Source of the DNA: Aspidiotus rigidus
Taxonomy: Eukaryota > Arthropoda > Insecta > Hemiptera > Diaspididae
DNA: 64,000 nt
Assembly (NCBI GenBank): GCA_035079385.1
Contig: JAVHKY010000013.1
Span: 7,128,001-7,192,000, forward strand
Direction of reading: 5' to 3'
Below are positions 1 through 64,000 of the stretch, one piece after another. Every line of letters starts with the position of its first letter. Positions within the stretch are counted from its first letter, which is position 1. Made by a program: the position numbers and the translations under genes. The notes beneath the pieces were generated by a model that was not told the DNA's origin, made no database searches, and worked only from the letters and a program-made list of their open reading frames with translations.

Positions 1-990
1 TCATACAGGTGATTTCCCTAAAAAAGGTCTGAAATACGAGTAAAATAATGCTTGAACGTTTTCTGAACGAACATGCAGTCTAAAAAATTATATTTTTCTG
101 AAGTTTATTTTCTTTGATACTGATATTCATTTTAGAGAAATATGAATGAATGGAATGAGTGGGATAAAGACCCGGATAAATTTTGAAGTATATATAATTT
201 TTTGTAAAATAATAGCAATTTCTTGACAAACTGATCTGGTAGTTTCTACTGTTGGTGAAAATGACAGACAGGTGATTTTCTCTAAAAAAAGGTCTGAAAT
301 ATGAGTAAAATAATACCTGAACGTTTTCTGAACGAATATGCAGTCCAGAAAATTATAATTTTTTTAAAGTGCATTTCCTCCGATATTGATATTAATTTTA
401 GAGAAATATGAATGAGTGGGATGAGTGGGTTAAAGACCTGGATAAATTTTGAAGTATAATTTTTTGTGAAATACATAATAGCAATTTCTTGAAAAACTGA
501 TCTGGTAGTTTTTAATGTACACTTACCTTGGTGAAAATGACATACGGGTGATTTCTCTGAAAAATGCCTGAAATACGAGTAAAATAATACCTGAACGTTT
601 TCTGAACGAATATGCAGTCCAGAAAATTATAATTTTTTTCAAAGTCCATTTCCTCTGATAATGATACTCATTTTGAAGAAAAATAAAAGAATGGGGTAGG
701 TGGGTTGAAGACCCGGATAAATTTTGAAGTATAATTTTTTGTAAATGATAGTTATTTTTTGAAAAAAACTGAGCTTGTAGTCTTTACTGTGTACTTACCA
801 TGGTGAAATTACAGACAGGTGATTTCTCTGAGAAAAAGGTCTGAAATAGGAGTAGGTAAATAATGTCTCGATTTTTTCTGAACGAATATGCAGTCTAAAA
901 TAATAATTTTTCTTTAAGTGTATTATTCTTTGATAATGATATTCATTTTGCAAGAAATATAAGTGAATGGGGTGAGTGGCGTTAAATACC
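1..990. repeat. ~273-bp tandem repeat, about 3.6 copies, cut by window edge
   Basis: The block beginning CAGGTGATTTCC recurs near positions 6, 266, 542 and 815. Each copy continues with the same order of words: GGTCTGAAATA, GAACGTTTTCTGAACGAA, ATGCAGTC, ATATGAATGA and GACCCGGATAAATTTTGAAG. Monomers differ by scattered substitutions and small indels, so the array is not freshly homogenised. The last copy degrades after about 985. The array probably extends left of the window. No coding capacity is convincing; short ORFs cross monomers without conserving frame. Confidence 0.85.
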
Positions 991-1950
991 CGGTGTTACT
1001 ACTCTAATCATTAGGCCAAGAACGTCTTTACAAGTCATATGCTTGAAAAAGTAAGGATAGGAGCACGCTGAATTATTGGCGCAATGACAATTGACAATCG
1101 TTTTGAATTTTCCACATCTTGTTTCTATTCGGACTCGACAGAGCAGTGGCGCGCTAGCGTCGCACCTTAATTTCGCTTAATAGTGTTAGGATAGAAACGA
1201 TGAATACTGCAGAAAAAAAATATCAATGCGGTTTTCTTTAAAAGTATCAACTTTCATGGAAAAAACTTTAGCATCAATTTCTAGTGTTTGAAACCTTCTT
1301 TCAAATAAGTCAAATTAGAAAAAAGTTGTAAATGAATCATGCAGAATTCTTACGTAAAGTTGGAAAATATCCCAACACTGCAGATAACCTCCCTTCACAG
1401 CGTGTTCACAGCACACCTCAAAAATCCTACCCAAGTTCTTCACTTCTGACAACGTCCACCAGATGTCGGCTACTCCACTGTCGAGTCCAAATACTCAGCA
1501 AAAATGTCTTCAATCTTCCTACTTTACCTTTAACAGTACACTGACGGTTACTTTCGCTTGACTTACTAGTTCCTGAGCAAGTGAAATGCGTTTCAACACT
1601 TTGTACTTTTGATAATCAAATGGTTGGAATTAAGAAGAAGAGGGGGAAAAAAAACTATTATACTGCTGGGTTACGCACTTCTAATGTTCATCTTTTACTG
1701 TGTTCATTGAACTTATTTTACTGCTTCATTATGCTCTTCTAATGTACGTCTGTTACTGTGATCTCTCAACTTCTTTACTGTTCCATTCTGCTCTTTTAAT
1801 GTTCACAGGTTACTGTGGAATTAGTCTTTTTTATTCCCACGTTCCTCCTCGGTATACCTTTGTATTCAGGATTGTTTCATACCCTGGGCCATTCTATAAC
1901 TGTGCTAAGAATTTTGAGTGTTGGGCATTGTAGAAAATTTAAATTTTTTA
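991..1950. other. Intergenic, no gene seen
   Basis: AT-rich sequence with only short ORFs in all frames and no recognisable protein family. It contains ordinary simple-sequence drift and a partially repeated TTCATTATGCTCTTCTAATG motif around 1680-1810. I see no RNA gene. Confidence 0.5.
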
Positions 1951-2600
1951 AACAGGGAACCTGTTTTACGGGGGGCTTTTCGAGAAATTTTCCGTGCGCC
2001 GTCCAACAAAAAACTTGGAAAAATTTCGACTCTCGAGCTATACACGATAGGAGGGGGACTTGGAAAACTTTCGACTCTCAAGCCGTATATGATGGGAATT
2101 TTTCCAAGTCCCCCTTCTATCATATATAGCTCGAGAGACAAAATTTTTTTTTCCAAGTCGCCCTCCTATCATATATAACAGCTCAAGATTCGAGAAAAAT
2201 TTAGACTCTCTGTACGAGTTAACGAAATAATATTGTACGAGTGAAAAAAATAATACTTTTAGTGTACAAATAGAAATAAGGTTGTAAAATAATTTGTCAA
2301 CAGATAGGTTATGCGGTGGGGGCCTGGGCATAAGCACACAATGTAAATTGTCGAGCTCAGAGTTTTGCCGGCCAGACGGCAGACGGCGGTCGTTTTTCCT
2401 GAAAAAAAAAAAACAATAAAACATACATATGACAGGAGGAGGGACTTGAAAAAATTTCGACTTCTGAGCCACTCCTATATATTCATAGGGGGAGGGTGGA
2501 ATCAGAAAAAATTCGACCATCAAAAGAGTTGGATTCGGAAAAATCTCAAATATCGAGCTTCCATATGAGAGGGGGGAACTTAAAAAGAATTTTGGCAATT
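1951..2600. mobile_element. Copies of the 45-bp-monomer inverted-repeat element
   Basis: An end sequence AACAGGGAACCTGTTTTA at about 1953 is followed by a GTGCGCCGTCC stretch and then monomers with the words CTTGGAAAAATTTCGAC, TCGAGCTATA and CCTCCTATCATATATA in both orientations. The pair around 2040-2180 forms an imperfect inverted repeat. More degenerate monomers follow at 2435-2590. This is the same non-autonomous family as the array at 47.75-48.27 kb. ORFs crossing it (for example the 186-codon minus frame 2598-2038) are made of repeat units and are not genes. Confidence 0.7.
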
Positions 2601-3960
2601 TTCAATATTGATTCGCCCTATATAGAACTGGTTACCCGAGATCCTTATTCAACTTCGTTGAGGAGACCGTTATTTTTTCCGTATCCAACTCCTTCATTAG
2701 GGTAAATCAGTGTTTGCCAGATGGTGGTTGTCGGTGTCCAAAAATTTCTAAAGGGACTCCCTTACTTTACTCCTATGAAACAGGTTCTCGGTTGAAATTG
2801 TAACCATTGAGCTACGTTATTAACACATGATTACAGTCACTAGGTCTTGCGAGTTCCCACAATAGTCGCTGTTTTTTGGGTTTAGGGGGTTTAAGAATGT
2901 CCATGAGTCCTCTTCCCTCTTAATACCGCCTCTATACTTTCGAATTCCTGGAGTGAACAATTCTTACCTCCCTCCTCCCCCTTTCCATTCTAGATAAGAA
3001 ATTTAGAAGTGAGTTTTCTTCTTCGGCCTACAGTCTTGAAAGATACCGAAAAAGGTGGGAATTTATTTTCTACCTCCCGTATTGCCTCGTGGAGAAATAA
3101 ATAAGTAACAAAATACACACATTTTGATGAGCGTTATGGGTGTGCGATCACCGCAGATAAATTATAAAAATGAAAAACAAAACTTCACACCTGGTGTCAA
3201 GAATATTGGAGCTGTGAACCGTGAAAATCTGTTCATTTCCATCTCCCATTTGAGTTCTAAAAAGAATACGATACGAACCGCTGCGATAACAACCAATTTA
3301 TCGGGAGTGTGTATTTTTTTAGTCTCGTTATAACAAGCTGTTAGCAAGTAACTTCTGTCAGTGCAATTCAATCGGTTATCTTTTGACCACGTTACCGACA
3401 CCGAGAGCAGGTGAGAGTTTACGCGTGATTTTCGATCATTTAGGAGAAAAAAAGGAAAAGTCGGCACCTATTTGCGGTAAGTCGGAGCACACTTTCTTGA
3501 TCGATAGGCTTGCAATTAAAATTGAAAAACGTTCGATGTAAGTTTACAGACGTTTCGGCGACCGATTAGACTGAGAAAAATACGTTCAATCGCGTTTATT
3601 AGTATCGTGCAAAAAATTTGGCAACCAATCGGTAAGCATTTCGTCAATGATATTTTTCGTCTAGTCTTCGCGAAATGATAGCGTGTAAGATAGGTAAATA
3701 AAAACTTATCAGACATTTTATTTCGGAGTAGGCATTGTGTAAAGAAAGTTTACTACCTATATCGATGAGCCATGAATAATTGTTAAAATGTTTTTTTCTG
3801 TATTCTTGTAGTAAGTTTTCGGATTATACATCCTTGTGCATATTTATATCTTTTCCATCTACGCGGAAGTTGGTTGTCGTCTTTCACCAGGGATGCGTGA
3901 GGAAGAAAATGCTCGCAATTTCTATGTATACCTAGCTAAAACGTGTACCTACGTATATTA
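2601..3960. other. Intergenic, no gene seen
   Basis: No ORF longer than about 100 codons and no recognisable domain. A minus frame 3467-3162 and a plus frame 3124-3333 overlap each other and neither resembles a known family. A conserved noncoding exon could be present but cannot be shown from the sequence alone. Confidence 0.4.
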
Positions 3961-3984
3961 CCTTGGTGTGTTTATTTTTCCAGC

Positions 3985-4181
3985 TTAGCGGCTTTGAGAA
4001 GATTCCTTTTTTCGAAAAAATTTCGCCGAAGAACGCCGCAGCAGCTGGAAGTTATTGGCGGGAATTCATAGAAGAACGAAGCCAAGTTTTGTGTTGTGAA
4101 AAAATCGCTTCCAATAATGACGCATTTCCGTGGAAAAAGAACTACTCCGTCTGAAAAAGGTTTGAAACGACAAAACCTAAA
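3985..4181 (+). CDS. Candidate first coding exon (unidentified gene)
   Basis: A pyrimidine-rich acceptor (TTATTTTTCCAG) precedes position 3985 and a strong donor (AAA|GTGAGT) follows 4181. Inside, an ATG at 4117 opens a frame of 21 codons plus two bases that reaches the donor without a stop, rich in Lys and Arg (it starts MTHFRGKRTTPSEKG). The alternative frame from the acceptor also stays open, to a stop at about 4152. If real, this is the start of a plus-strand gene; the two-pass membrane protein exons at 9969-10475 lie downstream, but the phases (2 here, 1 required there) demand at least one intervening exon that I did not find. The call rests on splice signals only. Confidence 0.3.
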
Positions 4182-5900
4182 GTGAGTTAGTTAAATATGT
4201 TATAAGTTTGAGGAACCATTTGGATGTGGTCCCTGATTTTTGATTTTGTAGGCTAGATATTTGAGATTGTATGGTAAAGGTATTCTTCGAATCGATAGAC
4301 GACAGAGAGAAAAAGTAGGGTTGCAGCCGTGAGAGAGAAGGGTTTAGGACAATTGAAGCAAAATTTTAACGAAAAATGACTCGTGTATTGTTTTACTGTT
4401 GGGGCATTTGATGATACATCAAATTCAATTTAGAAATATACGAGGGTGAGAAATCATTGAAAATAGGTATTTCGTGATGATAAGTACCTAGTGTTAATTG
4501 CGGCACGTATGATCCATAGTCAGAAAGCTACGTACGGTAACAATATTTTTTCTGCGACGTCCTCAAGAATTCTTTCGTAAATGCATTACATTACAAGTTT
4601 CAACTATAAAATGCTTTTTACCCGTGCCTACATCGATATTCCTTCATTGTAATACTTCCCTTTTTTGCATTCATTTCAATTTTTCTTTCGATACCTTCGT
4701 CGGTATTCATCAAAGAGAGTTTGAAGAGATCGCAATCTCAGTGCATAGAATATGTAAACTTCCTTCGGCCCCAACAAAAAAATCGACAATCCGTATAAGG
4801 GGTACTTGCCATATCGAGGAAATATTGTACTGGTGACATATACTAAAATATTGACTGAAAGTCTAACCGAACTCACTCTTATCTACTTCTGTCACGTGAT
4901 TTCTCAATGTACTTGACATTGAAACAAAATACCCTCACGCTCTTAAAACAACAAAGAACGTATAGGCAATTACTATATACTATAAGGTACCTAGCTTTGT
5001 AGGTTTAAGGACTGTTGATATTCGCCGCAGCTTCCACTGATTAGCTTATCACGCGCTCAATTGTTAGCGATCACGTGATCTTGTAACATCTTTTATCAGT
5101 ATGTCTTTGTTCTAAGCATTCTCACGTGAGTTGTTATTAACTTAGTTGAATTCCTGGGGAAAAAGTTATATTCTACCTCCTAGGTACGTATGGCTTATTG
5201 CTGTGCGCACGCGTGCATTGGTTAAGATGGAAAATTCAATATCGAGATTATTACGTTAACCACTAGTAAAGTAGGGGTCGCGAAAAGATCAAAAGGTCAT
5301 TGGTATCGTTATTTTTAGATAGGTACCTCGCAGGTGTCGATGGATGTGCAAGCAAATAAAATTGCTGCGAGAAGAACTACTTCGAATTCTATAATTAATA
5401 CCGAGAAAACTTTGCACGTGTTTATCGATATTAAAGTTCAATATTCTCACCTCACGAAAGAAGAACAAAGAACGAGCGATAGAAGATAGGAGACCAGTTG
5501 CGAAAAGTTACCTTCGCAATGCTAATGAGCGATGAAAAACTCTTCTGGGTTTATCTCGCTGATGATGTGGTAACTTTTATTGATTTTTTATTGCATCGAT
5601 GTCGATGGATTGTGTAAGAAATGGGTATCGCTTTCGCAGTGTGACTCCGAATCATAGATGAGAGACGAAATGACGAAGACAGGTCGGGAAAATTGTGATT
5701 TTGGACAACCGCGACTATTTTCAAATTATCTAGGCAAATTTTGAAGCCGTTGCTTATTCCGATTTAATCATTTGGGCTGAAATAGGAAAATAACACTCGA
5801 ATTTCATAAAATAAAAGAAATCGACCTAAAACTAATAAAATTTATTAAAGGATAGTTGAGACCTAGTTTGAAGCACTGTATGCTAAGACTGAAAAACTCG
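4182..5900. other. Intergenic or intronic, nothing recognised
   Basis: AT-rich, with short overlapping ORFs in several frames. Contains several CACGTG-type words (around 4894, 5073, 5125) scattered without pattern. No repeat boundary or protein similarity was recognised. Confidence 0.4.
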
Positions 5901-6007
5901 AACTTGGCCTCGTCGAAGGTTCGAGAGTTCAAGTCCATCGGTGGGAGGCAACTCGGCCATGTGGATTTTCAGAAAGAGATATTTCCTATTCTATACTTTG
6001 AATCCAG

Positions 6008-6147
6008 TCGCGCGTTCGTCGCTCACCTAAAGCGCCACGATCTCAATTTAAATTGTATGGGTGGAGTGCGGCAATGCGCAACGACAAGAGGAAATAATAC
6101 TTCTCTATTGGTGATACAGAGTTTTAGGTGAGCGGCGAACGCGTAAC
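6008..6147. repeat. Short inverted-repeat element (possible small MITE)
   Basis: About 22 bases ending in GTCGCTCACCTAAA near 6010-6031 are repeated in inverse orientation as TTTTAGGTGAGCGGCGAACG near 6122-6146, with one or two mismatches and about 90 bp between the arms. Such a hairpin-capable segment fits a small non-autonomous element. No clear target-site duplication was found, so it remains a candidate. Confidence 0.45.
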
Positions 6148-6354
6148 CTGAAACCGACTGCCCTATTCGAGTTAGCTATCTTTTATCTGGCGGATCTCCA
6201 TTAGTTGGATGTGGTGAGGTGCCGTTAAGGATATTAAAAATGTCAAAAATTATTCATGAAATCCAACAAATCAACCGAAAGAGGTATTCATTGCATGTTT
6301 CAACAGGGAATCTTATTTTTTGGTACGTTTTTCGGAAACAATGTCCGCCGGCCG

Positions 6355-6640
6355 GTGACCAAAAGGTCGCATCATATATAGCTTTGGGGTCGACATTTTT
6401 CCAAGTCTCCCTTCTATGCTGTCATACATAGCTTGGAAATCGACATTTTTCCAAGTCCTTCCCCCCCCCCCTCCTATCATGTATACCTCCAAAGTCTGGG
6501 TCTGTGACATCACAATCTGATGGCGTCATAGATCAGTTTTCTCCAAGTCCCCCTCCTATTATGTATAGCTCCAAAGTCCATGTCTGTGACGTCGCAATTT
6601 GATGACGTCATAAGTGTCCCATAAAAGAGGTTCCCTGCCA
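6355..6640. mobile_element. 45-bp-monomer element, CRE-rich subtype
   Basis: Three or four degenerate monomers carry ATATATAGCT, CGACATTTTTCCAAGTC and CCTCCTATCATGTATA. They are followed by a segment with alternating TGTGACATCACA and TGATGACGTCATA words. The stretch ends near 6625 with CCCATAAAAGAGGTTCCCTG, the inverted form of the family end seen at 1953 and 16789. The same CRE-like segment recurs at 16.72-16.79 and 17.12-17.18 kb. Confidence 0.65.
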
Positions 6641-8580
6641 CCTTTCGTTTAAATTCTTTGAATTTCTGTCTGTACCGATATTTTTCAGTAACTGTTTTAT
6701 TCCGGTGATGACTGAATGTCGAAAGCGCTTAATAAAAACGAAGTTATTGCTTTGTAATTCATACGGTGTGTCATTTTAATTTTGGACAAATTCTCTAGTT
6801 TTGGGCAAATTTCTCATAATTCACCTTTCGTTTTAAGTCCATTAAACAACTCGTGGGGTTTTCCCAGTCCTCCTCCTATCCCACGTGCCCCATAAAACAG
6901 GTTTCTTGCCACCCCTCGTTTAACTCTGTTAAAGAACCCGTTAGTTTTTTCTATCAGTTCGAATTCTCGAATCCTTATGATGAGGGGGGGAGAGGTGCAG
7001 ACGAGGGAGGTATTAGAAATCGACATTAAGGGGTTCTTTCTCTTGAATCTATTGATAGGTGTCTTCCTGCCGAAAGGTAACCCTCAGCATGTACAATATG
7101 CGGTTACAGTTTTCCATTTGTCATTCTAAACTACGACTAATGTGACTACAATCGCGGGCTATTTTACAATTAGACATTATACCAAGTCTTCTTTTTTCCC
7201 TTGATAATTTTCCTGTTATCTTCCCTTGCCCAATCAATCGCAATATGCCATGGCTCCATTCTTTAGCGATGAAGTGACCTTTAGAGGCCGTGATCAGCCA
7301 TTCGAATTATCGACCCTTAAGACGAGAACGGGGTAACTCGACGAGGGAACAAAACCAAAATCATCGCCCTAAGTATCTTTCATATTAGCATTTTATATGC
7401 TTCTAAGATTGAGACTACTCTTGGAAAAACAGTCACGAAAAACCATTATGGTATTTTGACGGTTTCCGAAAGTTCTGGCGGGGGTTACCCCTGCGAAAAA
7501 ATCGTCCCGGCTTCTCTTTGACCTTATCAGAAACCTTGATCTAATTTAGGGACATGGAAAAATTTCGACCTTTAGCCTCCATTGTATTTACTAGACGTAA
7601 ACTACGCTAGTATAGCAGAAGTGAGGAAAAGATTCAAAGATATTTTATTACGTATCTGGAAATATTTTCCTTACTTCATCGTAAGGTTCGTACCTTCGAC
7701 AATTCTATACAACCTACTATAGTAGGCCTAATATACATTCTACTAGACTAAGAAGGTGGGCGAACGATCGGAGCGAAAGAGCCCGGAGAGCTGTTAGCTT
7801 CAGATATAGACCAAGACGCGAGTGAGTTCGAAAAGCTATTTGAGACTGGTTTCCTTTGCCTCCGTTATACTAGGCTTAATATAGGAGCTTCATAGGCTAG
7901 GTATTCGGCTAAGTAGATCATCCTGATACCTTCTTTTATCTTTATGATTTTTTGTTACGATCGAAAACGTCATTAGTAACTTTGACAGACTTGGAAAAAT
8001 CTAGGCTAAGAATGAGCCCGTGGGCCATGATGATTCTTCTTCTTTCCTTCTTTGTTATAGAATTTAGCTTCTTTCTCTAGATGAGGGTAGTCGATGGCGG
8101 TAAAACTCACACGTAGCAACAAAACAATATTCTTTCTCAATACTTTTTTTTTGCATTCTACTCCATTATTGGCATTAGGCATTATTTCTTTTATAAGCAC
8201 ATTCCGTGGACCTCTTCTTTTCCCGCCCGCGCGGTGTAAGAAAGAAATACTTAAAACGGGAAACAAGAGATATAACAACTATGTTTCTTTATATTGTTTT
8301 TACTGGTAAACAACGCAACGTACAGGTAGTGAAGAAATTTCTTGATTAGCACTATTTTTTTACGCGCCAATAGCACAGATTTCAAAATAATGATAAACAT
8401 GAATAGGTATTAGAAATTATGAAGGCGAATGTACAGTTAGGATTAATAAGAGAAATTCCTGTACCTTTTTTTACCCTTCAATTCAGGGAAATCTCGGATT
8501 AAGAAGCGACAATAACTTTCTCTTCTTTTTCGAGAATTTCGTAAGGAGGATTAGCCCTGAAAACTGACGGAAAATTGTTT
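6641..8580. other. Intergenic, repeat remnants only
   Basis: A further end-like copy lies around 6880-6930 (CCCATAAAACAGGTTTCTTG). Otherwise the segment is AT-rich with short ORFs such as 8278-8006 minus and 8094-8309 plus, which overlap on opposite strands and resemble nothing known. No gene is supported. Confidence 0.4.
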
Positions 8581-8582
8581 TT

Positions 8583-8905
8583 AACAGGGAATGTGTTTTC
8601 TTGAAAAATTTGGCGTGCGCCGTAGCCGGCCAAAAACTTGGAAAACTTTCGACTCTCGAGCCATTATGAAGGGAGGGCCACTTGGAAAATGTTGGGCTCG
8701 TGCACCCGTAATATTATGACAAAAGGGGAACATTTGTTATGGTTTTTGAAGCATTGCATACCTGGCTCATTGAAGGGGCTAAGCCCATTTTGAAGAGACT
8801 ATCCTAATGCGGGTCATAATATCGTGTATTATTTCTCAACCCATAGAACAGGTCCCCTGCGTTCCTCGTTTAACTTCGTTAAGGAAGCCGTCGTTTTTTT
8901 TTCTA
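8583..8905. mobile_element. Divergent 45-bp-monomer element copy
   Basis: Begins with TTTTTAACAGGGAATGTG, continues with GGCGTGCGCCGTAGCCGGCC, CTTGGAAAACTTTCGAC and TCGAGCC, and ends near 8850-8905 with AACAGGTCCCCTGCGTTCC and the hairpin-forming CGTTTAACTTCGTTAAGGAA. The 154-codon plus frame at 8807-9271 begins inside this repeat and is therefore not called as a gene. Confidence 0.6.
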
Positions 8906-9968
8906 TTTGAAGAATCACGAACTATACCGCTTTGGAAAAGAGATGTTCGAAGTCAGTATCCTTTTCATGCATTTCGACAATTAGGAGAAGGGAAAAAGGA
9001 AAAAGGTTTGCTCATTCTGGGGATAAGTAAACATGTGGTAGAAAGAAGTATGGGTAATCATTTCATCTCTCTGTCGCTCATCTTTGGTATTATGAAAATA
9101 ATGTGCGGCGGAAAGTCCGAGCGGTCATTCAACTTCGCTTTATCTCTGATTTCTATTATCGTTACGAGCGTATCTAATAAGTCTCACCGACTCCATATTA
9201 TTTTCTCATCATCAATTACACATATGAACAAATTTCAAACTATTGGAATGAACATGAACCATCGAAGGTAATGCCATTCGCCGTTTTTCGATACTACCTC
9301 ACATTATTGTACAATACTCGGGTCCAGTTCCCGGGATTCGTTGCGACGCGTAACGTATCTTATCGAGCTATAAAACGACATTTCGCAAGAAGAAACACCG
9401 ACTTCTTGTCTTAATGACGCGCGGGAACTAATCACAAGTATTGCACAATAATAAGAGGTAATATCGAAAAACGAAAAATGGCCTTATATTCAACATCGAA
9501 AATAATTCTGGAAATGCCTTCCATAGTTCGAATTCATTCCACAAGACTGAAATTTGTTCATGTGTGTAACTCTTACAAATCTGATATAGGCTTACTTCTA
9601 GAAATCTAAATTCCAAATCCCGTTGAACAGGATTATCCAGTTAAATATAGGGGAATATTGAAGGTAAATGAAGGAATTTCAATGTTTATTAAGGGACAAA
9701 AATAGAGGTAAAATGTAACTCGGGGGGGGGTCTTTACATCGTCCAAGGGGTTTCGCAATATCTATACAATAAAACTTGGCCTACCTACCGCGGCAGTACG
9801 TATGTGAGAATTACTCGACGTAAACCATACAGTTCAGCAATAATAGGAGACACAGCGCTTAAAATCTTTCAAGAATTTCAATACGTCGACGCTTCAGCCT
9901 TCATCAGTTATAACTTTTGCTCAATGTTATATCTGGGTTGTATACTACTTGAGTATTTGTCCTGTTTC
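8906..9968. other. Intergenic or intronic, nothing recognised
   Basis: No supported exon. The last 30 bases before 9969 form a good acceptor for the exon that follows, so at least the right end is intron. Confidence 0.4.
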
Positions 9969-10475
9969 AGACTCGAGCAGCTTTTCATCATCTGGTGAAG
10001 ATTCTTCTACATCGGAAAAGCAATTGTCGATCCGACAGATATGCGAATTTCCCGTGAGATTTTGTCGAAGAAACTCTAAAGATTTGAAAACTCGCTTGTA
10101 TGGGTTCTGGGAAGCGAATGAGTCAACATTAGAAGCGATAAAAATCAAGTTTTTCAAACAGGTACGATGACATTCAGGATATCTAGGCACCTAGAAAGTA
10201 ACAATTAATTTACGATATGTATCGACTTCCTCTGGTTTGCTAATTTTCAGATTCGAATCGCTGTATCTTATTTAGTTCTTGGTGTAGCGTTGTTGATTCT
10301 AGCTTTGGAGATGTTTTGGTGCCTGAGTCTTCTCAGTAACATTCCATTCGAACCTGGCTTTTGTTTCTTGTTGATTGTGCTAATTATAGTCGGCGTGGTT
10401 ATCAATGGTCGAATTATGACTCATTTATGGCAATCAAGAACTCCAACTCCAAAAGATAAATCCAAAGCGGTTTAG
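9969..10475 (+). CDS. Last two exons of a two-pass membrane protein (family not recognised)
   Basis: Exon 9969-10161 is bounded by a strong acceptor (TTTGTCCTGTTTCAG) and donor (CAG|GTACGA). Exon 10251-10475 follows acceptor TAATTTTCAG and ends at TAG. Frame is continuous across the junction. The first exon enters in phase 1, so at least one upstream coding exon is missing. The predicted 139-residue end starts with a Ser-rich acidic stretch (SSSGEDSSTSEK), then a basic segment (RLYGFWEANE), then two hydrophobic helices (about residues 68-92 and 99-121) separated by an NIPFEPG turn, and a short charged tail (TPTPKDKSKAV). This suggests a small double-pass membrane protein with both ends on the same side. 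I do not recognise the family. AT-rich 3' sequence follows. Confidence 0.65.
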
Positions 10476-11510
10476 GTAAAAGAAGGGGGAAAGCTGAAAA
10501 TGCTCAATTTATTTATTTTAATTTATTTTTCTATTCATTCTATTCAGTAATAGCTGTGATAATATTATCCCTCGCAAAAAAAAAAAAACTTCTTACAATT
10601 CTGTTTTTTGTAGCAACAACAATATAAAAACCTTTTCTTTTTTTCTAAATATGAAACGTAAAAAGTTTTGAATTTTTATGAAACTCGAAAATATTAATCG
10701 TTAAGCTAGATAGATAAATTTGATACTTGATGTAACTTTTTTCGCGTACTTATTAATTTATAATTTCGCTAATTTATAGACTAAGTAAAAAAAAAAAAAA
10801 AAAAACTATGTCTTAAGAAGAATAATAATGTTTGTGAGTAAGTAATTAGATAAATTTTTGAATTAAGCCATTAAATGTATTCGTAATTTATTATTAAAAG
10901 TGAATTTATATTCTCATCTATTTTTTAAGTATTTATTGGATGTAATGCGAATTAAAATTACAAATATTTCTGATGTGATTTACTTGGTTGTTTTCAAACG
11001 TATGTCGGAAGGGAAAGTTTTTCTTCGAATTTAACACTTTATCGGCAAAGAATAAACGTGCAAATTGATAACATGGAGATGTTCTTTGACTTCGGTATCT
11101 ATATCCAGCTTTTTCTGATGAATAACGATGATGAATTTTTTTCACGAACAAATAAAACAATAATTCGTAAAATAATAGATACCTATTTTCTATTCTGTCC
11201 AGTGCTTATTGCACCTGCCGCAGGCCTAGCCGCCAAAGGCGCGCCGCAAGCGGCTAGTACTTCGATATTTCGTGGATGAAAAAAAAGCGGATATTTATCA
11301 ATATAACTAATGCGGATCATTGATCAATGTAGTCACAAAATACACTTTTCTTAAATTCTAGTTCTTGGAAATTGACGATACGGAAAACTGTTGAAAATCG
11401 ATCCTGAAGAGAAGCACGATCACACAGATTTACTGCATATTTCAAAGAAGGCCGCGCTATAAACATTTCTTCAATAAATTCATCGCTAATCTAAAAATAT
11501 AAATTGAAAC
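10476..11510. other. 3' untranslated and intergenic sequence between convergent genes
   Basis: Very AT-rich, with poly-A runs at about 10580 and 10786-10805 and several AATAAA/TTTATT words, as expected for 3' ends of the plus-strand membrane-protein gene and the minus-strand chaperone gene that converge here. One GC-rich hairpin-like island at 11215-11260 stands out (CTAGCCGC paired with GCGGCTAG around GGCGCGCC). Confidence 0.45.
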
Positions 11511-11588
11511 TTTCGTTGCGGATTATTGTAAGGCCTCATGTGCGAACAAATGTGAAATGAGAAAGTCTCCTAAAAGAATTCACTCAAT

Positions 11589-11594
11589 TTTATT
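11589..11594 (-). terminator. Candidate poly(A) signal of copy A
   Basis: AATAAA on the minus strand, about 170 bases past the stop codon at 11767. The matching position in copy B (30879-30884) carries the same hexamer in a homologous context (GAATTCACTC on the plus strand just beside it), which supports a functional 3' end. Confidence 0.5.
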
Positions 11595-11766
11595 TTTAAA
11601 AAATTTTCACTTATTATAGGAAACTGGAACGGTACACGTAGGTATAAATGTATAAAAACAGTCTTCTTAACAACTAAAAATAAAAAATGGTAAATATTTC
11701 CAAAACCACAACATACTTACAAAGAAAAAAACAACACAATATTTTTAATTTTCAATCTGGATTGTT

Positions 11767-14700
11767 CTATTTTTTTTGAAGCTTTTTAGCCAGAAAGTCG
11801 AAAGCTTTTTTCATTTCTTTGAACTTCCTTTCTAAATATCTTTTCTGTCCCAGCATAACATTCGCGTGGCGATCTGAAATTAATACGCGAGGTTAGAAAA
11901 TGGAACACCAGCGTCAACACCCAAAAGAAAAGTATATAGATAAATAAATAACCTGGATGTAACTCGAGAGCTTTCTTGTAGTAAGCTTTCTTGATTTGTG
12001 CGAAAGTAGCGAGCTGATTGACTCCAAGAATTGCGTGGAAATCTTTCCGTTCAGGTTGCTTTTCACAAAGCGATTTAGCCTCCTTCAATAATTCTTCAGT
12101 TTCTGTAATGTGAAGTTCATGGCGTTTACAGCAGAAATTAAATACAGTACGCAGTTCTTAACAGTTGTGTATTTAGAAGATTCTCGAAACAACAAAAAAT
12201 GTACAATTACTGCTCCTCTTCGTTTTATTTCTTCTCATTTTGTTGCAAGAGAGTGTAAGACGCCATCTTTTCCTTTTTTTTTTTTTTTTCCATTAACTTT
12301 ATGGAGGAATTTCACTATCGTTTGCTAGAATTCTCAAATCACCTTTTCATGAATAATTTTTTGGGGGAAAATTTTTGGTTTTGAAGCGAATGTCTTTTAT
12401 GAAGGACTAATAAATAATTGCAGGAGAATTTTATGAATAAAAAAATCCAACCAAAAAGTATAAGAAGACGAAGAGAAATAAAAGAAACAGCGCGAACGTT
12501 CTGAAGCAAACACATGAAGTGAGAGAAGAAATTCGGATAAGCCAATGCAGGCAGGCACTGAAGCAGGCATTAGCATGCAAAGAACTAAGTATTATTTGTA
12601 TTTTTGCTACTAAAAGGAACATGGTTGAAGGAAAATTCTTCTCCATTGAGAATTTCTTATCTATTGGAGCCTGAGAAACAATTATAGAATTTATATCCCA
12701 CGATAGTTACCGGAGGATTTCATAAGAAATAGGTAAAATCAAAATGGAACGACAAAAAGAAGCAATATAATGAACCGTTATTAAAAATAGGCTGCCTGCG
12801 AGCGTTAAAAATAATAATAACTGAAATGGAGTGGGAGGCAAAAAACGAGAATATGAGGATAGGGAAGAGAATTGAAAGGAGGAGTCGAGTCAGGTGGAGG
12901 AAAAAGACCAGATATGCACAAGTTGGAGTAATTGTGTTACTCAGGCAGTTGAACGAGTTGGAAACTTTTTTGGAGTAACTACATAGCGCAGAGGATATGA
13001 CTTGAATGTGTGTGCAAACTGTAGTGTGTGCAGTTTACTTGATGAGTGTGTGCAGATTACCAACTCCCTAATTATCAATGGCTCTCGGTGGTTCGATGGT
13101 CCTCTCGCTTTTACCTAGCATCAATCGAAAGGGGTTTTGGAAAGAGATCTACTCGTCAATGATCAGGTTTAAGATGAGCAACTCTCCTCTCATACACATA
13201 TAGGTAGTAATTATCTAGTACATACAACTACCACCTAAAAGACAAAGATGTTGTGACAATTGGGACCACTTGATCAAGTGAAAGACTTTCAAATACATTC
13301 TTCCTTTTGTCTTTATCTTTTGCTTCATTAAGTTATATGCGAGTGAGCCGTGGGCGTCGAATAGGTCCCATTTTTTATTGACAGTATGATTTTCAACGCT
13401 ATCATCATTGATTGAACTTAAATTATTACAGAAAGGCCGTTTGAAAAAGAAAATATTTCAAAAACGACAACAACAAAAAAAAGTCCGCTCACCAGGAGTA
13501 CTCTGAATTTCGTAGGCCATTTCATAATCTCGCACAGCTTCCGCGAATTGTTCAAGACTCATACAGCATTCCGCTCTTCTTAATAAGGCCTTCAAATATT
13601 TTTCTTCCAGTTGGAGAGCTTTTGTACAATCTTCAATTGAATCCACTGGATTCCCAAGCTGCAGACAGTCAACAGAAAATTTTTATCAGATATAGTAGAC
13701 ATGAATGTGAGCAGATTCGGTTACAGTTCCCAAAAAACGTTCGGTAAGTTGTACCTTGAAAGAAACAGTAGCCCTGTTGAAGTATAATTTAGCATTAATC
13801 GAATTATTCGAGAGATCGATTTCCAGCGCGGTTGAATAATATTCGTAAGCTTCATCGAATCGATTTTCTTTGAACGCTTTATTACCTTCCGCTTTGGTTT
13901 TCCTAAGCAGAGTAGCTCGCTGTAAATTAATTCAAAAAAATTAAATCAATCAAAGCGTCACTCACAACATGTCAATCATCTAGGCCTACATACTCGTAAT
14001 ATAAAATACACGACTCGAAACTTGAAGAGTGTAGATAAAAATTGATTGCACCATTGTCCTAGGGGGGGGGGGGGGGTACGTAAACAAGGGACGTGAATTT
14101 AAGTACATAATATAGGTAGTAAGGTAACAAAAAAATATTTCCTCGAAAATTTTCAATTCAATTCATCCCATAAGAGAACTCTCCTGTCTACTTCAATCTT
14201 CCTAAAGTGTATGATAAACTCCATGAACATGGAATCGTAAAACTATTTTATAAATCAAATATGCAAATTCAGCCTTACCTTATAAAGTTCGACCACTTTC
14301 GAGTGACCGGGCACAATCTTTGAAGCTTTTTGTAGACACCAGATCGCTTGATCGATGTCGCCTACGTAGTAGAAACAAATTCCGCGGACGTAGATTGCAT
14401 CTGCATTCCGATTATCGACGTCAAGAATATCATTAACGATTACTTCGGCTTCTTGACACCGTTTCAATGAAGCTAGACACTCCGCATTCAATAATTTCAT
14501 TTCTACACAATTTTCGGCGAATTTCATAGCTTTGAGCAAATGAGATAACGCCTGAAACATGAAAAACAAACCGAGAATAAGAATTATATTTGGGTCCAGA
14601 CGTTTGAAGAAATAAACGTCAGGTAAATAATACGGTGGGAAAAACAGTTGATTTTAATATCGCGAAAAGATGTAGAATATTTCATCCGGAGCGCTGGAAT

Positions 14701-17700
14701 ACCTCTTGTCGGGGCTGCTGTGGTTAACTGGGACATAAATTGTAAAAAATTAAAATTTACTTCGTCGTATTTCTTTTTCGCATAATACTGCTTCGCCTCC
14801 GCAAATTCTGTTTTCAAACTACGCAAATCATTTAATAATCTTAAAATCCGATTATCTTCAGGGTCGATGTTGAGCGCAACATCTATTTGTAGTTCGGCTT
14901 TTCGAATTTCTCCTATAGTGATAAACCTTTGGATTGTCTCTTCGTGCGCCTGAAATACAGTAACAAATTAGATAGTCAACTTCTATGCGGCCAATAGAGC
15001 AGTGGCGTAGCCAGAAATACATTCAAGATGGAGGGGCGACCACGGTCCAGGAGCGAGGACTAGAAATTTTTCTGTTCTTTAGCACCGACAGTAAATTCTG
15101 ATCTTCAAAAAGAGTTTCGCCCTCCTCGCTACGTCACTGCAGCAACAGAGTGCTCATTTTTTCAGTACATTTAATTTATATTTTCACCTGCATCAATTGC
15201 CATTTGGCATCTTTAAGACGTTGTTCCGTGTCTGCAACAGAAAGTTATCGATAAATTAACAACCAAGATAACGTTTTATGGATGAATTTAAATTAGAATG
15301 AAATAATTTTTCGTAATACGTCAATAGTCGGTATAGGGATTACATTTTAGTACGATTTCGACCTTGCTTACCGGGAGACTTTTGAAGTTCGTACGCCATT
15401 TCGTAATCTTTGATACCTTCGGCGAACTGTTTCAAGCCTACACGACTTTCCGCTCGTCTGAGTATCGCTTTCAAATAATTACCATCTAGGTGTAAAGCTT
15501 CCGTGGAATCTTTGATAGATTTCTTCAATTGACCTAGCTATAAATCAAATAGACACTTATCACTACGTACAGTCTACGCACCAAAGTGACAAAAAACTAC
15601 TTTTAAGGGACTATTTTTACTTTAAATGAAACCGTGGCCCTATTGAAGTACAACTTCGCATTTATAGAATCGTTGGTGCAGTCAATATTTAGGGCGGTAG
15701 AATAGTATTCGTACGCATCGACCAATCGATTCGCCTTAAATGCTATATCCCCTTTGGCTTTCATCTCCTTCAGTGATTTTGCTCGCTGTAAAAACAGAAA
15801 AATCGCAATGTTTGAAAAAAAAAAAAATCACCAAATAAATGGTATAAGATGAAGCGAAAAATTATAAGTTATAACCATCTATATTTTCCGAGGCCTTTTA
15901 GAATCTTTCAATGTACATCATGAGCGAAACTTTCCGCTTTATGGAATGTGGACTCGATCGTTTCTCTTTCCGCTTTATGGAATGTGGACTCGATCGTTTC
16001 TATTAAAGCGCTAATATTAGGCTTACTGAACCGAGGGCTATGGAGACCCTCCCAGCACATCCTAGAGTTCACAAATTGTGCGGAAAAACAAAAGCGTTTC
16101 TCTTTTATAATAACCGCTGGGAGTATCATTATAGGAATCTGAGAATCTAAGAATCTTTCCTGACGCAACTAACAACGCTTAAAATCGGACTCATATTGTC
16201 ATTCATGTCATCAAGTCTCTCACATTGGACCTACTCAGACCCGTAAATCAGAAGTTCATGAAATTTCTGCAACAGAAGAGGAAAAATTTGGGTGGGCGGC
16301 AATATCTATCATTATCAAAGCTAAAAAAAGTCCTCAGTTAGCATAGTTTTCTCTCCTCCCTCCTCTCCGATGGCTTGGCTTTCGTGTTGGCCATAGCTAC
16401 TCACCATGTTATCTTATGACTATAGCTTGATCAGGCAAATTAGCTTTAAAATGAAAAAAAATCGCTACCTCACGTTTGTTTGCGCAAGTGTGTTCATCAA
16501 GGTGCCCATGATAAAAATCAAAAATCGTTACTCTCTCACCGACGACGCTACCACCAGGAAGCAGAATGTCTCTGAATTTTAACAGGGAACCTGTTTTGTC
16601 GGGTGGAGGTCCTAAAAAACGTTGGCTGTTCGCCTTCCGGCTGGCCGGCGAAGTTCGGGGCTCGAAAATTTTCCAAGTCCCCCTCCTATCATATATAGTT
16701 CGGGGGTGGGGCTTTTGACGTCACAATTTGATGACGTCGTAGGTCAGCCTTGTGACTTCACAACCTGACCACGTCATGGATCAGTTTTAACAGGGAACCT
16801 GTTTTATGGGGGGCTTTTTCAGAAATTTGTCGTGCGCCGTCCGCCGTCCAGCAAAAAACTTGGAAAAATTTCGACTCTCGAGCTACCATATATAGCTCGA
16901 GATAGACAAATTTAGACTCTCAAACTATATTATACTAGGCTTATAGTAGGTCTAGGCGTCCTTTACGTACACTAGCTTTATCTAAGTCTACGCTTCCTTG
17001 AATTCTCAATACCAATATCCACTTGACTCATAAAACAGGTTCCCTGCGTTCCTCGTTCAACTTCGTTAAGGAAGCCGTCGTTTTTTTCAAGTTCCCCTCC
17101 TATCATGTATAGCTCGAAGGTGGGGCCTGTGACATCACAGTTTGATGACGTCATTGGTGAGCCTCGTGACGTCACAATCTACATTTTTCAGATTCTACGT
17201 GCCCCATAAAACAGGTTCTCTTGCCACTCCTCGTTCAACTCCGTTGAAAAACCCATGATTTTTTCAGTTTTTTCGATTTTCCTCAAAAACTATGGACTTC
17301 CGAGCAAAAATACATTACTCCAAAATTATCCTACATAAAATTTCCTACGAAGTGAATCCCCATACGAGTATAGTATTCCGATGAGTGAAAGTCGTACAGC
17401 AATTCTTTGAAATCTGAGGAAATATCATTTTTTCAACTTTTCTTGCATTTTTTGTAGAAAACATAATTGAGACGTCGAATATGCCACTTGAACTTACTTT
17501 GTAAATTTCAACTATTTTCACAACTCCTGGATCGAGTTTAGATGCATTTTGAAAACACGAAATTGCTTTATCAAGATCGCCCGAATAATAGAGACAAACT
17601 CCGCGAACGTATATTGCATCCGCATTTCGTCTATCGATTTCAAGAATTCTGCTGATGATCGCTTCAGATTCTTGATATTTTTTCATAAACGCCAAATATG

Positions 17701-20700
17701 CCGCTTTCGTAATTTGAAATTCATTGCAGTTCGGGGAAATTTCTATCGCGCGGTTCAAATGGTACTGCGCCTGCATAAATCCAACGTTTTTAAATCAAAA
17801 ACTTTTCAAAATACTGTTACAAATTATGCGACATATACATGAAAAGAACAGATGCCCAGAATATCATGTTTTACTTTAATTTTTCATTCCGTTCTCAAAT
17901 ATTATAACAATAAATTGTTGTAATTCATCTTTGGCTTCATTTTTCAGTTTTCCTTCTCTCACTCTTTAATTCAAATATCTTTCTAATCTTTCATGCATTA
18001 GACCAACCTAATTTTTTAGGTTTATCGTAAATTGTTTTTCTTTTCATCCCCTCATCAAAAATTTCAATTTTCATTATTTCCTCATTGTTCATATTCTTCA
18101 AAACTTTCACTTCTCTTTCATCTTCTTTTCCCACTTCGCTCCTTCATCTCATCGTTTTGTCTTCCTCTCCTCGAATGAAATCATCAAACGTGAACAAAAA
18201 AGACTCAATTAGGCTTGCCTATAGGGCTCTTCCTCTATATCATATTGTACTTTGTATACTTGTTTACCTGGATTCTTATCATAATGGTACTTCGTTCACG
18301 TTGGTATTATGGCAGAGGAATGGATATGCTATTATTGCATATTCAATTCCCCTGCCATAAGAGCAATGTAAAGCAAGTACCATTACGATAAGAATCAGGC
18401 AAACGAGGATGCAATATGATATAGGGAACGAGCTAGTTCGCGTCTTCTTTGTCATGTCCCAAACCTGATATTATACTTGAATTTGATGACCACACACGAA
18501 CATTTGAGTGAATAAGTATAAATCCATCTAAAAAATTGTCCGTTGTTCCCATTTGGGGTGAAGAGTGAAAATCAATACAAAAACTCATCGAATTTTTGGA
18601 CAAATTTGTAAAAGAAGTAGTTTGTGATGAGCCGACAGAAAATTATCATTTCCCACAAAATCTTCACAAAAAGTTTCAAGAGCATTTTTTAGTATTAAAG
18701 TGCCTTTATTGTACACTTGGAGTCAATCGTACAAACGGTTTCAACTTAGTTCAAAATCAAATTGGGCCAGGTAAAACTAGTTTAAAACCCGCGACCGATC
18801 CACACTTTACGAATAATCTGTCCATTCTTGGTTATAGGCCTTTTTTGGTCCCTTGACATTCGATGTTGTCTCGGATATTATTTCTCCGACTAACCCAACT
18901 CTATCTTGTCCTTTCATTAGGACCTGGGTATTCCTCTTCTTTTCTCCCTCTCATTACATTTAAACTCCCCAAATAACCAAACATAAATCAACTATTCACA
19001 GTAGATAAGAGTACCGGTACACATATTTAGTATAAAGATAAAGAAATTACTTGATTATAATCCTTATCAGTAAATAATTTTTCTGCCGCAGCGAATTCGT
19101 TTTTCAGAGTCGTCAATTCATTTTGCAGTGTCAGTAGGACAACATTCGATGGCTCCAAACCGATTGCGATTTTCAGATTTCGTTCAGCTGCTCGCATATC
19201 TCCAATTATGAGATAACATTTAACAAGTTTTTCGTAAACCTAAAATATATAGATTCATTTTTTCACTAAGTTACCATAGAACAAATTACTATAAAACTCT
19301 ATTATCGTACTTTAACGTTTTTGTCGTCCAATTTGAGGGATTTACGAGCGTCATTGAGAGCTTTGGAATATTGATTCAGTACCATATAACAAGCCGCCCG
19401 ATCCCAATACAGAGCCGGATTGTCCGGATAATCTGAGAAATTATTCCCAAAAATAATGAGGATTTATGAAGAAGAGCGCGGGTAAAGAATGTGTCGGAAC
19501 TTTTTCGTTTAAATTTACTTATGGCTTCGTTGCAAAGTTTCAATGCTTCCTCGTAATTTTTGTTCGCATATTCTCTTTTTGCTTTTCGCCGCAACTCGAA
19601 TGCATGCTCGCGATTATAATCTTGTCTGTAAATTGAAACATCATTAAATATTTTAGGGTTGCAGATACCTATAGTTGAGGCCAGATGAGGGAATTGGGAG
19701 GGTTGTAGGGGTGGCATCCTCATAAAATTTAATATATTACGATTTACTCATGAAAATCGAAGAAATATTTCCTTTTTTTTGGCATTGATGGAAAATTTCA
19801 AACCCCTTTCTTGAAGTTTTAGTAGTCTAGGACTGTGGAACCAAATATAGTTCAACCTGTATGAATGTCACGACTTAAAATAGGATAGTAAATCGATTAT
19901 TATGTGACAGATGTAATATTGCTATACACAGGCAAGTCTGATTAGGAAGTCAGATCCCTGCATATGTTCGAAAATCACACAGTTGTGATAAAAATAACCC
20001 TCTTCAATTCTGTGCAATGCCAATATGCCTAAGCTCCAATAAGGAAATTAGGAGTGAATAAAATTTTCAGATAGAGAATTGCCACAGAGAAGATGCCTAG
20101 GCCTATATGTACAACATATTATATAGCTTAAACTTACAAATCTTCTTCTTCACGATTCAAATCTTTTTCTTCGATCTTAATATTTTTCTCCTCATTCGAT
20201 TGGGGTTGACCACAAGCTGAAACACTTTCAATAAAAATTGTATTGGTGAAGAAATAATTTTCATACATAACAGATGTTGACAAAAATTTAAATATTTTAT
20301 AAATTTAGCGTTTCATTTCTATCAACCCAAAATCAACGTATCGAGTTTTTTTTTTTTTTTCTTTCTTTGCCACAGGTTTCAGACGATTGTAAACAGCTTT
20401 TGAAATTCGTTAACAGGCGATCAATTATACGTTGTATCTTCAAGGATTCAATTTACAATACCCAATGGACCCTTATCCTGTGACCTCACTCAGCAAGTAC
20501 ATTAGCAGAATCCCTGTCATTTGAGCCAAATGCATTTTTGACTCCCATAAGAAAAACATAGGCAACTGAGAACATTATGTCATAAATTTAGTGATTGAAG
20601 TTGTAGATTCGTAGGCCCCTAGTATTTGAAAATAAACTTCTGATAGCCAAGATCACTCCTGATTATCAATCAGAAGCCTAATGATCTCTGCTCCCTGTGT

Positions 20701-21400
20701 CTTTCTTTGGGAGTCGATAGTTCGTTAGGCTCGATAATTGACAGGGTTTCTGATAATTGTAACGCGCTATGACGTCAACAGGATAAAGGTCTATAGTGCT
20801 GGAATCAAGAATTACAGCGAGTGGTACCTACTACGGAAAGCGGGACTAATTAAACATATTCAGATCTAGAATCAGTATTATGATGTTCCCTCCGCGGAGC
20901 TTCAACTTTTTAAAATTGATATTTCAGTGATAGAGATTATTAGTCTCGATGAATCTTTCAATAATTCTTACTAACGCTACTACTTACTTCTTATTTGCCA
21001 TAAATCCACCTCCATGATCTCCTCCACCATCCTCAACCTTGGTTTCGTTAGTTCGCGTTCTTTCGACACCACAGGATTCACAAAATTTTGACAAGTTTTG
21101 ATTCTTATTGAAGCCATTCTCTGTTTTCTTTTTTTTTTCCGCACTTTTAGGCGGTTTTCTCGAGTACTGCACTGTCAGTTTGCACCCTCGAAGTTTTCGG
21201 CCGTTCATTTTTTCGATAGCGGTGTCTGCTTCCTCTTGTGAAGCATACGCTAAGAAACCGTTCACACATTTTTTCCTTCTGGTGGATCTAACGGAAATTT
21301 TGCTGTCCAGGATCTTTCCGTAGCTTTTGAACGCTGTTACGAGATGCTCCGTTTCGATAGCTCGATTCAAACCGCCAACGAACAGTTCGTATCTAGTCAT
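11767..21400 (-). CDS. Copy A: RRM - 16 TPR - J-domain co-chaperone, intact
   Basis: Predicted DNAJC7/TPR2-type Hsp70-Hsp90 co-chaperone with an RNA-recognition motif in front. Exons: 21400-20988, 20224-20138, 19625-19519, 19432-19311, 19239-19051, 17770-17498, 15785-15621, 15537-15372, 15231-15188, 14949-14761, 14551-14279, 13919-13755, 13658-13493, 12102-11953, 11873-11767. All introns are GT-AG, frame is kept at every junction, and the sum is 872 codons including TAG. RRM is residues 4-82. TPR 1-9 span about 170-507 and TPR 10-16 about 523-787. The J domain is about 803-870, with HPD at 835-837 split by the last intron. The second TPR block keeps a full carboxylate clamp for EEVD tails (K685, N689, N724, K754, R758); the first has Asp in place of the first clamp Asn. 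The protein stops right after J helix III, without the usual DNAJC7 tail. Exon 2's acceptor is unusual. Start: first ATG of the RRM frame. Fusion to the RRM exon needs cDNA proof. Confidence 0.82.
15908..16570. other. Intron 6 of copy A, simple tandem duplication
   Basis: Intronic sequence. A 36-bp unit (CTTTCCGCTTTATGGAATG followed by TGGACTCGATCGTTTCT) is directly duplicated at 15927-16001. The rest is AT-rich and nothing else is recognised before the transposon cluster that begins at 16578. Confidence 0.6.
16578..17265. mobile_element. Cluster of 45-bp-monomer elements in intron 6 of copy A
   Basis: Two element starts (TTAACAGGGAACCTGTTTT at 16578 and 16787) are followed by GTGCGCCGTCCGCCGTCC and CTTGGAAAAATTTCGACTC. 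Inverted ends (CATAAAACAGGTTCCCTGCG and CCCATAAAACAGGTTCTCTTG) lie near 17030 and 17205, each next to the CGTTNAACT(T/C)CGTTGAA/AAGGAA hairpin. Three CRE-like blocks with TGACGTCA palindromes are included (about 16717-16785 and 17128-17182). The cluster sits between exons 6 and 7 and contributes no coding sequence. Confidence 0.7.
18223..18438. mobile_element. Near-complete 215-bp palindrome (foldback element) in intron 5 of copy A
   Basis: The left arm (TCTATATCATATTG, then GATTCTTATCATAATGGTAC, then TTATGGCAGAGGAATGG) is repeated in inverse order on the right (GGGGAATTGAATATGC back to CAATATGATATAGGGAACGAGCT). The arms are about 100 bp, roughly 80-85 percent matched, with a loop of fewer than 10 bases near 18331. 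Absent from copy B at the same place, so it is a later insertion. Confidence 0.75.
20988..21400 (-). CDS. RRM exon of copy A
   Basis: This 413-nt first coding exon holds a complete RRM. RNP2 reads LFVGGL (residues 6-11), as in Musashi/hnRNP A-type motifs. RNP1 reads VNGFLAYA, keeping one of its two aromatic RNA-contact positions but with Ala at the other. The C-terminal strand (KLTVQYSRKP) is followed by a Lys-rich and then Gly/His-rich linker. The exon ends in phase 2 at a consensus GTAAGT donor whose own bases supply a TAA in the exon frame, so an unspliced message would make a stand-alone RRM protein of about 138 residues. It could alternatively be a separate small gene; conserved donor and phase in all three copies argue for fusion. 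Confidence 0.7.
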
Positions 21401-21972
21401 CACGAATGGATTGTACGTCGACAATAATTAATTATAATCTCTCATAGGTGGGTGTAAAGTGCATACTGTGGCTCACGCTCAGAAGTTGGACTCGTATGGA
21501 AATCTATAACATGGTATTATATTCAATAGGGAGTGAACTTAGTTGAGACTTTTCTATTGAGTGTTTATATGCATCATACACTATCATATTCAAAGTAAAT
21601 CAACCTGGTGATAAGATTTAGATAAGTATAAATTATATTAAAGATCAAGAATTACCGTAACTATGAAATCGCAAATCAGAAATATTCATACGCTTATTGA
21701 TACATACGGTATAGTCGTACGTATTAGAAATCCCAAGTCTCAAATTGTCATGGGTATTACACAGACTAAAAAATTATAATATTCTCTTAATTCGGTACAG
21801 GATTTGTACGGTCTCCAAAACGAGTTTTAAAACCTTTGTGTGTACAATTCGAAGTTTTCTTATCTCAATGATTTCTGTACAGGTTACAGTCCCGTAAACA
21901 TCTGGTAGATAAGTATACCTATAGCGGTTAAAGTCCACGAATGAGAATGTTGAATATTCTGCGAATACGTAC

Positions 21973-22060
21973 CAATCAATGAGAAGTCATCCTTCGAAAC
22001 CATGTGAAATCGAGAAATATAATAATCCGATGCAGAAACAGCTCGCAGTGATTCAATTCC
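21973..22060 (-). other. Putative noncoding 5' leader exon of copy A
   Basis: On the minus strand a donor GATTG|GTACGTATTCG lies about 570 bp before the ATG. The same junction context is kept in copy B (exon edge 40322) and copy C (exon edge 55080), at 670 and 510 bp from their ATGs. The 5' boundary is unknown; the coordinates are nominal. Confidence 0.45.
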
Positions 22061-22967
22061 ATGTACCTACATAATGAAGTTGCCACAGATAAAGAGAGAG
22101 AGAAGACAGAAATAAGTGGCTGCGATCGTTATTTTCTGCGATTAGCGAGAGGAAATGAATCATGCGATATATATTTTATTTGAGCAAACAACGCAACGCA
22201 ACAGTTGACATCAGGGGTCAGCGGCGAGACGGGAGCGTACATTGCGAACGTTTGATTGGGTGGCTGTTGTTATTATAATAATAATAATTGTTGTTATTAT
22301 AATAATAATATGTAAACTTATGATTGATCACAATTTACATACAGATATGCACTTCATTCAAATCCTTTCTTTAGTGGTCTAGTAAGTATAATGACAATGA
22401 AAATCAAAATAAACATCGAATCTACGGTTTTAGGCACGTATACCTGTAATATGACCAAAATTAGAAATAGAAACAAAAGAATCAATAAAGCAAGGCTATT
22501 CAATTAGTTTTTACCGCGGGCCACCTGCTGAGATTCTTTGTGCAAGCGGGCCACAAGTAAAGAAGAAGAAATAAAAACATAATATGGAAAATATTTTTTC
22601 GGAAAGATGCGCGGAAAACGTTGTGTTTCCTACACTGCTGTAGGCGTGGAAAGATGCGCTTTAATGTTGGTATCAGTGTAACGGTCTTTGCAACTAAAAG
22701 GTGGTAGGTAAAGACAGCTGGCGGTCGGTAAGACATTTTTTTATACAAATGTAACGAACACCCACAAAAACCGGATGCACTTCTTGAGGAAAATGATCTA
22801 TCTCGCATCTAAATTGAGGATGGGCGGAAAAATCATATTCTTTCCACACTGCAAATACTCTTTCTACCACTGTTATCAGAGCTTGAGCGCTCGTTGCAAT
22901 AAACAGATCTTTCCACCATCACATTGGTAACAATATCATTAGTTTTCGGTTACATCGTATAAAAAAC

Positions 22968-23345
22968 AAGACTTCGCCATGCGCCTCAGTATCTGGGTCT
23001 CTTGGTTTTTTTTTTTTCTAATTGACTGTCACGTGACGGAAATTTATTTTCGATTTTTTTCAAAAGATCTGGAGCTTCTTTTCCTATACCAAGATGTAGA
23101 GCTCAAGAGATCTCGATTTTTTCTATGTCAAGATCTGGAAACCAAGAGATCTGCATCTTTGTTCCACTCTGATCTGGAATCTCAGAGACTTAATATTTGT
23201 ACGTACGGTAGGTACGCGTATTACGATTAAGGAAGTATTGAGAGGAAGAAACTTCCTTAAAGAGACTATGTAACGTCCAGTATTAATCAAACGATCTACA
23301 TTGTCACCGATATTGATTTTCGACGACTATATCTTGGTTATAATT
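22968..23345. repeat. Direct repeat, first copy
   Basis: Runs from AACAAGACTTCGCCATGCG through CCTCAGTATCTGGGTCTC, AAAGATCTGGAGCTTCTTTT, CCAAGAGATCTGCATC and GGAATCTCAGAGACTTA to ACGGTAGGTACGCGTATTAC, and on to CAGTATTAATCAAACGAT. It is matched along its length by 23866-24720, where the copy is interrupted by the MITE at 24111-24497. Function unknown. Confidence 0.75.
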
Positions 23346-23451
23346 TAGAAAGACTTGATTTATGTATGTATAGAGTGAAACGAGAATAATACAAATATAT
23401 AGGATACGGTGCAATATTATCGCAAGTTATTCACAATTGAACTATTTTTAG

Positions 23452-24942
23452 GGAGCCCCTATGCAAACGCGAAAAAAAAAGTTCTCACCGAAAAAATGTG
23501 TTGTTACACATTCTTTGTTTCTAGAAATTTAATTTTTGCCTCGCAAATTTTATTTCTCATACAGTCTTCGTCAAGAGTGACCAAGATATTCTTTGAACAT
23601 CAATATTGAAGGTGATGTATATCGTTTGTTAATACTGCACGTATTGCATATTCTGTGTCACCTATAATTTTATTTTTGCTTATCATTTTTCGAATTTCTC
23701 TACAGTCCTGAAGTAGCATTTTACTGTCGAGGCGCGTGGCAACTCAGTCTTGTTTCATTATAAGAAAACGATGGAACTGTATCAGAACGTCTATAGACGT
23801 GGTTTATTAGCTGATAAATTGTAAAGAATTCCTTGAGAACTGTGGCAAACCGTCCTCAGAAATAAAACAAGACTGAGTCGCCACGCGCCTCAGTATCCGA
23901 GTCTCTCGGTTTTTTTTCTAACTGACTGTCATGTGACGGAAATTTATTTTTTGATTTTTTTCAAAAGATCTGGAGCTTCTTTTCCTACCAAGATGTAGAG
24001 CTCAAGAGATCTCGAGATTTTCTATACCAAGATCTGGAAACCAAGAGATCTGCATCCTTGTTCCGCTCAGACCTGGAATCTCAGAGACTTATAAATATTT
24101 GTACCTAAATGAGGAGTTATCTGTCAAAAGGGCACCCGTGAGCAATAATTGATTTTCAAAATAGGTCTTTGAAGTTTCATGTTCAGATTACTCATTCCAC
24201 ATTCATTTTATCAAAAAATCCGTAATGACAAAAAATATTTTGTGTCTTTTCATCTTTACAGATCACTAATTATTTTTCAAATTGATCGACAAATGAATCT
24301 GGGACAATTTCATAAAAATGTGTACCTCGGGTGCCCTTTTTATAGAGATGGGGTTGAGTGACCATAAGCGTACATGTAATTTTTCATTTTTTCAAAATTT
24401 TGTATATTGATAGGAAATGGTTCAGAGAATTCAAAAATGTGGATATCCGCAAAAAGGGCACCCCTTTGACGGGTGCCCTTTTGACAGATAACTTCTCAAA
24501 TACGGTAGGTATATTACCATTAAGAAAGCATCGAGAAGAAGAAACTTTCTTGAAGACAGTACGAGTACAGAAATTTGAAAAATGCTATACCAAAATAAAA
24601 TCATAGGTGACACAGAATATGTATACGAGCAGTACTAATCAAACGATATATTTGTACATTATCATCAATATTGATGTTTGAAGAGTCAAGACTATCTCGG
24701 TCACTCTTGACGAAGACTGTAAAAGAAATAAAATTTGCTAGGAAAAAATAAAACCTCAAGAGACAGAGAATGTATAATTATCTTAATGAAAAACTTCCTG
24801 AAATTTAGAAATTGCTATGCAAAAATGAAATCTCGAGTAACAGAGAATGTATACGTATTACTCGAGTGACGTCACAACACATTTTTCTGGTGAGAACTTT
24901 TTTTTTTTTTTTTTTTTTTTTTCGCAATTGCATAGGGGCTCT
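23452..24942. mobile_element. Large composite inverted-repeat element
   Basis: The left arm starts GAGCCCCTATGCAAACGCG and AAAGTTCTCACCGAAAAAAT (23453-23495) and runs to about 23675. The right arm ends ACATTTTTCTGGTGAGAACT, a long T run, then GCAATTGCATAGGGGCTC (24942). Between the arms lie a smaller inverted pair (GAGGCGCGTGGCAACTCAG at 23730 and CTGAGTCGCCACGCGCCTC at 23873), the second direct repeat and the MITE at 24111. This is a stack of nested insertions and no transposase frame is visible. Confidence 0.6.
24111..24497. mobile_element. 387-bp MITE with 28-bp terminal inverted repeats and AAAT target duplication
   Basis: Ends are GAGGAGTTATCTGTCAAAAG (continuing GGCACCCG) and its inverse CTTTTGACAGATAACTTCTC, with one mismatch. 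AAAT flanks both sides (24107-24110 and 24498-24501). The element splits the second direct repeat exactly where the first copy (about 23202) is uninterrupted, so the empty site is visible in the same window. A third copy of the GGGTGCCCTTTT end lies inside at 24329-24340, hinting at an older partial duplication. Confidence 0.85.
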
Positions 24943-25699
24943 CGCCTTGCCTGAGGCAAGAGCCCCAAAAAAGTTTCCTCCCTCAAAAACGATATTACAT
25001 ACCGCGTATGCTCGTATCACTGAACAAACGAATTCCTCCCACCTTTCATTAAAATTCAGTACACGACAGTATCGGAAAGTAATGTGATTCCTCTACTGTT
25101 GCGTAATATACTATTGAATGCCCCTTCAAATTTTGTAAAGGCTCTAGCCGGGTAAGGGGGATGGCCTTGGTCGAGAAATGTTTCAGATGTCCGTCAGAAT
25201 GTTGTCCCCAATGAGAAAACTCGAAACCCAAAAAATTGGACCCACCCGCTCACCCACATGGGCTGCAGAGTCATTTTTAGGCCTAAAATCCAAATGGCTC
25301 TATCTCAGGCACTAATGATTGCACAGCAATGCAACTTGGGGACATTTTAGTATATTTGAACGTTCATACATGGTATTTTTTTTCGAAAACAATCATTCAT
25401 ATTTTCACTAGTTTCTAGCAATAACAAAACTTCAAACTCGAATATTTAAAAAAATTGTGGGGGGCGGAAGCACCTAGGGAAAATCATTCATTTGAAACGC
25501 CATACCCTCTACTACAACATACATTAGTACCATAGTCCTCGGTGAGGTGGAACATTCCCAAAAAAATCATTATTCAATGAATTTCTGTGATTTTTCCATG
25601 AATAGCGGGGTGAACTACGACTGCTACCGCAATAGACCGCCTAAAATCAATGGTCAATGTTCGAGCTGAAAAATACGCACTCCTCCCTCCGTTGGATGA

Positions 25700-26822
25700 A
25701 GTGGGAATGTAGATAGACCAAAAATATATTTTTAATATTTCGTTTATTGATTTGGTCAATTCTTATGTAACACATCCACGGATTAGGTGGGGTGCATTAT
25801 AGATTGAGAAAAATAGTTGAAAAATTCTCCAGTCGCTGAAACAGTCTGAAAACAGTAGAGAAGTGAGAAAATCCACTTTTTCAACCAGGAGAACTGTGAT
25901 TTTTTATATTCTTCTTATCAATGAGGTGAATTTTTATGTAAACACGTCCGCCAAGTTGAAAAAAAATAATCGATAAATTCTCCAGTCGGTGAAACGGTCT
26001 AGAAATCGTAGAAAATCGAGGAAGGCCACTTTTTCAACCTGGACGACCGTAATTTTAGGCTGTTCGTTCATTGGTATATGGTCGATTCTTATAAGAACAC
26101 TCACGCCGAGTTTTAAAAAAACTGAAAAAAATTCTCTAGTCGTTGGCACGCTGTGGAAATAGTAAAAAACCAAAGATACACAGCCACTCTTAAGATTCAT
26201 TTCCTTTACTTTAAAATATTGAACTTAATTTCTGTTCCCCTGAAGTCGCAGCGGTACGAATTGTATTACTAGTAGTCGTGCACTCGCATGATGTGGAAGA
26301 ATTCCCTCCGAGACACAATAGAAGACAATCATATCTTTGTATTGCCATGCTCATAAACTGCAATATTTGAAGCATTGTCACCTTAACTCGAGAGGAGATT
26401 CCTCCACTTCATGCAAGTGCACGGCTCCTAGTAACACAGTTTATACCATTACGACTTTAGGGGAACACAAAAATAAACATTCAACATTTTAAAGTAAAGG
26501 AAATGAATCTTAGGGGTGGGTGTGTATTTTTGGTTTTTTTATTATTAAATTTCCAGCGCGTCCCAGCGACTAGAAAATTTTTTTCAATTTTTCTAAAACT
26601 CGGCGTACAAGTTCTCAAAAGAATTGACCAAATCAATGGATGAATTGCCAGAAATGGTTTTCAAGGTTGAAAAGGTGGATTTCCTTGATTTTGTACTATT
26701 TCCAGACTTTTCCAGCCACTGGAGAATTTTCTCGATCTAACGCACTCCACCTAATCCGTGGATGTGTTTACATAAGAATTAACCAAATCGATAAACGAAA
26801 TACTGAAAATATATTTTGCTGA
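25700..26822. mobile_element. ~1.1-kb foldback element with internal tandem units
   Basis: Left arm 25700-26312 and right arm 26384-26822 are inverse copies around a loop of about 70 bases. Clear pairs include ATTCATTTCCTTTACTTTAA with its inverse at about 26493-26512, GTGCACTCGCATGATGTGGA with its inverse near 26412-26431, and CACATCCACGGATTAGGTGG with CCACCTAATCCGTGGATGTG. The left arm contains about three ~150-bp units, each with CCACTTTTTCAACC and TCGATTCTTAT-like words. No coding capacity. Confidence 0.75.
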
Positions 26823-26850
26823 GTTCTGGTGATGCATATGCAGGTTGGCA

Positions 26851-27155
26851 ATTAATGGCCGGTGATCCGTATCACAATCAGGGTTTTTGTAGGCTCAATC
26901 ACGATGAACGTTGTTGAGACGGCTTTACCTGACTAATAAGTAGTCTAGTTGGTGCCAGTGCCCTGAGTGTAGGTGTTGCCACGTACCCTTGTAGATGTCT
27001 TTCAACTGAAACATGGTGTTGACACGAATCAGACCGTATGCAGCATAGAAGGATGCCAGAAGTTCTTTGTTTCTGTTCATGTTTCCCAGACTATGCCGTC
27101 CAATAACTCTTTTCCATGCAGTCGCGTCGTTCTCCACACAGGCGTTGAAGTAAGG
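26851..27155 (-). pseudogene. Fragment of a non-LTR retrotransposon endonuclease (EEP) domain
   Basis: The minus frame from about 27152 gives a stretch with the words AWKRVIGRHSLGNMN, NTMFQLKDIYKGTW and HWHQLDYLLVR. These match the endonuclease region of LINE-type retrotransposons, often annotated as craniofacial development protein 2-like. A stop follows, and the expected continuation (DCDTDHRPLI) appears in another frame at 26851-26880, so there is at least one frameshift. The catalytic Asp-Phe-Asn segment is altered (YFNAC). It is a dead fragment, about 100 residues of a protein normally many times longer, inside the repeat nest. Confidence 0.75.
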
Positions 27156-27926
27156 ATACTACTCAGATTGCTCCTCCTTTGACTTTATCAATATGCTTGC
27201 GCATACCTACCTATCTTATATAGTTCCTTGCCTGTACCTTACACTAGTTCTTATCCTGCAACACTCTTTATCGCGTGTATTGCTGTGAGAGTTGTGTGGA
27301 ACACGTGCCGTTTCTAATCCCTGTATTCGCGCATTTGAGTTTTGTTTGTGGACCTTGTGTTTTGCTTTATTGGACACATTCCTCATCTGAGGTGAGTAAT
27401 TGGATACTGGTCATCGTATGCTCATTGAGTATAACCTTCTCGTATTCTAGATTACGTTTTATACAGCTTAATTGCATGAGATACTCTTATATCAATTACT
27501 TATTATGAATATCCTATGAAAGGTGGTTCATCTAACCCTAATTTGATTTCTGTCTATCTCCTTGAAGAACATGTCATTTGTAGATTGATACGGCCTCTGT
27601 GCTTTGGGGTATCTCATAGTCTCGGTGACATGCTTCATCTGTGTACTTGCTATAACCCCTGAGTCTTTGATCCTTTTGGAAGGATAAGTCATTTGTCGGT
27701 TGATACGGCCTCTGAGCTGCGGGGTATCTCAAAGTCTCGGAGACATCCTTTATCTTACTTGGTGTGACCTCTAAGTCTTGTGAGTCTCGTTCTCTCTTCT
27801 CTCAAACTTGTCGATTTAACTAGGTTAATTAAGGAGGAAATTATCACACGTGATTTTCATTACGGCAATTCACAGGTCGTTCGAGAATATTCACAGCCGA
27901 AGAGATATCATTTGTTACCTTCACTA

Positions 27927-28221
27927 GAGCCCTATAAATACGAGTGAGGATATGGACCGCCATATTTAGTCGTTACGTCATCATTATTTTCACAGTCTCC
28001 TATTCTAACGACTGATAACAGTTTATCATGATTTGAAAATAATAAGAGATACATGCTAGACTAAGTGCCAAAGCAAAATGCAAGACTCAACACTATTGAG
28101 AAATGCAAAATAGCTTTACTAATCACATAAATTCTTCATCTGAATAGGAAGCTATGGAGATACATTATGATGTAACGACTAAATATGGCGGACCATGTCC
28201 TCACTCGTATTTATAGGGCTC
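27927..28221. mobile_element. 295-bp mariner/Tc1-like MITE with TA target duplication
   Basis: Terminal inverted repeats of about 57 bp begin GAGCCCTATAAATACGAGTG at 27927 and end with the inverse CACTCGTATTTATAGGGCTC at 28221. They are more than 90 percent matched and continue through CCGCCATATTTAGTCGTTAC. TA dinucleotides flank both ends. The interior is AT-rich and noncoding. TA duplication and noncoding interior are the usual marks of Tc1/mariner-derived MITEs; the family assignment is inference. Confidence 0.8.
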
Positions 28222-28399
28222 TACCTTCACCCGTTTCACTTCGACATACGTACTCGTAACTATCTAAGTATCATAATAAAATATCTCTTTTAATTCGTAC
28301 GCTACACGAAAGGAGAAAAATACCCGGTGCACATTGTACGGTAGTATATGAGACAGACGTGTTCTTATTCCGTCTGAAGCGGTTTTATCGTTGAAGCCG

Positions 28400-28570
28400 A
28401 TAAAGCTAGATGTGGGTTTGTCTGAAAATGATCGCGTTAGCAAATTCTTAGGAAGCCATTGAGACTTGAGAATTGCGTTATTGTGTTGGTAATCACACAG
28501 TAACTATTTAGACGATCACGCGTTATTGCGATTAAATTTTTAATAGGTAGAACAATTTACGGTTCAGCTT
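28400..28570. promoter_or_regulatory. Conserved upstream block of copy A
   Basis: Contains GAAGCCATTGAGACTTGAGA, ATTGCGTTATT, TATCACGCG-like and ATTGCGATTA words, in the same order as copy B (41195-41320) and, more loosely and duplicated, copy C (55645-55870). The block lies far upstream of copy A only because of the repeat nest at 22.49-28.33 kb. Promoter or enhancer function is inference from conservation. Confidence 0.4.
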
Positions 28571-29016
28571 TTCCTTCCCATGACAGAGATGAAAATTTAA
28601 AAGGTTTAAGATACCCTCATGATCATCAAAAATTAAAAGGAAATACGGTCAAGAATATAATGACATGTCATTTGTCTGCAACCCGTTTCCGATCTGACGA
28701 ACGAAGTTCAACTGACATATCGGTATCTGCAAAACCACAATTAAAACCCACTGAGAGCTAGAACAGGTTTTATTCTGCTGACCGTCCTTTTGCAGATACC
28801 CAATGTTTTTAGATGGGCTAGGTGTCAATCAAAACTTGTTCGGGTCAGAAACACTTTGATCATGAATAGAATAATGAATTTATTTTCGAGCAGATACGAA
28901 ATAATCAAATACTTTTAAGCACGATTTAGCCCACATCGTATCTAATATTGAAATTGTTACAATTATAACGAAATACATATTTTCTTTAATATTTATAAAA
29001 ATCATATTTCATTAAC

Positions 29017-29265
29017 AGGAAACCTGTTCTACTTTTTTTTTTTTTTTGAGAGAGAGAGAGAGAGAGAGAAATTTACTGTGCGCCGTTGGGTGAAAATCTT
29101 GGAAAAATTTCGACCTACAAGCAATACACAACAGGAGAGAGACTTGGAAAAAAGATGGCTTCTTCAACAAAGTTAAACGAGGAACTCAGGGAACCGGTTT
29201 TATGAGTTAAATTAGTTTTGTTATATTGAGAATTCAAGGAAGCCTAGACCTAGTACACAACTAGT
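29017..29265. mobile_element. 45-bp-monomer element copy with poly-T/(GA)n insert
   Basis: Starts TTAACAGGAAACCTGTTCTA, is interrupted by a T run and (GA)11, continues TGTGCGCCGTTGG and CTTGGAAAAATTTCGAC, and ends with the hairpin segment TTCAACAAAGTTAAACGAGG and CGGTTTTATGAG. The following GAATTCAAGGAAGCCTAGAC also follows the copies at 17.0 and 47.7 kb, so it belongs to the element. Confidence 0.65.
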
Positions 29266-29279
29266 ATAAAGGAGGCCTG

Positions 29280-30240
29280 GACCTAGTATAAGCCTAGTTG
29301 CTCGTGTCGCAATTGCAGTGCCACGTGTCCTCTATGATGGAGTGGGTGTGGGTGGTGCGTATGCATTTAATTTTGTTTCCTCCAACACCGGAATCGGCCC
29401 TTTCAGGCATAACTTCACTGTCGGTTCTCCTCGGCACCCCTTCTACTCGGCAACCGCCAAGCTGCAGTGTCGCCAAGCACATATAATATTAGAACGCACA
29501 ACAACAACAACACCTCCTTAGATACAGTAGATCGCTGTTGCAGTCTGTTCATTCTCTCCTTTCTTCAGGGATGAACTGCCTCTTGTTGTCTGGGAAGTCC
29601 TCATACTCCGGAAAGAGGGGTAATTGGAAAGAAGGAGCAACTATAGGGAACCATGTCGGCTATCTTCACAGCAAAATACCCCTCCCTGCTTTCAACCTCT
29701 CCCGGAGAAATGGAGCTCACTGGCAATTACAACGTGCGTTCCCCTCTCGGATACAAACTGCCATAAGAGATCTTGCGCAAGCTTACAGTCTTCCAAATTT
29801 GACTGCAGGAACTTGAATGTGCCTGCCATTAGGACGCTGTCGGTCCTCTTCTGCTGCTTTCACGCCCTCGGACAGTGGGCTCTGCAGCACCTATGCAGCC
29901 TTTACTCTCAATCACGTGCTCATCATCGCGGCCATCTTCCCGACAGCGAAGTGGGCATTTTAATCCCAGTGGCAGTCCCGTATCAGCTACTCTTCTTTAC
30001 CGCATCTTTAGGAGCCACTACCAGCAGCTTCTCCTCGGCAAGCTGGTGCGATGTGGCTTCGACGAAGAATATGCTGAATCCTTCTTTTCCAATGAGCGGG
30101 CCTTGCAAATACTCCGTCCAATCTGGATGCTGCCATCCTGCACCAATTTCAGGGCAGTTGTGATTGGGAATTGTATCTGTGCCATCTGGCACCTATTGCC
30201 CACTTTTTGGAGGTTGAGAACTTTCGTCTCACTCTCTCCT
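29280..30240. other. GC-rich island, broken ORFs, origin unknown
   Basis: About 50 percent G+C by eye against roughly 35 percent around it, and flanked on both sides by 45-bp-monomer element copies. Plus frames at 29318-29521, 29624-30163 and 29875-30345 are open but overlap each other and carry stops where they would need to join. Peptides such as LVRCGFDEEYAESFFSNERA look protein-like. I do not recognise the family. It could be a decayed captured gene, a transposon cargo or a decayed virus-derived insert; none can be shown. Confidence 0.4.
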
Positions 30241-30269
30241 CCAACTGCTATTGCTTTCTCCTCTCTAGT

Positions 30270-30620
30270 GACGGACGTATCAATATTGATAGGAGGGGGA
30301 CTCGGAAAAAATTCTACCTCTGAGCAGTATACAGAAAAATTTTGACTCTTTGAGTTATTCATGATAAGAGGGGGATTTGCATCAAAATTTTTCCCAAGTT
30401 TTTCACCAGATGGCGCAAGGCGATTTTTCTAAAAAAAAAAAACATATAACAGGTTCCCTCTTAAAATTTCGACTTGCGACTCGTAATATATGATAAACGG
30501 GGACTTACGGTATTTGAAGGATTGTATATCTAACTCATTAAAGGGGCTAAGCCAATCGGTGTAGAAAGCATTACATATCTAGTGACTTAAAGAGCCCACC
30601 CTGGTGCGGGTCATGTAATG
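30270..30620. mobile_element. 45-bp-monomer element remnants
   Basis: Contains GATAGGAGGGGGACTCGGAA, TTTTTCCCAAGTTTTTCACC, GGCGCAAGGCG and the end word ATAACAGGTTCCCTC (about 30456). It then continues with AAAGGGGCTAAGCC and GGTGCGGGTCAT, which also occur next to the copy at 8583-8820, showing that these belong to a longer family member. Confidence 0.6.
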
Positions 30621-30878
30621 TTGTACCAATAGCCGTTGTTTTTTTCCTTTCTACAAATCTTTTTTCATAACTGAAACCTACACCTCTGTTTGCAAGTAAG
30701 AACTAGCCATTCCTCATAGGGTGAAGGGAAGGGGAGAGGTTGATTCGGATCGTTTTTTTTTTTTTATTGTGATACACGAGAAAAACACATTTTCATACTT
30801 GTGTTGGGGATTATTGTACAAGCTTTGTACGCGAACAAGTGCGTAATAAGAAAGTCTTTTCAATAGAATTCACTCGGT

Positions 30879-30884
30879 TTTATT
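30879..30884 (-). terminator. Candidate poly(A) signal of copy B
   Basis: AATAAA on the minus strand, about 180 bases past the TAG at 31060, in the same context as the signal of copy A. Confidence 0.45.
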
Positions 30885-31059
30885 CTTAACAAATACTCAC
30901 TTAACATAGGAAAATGAAACGGTATACATATAAATAATTAATATCAAAACAATGTTTTCAACAACTAAAAATAAAAGATGGTAGATATTTCTAAAAACAC
31001 AACGTACATACAAAAAATGTTGGTAGGTATTAATATTTTAATTGTTACTCTCAATTGTT

Positions 31060-34000
31060 CTAGGTTCTTTGAAGCTTTTTCGCCAGGAAGTCGAAAGCTT
31101 CTTTCATTTCTTTAAATTTTCTCTCAAAATACCTTTTCTCTCCCTGCATAACATTCGCGTGACGATCTGAAATTAGAGTAATATGTAAGGGTAGGAGAGT
31201 TAGAATGGTACATGTGCTCTCACACCCAGCCAAAAAAAAAAAAAATCGGTAGAGAGATCAATAACCTGGATGTAACTCTAGAGCTTTCTTATAGTAAGCT
31301 TTCTTAATTTCTGCAAAAGTAGCAAGCTCATTGACTCCAAGAATTGCGTGAAAATCTTTTCGCTCAGAATGCTGATCACAAAGCGATTTGGCCTTCTTTA
31401 ATAATTCTTCAGTTTCTGTAACGTTGGAAAAATTATATAGCATCCACACAGAAATTAGTGGTGTGACGAGGAAATCTGGGTAATATAGTATATTACACAC
31501 CTAGTGCGAAAAAGAAAGTAAAAAATGACCGTGCTTCATCAAACTTCGCCTCATTTTGCAAAGTGTGCACTCATCAGTTCTTTTTACTTTCGTCGAGTTT
31601 GGTACAATGCATTCCTCGACAAACGCGTGAAAGATACAGCAGATTATCGCAAAAAAGCTTCTTCTCACTATGGTATCGTGAAAATAAATTCTTCTGGAGG
31701 GAGTCTCAAACAAGATTTTATTTCAAAGCAAATGTTCCAGTTAACCTCTCTCCTGTCCCGAAAATACGCCACTAGTTCCGACTATCTATCTATCCAAATA
31801 CATCTAGGCCTACAATTTATCAAGAAATAAATGGGAGAAGAAAATTATGAGATAGGTAACGAAAAAGTACAGACGGCTACTTTACAGTTTTGTTTAGCTA
31901 ATAATTATCTAATATTGCCATGAATATGTTTAATCTCATATATCAATTGCGAGTATGTATAAAAAGCGTTCAAACAATAAGAAAATTTGAAACTGAATCA
32001 ATGGCTGCTGAAATTACACAGATAAAGGACGGTTTACAATAAAAGTGACCTTGTAGACGGAAGAAATGTCTTTATACCTAATGATTCATTGTTCCACAGA
32101 GTCAGCAATAATTCAAAACATTTTGAATTTTTAGTGACATAATTTTTAATGATAGGTAGTGTAAACCGCCGTTGAGAGTTTTAAATTAAACTCTAATTCA
32201 GTTTTCGGGATTACCACATTCACAGCGTTTAGGTACTTAAAAAAGAAAGAAAAAAGAAGGTACTTTACAGGACATTAAATTTGTAACAGATTACAATTTT
32301 CGAGGGCTCTCGACGGCCCACTTGTTTTACCTAATTAACCGAATGGAGTTTTGTAAGGAAATCTATAGTCTTAAATGATCAGGTTTAAGGTGAGCAACTT
32401 TCCGCTCCTACACATGGTACTTATCTAGTGCTATACATACTACGATCTCCTGAAAACGCGACAACTGGGGCCACTTCATCCAGTCAAAGGCTTTACAATT
32501 TCAGTTTACAAATGCATTCTCCCTGTCTCCACCTTCTACGTAATTACATGTATGGAAGAGTCAGTAGTCAATACGTATTTTTAGTATAATTTCAAATGCT
32601 CATTACTATTTAAACCTAGATTACAGAAAAAAAGAATTTTTCAAAACGGCCACAACAAAGAAAGTTAGCCTTACCAGAAGTACTCTCAAGTTCGTAGGCC
32701 ATTTCATAGTCTCGCACAGCTTCCGCAAATTGTTCAAGACACATACAGCATTCCGCTCTTCTCAATAAAGCTTTCAAATATTTCTTTTCCAGTTGAAGAG
32801 CTTTTGTACAATCTTCAATTGAGCCCACTGGATTGTCAAGCTGACAGTCGAAAAAAAATTTTCATCAGACAGATTCGATTACAGCTCCCGACAATAATTT
32901 ACTAAAATCAGTAATGCTTTATAGGTACCAAGAAAGAAACAGTAGCCCGGTTGAAATATAATCTAGCATTAATCGAATCATTCGAGAGATCAATTTCCAA
33001 CGCGGTTGAATAATAATTGTAGGCTTCATAGAGTCGATTTTCATAGAAAGCTTTATTACCTTCCGCCTTGGTTTTCTTAAGCAGAGTAGCTCGCTGTAAA
33101 TTGATTCAAGAAAATTAAATTAATCAAAGCGCCACTTACAACATGTCAATTAGGGCTGCGCCTTCGTAATATTAAAATACACGACTCGAAACTTAAAGAG
33201 TAGATAGAAATTGATTACAATATTGTCCTAAGAGAGAAAAAAAAAATACAATAAACAAGAGACGTAAATTTAGTAAACACAAAAAAATATTTCCTCGAAA
33301 ATTTTCAATTCGATTCATCCCATAAGAGAACTCTCCTATCTACTTCAATCTTCTTAAAGTGTATGATAAGTTCCATGAACATGGATCATAAGCTACTGGT
33401 ATTTCGTAAATCAAATATGCGAATTCAGCCTTACCTTATAAAGTTCGACCACTTTTGGGTGACCAGGCACAATCTTTGAAGCATTTTGTAGACACCTGAT
33501 CGCTTGACTGATATTGCCAGCGTAGTAGGAACAAATTCCGCGGACGTAGATTGCATCTGCATTCCGATTATCGACGTCAAGAATATCATTAACGATTACT
33601 TCGGCTTCTTGACACCGTTTTAAAGAAGCTAGACACTCCGCATTCAATAGTTTCATTTCTACACAATTTTCGGCGAATTTCATAGCTTTGTGCAAATGAG
33701 ATAACGCCTGAAACATGAAAAACAAACCGAGAATAAGAATTATATTTGCAACATGATTGTCTATTCCACATAAGATGTAGGACTTGATATGATTACTCCA
33801 AGGGATACTAAAAGGTGTACAAGATATCATCATAATAGATAAGGAAGGGCTCGGGCCAGGGGATTGTATTTCTTCTTCCTTCCTCATCTTACTCCAAATT
33901 TTCAAGACCGAAGGACCAGTCTCACGTCCAGACGTTTGAAGAAATGAACGTCAGGTAATAATACGGTGGGAAAAACAGTTGATTTTAATATCGCGAAAAG

Positions 34001-37000
34001 ATGTAGAATATTTCATCCGGAACGCTGGAATACCTCTTGCCGGGGCTGCTGTGGTTAACAGGGACATAAATTGTAAAAAATTAAAATTTACTTCGTCGTA
34101 TTTCTTTTTCGCATAATACTGCTTCGCCTCCGCAAATTCTGTTTTCATATTACGCAAATCATTTAATAATTTTAAAATCCGATTATCTTCAGGGTCGATG
34201 TTGAGCGCAATATCTATTTGTAGTTCGGCTTTTCGAATTTCTCCTATAGTGATAAACCTTTGGATTGTCTCTTCGTGCGCCTGAAATACAGTAACAAATT
34301 AGATAGTCAACTTCTATGCGGCCAATAGAGCAGTGGCGTAGCCAGAAATACATTCAAGATGGAGGGGCGACCACGGTCCAGGAGCGAGGACTAGAAATTT
34401 TTCTGTTCTTTAGCACCGACAAAAAATTCTGATCTTGAAAAAGAGTATTCGCCCTCTTCGCTACGTCACTGCAGCAATAGAGTGCTCATTTTTTCAGTAC
34501 ATTAAATTTATATTTTCACCTGCATCAATTGCCATTTGGCATCTTTAAGACGTTGTTCCGTGTCTGCAACAGAAAGTTATCGATAAATTAACAACCAAGA
34601 TAACGTTTTATGGATGAATTTAAATTAGAATGAAATAATTTTTCGTAATACGTCAATAGTCGGTATAGGGATTACATTTTAGTACGATTTCGACCTTGCT
34701 TACCGGGAGACTTTTGAAGTTCGTACGCCATTTCGTAATCTTTGATACCTTCTGCGAACTGTTTCAAGCCTACAAAACTTTCCGCTCGTCTGAGTATCGC
34801 TTTCAAATAATTACCATCTAGGTGTAAAGCTTCCGTGGAATCTTTGATAGATTTCTCCAATTGACCTTGCTATAAATTAAATAGACACTTATCACTACGT
34901 ATAATCCACACACTAAATCACGAAAAAACTACTTTTAAGGGACTAGTTTTACTTGAAATGAAACCGTGGCCCTATTGAAGTACAACTTGGCATTTATAGG
35001 ATCATTGGAGCAGTCAATATTTAGGGCGGTAGAATAATATTTGTACGCATCGACCAATCGATTCGCCTCAAATGCTATATCGCCTTTAGCTTTCATCTTC
35101 TTCAGTGATTTCGCTCGCTGTAAAGAAAAAAACAATCTTGATGTTGAAAAAAAAAAAAAAAAACACGAACATTTTTAATGATATACCATCAGTGCCGATT
35201 GAACACGTTTTCTATGAGGGTGGGACACGTGAAATGGCGTAGCTATAGACTAAAGAAAAATAGAGCAATTCGTTTGTATAAGGCGGTGTATTTTTTAGAA
35301 ATGTTGGCGCACTACTAATTGCTGAGGGAGATACGGGAGGGACATCAAGGAACCAGGTATTCAGAGCATCAGGAGGAGGCATTTCCCCCTCGGACCCACT
35401 ACTACGGGACGTAGCAAGCCCTCGATTTCGAATATTACTCAGTATGAACGTGTGGTCCAAACAATTTGTACCCTTGCCGTGTCCTAGCATTACGTATCAA
35501 CTGCCGGACGTTGTTGCTCATGCAAGTATCCGTGATTTGATTCTCGAGAGTCTTATTCCTTTCGTAACGGCGTTTAGCCCTATCCTTTTCTCTCCTCAAT
35601 ATTTGCGTATGTCTTGAGTTACCCAGGAAGTAGTATTTCGGAAGTAGACTGGATTAAGGGGTGCATGCTTATCGCAGATTTACAGTACGAAGTTATTAAA
35701 TAAATCGATTTGAGCGTCAACAGAGTCTTCATAAAGGATGTCACGCCAGGGCAAATGGGAAGCGTCGAGAGTAAATTAGTTTTGTCAATCAAGTCATACC
35801 TACGAGACATGAGGAAGGATATACTTTATCACCTCGGCCTGAATACTAACCGTACAATAGATAATGGTCATGTCTTGATACTGCAGGAATCGGCTTCTGT
35901 AATATATTGACCACGAAACAGGGATGAGAGAAGCCCATGAAATCGATTCGAGAAGACGAGGGAGGTGCATGGTGAGTTTTTCGGGTAGTCAAGACGAAAA
36001 GATTAGATGTGTTAAAAATACATTCAAGTTCATATTTGTTGGGTGTACTGTGAGCACAGTCCCAATCAAAGCTAGTAAACGAGGAAAGGGATATATAGTG
36101 GAGGCTACTAAATGTCGAAATTTCTACAAGTCTCCAAATTAGGTACCAAGGTCGAGTCATAAAGCGTCTCACAATAAAAGTGTAACTCAAATTTCCGACT
36201 GAACACCAGCCCAAATGACATAATGTCAAAAATCAGAAGACGTTAATCTCAACGTACGACTAAAACTTTCTCTAGTCAACTAACAATAACCACAATACTC
36301 TCAGATATTTAAATGAGTTGTCGAATATGCTACTTGAACTTACTTTGTAAGCTTCAACTATTTCCACATCTCCTGGAACGAGTTTAGATGCATTTTGGAA
36401 ATACAAAATTGCTTTACCAACATCGCCCGAATAATAGAGACAAACTCCGCGGACGTAAATTGCATCCGCATTTCGTCTATCGACTTCAAGAATTCTGCTG
36501 ATGATCTCTTCAGATTCTTGATATTTCTTCATAAACGCCAAAAATCCTGCTTTCATTACTTGAAATTCGTTGCAGTTCGGGGAAATTTCTATCGCGTGGT
36601 TCAAATGGCATAGCGCCTGCACAAATCCAACATTTTTAAATCAAAATCCTTTTTTAGCTATACTTACGAGCAAATTGAACTACCTAGAATATATAGGAAA
36701 AGGATGGATGCTCAAATTATTAAGTTTTATTTTGATTTTTCATTCGAATATTAACAGCTGTAATTCATTTTTGTCTTCATATTTTTTTAATTTTCCTCCT
36801 CTGACTCTTTCCTTCAGTTATCGTCCTAATCTTTCATACAAAGACCAACCTTGAATCTGATCTTAAAAAGTCAGTTTCCGCCGTACTCGCTGCGGCAGGA
36901 ATTTTCTTCTTAAAAATTGAATTAGGTCAGTTGAAACTAGTTCAAAACCCGTCACAGGCCCACATAATGACTAATAATCGAATGATTTTGAATTTCACAT

Positions 37001-39654
37001 AAAATCAGCCCATTCCCGGTCATATGCCTCTTTTGCAGGGCTGCTTAGCTAAGCCAAAGCCATTAGCCATTAGCCGAGCAATTTTCATCCAAAATTAGCT
37101 AGCCTTTAGCTAGCTGATAAAATCACATTAGCCATTCAAATTGGAATTGCAAACGACTAATATTTTCTCTTCCCCACACCTCACCCCTCCACATTCTGGT
37201 GAACTGATCTTCTACTTTCAGCTGTTAGCTTTTAGTTCTTAGCCGTTAGCCATTCTCTTTTGGTCCAAAATTAGCTAGCTGTTACCTAGCCAATGAGACT
37301 GGGTGAGCCATTAGCTGATAGCCGAAGCCAATCAATTTGAAGGGTTAGCTTTTAGTCAAGTTTTTAGCCAATACAATTGGCTAAACAACCCTGCTCTTTC
37401 GGTCTCAATCATCTCATCTTGTCTTGGATCTCACTTCTTTAAACCACATTAAACTAACTCGATTCCCTAATCTCGCTCTTTCACTAAAATCTGGATCCCC
37501 CTCTATCTCGTATGACCTTTAGACTCCTCAAATACCCGAACATAAATTACCCATTTTCAGTAGGTAATAAATTAATAATGAGTCGGTATTCATATTTCGT
37601 ATAAAGATAAGGAAATTACTCGACTATATTCCTTATCAATAAATAATTTTTTTGCCACCGCGAATTCGTTTTTCAGAATCGCCAATTCATTTTGAAGCTT
37701 CAGTTTTTCAGATTTCGTCCAGCCGCCCCCATATCTCCACTCATAAGATAACATTTAACAAGTTTTTTGTAAACCTAAAATATCGACTCATTTTTTTTAC
37801 TGAGTAGGCCTAGAGATAGTTGAGATGGAGAACAAATTCTGAAATGTTATCATCGTACTTGAACGTTTTGATCGTCCAATTTGAGGTATTTACGAGCGTC
37901 ATCGAGAGCCTTGGAATATTGATTTAGCTTCACATAACAAACCGCTCGATTCGAATAGAAAGTCGGATTGTTTGGAGATAAACCTGAGAACCCAAATAAG
38001 AGTTATTAAAGAAAAGCGCGGATGGAGAATGTGTTGGAACTATATCGTTTAAATGTACTTATGGAATCGGTACAAAGTTTCAATGCCTCCTCGTAATTTT
38101 TGTTCGCATATTCTCTTGCCGCGTTTCGCCACAACTCTGACGCACGTTTGCGATCGTAATTTTGTCTGTAAATTGAAACATCATTCAGTATTTTACCATT
38201 AAGATGTTGAATATTTTGACTCGATAAGATATACGTCGCTGTGCGGATGCAGTCATGGTCAGGTGAGGGAAGGAAGAGTTGTAGGGTAAATTGCCACCTA
38301 GCCAAAATTTAGTAAAATTAAAAAACCATTCACATTTTATTGCTTTGATAGAACAAATTTTAGAAAATTTGAACCTCTTTCAAAGGTTTAGCAGCTTACG
38401 ATTGAGTGGGACCAAATACAGTTCAACCTGTATGAATGCATCAGGTCTCAGAAGTGTACAATAAATCGATTATTATTTGAGGGATGTTACTGCTACTCAG
38501 GTAATAGAAATTATAGTTAAGTCTGATTGGAAAGTCAAATTCCTGTGCATGTTTTAAAATCACACAGTTGGACGGAAATACTCCATCTTATACGCGATGA
38601 AAGTATCCTTATAAGCTCTAATTAGGAGATCAGGAGTGAATATAATATGATAACCATTCATTTTGAATAGAGCATTTCCATAGAGGAGATATGTAGCACA
38701 CATAAACTTAGGTACAAATCTTCTTTCTCACGATCCAAATTTTTTACTTCAGTGTTAATATTGTTCTTCTCCCTTGATTGAGGTCGATCACAAACTGAAA
38801 CTCTTCCAATGGAAAGAAGTATTAGTGAAACTAGAGATAATTTTAATGGTTAACGGGTGTTAAAGAAAATTTAAATTTTTAAAATTTAGATTCATTTCTA
38901 TCAAAACACCAAGAATCAACGTAATGAGTCTTTTTTGCCACACAAAAACTCTCAAGACGATTGTAAACAGCTTCCGAAATTAGCGATCTGTTACCTATAC
39001 AAATATTTTTTCGTTACACCTTCGATCTCATTCAATGGTTCAATCTACAATACGCAGTAGTACTGAAAGAATGGTTGTAACGGGAAGTACATCAAATTAC
39101 ACTTATTGTCCAGGTACTTTACATAGTTTTATAAAGTTTCCTCTGTGGAGCTTCTACTTTTTAAAATTCATCTTTCGACAATGCAGATTGTTATTCTCGA
39201 TGGATCAATTTCAATTAATGATATCCTATAACGCCACTACTTACTTCGTATCTGCCGGAAATCTACTTCCATGATCTCCTCCACCATCTTCAACCTTAGT
39301 TTCATAACTTTGCGTTTTTTCGACACCATAGGATTCACTGGAGTTTTGAACCTCGTCGGAGCCATTTTCTCTTCTCGGTGTTCCCCCCCTTTTTTTTTGA
39401 TAGGAAGGTTTTTTCGAGTATTGCACTATCAGTTTGCGCCCTCGAAGTTTTTGGCCGTTCATTTTTTCAATAGCGGTTTCTGCTTCCTCTTGCGAACCAT
39501 ACGCTAGGAAACCTTTCATAAATTTTATATTTCTGGTAGATTTAATGGAAATTCGGTCATCCAGGATTTTTCCATAGCTTTCGAACGCTCTTAGGAGATG
39601 CTCCTTTTTGATAGCTCGACTCAAACCGCCGATGAAGAGCTCGTATTTAGCCAT
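31060..39654 (-). pseudogene. Copy B: RRM-TPR-J gene with a 34-bp frameshifting deletion in exon 5
   Basis: Exons: 39654-39245, 38802-38716, 38165-38059, 37983-37859, 37774-37620, 36616-36344, 35117-34953, 34869-34704, 34563-34520, 34280-34092, 33707-33435, 33093-32939 region ending at 32929, 32840-32675, 31415-31266, 31166-31060. Lengths equal those of copy A except exon 1 (-3), exon 4 (+3) and exon 5 (155 instead of 189). The exon 5 loss shifts the frame into TGA at 37702-37700, giving about 267 residues (RRM plus the first TPRs). Everything after is open and clean, including the second-block carboxylate clamp and HPD across the last intron. Introns 4 and 5 are both phase 0, so skipping exon 5 rejoins the frame. 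It is therefore either a young pseudogene or a gene expressed as an exon-5-less form; sequence alone cannot choose. The RRM keeps LFIGGL and KGFLAYG. Confidence 0.7.
37036..37393. mobile_element. 358-bp hAT-type MITE filled with TTAGC/TTAGCC words, intron 5 of copy B
   Basis: Ends are CAGGGCTGCTTAGCT and, inverted, CAGGGTTGTTTAGCC. Flanks CTCTTTTG (37028-37035) and CTCTTTCG (37394-37401) are an 8-bp target duplication with one mismatch. CAGGG ends plus 8-bp duplications are hallmarks of hAT transposons. The interior is a degenerate run of AGCCATTAGCC, TTAGCTAGC and GCTAGCTGATAGCC words, many of them palindromic. No transposase. Copy A lacks it in the matching intron. Confidence 0.85.
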
Positions 39655-40321
39655 TACAAATCAGTCGTCGATCAATAATTAATGAATCTTGCATAGGTGC
39701 GTGGAACACGTGTGTATACCGTTTCTCACGTCCAGAATTTAGACTAGGATTGAAGTCTGTAGAAAGTATAAATATTCGATTAATAAGTATTAAGAAGTGT
39801 AGACTAGGTAATAAAAACTTATCTTAAGATATTCCACTACTTTACATCAGTTGAGACTCTACAAGTTGATTTTGGGTGCCTCTGTCATATTTATACCTAA
39901 TTAACCTGATTATAAGTTTCGGAGAGTATAATCACTGACACGAGCTAATTAATTAAAGATCAAGTAAAATGCGGCTATGAAACTTTGTTCGGAAAAATTC
40001 ATAAGCTTACCTAATTAAGACTAGAATTGGTCGCATCAGAAATGCTACCTACAAGTCTCAAATTATCGTGGGTAAGTTAGTACACTGACTACAAAATTGT
40101 TATTCTTTTGATTCAGTAGGTTTGTACCTACTCTGCTCAAAAACCCCATTCTTCAGAGCTGAGCTGTGATTGGTGATCATGTCTTCAAACCTTTCTGCAA
40201 CTTCAAAGTTTTCTTATCGCTTAACGACTTATACAGCTTTGTAAGCTCCTGATAGGTAGTGGTTTAAAATACAAGAATAAGAATGTTGGATATTTTGCAA
40301 ACGCACAGTACTTGTACGTAC

Positions 40322-40385
40322 CAACCAACAAAAAGTCGCCCTTTGAAACCTTGTAAGTAGTTTATTTAAAATATAATGATAGGAA
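40322..40385 (-). other. Putative noncoding 5' leader exon of copy B
   Basis: Donor GGTTG|GTACGTACAAG on the minus strand, preceded by GTTTCAAAGGGCGAC, which aligns with GTTTCGAAGGATGAC of copy A. The 5' limit is not known. Confidence 0.4.
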
Positions 40386-41194
40386 CCCTATAGTGATCCG
40401 ATGCAGAAATGTACAGCTCAGTGGCCAAATAAGTAGCAAAATGATGGAAGCGAACACCGGTTGAATATCAATGTCTGCGCAGCGCATGTAGTTATATATA
40501 AGAACAAACTTATCTCTTTGGGTATCTGTAAATATACCTATTCAATACAGTTTTTGTACGTGTCCCTATACTTATAGCGAGAGCATTATCATCAGGAATT
40601 AACCTGATTTCTAGGTAACCATATTTCGGTATAACAGTACCTAGGCCCACAGATACCTAGGCCTACCAAATAGAAAGACAAGAAAGAAAATATAAATGGC
40701 TGCAACTGTTATTTTCTGATATAGATGTGATAAGCAATTTAACGGAGATGAATCGCACCATCAAATATAAGCAAACTGCAATTAAAAAACAAAACAGTTG
40801 ACAGGGCCGTCATGTCAGTGGCAAAACGACAAGGTATATCGCAAACGTTTGATTGCGGGTGCGGCTGTTGATATCATAATAATAGGGCTAATCAAGTACC
40901 TATATGTAAACTTACAAATTACAATGACTGATCACAGTTAATATTTGTTCAGATGCAATCAATACAAATCCTTTCTCCGTGGTCTAGTAAAGAAAATGAA
41001 AACCAAGATAAACGTCAAGTTTACGCACGTAGGTAAGTACCTATTCCTGTAATACAACCAAAATTAAAAGTAGGAACTCAAGAACTTATTGAAGTTTAAT
41101 ACTTACAGACAAGGAGCGGTGAGAGACCTGTTCTTATACCAAAGAAAGCAGTAGCCCAAAAAGCAGCTGTGGATTTGCAAGAAATTGATAGTAT

Positions 41195-41320
41195 TAGTTA
41201 GGTAGTAAATTGGAAAGCCATTAAGACTTGGGAATTGCGTTATTAAGTCGATATTCACTTTGTAATTATTAGACTATCACGCGCGCGTCGTTGCGATTAC
41301 ATTTTTGATAGGTAAAACAT
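41195..41320. promoter_or_regulatory. Conserved upstream block of copy B
   Basis: Aligns with 28400-28570 (copy A) through GAAAGCCATTAAGACTTGGG, ATTGCGTTATTAAG, ACTATCACGCGCG and GTTGCGATTACATTTTTGAT. It has no ORF. Conservation across repeats that elsewhere differ freely suggests function, not proven. Confidence 0.4.
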
Positions 41321-41767
41321 TTCATGATTCAGCATTTCTCCTCTCAAAACCAAAATAAAACTTTAAGAAATTCAACATACCCTTTTATTAATGAATTATT
41401 CGAAAGAAAATACGGATTCCGATCAAGTAGAATACAGAATATAGAGTGTCGTATCATTTGTCTGCAACCTTGTCTCAAAGTCCGAAAGTCCGATCTGCCG
41501 AACAGAGTTGAATATTGACGACATATATATCTGCGAAACTACGATTAGGAGGATAAGGCTCTTGGTATTCAATACTGAAAGCTAAAAGAAATCTTATTCC
41601 ACTGATCGTCATTTTGGAAATACCTACCTACGTCAATATTCAATTTGTACGGCAGCGATGTTTTTATATATGATGGGCTACGTGTCAATCAATGATTGGG
41701 TCAAATTTGATTGTGAATAGAGATTGGATTCCCCACCTTTTGACGATAAAATTTATGAATTGGTTTG

Positions 41768-42835
41768 CAGTAAGAACCAGAACACGGATACTGGTATAGA
41801 ACCTTTTATTTTTTGGCTAATTTTCGAAATCCCCGAGATCCGGAATTTATACTGAATTGTGTTGAAATGAACGTTGGGTATACGTCAAAATTTTGACGTA
41901 TAGCCAAACCACGACTATTAGGATTGGAGGGGTGCTTGTGTCGGAAAACTAGTATTTCTCATCGAAAAATGGTTCTAGTAACGCATATTTACATCTCAAT
42001 TAGCCTTATTAATCATATTTTAAGAAAATGGAACTTCTTCCCGGTCGTCGATTTGGATATACGTGAATCCAACTTTGTACGGCAGCTTTTATATTTGGTG
42101 CCAGAACCGAACCGGAACCCGGAATCTATAAGAGAAATAATGACGGTTCTGAGCACCGTAATGCAGAACAAAAACCTCAAAATTATAGTTAGGCTAAATC
42201 TAATCAAAATGATTTTGCAGAAAATTTTTTTTTGAACGATGTGATGAGAATATTTTTTTCCTGATTGTTATTACTATATTCACTTTGTCGCTTACACCAA
42301 CGTCAGTTCAGTTTGTGCATTGTTATCACTATCGGTTCTTTTCCTTCGGACTTTTCGGAGATATCTATCTCTGTTTTCTGGTTCAAAAAAAAACCTTTTT
42401 GTGCGTTTGTTCCCATTTAGTTGTTTACTATACCCGTGAAAATTGAAAGCCTGTGGTCAGGTACCTGTTCATGGGTTGGATGTTTTTGTAAGATTAAAGA
42501 AGGCCGATTGTCTGTTCCACGAGAGATCATGGATGCAATGAGAAGAACAAACTGTAGCCAACAGGCTGTTCACTTCTTTATCTTTACGAACCATGAAATT
42601 TTTTTATAGGTCTCAAAAATACAAAATTTAAAATCACGTCTTTTTGAGAAACCGGAACCGCAGTATAAAACTCTTTGGAAAAAGTCAAAATGAGAACCGG
42701 TACTCTTGAGTTGGAACAGGAAACCGAAAAAACCCGGAACCTTTGATTTTAGTCATTACTGGAACCGAAAAGAACAGGAATTTTTTAGCTTAGAAAAAGA
42801 AACCTTTAAGAAAAATATAACGGTTCTCACCCCTG
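41768..42835. mobile_element. ~1.07-kb insertion with CAG...CTG ends and GGAACC-rich interior
   Basis: Flanking sequence GAATTGGTTTG and GAGAAATAATCAAATAAGCAC is contiguous in the homologous copy A flank (about 28877-28925: TTTATTTTCGAGCAG then GAAATAATCAAATAC), so this is an insertion. Ends CAGTAAGAACC and, inverted, CAGGGGTGAGAACC resemble each other. The interior carries scattered GAACCGGAACCC and AACCGGTTC-like words. A hAT relation is suggested, but no clean 8-bp duplication is seen. The 103-codon plus ORF inside it is not convincing. Confidence 0.55.
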
Positions 42836-43304
42836 GAGAAATAATCAAATAAGCACATTCCACGGTCACAGGTAGGTATCTTTTATTCATCTAGCTAGCC
42901 AAAACTGCCGGATGAGGAATGAATGTCGAAAATGGGGTTTGAAGCCAATTAGAGCCAAAAATAACCGATTCGCTGACTAATGCACTAAGGTATTGAATAT
43001 GTGTACAGGTGTACACTTAACGCATTCGCCTCATAATGTTTATTTGCGGGAAATGTATAGCCGGGCTAATCCCTTGTTGAATGAATACCTAGATAACGTT
43101 TTATGCATTTCAATTATTGTTTCAATTTGCGTTGAAGTTTCTTTAACGAAAAAAAACAAAAAATTCTTAAAAGGTGTACACAATAAAGTATAATATGTTA
43201 ATCGAGTTAACTCTCTTGAGTACAAATACAACCCTTTTTAATAAAGTATATCTTTCTAGAAAATTTAGGTAACTCTAAATATTTCAATTTTTAATCTTAA
43301 TAAC

Positions 43305-46300
43305 TTAGTTCTTGGTTCTTGGAAGGTTTTCAGCCAGAGAGTCGAAAGCTTTCTTAACTTCTCTGAATTTCGCCTCGAAATATCTTTTCTCGGCTGGCAT
43401 AACATTCGCATGGCGATCTGAAATTAGAATGGTACGCGGAAATAAGAAAATGAAAGTTTGCGTTCATAATCAAGAAAAATGCAGATCAGTAACCTGGATG
43501 AAACTCGAGAGCTTTCTTATGGTAAGCTTTCCTAATTTCTGCGAAAGTAGCGGGCTTATTGACTCCAAGAATTGCGTGAAAATCTGGTCGTTCAGATTGC
43601 TGACGATAAAGCAATTTGGCCTTATTCACCATCACTTCAATTTCTACAATGTAAAAAATATTATTGGCACCCACACACAAATTAAATAGTTAGTTCCTAC
43701 TACGTACCCAAATACAAATAGCCTAAGTTCATCACAAAAAAGTACTCATATAGGCCAAGGTGTAAGAAAAAGAAAGACACACAAGCTTCTGCTCTTCTCC
43801 AATAGGATTTCTTTATTCGAAATTCTCTCACCAATTTAGAATATGAATAAAATACCGTAATTCAGTACCTATTAAATCACTGACTAATGATCATCAAGAG
43901 AGAGGAAATCGCATACTTGGGCCATAAGTAAGACAAGATTATATCATACTCACAGACATGATAATTCAGAGAGAGAAGAAGAAAACACTATTTTTCTTGA
44001 TCTTAGGGTTGTAAATGATTAGAATTATCGAGAATTTCGTTATTTCTAGTCCTCCAAGACAGAATGATTAGGTATATGAGTTTTTTACCCTAGTAACAAT
44101 TGAGCAGCAGATCTGACAACGTTTCCACCGCGTGCGCGTGAAATTGCCACTTTTTTGGCAGAAACGCTGAGCGGAACTGCCAGCGTTTCTGCTTTACGCT
44201 GTCACACGCAGCAGAAACGCTGTCAAATCTGCTGTTGTTGCGCGTGAAATTACCACTTTTTTTGAGAAAACGCTAGCGTTTCTGCCAGCTTTTCTGCCAC
44301 ATCGGCCATCCGGAACGCTGTCTCAATTGTTAGTAGGGTAAGAGGGGAGAGTCTGTTGATCACAGTAATTATCTTCTACCGGTACACATTAAAGTTACCC
44401 AAAATTGGCATCTTACATTGTACATACTTATTAAAATTACCCACCAAATAAGCATCTGATAACAACTGAGATCTCTCGACCAAGTAGATGACTCTTTAAT
44501 CGCAGTTTACAATACCTATAAGCTCTTTCTTCTTGGTTTCCTTAATCCCAATGCTCTCACTTAATATTGAGCAAAATATAATTTATAAAAAATTATTATG
44601 TACATGGTATGATTTTCAACGCTCATATTGTTTAAACTTGAATTACAAACGGACCTTTTAAAATAGAATTATTTCTGAAAATACAATCAATAAAAAACGT
44701 CAGCCTCACCACGAATACTCTGAATTTCGTAGGCCATTTCATAGTCTCGCAAAGCTTCAGCATATTGTTTTAGACTCATATAGCATGTCGCTCTTCCCAA
44801 TAACGCTCTCAAATATTTTTTTTCCAAACGGAGGGCTCTTGTACAGTCATCAATTGATTCCAGAAGATGACCGTGCTCACCCAGTTCATAGAAAATCTTC
44901 ATTAGGAGCATAAATATTAAGGAGAAGATGAGAAAAAATTGTGAAAAACGTCGAAATTTTTTTTCGCGCCGTCAGGCTATACCTTGAAAGAAGCGAGAGC
45001 TCTGTTGAAGTGGAATACAGCATTAACCTTATCATTCGAGGGATCAATTCCCAACGCTATTGTATAATATTTGCGGGCGTCGTAGAATCGATATTCATTG
45101 ACAGCTTTGATGCCTTTTGAATTCATTTCATCAATCCGAATGATTCGCTGTAAATTAATTTTAAAAAATCAAGTTAATACCCCATCGTTGTTTTCAGTTA
45201 CTCCACAACATCTTAAAAACTCCTTGATAGACACGTAGTGAAATTCGTGTAATGTGGCTCATGATATCCGGAAGCGAAATTTTTTCATGAGTATATCTTA
45301 TTTTCAAAAGGTTGAATTGAATAAAAGAGAAAACTGTCGTTTCAACGCATCGTAACCCTAGGCTGTAATAAGATGCGATTTAAAAATATCCCACTGTTCA
45401 AATATGCGACTTTAGCCTTACCCTATGAAGTTCGATCACTTTTGGGTGTTTAAGGCCGAATTGATAAGCTTTTCGTAAACACGAAATCGCTTGACAGAGA
45501 TCGCCTTCGTAGTAGAAACAAATTCCAAGGACGTAGATTGCATCTGCATTCCCAGCATTGACGCCGAGAATATCATCGATGATTTCTCTAGCTTTTTGGC
45601 ACTCTTTCGTAAGAGCCAGACACTCCGATTTCATTATTTTCACCTCCAACCAATTTGGGGCGAACTTCATAACTTCGCGCACATGAGATAAAGCCTAAAA
45701 CAAAATTGTATCACCTTTTATCCAAAACAAACCAAATAAAGATCATGTTCCATGTCTTTTTACATGCCTTACATGTTCGAATTCACCCGCGAGCTAGTTA
45801 GCCAAAATACTATGTGTCAGGTTTATACTAGCTTATGAGCTAGATTGCCTCTTCTGGCTAGTTGAAGTCTTGTTAGGCTAACTAGCCCTTGAGCTCACTC
45901 GTCCCGCTCATTCAACTCCTTCTCAGTATAGTTTAAGCCTATAATACACTGTTTTTTGTGCTCAATTCCGAGGAGAATTTATTCTCATCTGTCCTACTTG
46001 TCCCCAGTTGTCCTTTTTTGTCCAGTACCGTATTGGCCTTGTTGGACGGCACTTCAAAGTAGAAAAAAAAAATCTGACGTGTTCAAGGCACTCAAAGTGA
46101 GACTTGCTCTTTATTCGTTTCACACTTTTAAAATCAACTTTTGTATTTGAGGATTTACGTTTTCTTTGAGAAGAGGAGAGTACCTAGTATTGAACATTAT
46201 TTTTGACAAAAGTTGAAGGATTGCAGGAAACCTGTTTTATGGGAAATATTTGCAAGTTATTCGGGTAGGGGAGCTTGGAAAAATCGAGTCGACATTTTTT

Positions 46301-49300
46301 CCTAGTCACCCTTCTCTCATATATGGCATGAAAGTCGTATCGAGTTTTCCCAATCTTGTCATATGTATGTAATTCGAGAGTCAAAATTTCGCCAAGCTTT
46401 TCTCCCTTCTTTCATGTATTCCAAGTTCTTCTCCCATCAAATACAGCACGAAAGTCGAATTTTCGTTAGTCCCTCCCTTACAGCTGGATAGTCAAAATTT
46501 CTCTCCCCTCCCAGTCTCAAGTTAGATTAGGTTGGTGGATGGCGAGTGGCGGATACCAGATATATTCGCAAAATGAACCATCTGTCAAGTGCACAGGTTC
46601 GTAATTGTATTAATGTTGCAACATGATTGGGTGTTCGGCAGATGTAGGACACAATCACATTATCGGATACACTAAATTTTCAAGAACGGAGGACCAGCCT
46701 CATGGCTGAGCGTGGTCAAATCAACATAAGGCCAGCAATAATATACGGTTGAGAAAAGTAAAAACAGTCGAGCCTGATAAGTAAACAATATTTCTCCTCG
46801 AAAAAAGAGGGGCGCAAGAATGCCTCATGCTGGGGCTGCTGTGAATACTTCAGGACACGAATTGTAGAAAATGAAAATTTACTTCATGAAATTCTTTGTT
46901 CGCATAGTATTGCTTTGCCAACTCAAATTCAGTTTCCAAACTACTCAAATCTCTTTGAAGTTGCAACATCATCTCGTCGTCAGCTTTGAACTCGAGTGCG
47001 ATATCTATTCGTAACGCAGCACGGCGAATTTCTCCGCCCATCATGTAACTTTTGATGACCTCTTTGTGAGCCTGAAATGCAATTATGTAGGAATTAACTT
47101 CCGTATGGCCAACGGATGGACCATTTTGTCGACACATGAAAAATATTTTTACCTTCATCAATCGATCTTTCAAATCATCAATAACTAAATCTATTTCTGT
47201 AACAGAAAAATACCGATAAATTAACATTCAAGTATCCCATAGTATTACAGTAGATAAATTAAGTAAATCCTGGGTTTTTCTTCGACTAAATTAGAATATT
47301 CTAATTTTCATGCAATACATCAACAATCCAGGTATATTAGGAAATGAAAAAGGAGAAAATTGCTGCGGAAATGAAATTTGGTACCTACCACCGTCCTCCG
47401 TTAGGAACCGCTCTTTGATAAGGAAAAATTCCGGGCCTGTTGCGACACAAGTGTATTGGCAATAGAAAATCCACAATGTGTGGTTTTACTAAAAAACTTC
47501 TTACGTCCGTCGTCTCATAGATGTGTAGCCCTCGAGTCGAGATTATATCAGGCATTTTGCAGGAAACCTGTTTTATCGGGGGTTATTTCGGGGAAAATTT
47601 CCCGTGTCCGCTGCCCGGCCGGGAATTTAACCTACAGGGGGACTTGACAAAAATTACGGCTTCCTTAACGAAGTTAAACGAGGAACGCAGGGAACCTGTT
47701 TTATGATTCGAATGAGATTTGGTATTGAAAATTCAAGGAAGCCTAGATCATATATAGCTCGACAGTCGAAATTTTTCCAAGTCCCCCTTCTATCATATAT
47801 AGCTCGAGAGTCGAAATTTTTCTAAGTCCCTCTCCTATCATATATGGCTCGAGAGTCGAAATTTTTCTAAGTCCCTCTTCTATCATATATAGCTCGAGAG
47901 TCGAAATTTTTCTAAGTCCCCCTTCTATCATATATGGCTCGAGAGTCGAAATTTTTCTAAGTCCCCCTCCTATCATATATAGCTCGAGAGTCGAAATTTT
48001 TCCAAGTCCCTCTCCTATCATATATGGCTCGAGAGTCGAAATTTTTCTAAGTTCCCCTCCTATCATATATAGCTCGAGAGTCGAAATTTTTCCAAGTCCC
48101 TCTCCTATCATATATGGCTCGAGAGTCGAAATTTTTCTAAGTTCCCCTCCTATCATCTATAGCTCGTGAGTCGAAATTTTTTCTAAGTCCCCCTCCTATC
48201 ATATATAGCTTGAGAGTCGAAATTTTTCTAAGTCCCTCTCCTATCATATATGGCTCGAGGGTCGAAATTTTTCCAAGTTTTTCGCTGGACGGCGCACGGC
48301 GGACGCCAGATTTCTCAAATAGCCCCCCATAAAACAGGTTCCCTGTTAAAATTACGGCTTCCTTGACGACGCGACGTTAAACGAGGAACGCAGTGAACCC
48401 ATTTCATGAGTCGAATCCTCGAATTGGTTCTGATATTGAGAATGATCATTTGGAGTCCCGAAGAGTCTAAATTTTTCTGATTAGCTCGAGAGTCGAAAGT
48501 TTTCCAAGTTCAACTTTTTTATTGGGCTAGGTCAGTTTTTGCGGGACGGGGAGCGACGAGACACCGAAACCTTCAGAAAGACCCCCCCCCCCCATAGAAT
48601 GGTTTCCTGTTAGAAATTATATAGAAATACAGGAAACGAGAGAGACTTGAAAAAAACGACGGCTTCCTTAACGAAGCGAAATGAGGAACGCAGGGAACCT
48701 GTTCTATGGATCGAGTAGGTTTTGATATTGAGAAAGTATTCAAAATTGGAGTCCCGGAGAGTCTACATTTTTTTGCGTCCCCTACGTGTAACTCGGAAGT
48801 CGACATTTTCCCAAGTCCCACTCGTATCATTTATTGCTCAAAATTCGAGATTTTTTCTAGTCCCCCTGTTTCTTGCACCCTTCGTTCGACTCATTCAAAG
48901 AACCTAACCGGGAGTTTTTTCCCTCTATAAGCCTATATTCAATGTTTCCAAGTCAACCTTCCTCCCCACACCCTCTACTTCCCATCGTTCGTTGGTCATT
49001 CTTCGTCGACAGATTTCAACAAGTAATCAGAAAGGAATGCTGACCCTCATTAATGTGGTGCAAAATAGTACCGATCAGATAGCAAGTACGAGTAAAATAA
49101 GAAGTGGAACTTACCAGGACAACAATGCTGAAGATCGATTGCCATCTTATAATCTCTCGCAGCTTTTTCGAACTCTTTCAAGGATAGAAAACATTCCGCT
49201 CTCAAGTATATCGCTTTTGGAAATTTTCTCTCACGTTCCAATACTTCCGTGCAATCTTTTATCGAATCTTTCAATAGACCGAGCTTATATGTAAATTAAT

Positions 49301-52300
49301 AAAAACAATTATCATCCTAGGCCTACACTCATACAATAAATAACAAAAGACAACTTTTAAGCAACTTTTTCTTACTTTGAAGGAAGCGAAAGCTTTATTG
49401 TACAACGATATATTATTTATGGCATCATTTGTATCGTCTATATGTTGGGCGGTAGAAAAACAATCGATCGCAATCTGGAATCGACCCTCATCGATTGCGT
49501 TTTGCCCTGCAACTGCAAGCTTCCTCAATGTTGTCGCTCGCTGTAAATGATAAAATACGTATCGCAATTTAAAGTGAAATAAAAATTCATTATAGATATT
49601 CTGTATTGGTCGTTCTCAATCTGCGAGGTAGAAGATCAACTCTATTCCGAGTCATGAAAAATACAAATCCAGAGCAAAACTTTCTAATTATGAGCTTGAT
49701 TGGGGCGAGAACGTTTCTTGAATGTTACCATCATGTTGAATACAGATTACAAACATTGATAGAATGGAAATTCTATCCATGATGTCTAGAAGAACCAATA
49801 CGTATTATACGGGGTCAAACTTGATTTTTGTTGGTGCTTTACCAACATTCGAAGTTTGAATACTTATCAATTAGTCAAACAGAATCTAGATTCTTCATTC
49901 GCCTAATTTAATAAAAACAAAAGCCTTTGAAAAAAATGGGGAAACTATACCTTTGACCCCTATTCGCAGCCCCGTTGATCCCTTTATTCCCGCTCTTTTC
50001 ACAGTTGAAACCTTTCGCATTCCTGGGATCGAAGGGCTTCAACAGGAACAAACCTGAAGCCCTACTAACAATTGAGACAGCGTTTCGGACGGCCGATGTG
50101 GCAGAAAAGCTGGCAGAAACGCTAGCGTTTTCTCAAAAAAAGTGGTAATTTCACGCGCAACAACAGCAGATTTGACAGCGTTTCTGCTGCGTGTGACAGC
50201 GTAAAGCAGAAACGCGCCAAAAAAGTGGCAATTTCACGCGCACGCGGTGGAAACGTTGTCAGATCTGCTGCTCAATTGTTACTAGGGAGCCCTTCTGATC
50301 TCCGGGCTTCATTTGGAAAGAACTACCGATTTCATTCTCTTTTACGCGTAAAGCAAGCACTGCTTCCCCTTTTGAATTCCTGAAGCTCTTTTGCATTTTT
50401 GAAGGCTTCAAGTGGGAACTATGTTTATTGGGAAGAGTTACAATGTTTTCTCATGAGCTTTTAACTTTCGTACCTTTCGAGGGAATTAACTTCTAAAGTA
50501 CAACTTTAAACGTACCAGAAACATGTTATACGCTTTGGGATGTTTAGGAGCGAGCTTCAGCACTGCATGAAAGTATTTGACGGCGTTCATGATGTTCCCA
50601 ACGTAATAAGAACATAATCCCCGTACATAAATGACGTACGGATTTTTCTCGTCGGTTCTAAGAATTTTATTGACAATCACAAGAGCCTGCGGGAGCATCT
50701 TCATAAGAGCCAAGCACTCGGCCTTCATAACGAAGAATTTGATACAGTTTGGAGAAACTATCAAGGCACCGTTTAAATGGTTCACGGCCTGCATAAATCC
50801 AACATTTGTAATAAATTAGAAACATTCTTAAATACTTTCTATAGCTACGTGTAAATTACAAGTAGGTATACAGGTAATATAAAGAAAGGGCATGTTTATC
50901 AAAATATTCTAAGTCAAATCTTTTTTCCATTCTTCTTAAATATTTAACAATAGTCGTAGCGATTCTCAATCCTCTTTTCTCACTCTTCGTTAAATATATC
51001 ATCCAGTTCTTTTGTGCGATGAAGCAGCCTTCAATCTGATTTCATTCTTCATATTTTCTATTTTCCTTCCTCTCTGATTCGATTAATTTCTCCTTCCCTT
51101 AGTTAACGTTCTCTTTCGATTGCCTTGTAGGCCTAATTTCACTTCTTCTGCCTTCATCGTTCTGTCTTCATTCTTTCAAAAATAACATGAACAAACGTCA
51201 ACAGAATGATAGGGCTCAACCAGTGGTGATTTTTTCATATAAGTAAGTACATGAATAAAGCAGTGATTTCCGTCATCAAAGGTTTGACGATGTGAGAAAA
51301 GTCCCGACGAGCGTCGCGTACTGACCGCTGGTAAACCGAACCTTAAAGGGTATTAGGGGCGGGTATAAAGTTCATCACCGGTGACGTCCCAATGCGATAT
51401 TTGAAAACGATAGCCTATAGGGTCATTCACGGTCGACGTCACGTTGTATAGATATTTGCTCGATGTGGCTTTATCCAGTAGAAATATCGTTGAAAAATAT
51501 CTAAGAATGAGATCGATACCTATTTCCATCACTAATGTAAACAATTTTTTTACACGTTATTCCTTATGGGAACAAATTTGGTTCTAAAATTCGTCAAATA
51601 TAGCGAGAACGGAAAATTTCTTAGGAACAAGTATTGTATGATGGCAATCTAAGAACTTCTCAGTAATAAAAAAGTAAGTTTTGGTTCCTTACAAACAATT
51701 TCTTTTCGAAGTATTCAACGATTTCAGGAACACTATTTTTTCTTATGGGAAAGTACGTGCAAAAAAAATTGCTTACATTTGTGATGGAAGTATCGAACTC
51801 TAGAAGATCGATAGTTCGTATTATTATCAGTGATGACTGATGTGACGTCAGCGTGAAAGACTCTACTACCGTACGCACATTTCTTCCAGTTAATATTATA
51901 TCGATTCCCATGGAAATAGCATTGGTAACATTTGATCATACATCAGTACCTATTTCAAAATGAAGTATTTATAAGGAATAAAGAAAGTTGGTTCTCGAAT
52001 GCCGGATGGCTTTTGGACTACAAATATATATACTTTGTATTCCTTGTTTATTCCTCATTTTGAAATACTAATGTATGATCGAACGTTACTCCAATACTAT
52101 TCTCATGAGGATCGATGTCTGCTGAAAGCTGCTGTACTGTTTTCCGCGGGGTGATTCAACACAGAATAAAAAATAGGGATAGGAACTCGTCAAATTATCT
52201 AACAGGTTTGTAAATGAGGTGGTCAGCGGTGAACCCGCAAAAATTTGAAAAAAGTAATAATAATAATTTCACCACTTTGTTAAAAATTAAATTATTGGAA

Positions 52301-54567
52301 CATGGACATAGTTTGCTCTTTCAGTATTTCTTAGCCTAGAGTCAAACTACGATCCTAGAGTTATAAACTAACTATATGATACTCTTTCCGCTTGTTCACT
52401 TTTTTCCTTCGAGTCTTGCCCTCCCTATTCTACAAGTATTTCTTAGCCTAGTACAAGTCTATAATATACAGAATGTTAGACTAACTGAACTAGCTGACGG
52501 GTTCATTTGCTTCGCTTGTTTGCACTTTCCTCCCCTGCCTCACTCCTTTCTCAATAGCCTCATATCAGCTTAGTATACTGTATAACTCTTAGTAAGATAA
52601 AATGAAGGTCAAGGATTCAAATCCCAGAAAAACAAAAACTTTAAAGTAGATCAAGGTCAAGCGTGAAGCAAATTTCCGACTGACCCCCAGCCGGAGAGAA
52701 AACAAAAAAAGATCAGTTGGAAAATTTTACAACTAAAGCTTTAGAAGCGTTTTTCCGAGAGCAAAATAAAAATAATAGCATTCCTGGCCAAGTTTGAAAT
52801 CAAAGTTCAACTTAAATATATTGTTTGGACCATAAACCTAGTTAAGAACTATCACGCCCGTCATCTTCCTTGGTATAACTAGTTCATTCAATATTAACCA
52901 TTCTAGTCATAGGCCTCTTCTGGTCTTTAACATTGTGCTCTGTCTTCAACTTGAATTGAATCCTGCTTCTTCGTCCACATCAACCCAAATTTCACCCCTC
53001 ATTTCGTCTTTTCATTTGGATCTTCTTCCTCTTTTCACCATTAACTTACAGCTTTCAAAATCTTCAGTTACCGGTACACACAATTGTCATAAATTGAACA
53101 TTTAAGGGCATATAAGTAACTTAGTTAAGACAAATTACTCGGTTGTAATTCTTAGAAGAGAATGATGTTTTCGCTGCACCGAATTCATTTTTCAAAATTT
53201 CTAAATCGTTATGCATCGTCAACAATTTTACCGATCGTCCCAACTTGACCGCTATTTTCAAATTTTCTCCAGCCTCTGCCATATTTCCCGTTATGAGGCA
53301 ACATTTGATAAATAATTCGTACGCCTAAAATATAAATTCAATTTGCTTCTGAGTGTAGAAGGCTTTTACAGTAGAGTAGGTATACAACATTAATTTTGTA
53401 CTTTAAAGTTCCTATCGTTCAATTTGAGGGATTCACGAGCGTCTTCGAGAGCTTTAGAGGCTTCATTCAGCATCATATAACAAAGTGACCGATCCAGGTA
53501 CAATTCCGGATTGTAAGGTGATGAATCTAAGAAATTATTTTCGAAAGAGACATAAACAAATGAAGAAAAAACGCGCTGGTGGAGAGTGAACTGGAAATTT
53601 CTAGTTTATATTTTTACTTATGGCTTCGTTGCAGAGTTTCAATGCCTCTCCATAATTTTCCTTCGCATATTCTTCAAGCGCTTTTTGCTGCAACTCAACC
53701 GTCTGTCCGCAATAATCACGTCTGTAATTGGTACAATATAAAATAAATTAATAGGTACCTATTTCGAGTAGGTATTGATGGGATTGTATAAATGATAGGT
53801 CATTGAGCAGATATATAATTCTGAATAAGCGATGGGGGGATGCGTTGTAGATCAACTTCTCGAAGTTTATACGCACGATTTACCTGTGAAACAAAAAATT
53901 ATACCGCTCATTTCCTGAAAAAGTTTTATCAACGGTACCTACATCTTCAAACTTGATTCGAAATTCAATCTATAATGCCAAAATTCTCAATTTATTGTAC
54001 GCTGAAATGAAGAATCACAGGAAAAATAGGAAGCTTAGCCTAAAATAGATTCTCGGTCAATGTCCTCTTATTCCTCAAAATCATAATCGTCAGCAATGCA
54101 AATCGTAACAGTCTCAATGCATATTATAATAAATTGTACATTAGGCCTACTTACTTCTTATTTGCCGAAAATTCACTATCGGAGTCTTTTCCGCCATGCT
54201 CAGCTTCAGTTTCGTTACTTTGGATTCTTTTCACACCACGAGAGTTGCGAACTACGGGCAAATTTTGAACCTCTAAGGCCCATACCTCATTTTTTTCCGC
54301 ACGTTCGTTAGGTTTTTTGGAGTACTTTATTTTTAATTTGCACCCTTGAAGTATCTGGCCATTCATTTTTTTCATAGCCGTCTTCGCTTCATCTTTTACA
54401 CCGTACGTTATAGAACCGATTGTCAATGTCTTCTCCTTCTTTGATGTAACGGAAATTTTGCATTCCAAGATCCATCCATAGCGTTCAAACGTCTTTACGA
54501 GAAGCTCCTTTCCGATAGTTTCATTCAAACCACTAATGAGCAGTTCATACACATATTTGGTACTCAT
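43305..54567 (-). CDS. Copy C: divergent RRM - TPR - J-domain co-chaperone, open throughout
   Basis: Exons: 54567-54155, 53721-53618, 53526-53402, 53324-53139, 50788-50516, 49540-49376, 49283-49115, 47196-47153, 47071-46883, 45694-45422, 45147-44983, 44896-44710, 43643-43494, 43417-43305. The total is 2556 nt, 852 codons with stop, in frame. The exon matching exon 2 of A/B (near 53950-54010) has stops in all frames and must be skipped; being 87 nt in the other copies, its loss keeps frame. The exon at 44896 is 21 nt longer than its counterpart and uses a weak acceptor (AATGAAG). The J domain is intact (HPD 813-815, tail FDSLAENLPRTKN). Both TPR clamp sites are lost (Arg to Leu or Gly, Lys/Asn replaced), and the RRM lost its RNP2 aromatic (LLISGL) and most of RNP1. 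It probably keeps Hsp70 stimulation but has changed partners. Confidence 0.78.
44088..44338. mobile_element. MITE with CCCTAGTAACAATTGAG ends, in copy C intron before the J exon
   Basis: Ends CCCTAGTAACAATTGAGCA and, inverted, CCCTACTAACAATTGAGAC. TA flanks both sides. The interior carries TTTCCACCGCGTGCGCGTG, CAGAAACGCT and CACGCAGCAGAAACGCTGTC words. A second copy in the opposite orientation lies at 50060-50287 in the same gene. The short duplication and ends are noncanonical; the superfamily is not assigned. Confidence 0.8.
46215..46520. mobile_element. 45-bp-monomer element copy in copy C intron
   Basis: Starts with GCAGGAAACCTGTTTTATGG (46223) and continues with degenerate monomers (CTCATATATGGCATGAAAGT, TCGAGAGTCAAAATTTCGCC, CCCATCAAATACAGCACGAA). 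It lies between the exons at 46883 and 45694. Older than the array at 47.75 kb, judged by divergence. Confidence 0.6.
47573..48420. mobile_element. Complete 45-bp-monomer element with central tandem array
   Basis: Left end AGGAAACCTGTTTTATCGGG, right end CCCCCCATAAAACAGGTTCC (about 48323), i.e. inverted ends. Hairpin segments (CTTCCTTAACGAAGTTAAAC at 47660, repeated at 48360) flank the tandem array at 47748-48270. A further, more degenerate member continues to about 48930 with the same ends (CATAGAATGGTTTCCTG, CAGGGAACCTGTTCTATGG). It lies in the copy C intron between the exons at 49115 and 47196. Confidence 0.65.
47748..48270. repeat. 45-bp tandem array, about 12 monomers, with 90-bp dimer pattern
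   Basis: Monomers read CATATATAGCTCGAGAGTCG then AAATTTTTCTAAGTCCCTCT then CCTAT. From the second to the tenth, monomers alternate between TATAGCTC and TATGGCTC, a dimeric higher-order pattern; one monomer (starting about 48153) carries an extra T. Because 45 is a multiple of three the minus strand stays open for 137 codons as a 15-residue repeat (MIGGxLxKISTLEPY), which I take as a by-product. Confidence 0.9.
50060..50287. mobile_element. Second copy of the 44088 MITE, opposite orientation, in copy C
   Basis: Begins CCCTACTAACAATTGAGACA and ends CTCAATTGTTACTAGGG, with AG on both sides. Lacks about 24 bp present in the 44088 copy (the TGAGCGGAACTGCCAGC region). It is otherwise about 90 percent identical in inverse orientation, and it sits between the exons at 50516 and 49540. 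Confidence 0.8.
51902..52125. repeat. Inverted-repeat element in copy C intron
   Basis: Left arm (GAAATAGCATTGGTAACATT, GATCATACATCAGTA, TTTCAAAATGAAG) is matched inversely by CTCATTTTGAAATACTAATG and TATGATCGAACGTTACTCCA on the right, arms about 75-80 bp. A related sequence at about 61415-61447 and 61829-61880 is the site into which the hAT MITE at 61448 inserted. Confidence 0.65.
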
Positions 54568-55079
54568 TTTGCCGTATCGTGCACAGGTAGAATCCTATTG
54601 AAATCTTGAAACATTAGATTGAGGTGTGCAATAAGTATAGGTACCTACTCGTTTCATTGAGAGTAATCGATTTGACATAAAATATTCCATTACCTACTTC
54701 ACATCAATTGAGACTTCGCGAGTTGATTTAGGGTTGGTACCTACATGAGTTCTTTACATCGTCAAGTATTAGCTTGATGACAAGATTTAGGTGAACCAAT
54801 CGCGCAATTAATTAATGGAAGGTCAAGTTAAATTAGTGCCGCCTAGGTATCTCTAGTCATTATGAAAATTTTCGAATCATCAGAAAGCCTAGAAGTCTCA
54901 AATTATCGTGGGAGTTCGGTACACAGAATATACGAAAATGTTACAAAAACTTCGCAGCCTAAAGCTTCTGATGCTTGGTAATAGCCTATAACTTGAACTA
55001 GGTATTACCGCAACTACCTCGGTTGATATACGTAGGGAGGTTATAAATAGAGAAAGATAAATATTTTACGAATACGTAC

Positions 55080-55165
55080 CAATCAACGACAAGGAGTGAC
55101 TGACTACCTTCAACTCGGTGAATTTGTGAAAAACGCAATAGATAGCTCAATTCGATTCAATTCCT
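55080..55165 (-). other. Putative noncoding 5' leader exon of copy C
   Basis: Donor GATTG|GTACGTATTCG on the minus strand, identical in its first bases to copy A, about 510 bp before the ATG at 54567. The 5' limit is not known. Confidence 0.45.
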
Positions 55166-55644
55166 TAACGTACAACAAATTTTCGAAGCAAATTCTTGAT
55201 TTTGACAGGATCGAAAATAAGAAATAAATGAACAACGTACCTAAAATGGCCGCGACCGCTTTCTCCTCAGATAAAAATCAAATGATTAGGTAGCAATGAA
55301 GTAATTCGAATCCTATTACTGGTACATCTTTACACAAACAAGGCTGCACAACTAATGAAACTGAAAAGTGCGCGAACATAAGTGTCGATCGAATGGGTGC
55401 TGATTTTATGGCAACAGCTAGCGCTAATTACTATCAGATTCAGCTCATATAGCTCATATCGAAATGTACTTTGAGTCCTTTACGTGGCGATATAGAAATG
55501 AAGTTGAAATACCTAGAACAACAAGTCTTATTTTTCATATTCCCGTCTTATCGAACGCTATGCATATATATAGGTATACGATAAGGATGGATGAGACCAT
55601 ACGTGTACCTCGTGTGGAAATGATCTCGAAAGAAGATTCTTGGA

Positions 55645-55870
55645 AAGCTATTGAGAATTGCGTCAATAAGTTGAACCACACTCATCAGAAGATTACTTAC
55701 GTGCTATTGCGTTGAACTTTATCGGAAAAGTCAAAGAGGACATTTCATGATTAAGTTTTCTTTTCTTAAAGCTATTGAAGTTTGCATTATCGAGTCGAAC
55801 CGCATACATTCTGCAGACAATTGCGTGCTATTGCGCTGAATTTCCTCGAAAGAGTCAGAGGATTTTCTTT
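55645..55870. promoter_or_regulatory. Conserved upstream block of copy C, internally duplicated
   Basis: GAAAGCTATTGAGAATTGCG to GTGCTATTGCGTTGAA (about 55645-55712) is repeated as AAGCTATTGAAGTTTGCATT to GTGCTATTGCGCTGAATTTC (about 55770-55845). It resembles the blocks at 28400 and 41195. The 83-codon plus ORF (55464-55715) crossing it has no match in A or B and is not called. Confidence 0.35.
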
Positions 55871-55879
55871 CTTAAGTAA

Positions 55880-57020
55880 AAGAGAGAAATTGAAAATTAA
55901 ACATAGGAATCTATCTGAAATTTAGAGTACCAGCCTCTTTGAAATGCCCTTTGGAATTGATTTTCGGTTTCATTGTAGTGAAATCGGCAAAGGATAACTA
56001 AAACCATGTCAAAAAGATAATTGTTCGAAAATTTAACCTTTTCTACAATTTTATATTTTGTTACCCAAATTACCCGCGTAAAAGATCTTGAACCAATTGT
56101 TCTACTACCTAAAAAAAGATCTCGAGTGTATTATTCTTACAAAAGTATAGGTACCTACTTTCGGGTGTTTCGTCATCGGTATTATCACCACTCTAAGAAT
56201 GACACACTTGAGATCTTTTTAAGATCTATTTACTTACACCCCATTACACTCAAACTGAGTTCCGATGACAATTGTTTTATGTTTGAGAAAGGTAAGCTAG
56301 TGTATGCCTATACCTTCAGTTTGAAGATTAAATCCCTGATAGTTCGCACTATTCAAATTTATTATAAAGGTGAGGGGTGATGAGAAGTTATTTTCTGTGG
56401 TATGAAGAGAACATGTGAGAAATTTCAGGTTCAATGATCGTAATATATTCCAACAATAATGTTCTAGAATGGATTCGAATTATAAAGAAGTTGCGAACCT
56501 ATTTTATTTGTATAGTGGCGAATATAGGTATACGTGTAACCTTCTTTTTTAGAAAAATAAAATAAAATGTGCACTAATAATCTTTCTAATGGAGAGATGA
56601 AAATTACAGAATTAGTTTACCTCTCTGAATAGGTACCATTTCTTTCGAACATTTCAGACAACAAAAATAAACTTACTTATCTAGTGATATAATAACTTCA
56701 ACTTATATACTTGTAATTGGAAATAAACGGCCTTTATAAAAAAAAAATATTTGAGATCATTTTCGAATATATACAAGAGATAAGTTTTGCGTCTAAAATA
56801 CCGCACTATTCAAAAATCTTGGGGAGCAATGTAAGGCGATTTGGTTTCGAAGTATTTTGCTGATGCGTTTCAGAATTTGGATAATTCTTGTACTTACATC
56901 ATTATACTTGCTACATTCGTCGTCACCGACCACATTAACGGAAAATAACCAAATTGTATTGAGAAATTGAGAACAGTATGACAGTTTCAATTTGTAAATA
57001 AGGATATCAGTTAACTTTTT
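55880..57020. other. Intergenic, no gene supported
   Basis: A 119-codon plus frame (56021-56380) lacks an ATG start, domain or splice context. AT-rich sequence otherwise. Confidence 0.4.
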
Positions 57021-57026
57021 TTTTCT

Positions 57027-58737
57027 GAAATCTGATAATGATTTAGGCCTAAAAGACTCTCTTAGGAACAGAAGACTGTTCAGTTCCCATCTTCGAGGAT
57101 CAAAACTTGTGCCGGTAGCAAAAAATTCAGTAAAAACCAAGCCTAGAAATCACTCCTACGCTACCGTAATTAAGAGTTTCACTTTTAGTTTCCTTCTGAT
57201 GGATATTTTTCAAAATTTTAGATTTTCGCTACAAAATGTTCATTAATAACAAATCATTTTTTTTCTGAAAATGATATAGAAGTACGTATTGGGGGTAGTC
57301 GAGGCTAAGGGAAACAATTCATTTTGCTGAAAATTGTCGAAAATGAAATAAATGCCGAAAACGGGGTTTAAAGCCGAATAAAGCAGCGAAATTAAATATC
57401 GTCTAAAATTATAAAATTTCGAACAAAATTTGCTTAATTTTGCTCAAAATTCAGCAATTTTGATAAAAATTGGGCAGTTGTTTTTTGAAAATAATATTAT
57501 TTTTAATTCAAAGTTGAACTATTAAAAATTCTGATTGAAAAATTACTAGGATTTTTTAATGATCATTTTAATCCTCAGAAATCGTTTATTTTGGTCAAAA
57601 TCACGTAATTTTGGTCGTAAATTGAATAATTCTGATCGTAAATTTGTAAAAGCACTGAAAACGCATGTTTTTCCTTTTCTTTTTTTTTAATCCCGAGTAT
57701 TGCCGAAAGTGCAACATTAAGTGCCGAAACCTCATCTTTAATGCCGAAAAATCCAGGCTCTGCTCATAACTTTATTTATAAAATAAATTTCACGCTTCAT
57801 GAATATGCATCGATACCCTCTACTTCGGTGAAATACTTTCTCAAATTTGAATTAATTCATCTTTATAACTTCCATTCACTGCGAATAGTTCTGTTTCGAG
57901 AATTTAAAGCAGAAACTTGAATGGAAGTGTATAGCCCTCTTTTCTCACCAATATTTCAAATAAGCAATAATCAATTAGTATTAATTTGTTCAATTTGCAG
58001 ACACAAGACCAATAAGTAAGAATTACAAAAATAACCTATTATAGGTCTTTTAGATTGGTTGACCGAAGGAAATTTGATTTACCAACGCCACGCCAGCAAA
58101 AGATTTGAAGTTCTTTTTTTTTCTTTCTTTCTTGAAATCTAATAATGATTTAGGCCTATAGGACCTACTACGGACAAAAAACTGTTCAGTTCCCATCTTC
58201 GAGGATAAAAACTTGCGCCGATAGCAAAAAATTCAGTAAAAACCAAGCCTAGAAATCACTCCTGTGCTGCCGTCATTAAGAGTTTCACTTATGTAGTTTC
58301 CTTCTGGGGGATATTTTCCAAATTGAATTTTCGCTACAAGTGTTTGTTATTTTCGGCACACGGACAACCGATTGTTTTTTTGTCAAATTAATTCTCATAA
58401 CTTCATTTATAAAATAAATTTCACATAGATGGATACCCTACTACTTCGGTGACAACCTTTCTCGAATTTAATGAATTCACCTTTCACTCCGAATAGTTCT
58501 GTTTCGAAAATCTAAAGCAGAAACTTGAATTGAAGTGTAGGCCTATAGCCCTCTTTCATCACCAATATTTTAAATGACCGATAATCAATTAGTATTTGTT
58601 CAATTTGCGGGCACAAGACCAATAAATAAAAATAACAGAAGTAACCTATTATAAGTTTTTGAGTCTTCTAGATCACTTGACAGAAGAAAATTTTAATTTA
58701 CCAACGCCACGTCACGCCACTGAAAGATTTGAAGTGA
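57027..58737. repeat. Direct duplication of about 0.6 kb with a ~0.5-kb insert in the first copy
   Basis: 57027-57220 (GTTCAGTTCCCATCTTCGAG, AAAAATTCAGTAAAAACCAA, GCCTAGAAATCACTCCT) matches 58130-58330, and 57763-58108 (ATAAAATAAATTTCAC, GAATAGTTCTGTTTCGA, AAGCAGAAACTTGAAT) matches 58396-58737. The first copy contains extra AT-rich sequence at about 57240-57755 with AATGCCGAAAA words. The 115-codon minus ORF 57140-56793 begins in the repeated part and its counterpart in the second copy is not conserved. Confidence 0.7.
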
Positions 58738-58739
58738 GG

Positions 58740-61410
58740 AGTACGAGCTTGTAAGTCCTTTTAGAAAAGAAGTAAATCACAAATTCAATTCTTACACTTG
58801 GATGGAGAATAACAAATATTTATTCAAGAATTCGTAAGTTCTTCTCTTTCACCGTAATATTCTTAAATTATACGAAATAAGAATAATTAGGTGTCTAATA
58901 TCATAAGTATTAGAAGTTAGCTAAAGCGAGGAGTGAAATATGCTGCGAGTATTTTTCATTCAAGACGAGGTAGGTTTCTTCTGAAAAACAAATAATATAT
59001 TACAGGTCTTTTCTGTTTCCTCTAAAAATACAAACCTATCATTTGAAAAAAGAAGGAAAAAAAAAATTCTACAAAAATTTTTATATTTTGATATTTATGC
59101 TTACTTCACCATGTTACTTTTTACTGACGGCTACGCAGTTGGGGTGGCACATTCATCGATGTGTTGGAAGAAGTGGGAGAAGGGTTATTGAAAACCTTTC
59201 ACTATCGGGAGTGTTGTTAAATGCTCATCCGAAATACGGGAAATCAGCAATTAGATAAAATTTATAAAAAAAAGAGTAAAAAAGAAGTAGCAAAAATAGA
59301 ATCGACCTTAGATCGAGTATAGTAATAATTAAATACCTTTCTTAAAGCACCCTTTTTTCCCTTCTTTTTTTATGCGTGGCCTTTACTTTGTTTTTTGTTT
59401 TTAGGATCTGTTGCTTGGCCTAGTAGACCATTTTTGTCTTCATCGTCGTTTCGTCTCATCGTTGACACCAACTTTTTCTCATTATGGTTCATATCCGTAA
59501 ATACATAGGAGGGTTCTTGATTTCTTCATCATTTCACGCAATAGTATGCAGGTAATTAATTTCCTTTTTTCTTTTTTTGTTTTGTGAAGAAGAGGTATAC
59601 AAGCACATAGGTAAAGAGGGTCATTTTAAGGATTAATCATAGATTTGCGTTGTTATTCTCGTCGGGGTGTTTTCAATCCTGGTACAGTTCCGCAATAGTA
59701 CTTCAAAATTTTAAAAACTCCTACATCAACTTTCCTCGTTTTCAGTGGAAAAGTAGATAATCTTTTTCACAATTTTCGTGATTTCGGACTTTTCATTTTG
59801 TGCGAAAAAATCCCACCCTTTTTTTTAATTGTACTCGCATCATTTATTTCAACATCAGATTTAAAATCACTATGGGGAATATTTCGATTTTCTATTTTTC
59901 AACCATTCGGGATAAAACACCCAAGTGAGCAATAATAATTAATAACATCAGTTTACAAAATTTTTTTCTTTTTATCTTCAGGTAAATGTCGAAGTTTATC
60001 AGAAAGTGGGACCATCAAAGTTTTATAATTTGATCTTGTTTTAGCAATAGGATCCTTTCAAAATATGGTACCGGTACATAATATTTTGAAAATCAAAATA
60101 GAGAATCTTTGCGTAAACTTCCATTTAAATAGAATAATTTTTTTAATAAGCTTTTTCTTATATAAATGTGAAATGTCTGATTCGAATTAGAATCAAACTC
60201 AGAAAATATGAATGGGAAAATATTTCATTGAAAATCTAATTGTAAATAAACATTTAAAAAGAAATGATGAGTTGCTTGAAGAACTCGAGTCGCTTAAATA
60301 TGATGGATGGTAATTCGAAGGAGTTTTTTGAACAATGTTTTGAATTTAAAAATAATCAGAAACAATTAGTTGAAAAAATTAATGATTTTAAAAAAGAATA
60401 ATGAAAATTAGGTATTAACTATGCCTCCTGGATTAGTAGGTACTGTAGTTACTTGGATATGATTATTTAGTTTCATAGATGATTATAAAAAATGAAATAA
60501 TAACGTGAGTTCTAAATTAAGTAACAATAAGATGAAAAAGTTTAAAGGAGTTACTTACATGTTATAGATTAAAATCATGTTTTGTCCCATTTGTGATAAA
60601 TTTGTTGATCACTGGTTAATTTACTTCACAACAAATTAGTAAATTTTTCGATAAAGAAACCACGCATTTCTCGCGCAGAATGTGATTTAGTGTCATGACA
60701 AAATTAGTTATAGCATTAATCTGACAAAAACAATGTGTGATAAAACTGTAGGTAGGTAGTTACTATGGAAAAAAGTCTAGATATGTGGAAATAAACATAA
60801 TCATTACCAATGTATGGTATGTGAAGAATAATATGCAAAATGACTTAATTTTTTATAAAATATATAATATCAAGATTAAAATCCTCCTGCTTGTTTAAAG
60901 ATAATGAAGAATATTTTATTTGTAGAATTTTTAATAAAAGAATTAGGTACTTGGCTTTTTTTTAATGGATTTAGCCAATAAGAAATTTGCGCTAGCTCAC
61001 ACATGAGCACTCTACTCCGGGTTGGGAAATTATTTTGCTCAATTGTTTCGCTCCTTGGGTCCAATTTAAAATTTCTTTGCTCCAAAATCTTGCTCCTTGA
61101 AACAGAAGAAATTTCAATCAGTTTTCAGTTATTTTAGCTCTCGTTTTTATTGTTTTCTATTTTTTCAACTTTTTTCTTCATTATCCTCTTCGTTCACGCC
61201 TACGTCACAGCATCGTTGTATTCAAAATAATTTTGTGATTTGTGATGGTGCTTAGGGAAAGTAAACAAACTTTTTTTACACGGACTTTTCCATAAGAAGA
61301 AAAATTGAATTCGATCATTTGCTCATATTTGAATAGAAGAATAAAGTGAGAAACGAAAAATACATTTTCAAATACTTGAGATCTTCCAGATATCTTGATT
61401 ATCAACGTTG
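58740..61410. other. Intergenic, no gene supported
   Basis: Very AT-rich, with short ORFs only and homopolymer runs. I see no repeat boundary or RNA gene. Confidence 0.4.
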
Positions 61411-61447
61411 AATTCCTTATTTATTTCTCATTTTGAAATACTAACAC

Positions 61448-61828
61448 CAGGGCTTGCACAATAACAGTTATTTTTTGGTTAACTGTTATAACCGAAATGA
61501 AAATATCAATTTTGACCGATTGACCGTTAACCGTTAGGTATATAATTGACGATCGATCTTGACCGATTGACCGTTAACCGTTGTTTTTTCGGTTATAACT
61601 GTTATTTGACCGAAAATTCTAGGTCTTCTAACAACGTTAACCGAAAATTTTAGGACTTTGACCGAAATATTTTTCAACATTCAACAGTTATTGGTCGAAA
61701 TACAGCTTGACCGATAACCGATAAGCGAAAAAATTGGGAGGATCATTTTGACCGATAACCGAAAAAATTTGTGAGGTCATTTGACCGATAACCGTTAACC
61801 GTTAAAAAAATTTCGGTCGCAAGCCCTG
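61448..61828. mobile_element. 381-bp hAT-type MITE with perfect 8-bp target duplication
   Basis: Ends CAGGGCTTGC and GCAAGCCCTG are perfect inverses, flanked by ACTAACAC on both sides (61440-61447 and 61829-61836). The interior is almost entirely degenerate repeats of GACCGATAACCGTTAACCGT and its inverse. Sequence across the flanks (GAAATACTAACAC|ATGATTGAAATGTT) matches the uninterrupted relative at about 52062-52090. It is non-autonomous and has the same build as the element at 37036. Confidence 0.92.
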
Positions 61829-61991
61829 ACTAACACATGATTGAAATGTTCCCTGTGTATTCTTATGGGAGTCGATAATGTTCTAAGCACCATCGCATGA
61901 TACTATCGCAAAATTCTGCGATACTATCGCAGAATATCACGCACTATCGATCAAAATTGAAATTGTTAAATTGCCCGATGTAAGCAGTTAG

Positions 61992-62003
61992 TGACGTCAC
62001 GTG
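61992..62003. promoter_or_regulatory. Overlapping CRE and E-box upstream of the SH3-RhoGAP gene
   Basis: TGACGTCACGTG combines the CREB/ATF palindrome TGACGTCA with the bHLH core CACGTG, sharing CA. It lies about 500 bp before the leader-exon donor of the plus-strand gene and outside any repeat I can see, unlike other TGACGTCA words in the window. Promoter role is inference. Confidence 0.35.
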
Positions 62004-62009
62004 AACGAA

Positions 62010-62507
62010 GAGGTGCGGTGCTTGCAGACGGCCATCCAGCTTCTCGTCTGTCAGTATTGAGACGTACGTGATTTTGTTGGCGACACTGTTACAAAATTTC
62101 TCTGTTTAGTTTCGGTATGCAGGATACACTGATTAGAATACAGCGAATGGGCGACTGACTGACTGTTGACTGTTGACGAATCTCAAAAATATTGTATACT
62201 TCTGCGTTATCTAACAGTTGTTTTTTTTTCAAAATTTTTTCGAATACCTTGCGAATGTGATGTGCTTGTGCTTTGGTGAAGCTTTCGTAATGTGTCTCAT
62301 CTCGTCGACGTAATTATTGATTATCAATGTACTTCTAAAAATTACTTTCATGTCACTCGATGTGATTACAAAAATCATAATTGCCTCATTAGATTTGGCT
62401 AACGTACCTACGTACTACGACTGTGTTACGTATTCTAATGCAAGTTCTTAATTTTTTCGGAGTGTTCTAAAACTGTCATCGTCGATACGTTACTGCTAAT
62501 CATTCAT
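62010..62507 (+). other. Putative 5' leader exon of the SH3-RhoGAP gene
   Basis: A strong donor (CATTCAT|GTAAGTAAT) at 62508 and an acceptor (TTGATTTTCAG) ending at 62859 bracket a 352-bp intron just before the coding exon. The 5' boundary is a guess; only the 3' edge is supported by sequence. Confidence 0.4.
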
Positions 62508-62859
62508 GTAAGTAATAATTCTTGCTTAATAATACAGTTCTAATCTCCATGTGTAAAATCTTCATTGTATATTGCAAAAACTATTTATGGGTAGGTAAGG
62601 AAACTGGTTTCGTACGACAAAAAATGATTTCTTGTTCTCTAAAGTTGGTCATTTTGTTTAAAAAATGTGGTCAATTTTTGTAGTAGAACTCCGGAGCGTT
62701 TAGGACTTTACTAAAAAATTCAATAGCACTCGGTTTGGTTGAATACTACGACTCTTACGTGGAGTATGCCCTCGACGTAATTATCTTCGCGAAATTAGCG
62801 TAGGTAGAATGTTTTTTCCGAACGTCTTGACTAAACACTATTTTATTCTTGATTTTCAG

Positions 62860-64000
62860 GCGATCCCAATATCAGCTTTATTGTTGAAATGTTGATGATC
62901 ATTCAATTTCGTGAGACCGCATTCTATCATGGATTTATCGGACATTCACGTTCGTGTGTTATTTGATTTCGACTACACGACGAAAGATGGTGTCGAAGTG
63001 AAAATTAAAGAAGGCGAGAAACTCTATTTAATCAAGAAAACCAATAAAGATTGGTGGCAGGTCATTCGTAACAGTGGTAGACCGTTTTATGTACCAGCAT
63101 CGTACATTGAAGAAATTCCGCGACAAGCTGAACTGTCGAAAGTCGGCGAATTGAGAAATGTGGCGCTCGCGGGTTACAGAATGCGTTCGTGTTCCGTCGA
63201 AAGTCAGCAAAGTCACGAAAATCATAAGATGAAACCTGCCGTGCCCAAGCGTACTGTGTTCGACACCAATGCCAAACGTGTTTCGAACTCGCGAGAGTCT
63301 CTTGCCTCATCAAAATTGTCGAAATCCTGCGACACAGATGGAAACGATGACGTCGTGTACGTGAATGTTAGCAAGCAAAATATCGAAGACAGTGGTGATC
63401 TCTTTCCGATCGATAGTACGATCGATGAGAATACATTGGAAGTTAGCAGGAACGTAGATAAACTACTCGAGAATATTAGCAATAACCTAATGTTAGTCGA
63501 TGACGGATTTTCAAACGGCTATTCGCACGTCACGGTTCGTAGTTGCAGTTTGTCTTCGCAAACAAATGACATCCAATTAAATAATCTGTCGAATTCCCTG
63601 GAAGAATTAACGCAGGAGATAGAATTGAAAACGAAAAGCATTGGCCCGAAGAAGAAAAATTTCAACTACCCTAAACGAGACGAACTAGTCAAAAGTATCA
63701 GTAAGGATTCGTGTGTACCAGCTAAGAACTTGAATCAAATATCGTTGAATTCGCCGCTCAAACAGGTGAATGAGTCTCCGAAAAAACCGGATAAGTTACA
63801 ATATTCCGGAAGTTTCAAAACAAAACACGAGTGCGAAAAGTGGGCGAAAAATTACATGCTTTTATCGTCGATGCGAGAAGAAGAATGCATGGCCGATATT
63901 GATGAAAAAATTGATAAAAGCGGCAAGAAATTCAACGACGATAACAATAACGTCAATACTAAGCAAGGGAATAGCGATAAAAATTCTTCCATCGATGTGT
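62860..64000 (+). CDS. N-terminal exon of an SH3-domain RhoGAP (ARHGAP12/15/27-like), runs off window
   Basis: Coding starts at ATG 62929, the first in the exon and in a context with A at -3 (CATTCTATC|ATG). It stays open for 357 codons to the window end. Residues 6-62 form an SH3 domain: LFDFDY in place of ALYDY, acidic RT loop, tandem Trp at 42-43 and the PASYI signature at 56-60. The insert KDGVEVKIKEGE and the RPFYVPASYI end match the divergent SH3 of ARHGAP12/15/27/9, whose members continue with WW, PH and RhoGAP domains and down-regulate Rac/Cdc42/Rho. The rest visible here is a long Ser/Asn/Lys-rich linker with no further domain. WW, PH and GAP parts would lie beyond the window, so the assignment rests on the SH3 alone. 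No break or frameshift is seen. Confidence 0.75.

Follow-up and report, generated by a model that had tools for sequence, protein, structure and literature searches.

DNAJC7 is described as a J-protein with the domain order TPR1-2a-2b-J (PMC8429438), and our naming of TPR domains follows that of the human protein in the same source. According to two further reports (PMC13254874, PMC13278352), contact between the TPRs and the EEVD motif is essential in human DNAJC7 for contact of the J domain with Hsc70, the J domain is needed for ATPase stimulation, and the protein handles RNA-binding clients such as TDP-43. A very close structural likeness to DNAJC7 is reported for DNAJC3 (p58IPK), an ER protein with a signal sequence (PMC13254874). 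An RRM and a J domain occur in one protein in DNAJC17 / Cwc23, where the J domain comes first, followed by a coiled coil and a late RRM, TPRs being absent from the described architecture; work on the human Hsp70 network called DNAJC17 the only RRM-bearing J-protein (PMC12248113), and another report states that its RRM inhibits the J domain and its ATPase stimulation, with no bound RNA recovered (PMC13388955). The rice protein Os03g04400 carries a C-terminal RRM (PMC6730974). Our literature search on RRMs together with J-proteins found no RRM-TPR-J protein.

Here we analyze a stretch of 64,000 nucleotides from the genome of Aspidiotus rigidus (the window), in which positions 11767..54567 of the minus strand hold three tandem paralogs, each running from an RRM exon through TPR exons to a J domain. 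Position 54567 is the first base of the copy 3 ATG and 11767 the last base of the copy 1 stop. A preliminary description had proposed three tandem DNAJC7-like genes that begin with an RRM, an order set apart from both DNAJC17 and DNAJC7. The three RRM exons (21400-20988, 39654-39245 and 54567-54155) and the published orders of the two known proteins agree with this. We consider a fused RRM-TPR-J gene, in which the RRM exon is spliced to the TPR/J exons, to be the best reading of the DNA, with a probability of about 0.7. Its architecture is likely to be new within the known DNAJC7 family, as it was met in nothing that could be searched.

Gene models of the three copies

The model of each copy comprises 14 coding exons (e1 and e3-e15) with introns modelled by hand, and a further exon, e2, is optional in copies 1 and 2.

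20988..21400, minus strand: copy 1 e1, with ATG, RRM (residues 6-75) and acidic tail; donor GAA/GTAAGTAG, phase 2
20138..20224, minus strand: copy 1 e2, optional small exon; 87 bases in frame, or 79 bases (20216-20138) out of frame
19519..19625, minus strand: copy 1 e3, TPR1 start, phase-2 acceptor
19311..19432, minus strand: copy 1 e4, TPR1
19051..19239, minus strand: copy 1 e5, TPR1 end and TPR2a start
17498..17770, minus strand: copy 1 e6, TPR2a
15621..15785, minus strand: copy 1 e7, TPR2b
15372..15537, minus strand: copy 1 e8, TPR2b
15188..15231, minus strand: copy 1 e9, 44-base joining exon, like the J-exon start
14761..14949, minus strand: copy 1 e10, probable e5 duplicate
14279..14551, minus strand: copy 1 e11, probable e6 duplicate (TPR2a')
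13755..13919, minus strand: copy 1 e12, probable e7 duplicate (TPR2b')
13493..13658, minus strand: copy 1 e13, probable e8 duplicate (TPR2b')
11953..12102, minus strand: copy 1 e14, J domain through HP and the first base of D
11767..11873, minus strand: copy 1 e15, J domain remainder and stop, without G/F-like tail
39245..39654, minus strand: copy 2 e1, RRM exon, donor as in copy 1
38716..38802, minus strand: copy 2 e2, equivalent to the optional e2 of copy 1; open and in frame at 87 bases, weakest donor of 41
38059..38165, minus strand: copy 2 e3
37859..37983, minus strand: copy 2 e4
37620..37774, minus strand: copy 2 e5, broken by frameshift and stop
36344..36616, minus strand: copy 2 e6
34953..35117, minus strand: copy 2 e7
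34704..34869, minus strand: copy 2 e8
34520..34563, minus strand: copy 2 e9
34092..34280, minus strand: copy 2 e10
33435..33707, minus strand: copy 2 e11
32929..33093, minus strand: copy 2 e12
32675..32840, minus strand: copy 2 e13
31266..31415, minus strand: copy 2 e14, J domain
31060..31166, minus strand: copy 2 e15, J domain end
54155..54567, minus strand: copy 3 e1, RRM exon, donor as in copy 1; RNP aromatics lost
53618..53721, minus strand: copy 3 e3, phase-2 acceptor, 433 bases past e1
53402..53526, minus strand: copy 3 e4
53139..53324, minus strand: copy 3 e5
50516..50788, minus strand: copy 3 e6
49376..49540, minus strand: copy 3 e7
49115..49283, minus strand: copy 3 e8
47153..47196, minus strand: copy 3 e9
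46883..47071, minus strand: copy 3 e10
45422..45694, minus strand: copy 3 e11
44983..45147, minus strand: copy 3 e12
44710..44896, minus strand: copy 3 e13, preferred acceptor
43494..43643, minus strand: copy 3 e14, J domain
43305..43417, minus strand: copy 3 e15, J domain end and stop

Copy 1 has a frame that is open throughout, encoding 842 aa without e2 and 871 aa with its 87-base form. Copy 3 is likewise open throughout. A start of its e13 at 44875, giving 844 aa, was dropped with an acceptor score of -7.65; the acceptor at 44896, 21 bases further upstream, scores 2.13 and restores 851 aa, the form that we prefer, while the 844-aa form was the input for the Pfam, whole-CDS dN/dS, J-tail and clamp comparisons. 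The lengths of 871 and 851 residues that had been reported are both reproduced here as alternatives. Copy 2 has an e5 of 155 bases, against 189 in copy 1 and 186 in copy 3, a shortfall of 34 bases relative to copy 1 with a frameshift and a stop; with e5 skipped, its frame is open over 779 aa, or 808 aa if the 87-base e2 is also included. On this frame, copy 2 would be decaying or skipping an exon. Of the three copies proposed to be fused, copies 1 and 3 are thus intact, whereas copy 2 is broken unless e5 is skipped.

Across the copies, exon lengths are equal or a multiple of 3 apart in 13 of the 14 exons and break this rule at e5 of copy 2 alone; the agreement argues that the gene structure is not due to chance. 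Copies 1 and 2 are 95.9% identical over 1237 aligned bases, introns included (14594-15827 and 33926-35159, respectively), whereas the neighbouring matched stretch at 13093-14592 of copy 1 shows 78.8% identity, which suggests gene conversion in the more similar tract. Whole-CDS dN/dS, which like all dN/dS values below is a counting estimate on related pairs, is 0.42, 0.44 and 0.47 for pairs 1-2, 1-3 and 2-3 with e5 of copy 2 omitted.

The RRM exon is a conserved unit

A single RRM is encoded by e1, followed by a tail in which acidic residues and glycine abound. Pfam RRM_1 was found in the two spliced copies given to the search, copies 1 and 3, with E values of 2.4e-13 and 1.5e-9 (50.2 and 38.1 bits, cut-off 20.7), together with TPR families and DnaJ, and so the domain content of the spliced proteins is as had been claimed. 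A structure predicted from four sequences is confident for the RRM at residues 1-80 (pLDDT 85-93 by block, beta-alpha-beta-beta-alpha-beta) and disordered-looking in the tail, with pLDDT <50 over most of 87-138. The best Foldseek matches in the PDB are RRMs, among them those of TIA1, Fox1 and, at rank 22, PABPC1. At what we take to be the RNP1 and RNP2 motifs, copies 1 and 2 have F in RNP2 (LFVGGL, LFIGGL) and F at RNP1 position 5 (GFLAY), with no aromatic at position 3; in copy 3 the motifs read LLISGL and GSITY, where L and S replace the aromatics.

A protein search with the RRM exon as a single sequence gave no match, and a profile of the three copies retrieved two proteins. One of these, P0121, is an unnamed 142-aa ORF catalogued as a free protein, from an 1815-base ENA contig; it matches with E 1.1e-38 and 52% identity over 100% of e1. 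It shares the RRM, with the RNP2 aromatic and one RNP1 aromatic kept, the acidic tail and the same end (GFTANKE, compared with GFMANKK, RFPADTK and EFSANKK in the copies). The other, P0122, is a weak match (E 1e-6) that has an RRM and is otherwise unlike e1. The end-to-end match of P0121 marks the RRM exon as a unit conserved beyond this window. The end that it has in common with the copies would fit a conserved donor (GAG TAA read as GA/GTAA) and equally a conserved stop. A derivation of the e1 tail from an old DNAJC7 first exon ('SEF..NEK' in P0001, 'SEFSANKK' in copy 3) was considered, and the likeness is too short to claim.

The e1 nucleotide difference is 0.193, 0.317 and 0.374 for pairs 1-2, 1-3 and 2-3, with dN/dS of 0.69, 0.62 and 0.43 and bootstrap P(dN>=dS) of 0.10, 0.032 and 0.000 of 2000. 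For the RRM alone, the corresponding dN/dS is 0.61, 0.60 and 0.39 (P 0.135, 0.079 and 0.0035). These values and those of the whole CDS are consistent with weak to moderate purifying selection, e1 of pair 1-2 being not clearly below 1. In a neutral simulation from copy 1 (substitution only, 2000 runs per level), all 137 codons remain free of stops in 1.75% of the runs at 20% divergence, 0.45% at 30% and 0.2% at 35%, which together with the dN/dS values favors coding constraint on the exon. Against this, the nucleotide alignment of e1 from copies 2 and 3 is gapped by 9, 4 and 2 bases, and neither 4 nor 2 is by itself a multiple of 3.

Probable splicing of the RRM exon to the TPR exons

In all three copies e1 ends at the donor GAA/GTAAGTAG in phase 2 and e3 accepts phase 2, just as the preliminary description had it. 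Splice sites were scored by training on the other introns of the same three genes with sites of the same exon number excluded; these training sites are non-independent, with near-identical stretches common to copies 1 and 2, and the three copies are not three independent tests of splicing, as the splice state is inherited. On this scale the e1 donor scores 9.04 in each copy, tied 4th to 6th of 41 donors, and 0.68% of the GT sites on both strands of the window score at least as high. The e3 acceptors of copies 1, 2 and 3 score 10.68, 10.68 and 7.69, values reached by no more than 0.56%, 0.56% and 2.08% of AG sites.

When the frame of the RRM exon is read on, it gives AAG TAA, a stop one codon beyond the exon, so that each of the three copies also codes for an unfused RRM protein of 137-138 aa. 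The locus could accordingly consist of two adjacent genes that were duplicated as a pair: a small RRM gene without introns, which ends at this TAA, and a DNAJC7-like TPR/J gene that has a separate promoter and a first exon yet to be seen. P0121, a free ORF that aligns with the whole RRM exon and ends alike, speaks for this, but it is known as a protein only, from its short contig. The TAA itself, although present in every copy, is no argument for a separate gene because a phase-2 GTAAGT donor necessarily reads NNG TAA. An AATAAA within the e1-e3 interval of copies 2 and 3 also favors two genes, yet the copy 1 interval has no AATAAA and one ATTAAA; AATAAA occurs about 172, 175 and 260 bases past the final stop of the three copies.

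Other starts were sought in the same intervals. The open frame upstream of e3, which is 41 codons long in copy 1, 48 in copy 2 and 9 in copy 3, contains in-frame ATGs in the first of these alone; the claim that the TPR exons have no ATG of their own therefore survives for copies 2 and 3, while copy 1 has such ATGs in the unspliced sequence before e3. A start inside or just before e3 was rejected as a general explanation, as these ATGs occur in copy 1 alone. The copy 1 interval also offers three candidate ATG exons, with donor scores of 3.67, 3.67 and 5.33 (training median 8.17), and both features of copy 1 would suit a separate TPR/J gene. Against it, the e1-e3 intervals of copies 2 and 3 contain no ATG exon with a phase-2 donor scoring at least as well as the worst training donor, and the 433 bases of copy 3 would need to accommodate the 3' end of one gene as well as the promoter and a coding exon of the next. 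We regard two co-duplicated genes as unlikely. It is the splice sites, the frame and the absence of another start from these intervals of copies 2 and 3 that lead us to prefer the fused gene.

The small exon e2 was left out of the main models of copies 1 and 2 and kept as an alternative. Its 79-base form has acceptors of 8.65 and -1.87 (copies 1 and 2), and in copy 1 is out of frame from the phase-2 donor. The 87-base form, entered 8 bases upstream, is in frame and open in both copies, with acceptors of -3.62 and 0.03 on a slightly different training set; that of copy 1 is poor, 43% of AG sites scoring equally well. The e2 donors, at 1.23 and -2.46, are the two lowest of 41, and dN/dS is 0.55 on 25 codons. 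No e2 counterpart was found in the copy 3 interval, where the best ungapped match, 34 of 79, is at the shuffle level (mean 33.5). With or without e2 the join from e1 to e3 stays in frame, and the odds for the fusion are therefore unchanged.

Relationship to DNAJC7

A search with the spliced copy 1 protein, in which 7994 candidates with lengths of 0.55-1.75x the query were scored, returned 213 matches, the best of which was DNAJC7 of Planococcus citri (P0001, 497 aa) with 47% identity over 43% of the query. A four-sequence profile of the RRM exon was run on 122 proteins (120 of the 213 DNAJC7-like matches plus P0121 and P0122) and matched the latter two but found an RRM in none of the 120, a result to be set against the fusion. 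In a midpoint-rooted tree of 19 rows (16 of the 120 proteins, with one scale-insect sequence, plus the three copies with e7-e11 left out), the copies group with DNAJC7 of P. citri, a mealybug of Coccoidea, with support 100/99 and a branch of 1.22 changes per column.

Like the copies, P. citri DNAJC7 has TPR1-TPR2a-TPR2b and then an HPD-bearing J domain near the C-terminus; unlike them, it has no RRM, a short N-terminus in place of e1 and no second TPR2a-2b block. The copies are, on their domains and tree position, derived from DNAJC7, but they are no plain DNAJC7, because the modelled RRM exon would replace the short N-terminus and the G/F-like tail is absent. Among other relatives, DNAJC3 also has three TPR domains followed by a J domain and provides the best solved J-protein match (2y4t, E 9e-26), but it is an ER protein and an RRM is not in its described architecture. 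Bemisia tabaci LOC109040028 (P0014, 1068 aa) is a sternorrhynchan DNAJC7-like protein with extra TPR blocks, as in the copies; its extra TPRs lie after the J domain, however, and no RRM was found in it. DNAJC17 / Cwc23 shares the pairing of RRM and J domain, in an order unlike the RRM-TPRs-J of the copies.

The residue before the first TPR could be read in 89 of the 122 proteins, those matching the pattern. Without an acidic N-terminus (n=24) it is R in 15, S in 3 and another residue in 6; with an acidic N-terminus (n=65) it is R in 14 and S in 2. Since read-through of ..AG/N at a phase-2 acceptor gives R or S, this is a hint that the exon 1-2 junction of ordinary DNAJC7 is perhaps phase 2 too, though several R or S may be natural residues.

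Probable TPR duplication, carboxylate clamps and the J domain

The later TPR exons appear to repeat the earlier ones. In copy 1, e10, e11, e12 and e13 have the same lengths as e5, e6, e7 and e8 (189, 273, 165 and 166 bases) and 32%, 53%, 71% and 57% residue identity with them, and e9 is similar to the beginning of the J exon (copy 1, 57% of 14 aligned residues; copy 2, 50% of 14; copy 3, 25% of 12). On this likeness in length and sequence, an intragenic duplication that spanned e5 to within the J exon probably took place before the three copies split and gave the order RRM-TPR1-2a-2b-2a'-2b'-J.

An HPD-bearing J domain closes the protein in all three copies, as had been noted. The HPD codons are split between e14 and e15 (CAT CCA G/AT), and a plain HPD search missed the motif because the last intron divides it; the surroundings of the motif are kept. 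In copies 1 and 3 the protein stops with the J core, whereas P. citri DNAJC7 continues with SDPNKRSRYD and a tail, and the G/F-like region after the J domain is absent from both copies.

Clamp positions were assigned on the assumed model of HOP TPR1. On this assignment, copies 1 and 3 read RKDKK and QLDKL in TPR1, KDNKR and AQNKL in TPR2b, and KNNKR and NINRG in TPR2b'. The clamps of P. citri DNAJC7 are intact (TPR1 RNNKR, TPR2b KNNKR). A full carboxylate clamp is present in one of the six TPR domains tabulated for copies 1 and 3, namely TPR2b' of copy 1 with five of five residues; copy 1 also has four of five in TPR2b and is degenerate in TPR1, and copy 3 is degenerate in all three. An Hsp70 co-chaperone role, judged from these residues, is plausible for copy 1 and doubtful for copy 3, which probably no longer works by clamp or RNP contacts.

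Such losses raise the prospect that all three copies are decaying, functionless relics and the fused architecture an accident of duplication. The frameshifting shortfall in copy 2, the very long branch, the degenerate clamps, the loss of RRM aromatics in copy 3 and an e1 dN/dS weakly below 1 would all fit. However, copies 1 and 3 have diverged at about 31% of their coding sites and yet both keep an open frame of more than 840 codons, their whole-CDS dN/dS is 0.44, and HPD is kept in every copy. We consider general decay very improbable.

Discussion

The fused gene that we favor may go back to a common ancestor of the three copies, in which exon 1 of DNAJC7 had come to specify an RRM and its acidic tail. 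In the same ancestor the TPR2a-2b block would have been duplicated within the gene and the C-terminal G/F-like region lost. The RRM exon would be spliced via its GTAAGT donor to the first TPR exon, perhaps with the small exon between them in copies 1 and 2, to yield one protein. In this protein the HPD-bearing J domain would stimulate Hsp70 and the TPRs would hold clients, and the last TPR domain of copy 1 may still be able to take the EEVD tail of Hsp70/Hsp90. The RRM might add targeting to an RNP partner, or gate the J domain in the manner of the DNAJC17 RRM. The RNP-targeting step, taken alone, is tentative, and we hold it to be rather less probable than its opposite.

Within the fused gene, the RRM could instead be a protein-binding or inhibitory module, not an RNA tether, in a client-holding factor with little Hsp70/Hsp90 coupling. 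The DNAJC17 RRM, reported as inhibitory and with no bound RNA recovered (PMC13388955), offers a precedent for an RRM that need not hold RNA stably in a J-protein, and the incomplete clamps in five of the six tabulated TPR domains of copies 1 and 3, set against intact ones in P. citri DNAJC7, and the missing parts after the J core point the same way. In the other direction, the RNP2 aromatic and one RNP1 aromatic, at positions that we presume, are kept in copies 1 and 2 and P0121, and TPR2b' of copy 1 retains all five clamp residues. We take this to be a serious possibility, somewhat short of even odds. The preliminary interpretation is supported in part: a fused gene is the best reading of the DNA, but the recruitment of Hsp70/Hsp90 to RNA suggested at the outset is weakened by the other clamps, the RRM of copy 3 and the DNAJC17 precedent, even with HPD in three of three copies and one full clamp.

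If the fusion is true, its phase-2 GTAAGT donor ends the open reading frame at the donor and would hide the fusion from gene finders that do not model splicing. The widest interpretation is that scale insects have a family of Hsp70 co-chaperones directed to RNA or RNPs, with the order given above, in which an RRM replaced or extended the first exon of DNAJC7, tandem expansion and fast divergence followed, and the RRM steers or gates the J domain. We offer it as a possibility that is, as a whole, on the improbable side. A true RRM-DNAJC7 fusion would be a natural experiment on the effect of an RNA-binding module on a holding co-chaperone, and would show how fast J-protein specificity can change.

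Repeats, near-identical tracts and neighbouring genes

Among the tandem minus-strand DNAJC7-like paralogs, copies 1 and 2 share a 1.2 kb tract (14594-15827 vs 33926-35159) that is 95.9% identical with introns included, compared with only 78.8% in the stretch adjoining it, and recent gene conversion is the probable origin of this tract. The introns of copy 3 carry a 251-base element twice, in inverted orientation and at 90% identity, which by its appearance looks like a small mobile element. The positions of this element, of two tandem arrays and of related sequence are:

44088-44338 and 50287-50060, the two inverted occurrences of the 251-base element
47747-48278, copy 3 intron, tandem array of a 45-base unit (11.8 copies)
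1947-2097 and 16785-17098, sequence akin to the neighbourhood of the 45-base array
5-993, window start, a 266-base unit repeated in tandem (3.6 copies)

At the other end of the window, an open frame of 367 aa (62899-63999, plus strand) begins with an SH3 domain and continues past the window end; it is a gene apart from the three copies and lies on the opposite strand.

The DNAJC7-like protein of the whitefly Bemisia tabaci (P0014, LOC109040028) carries additional TPR blocks C-terminal to its J domain; in Sternorrhyncha, DNAJC7 may have a tendency towards changes of this kind.
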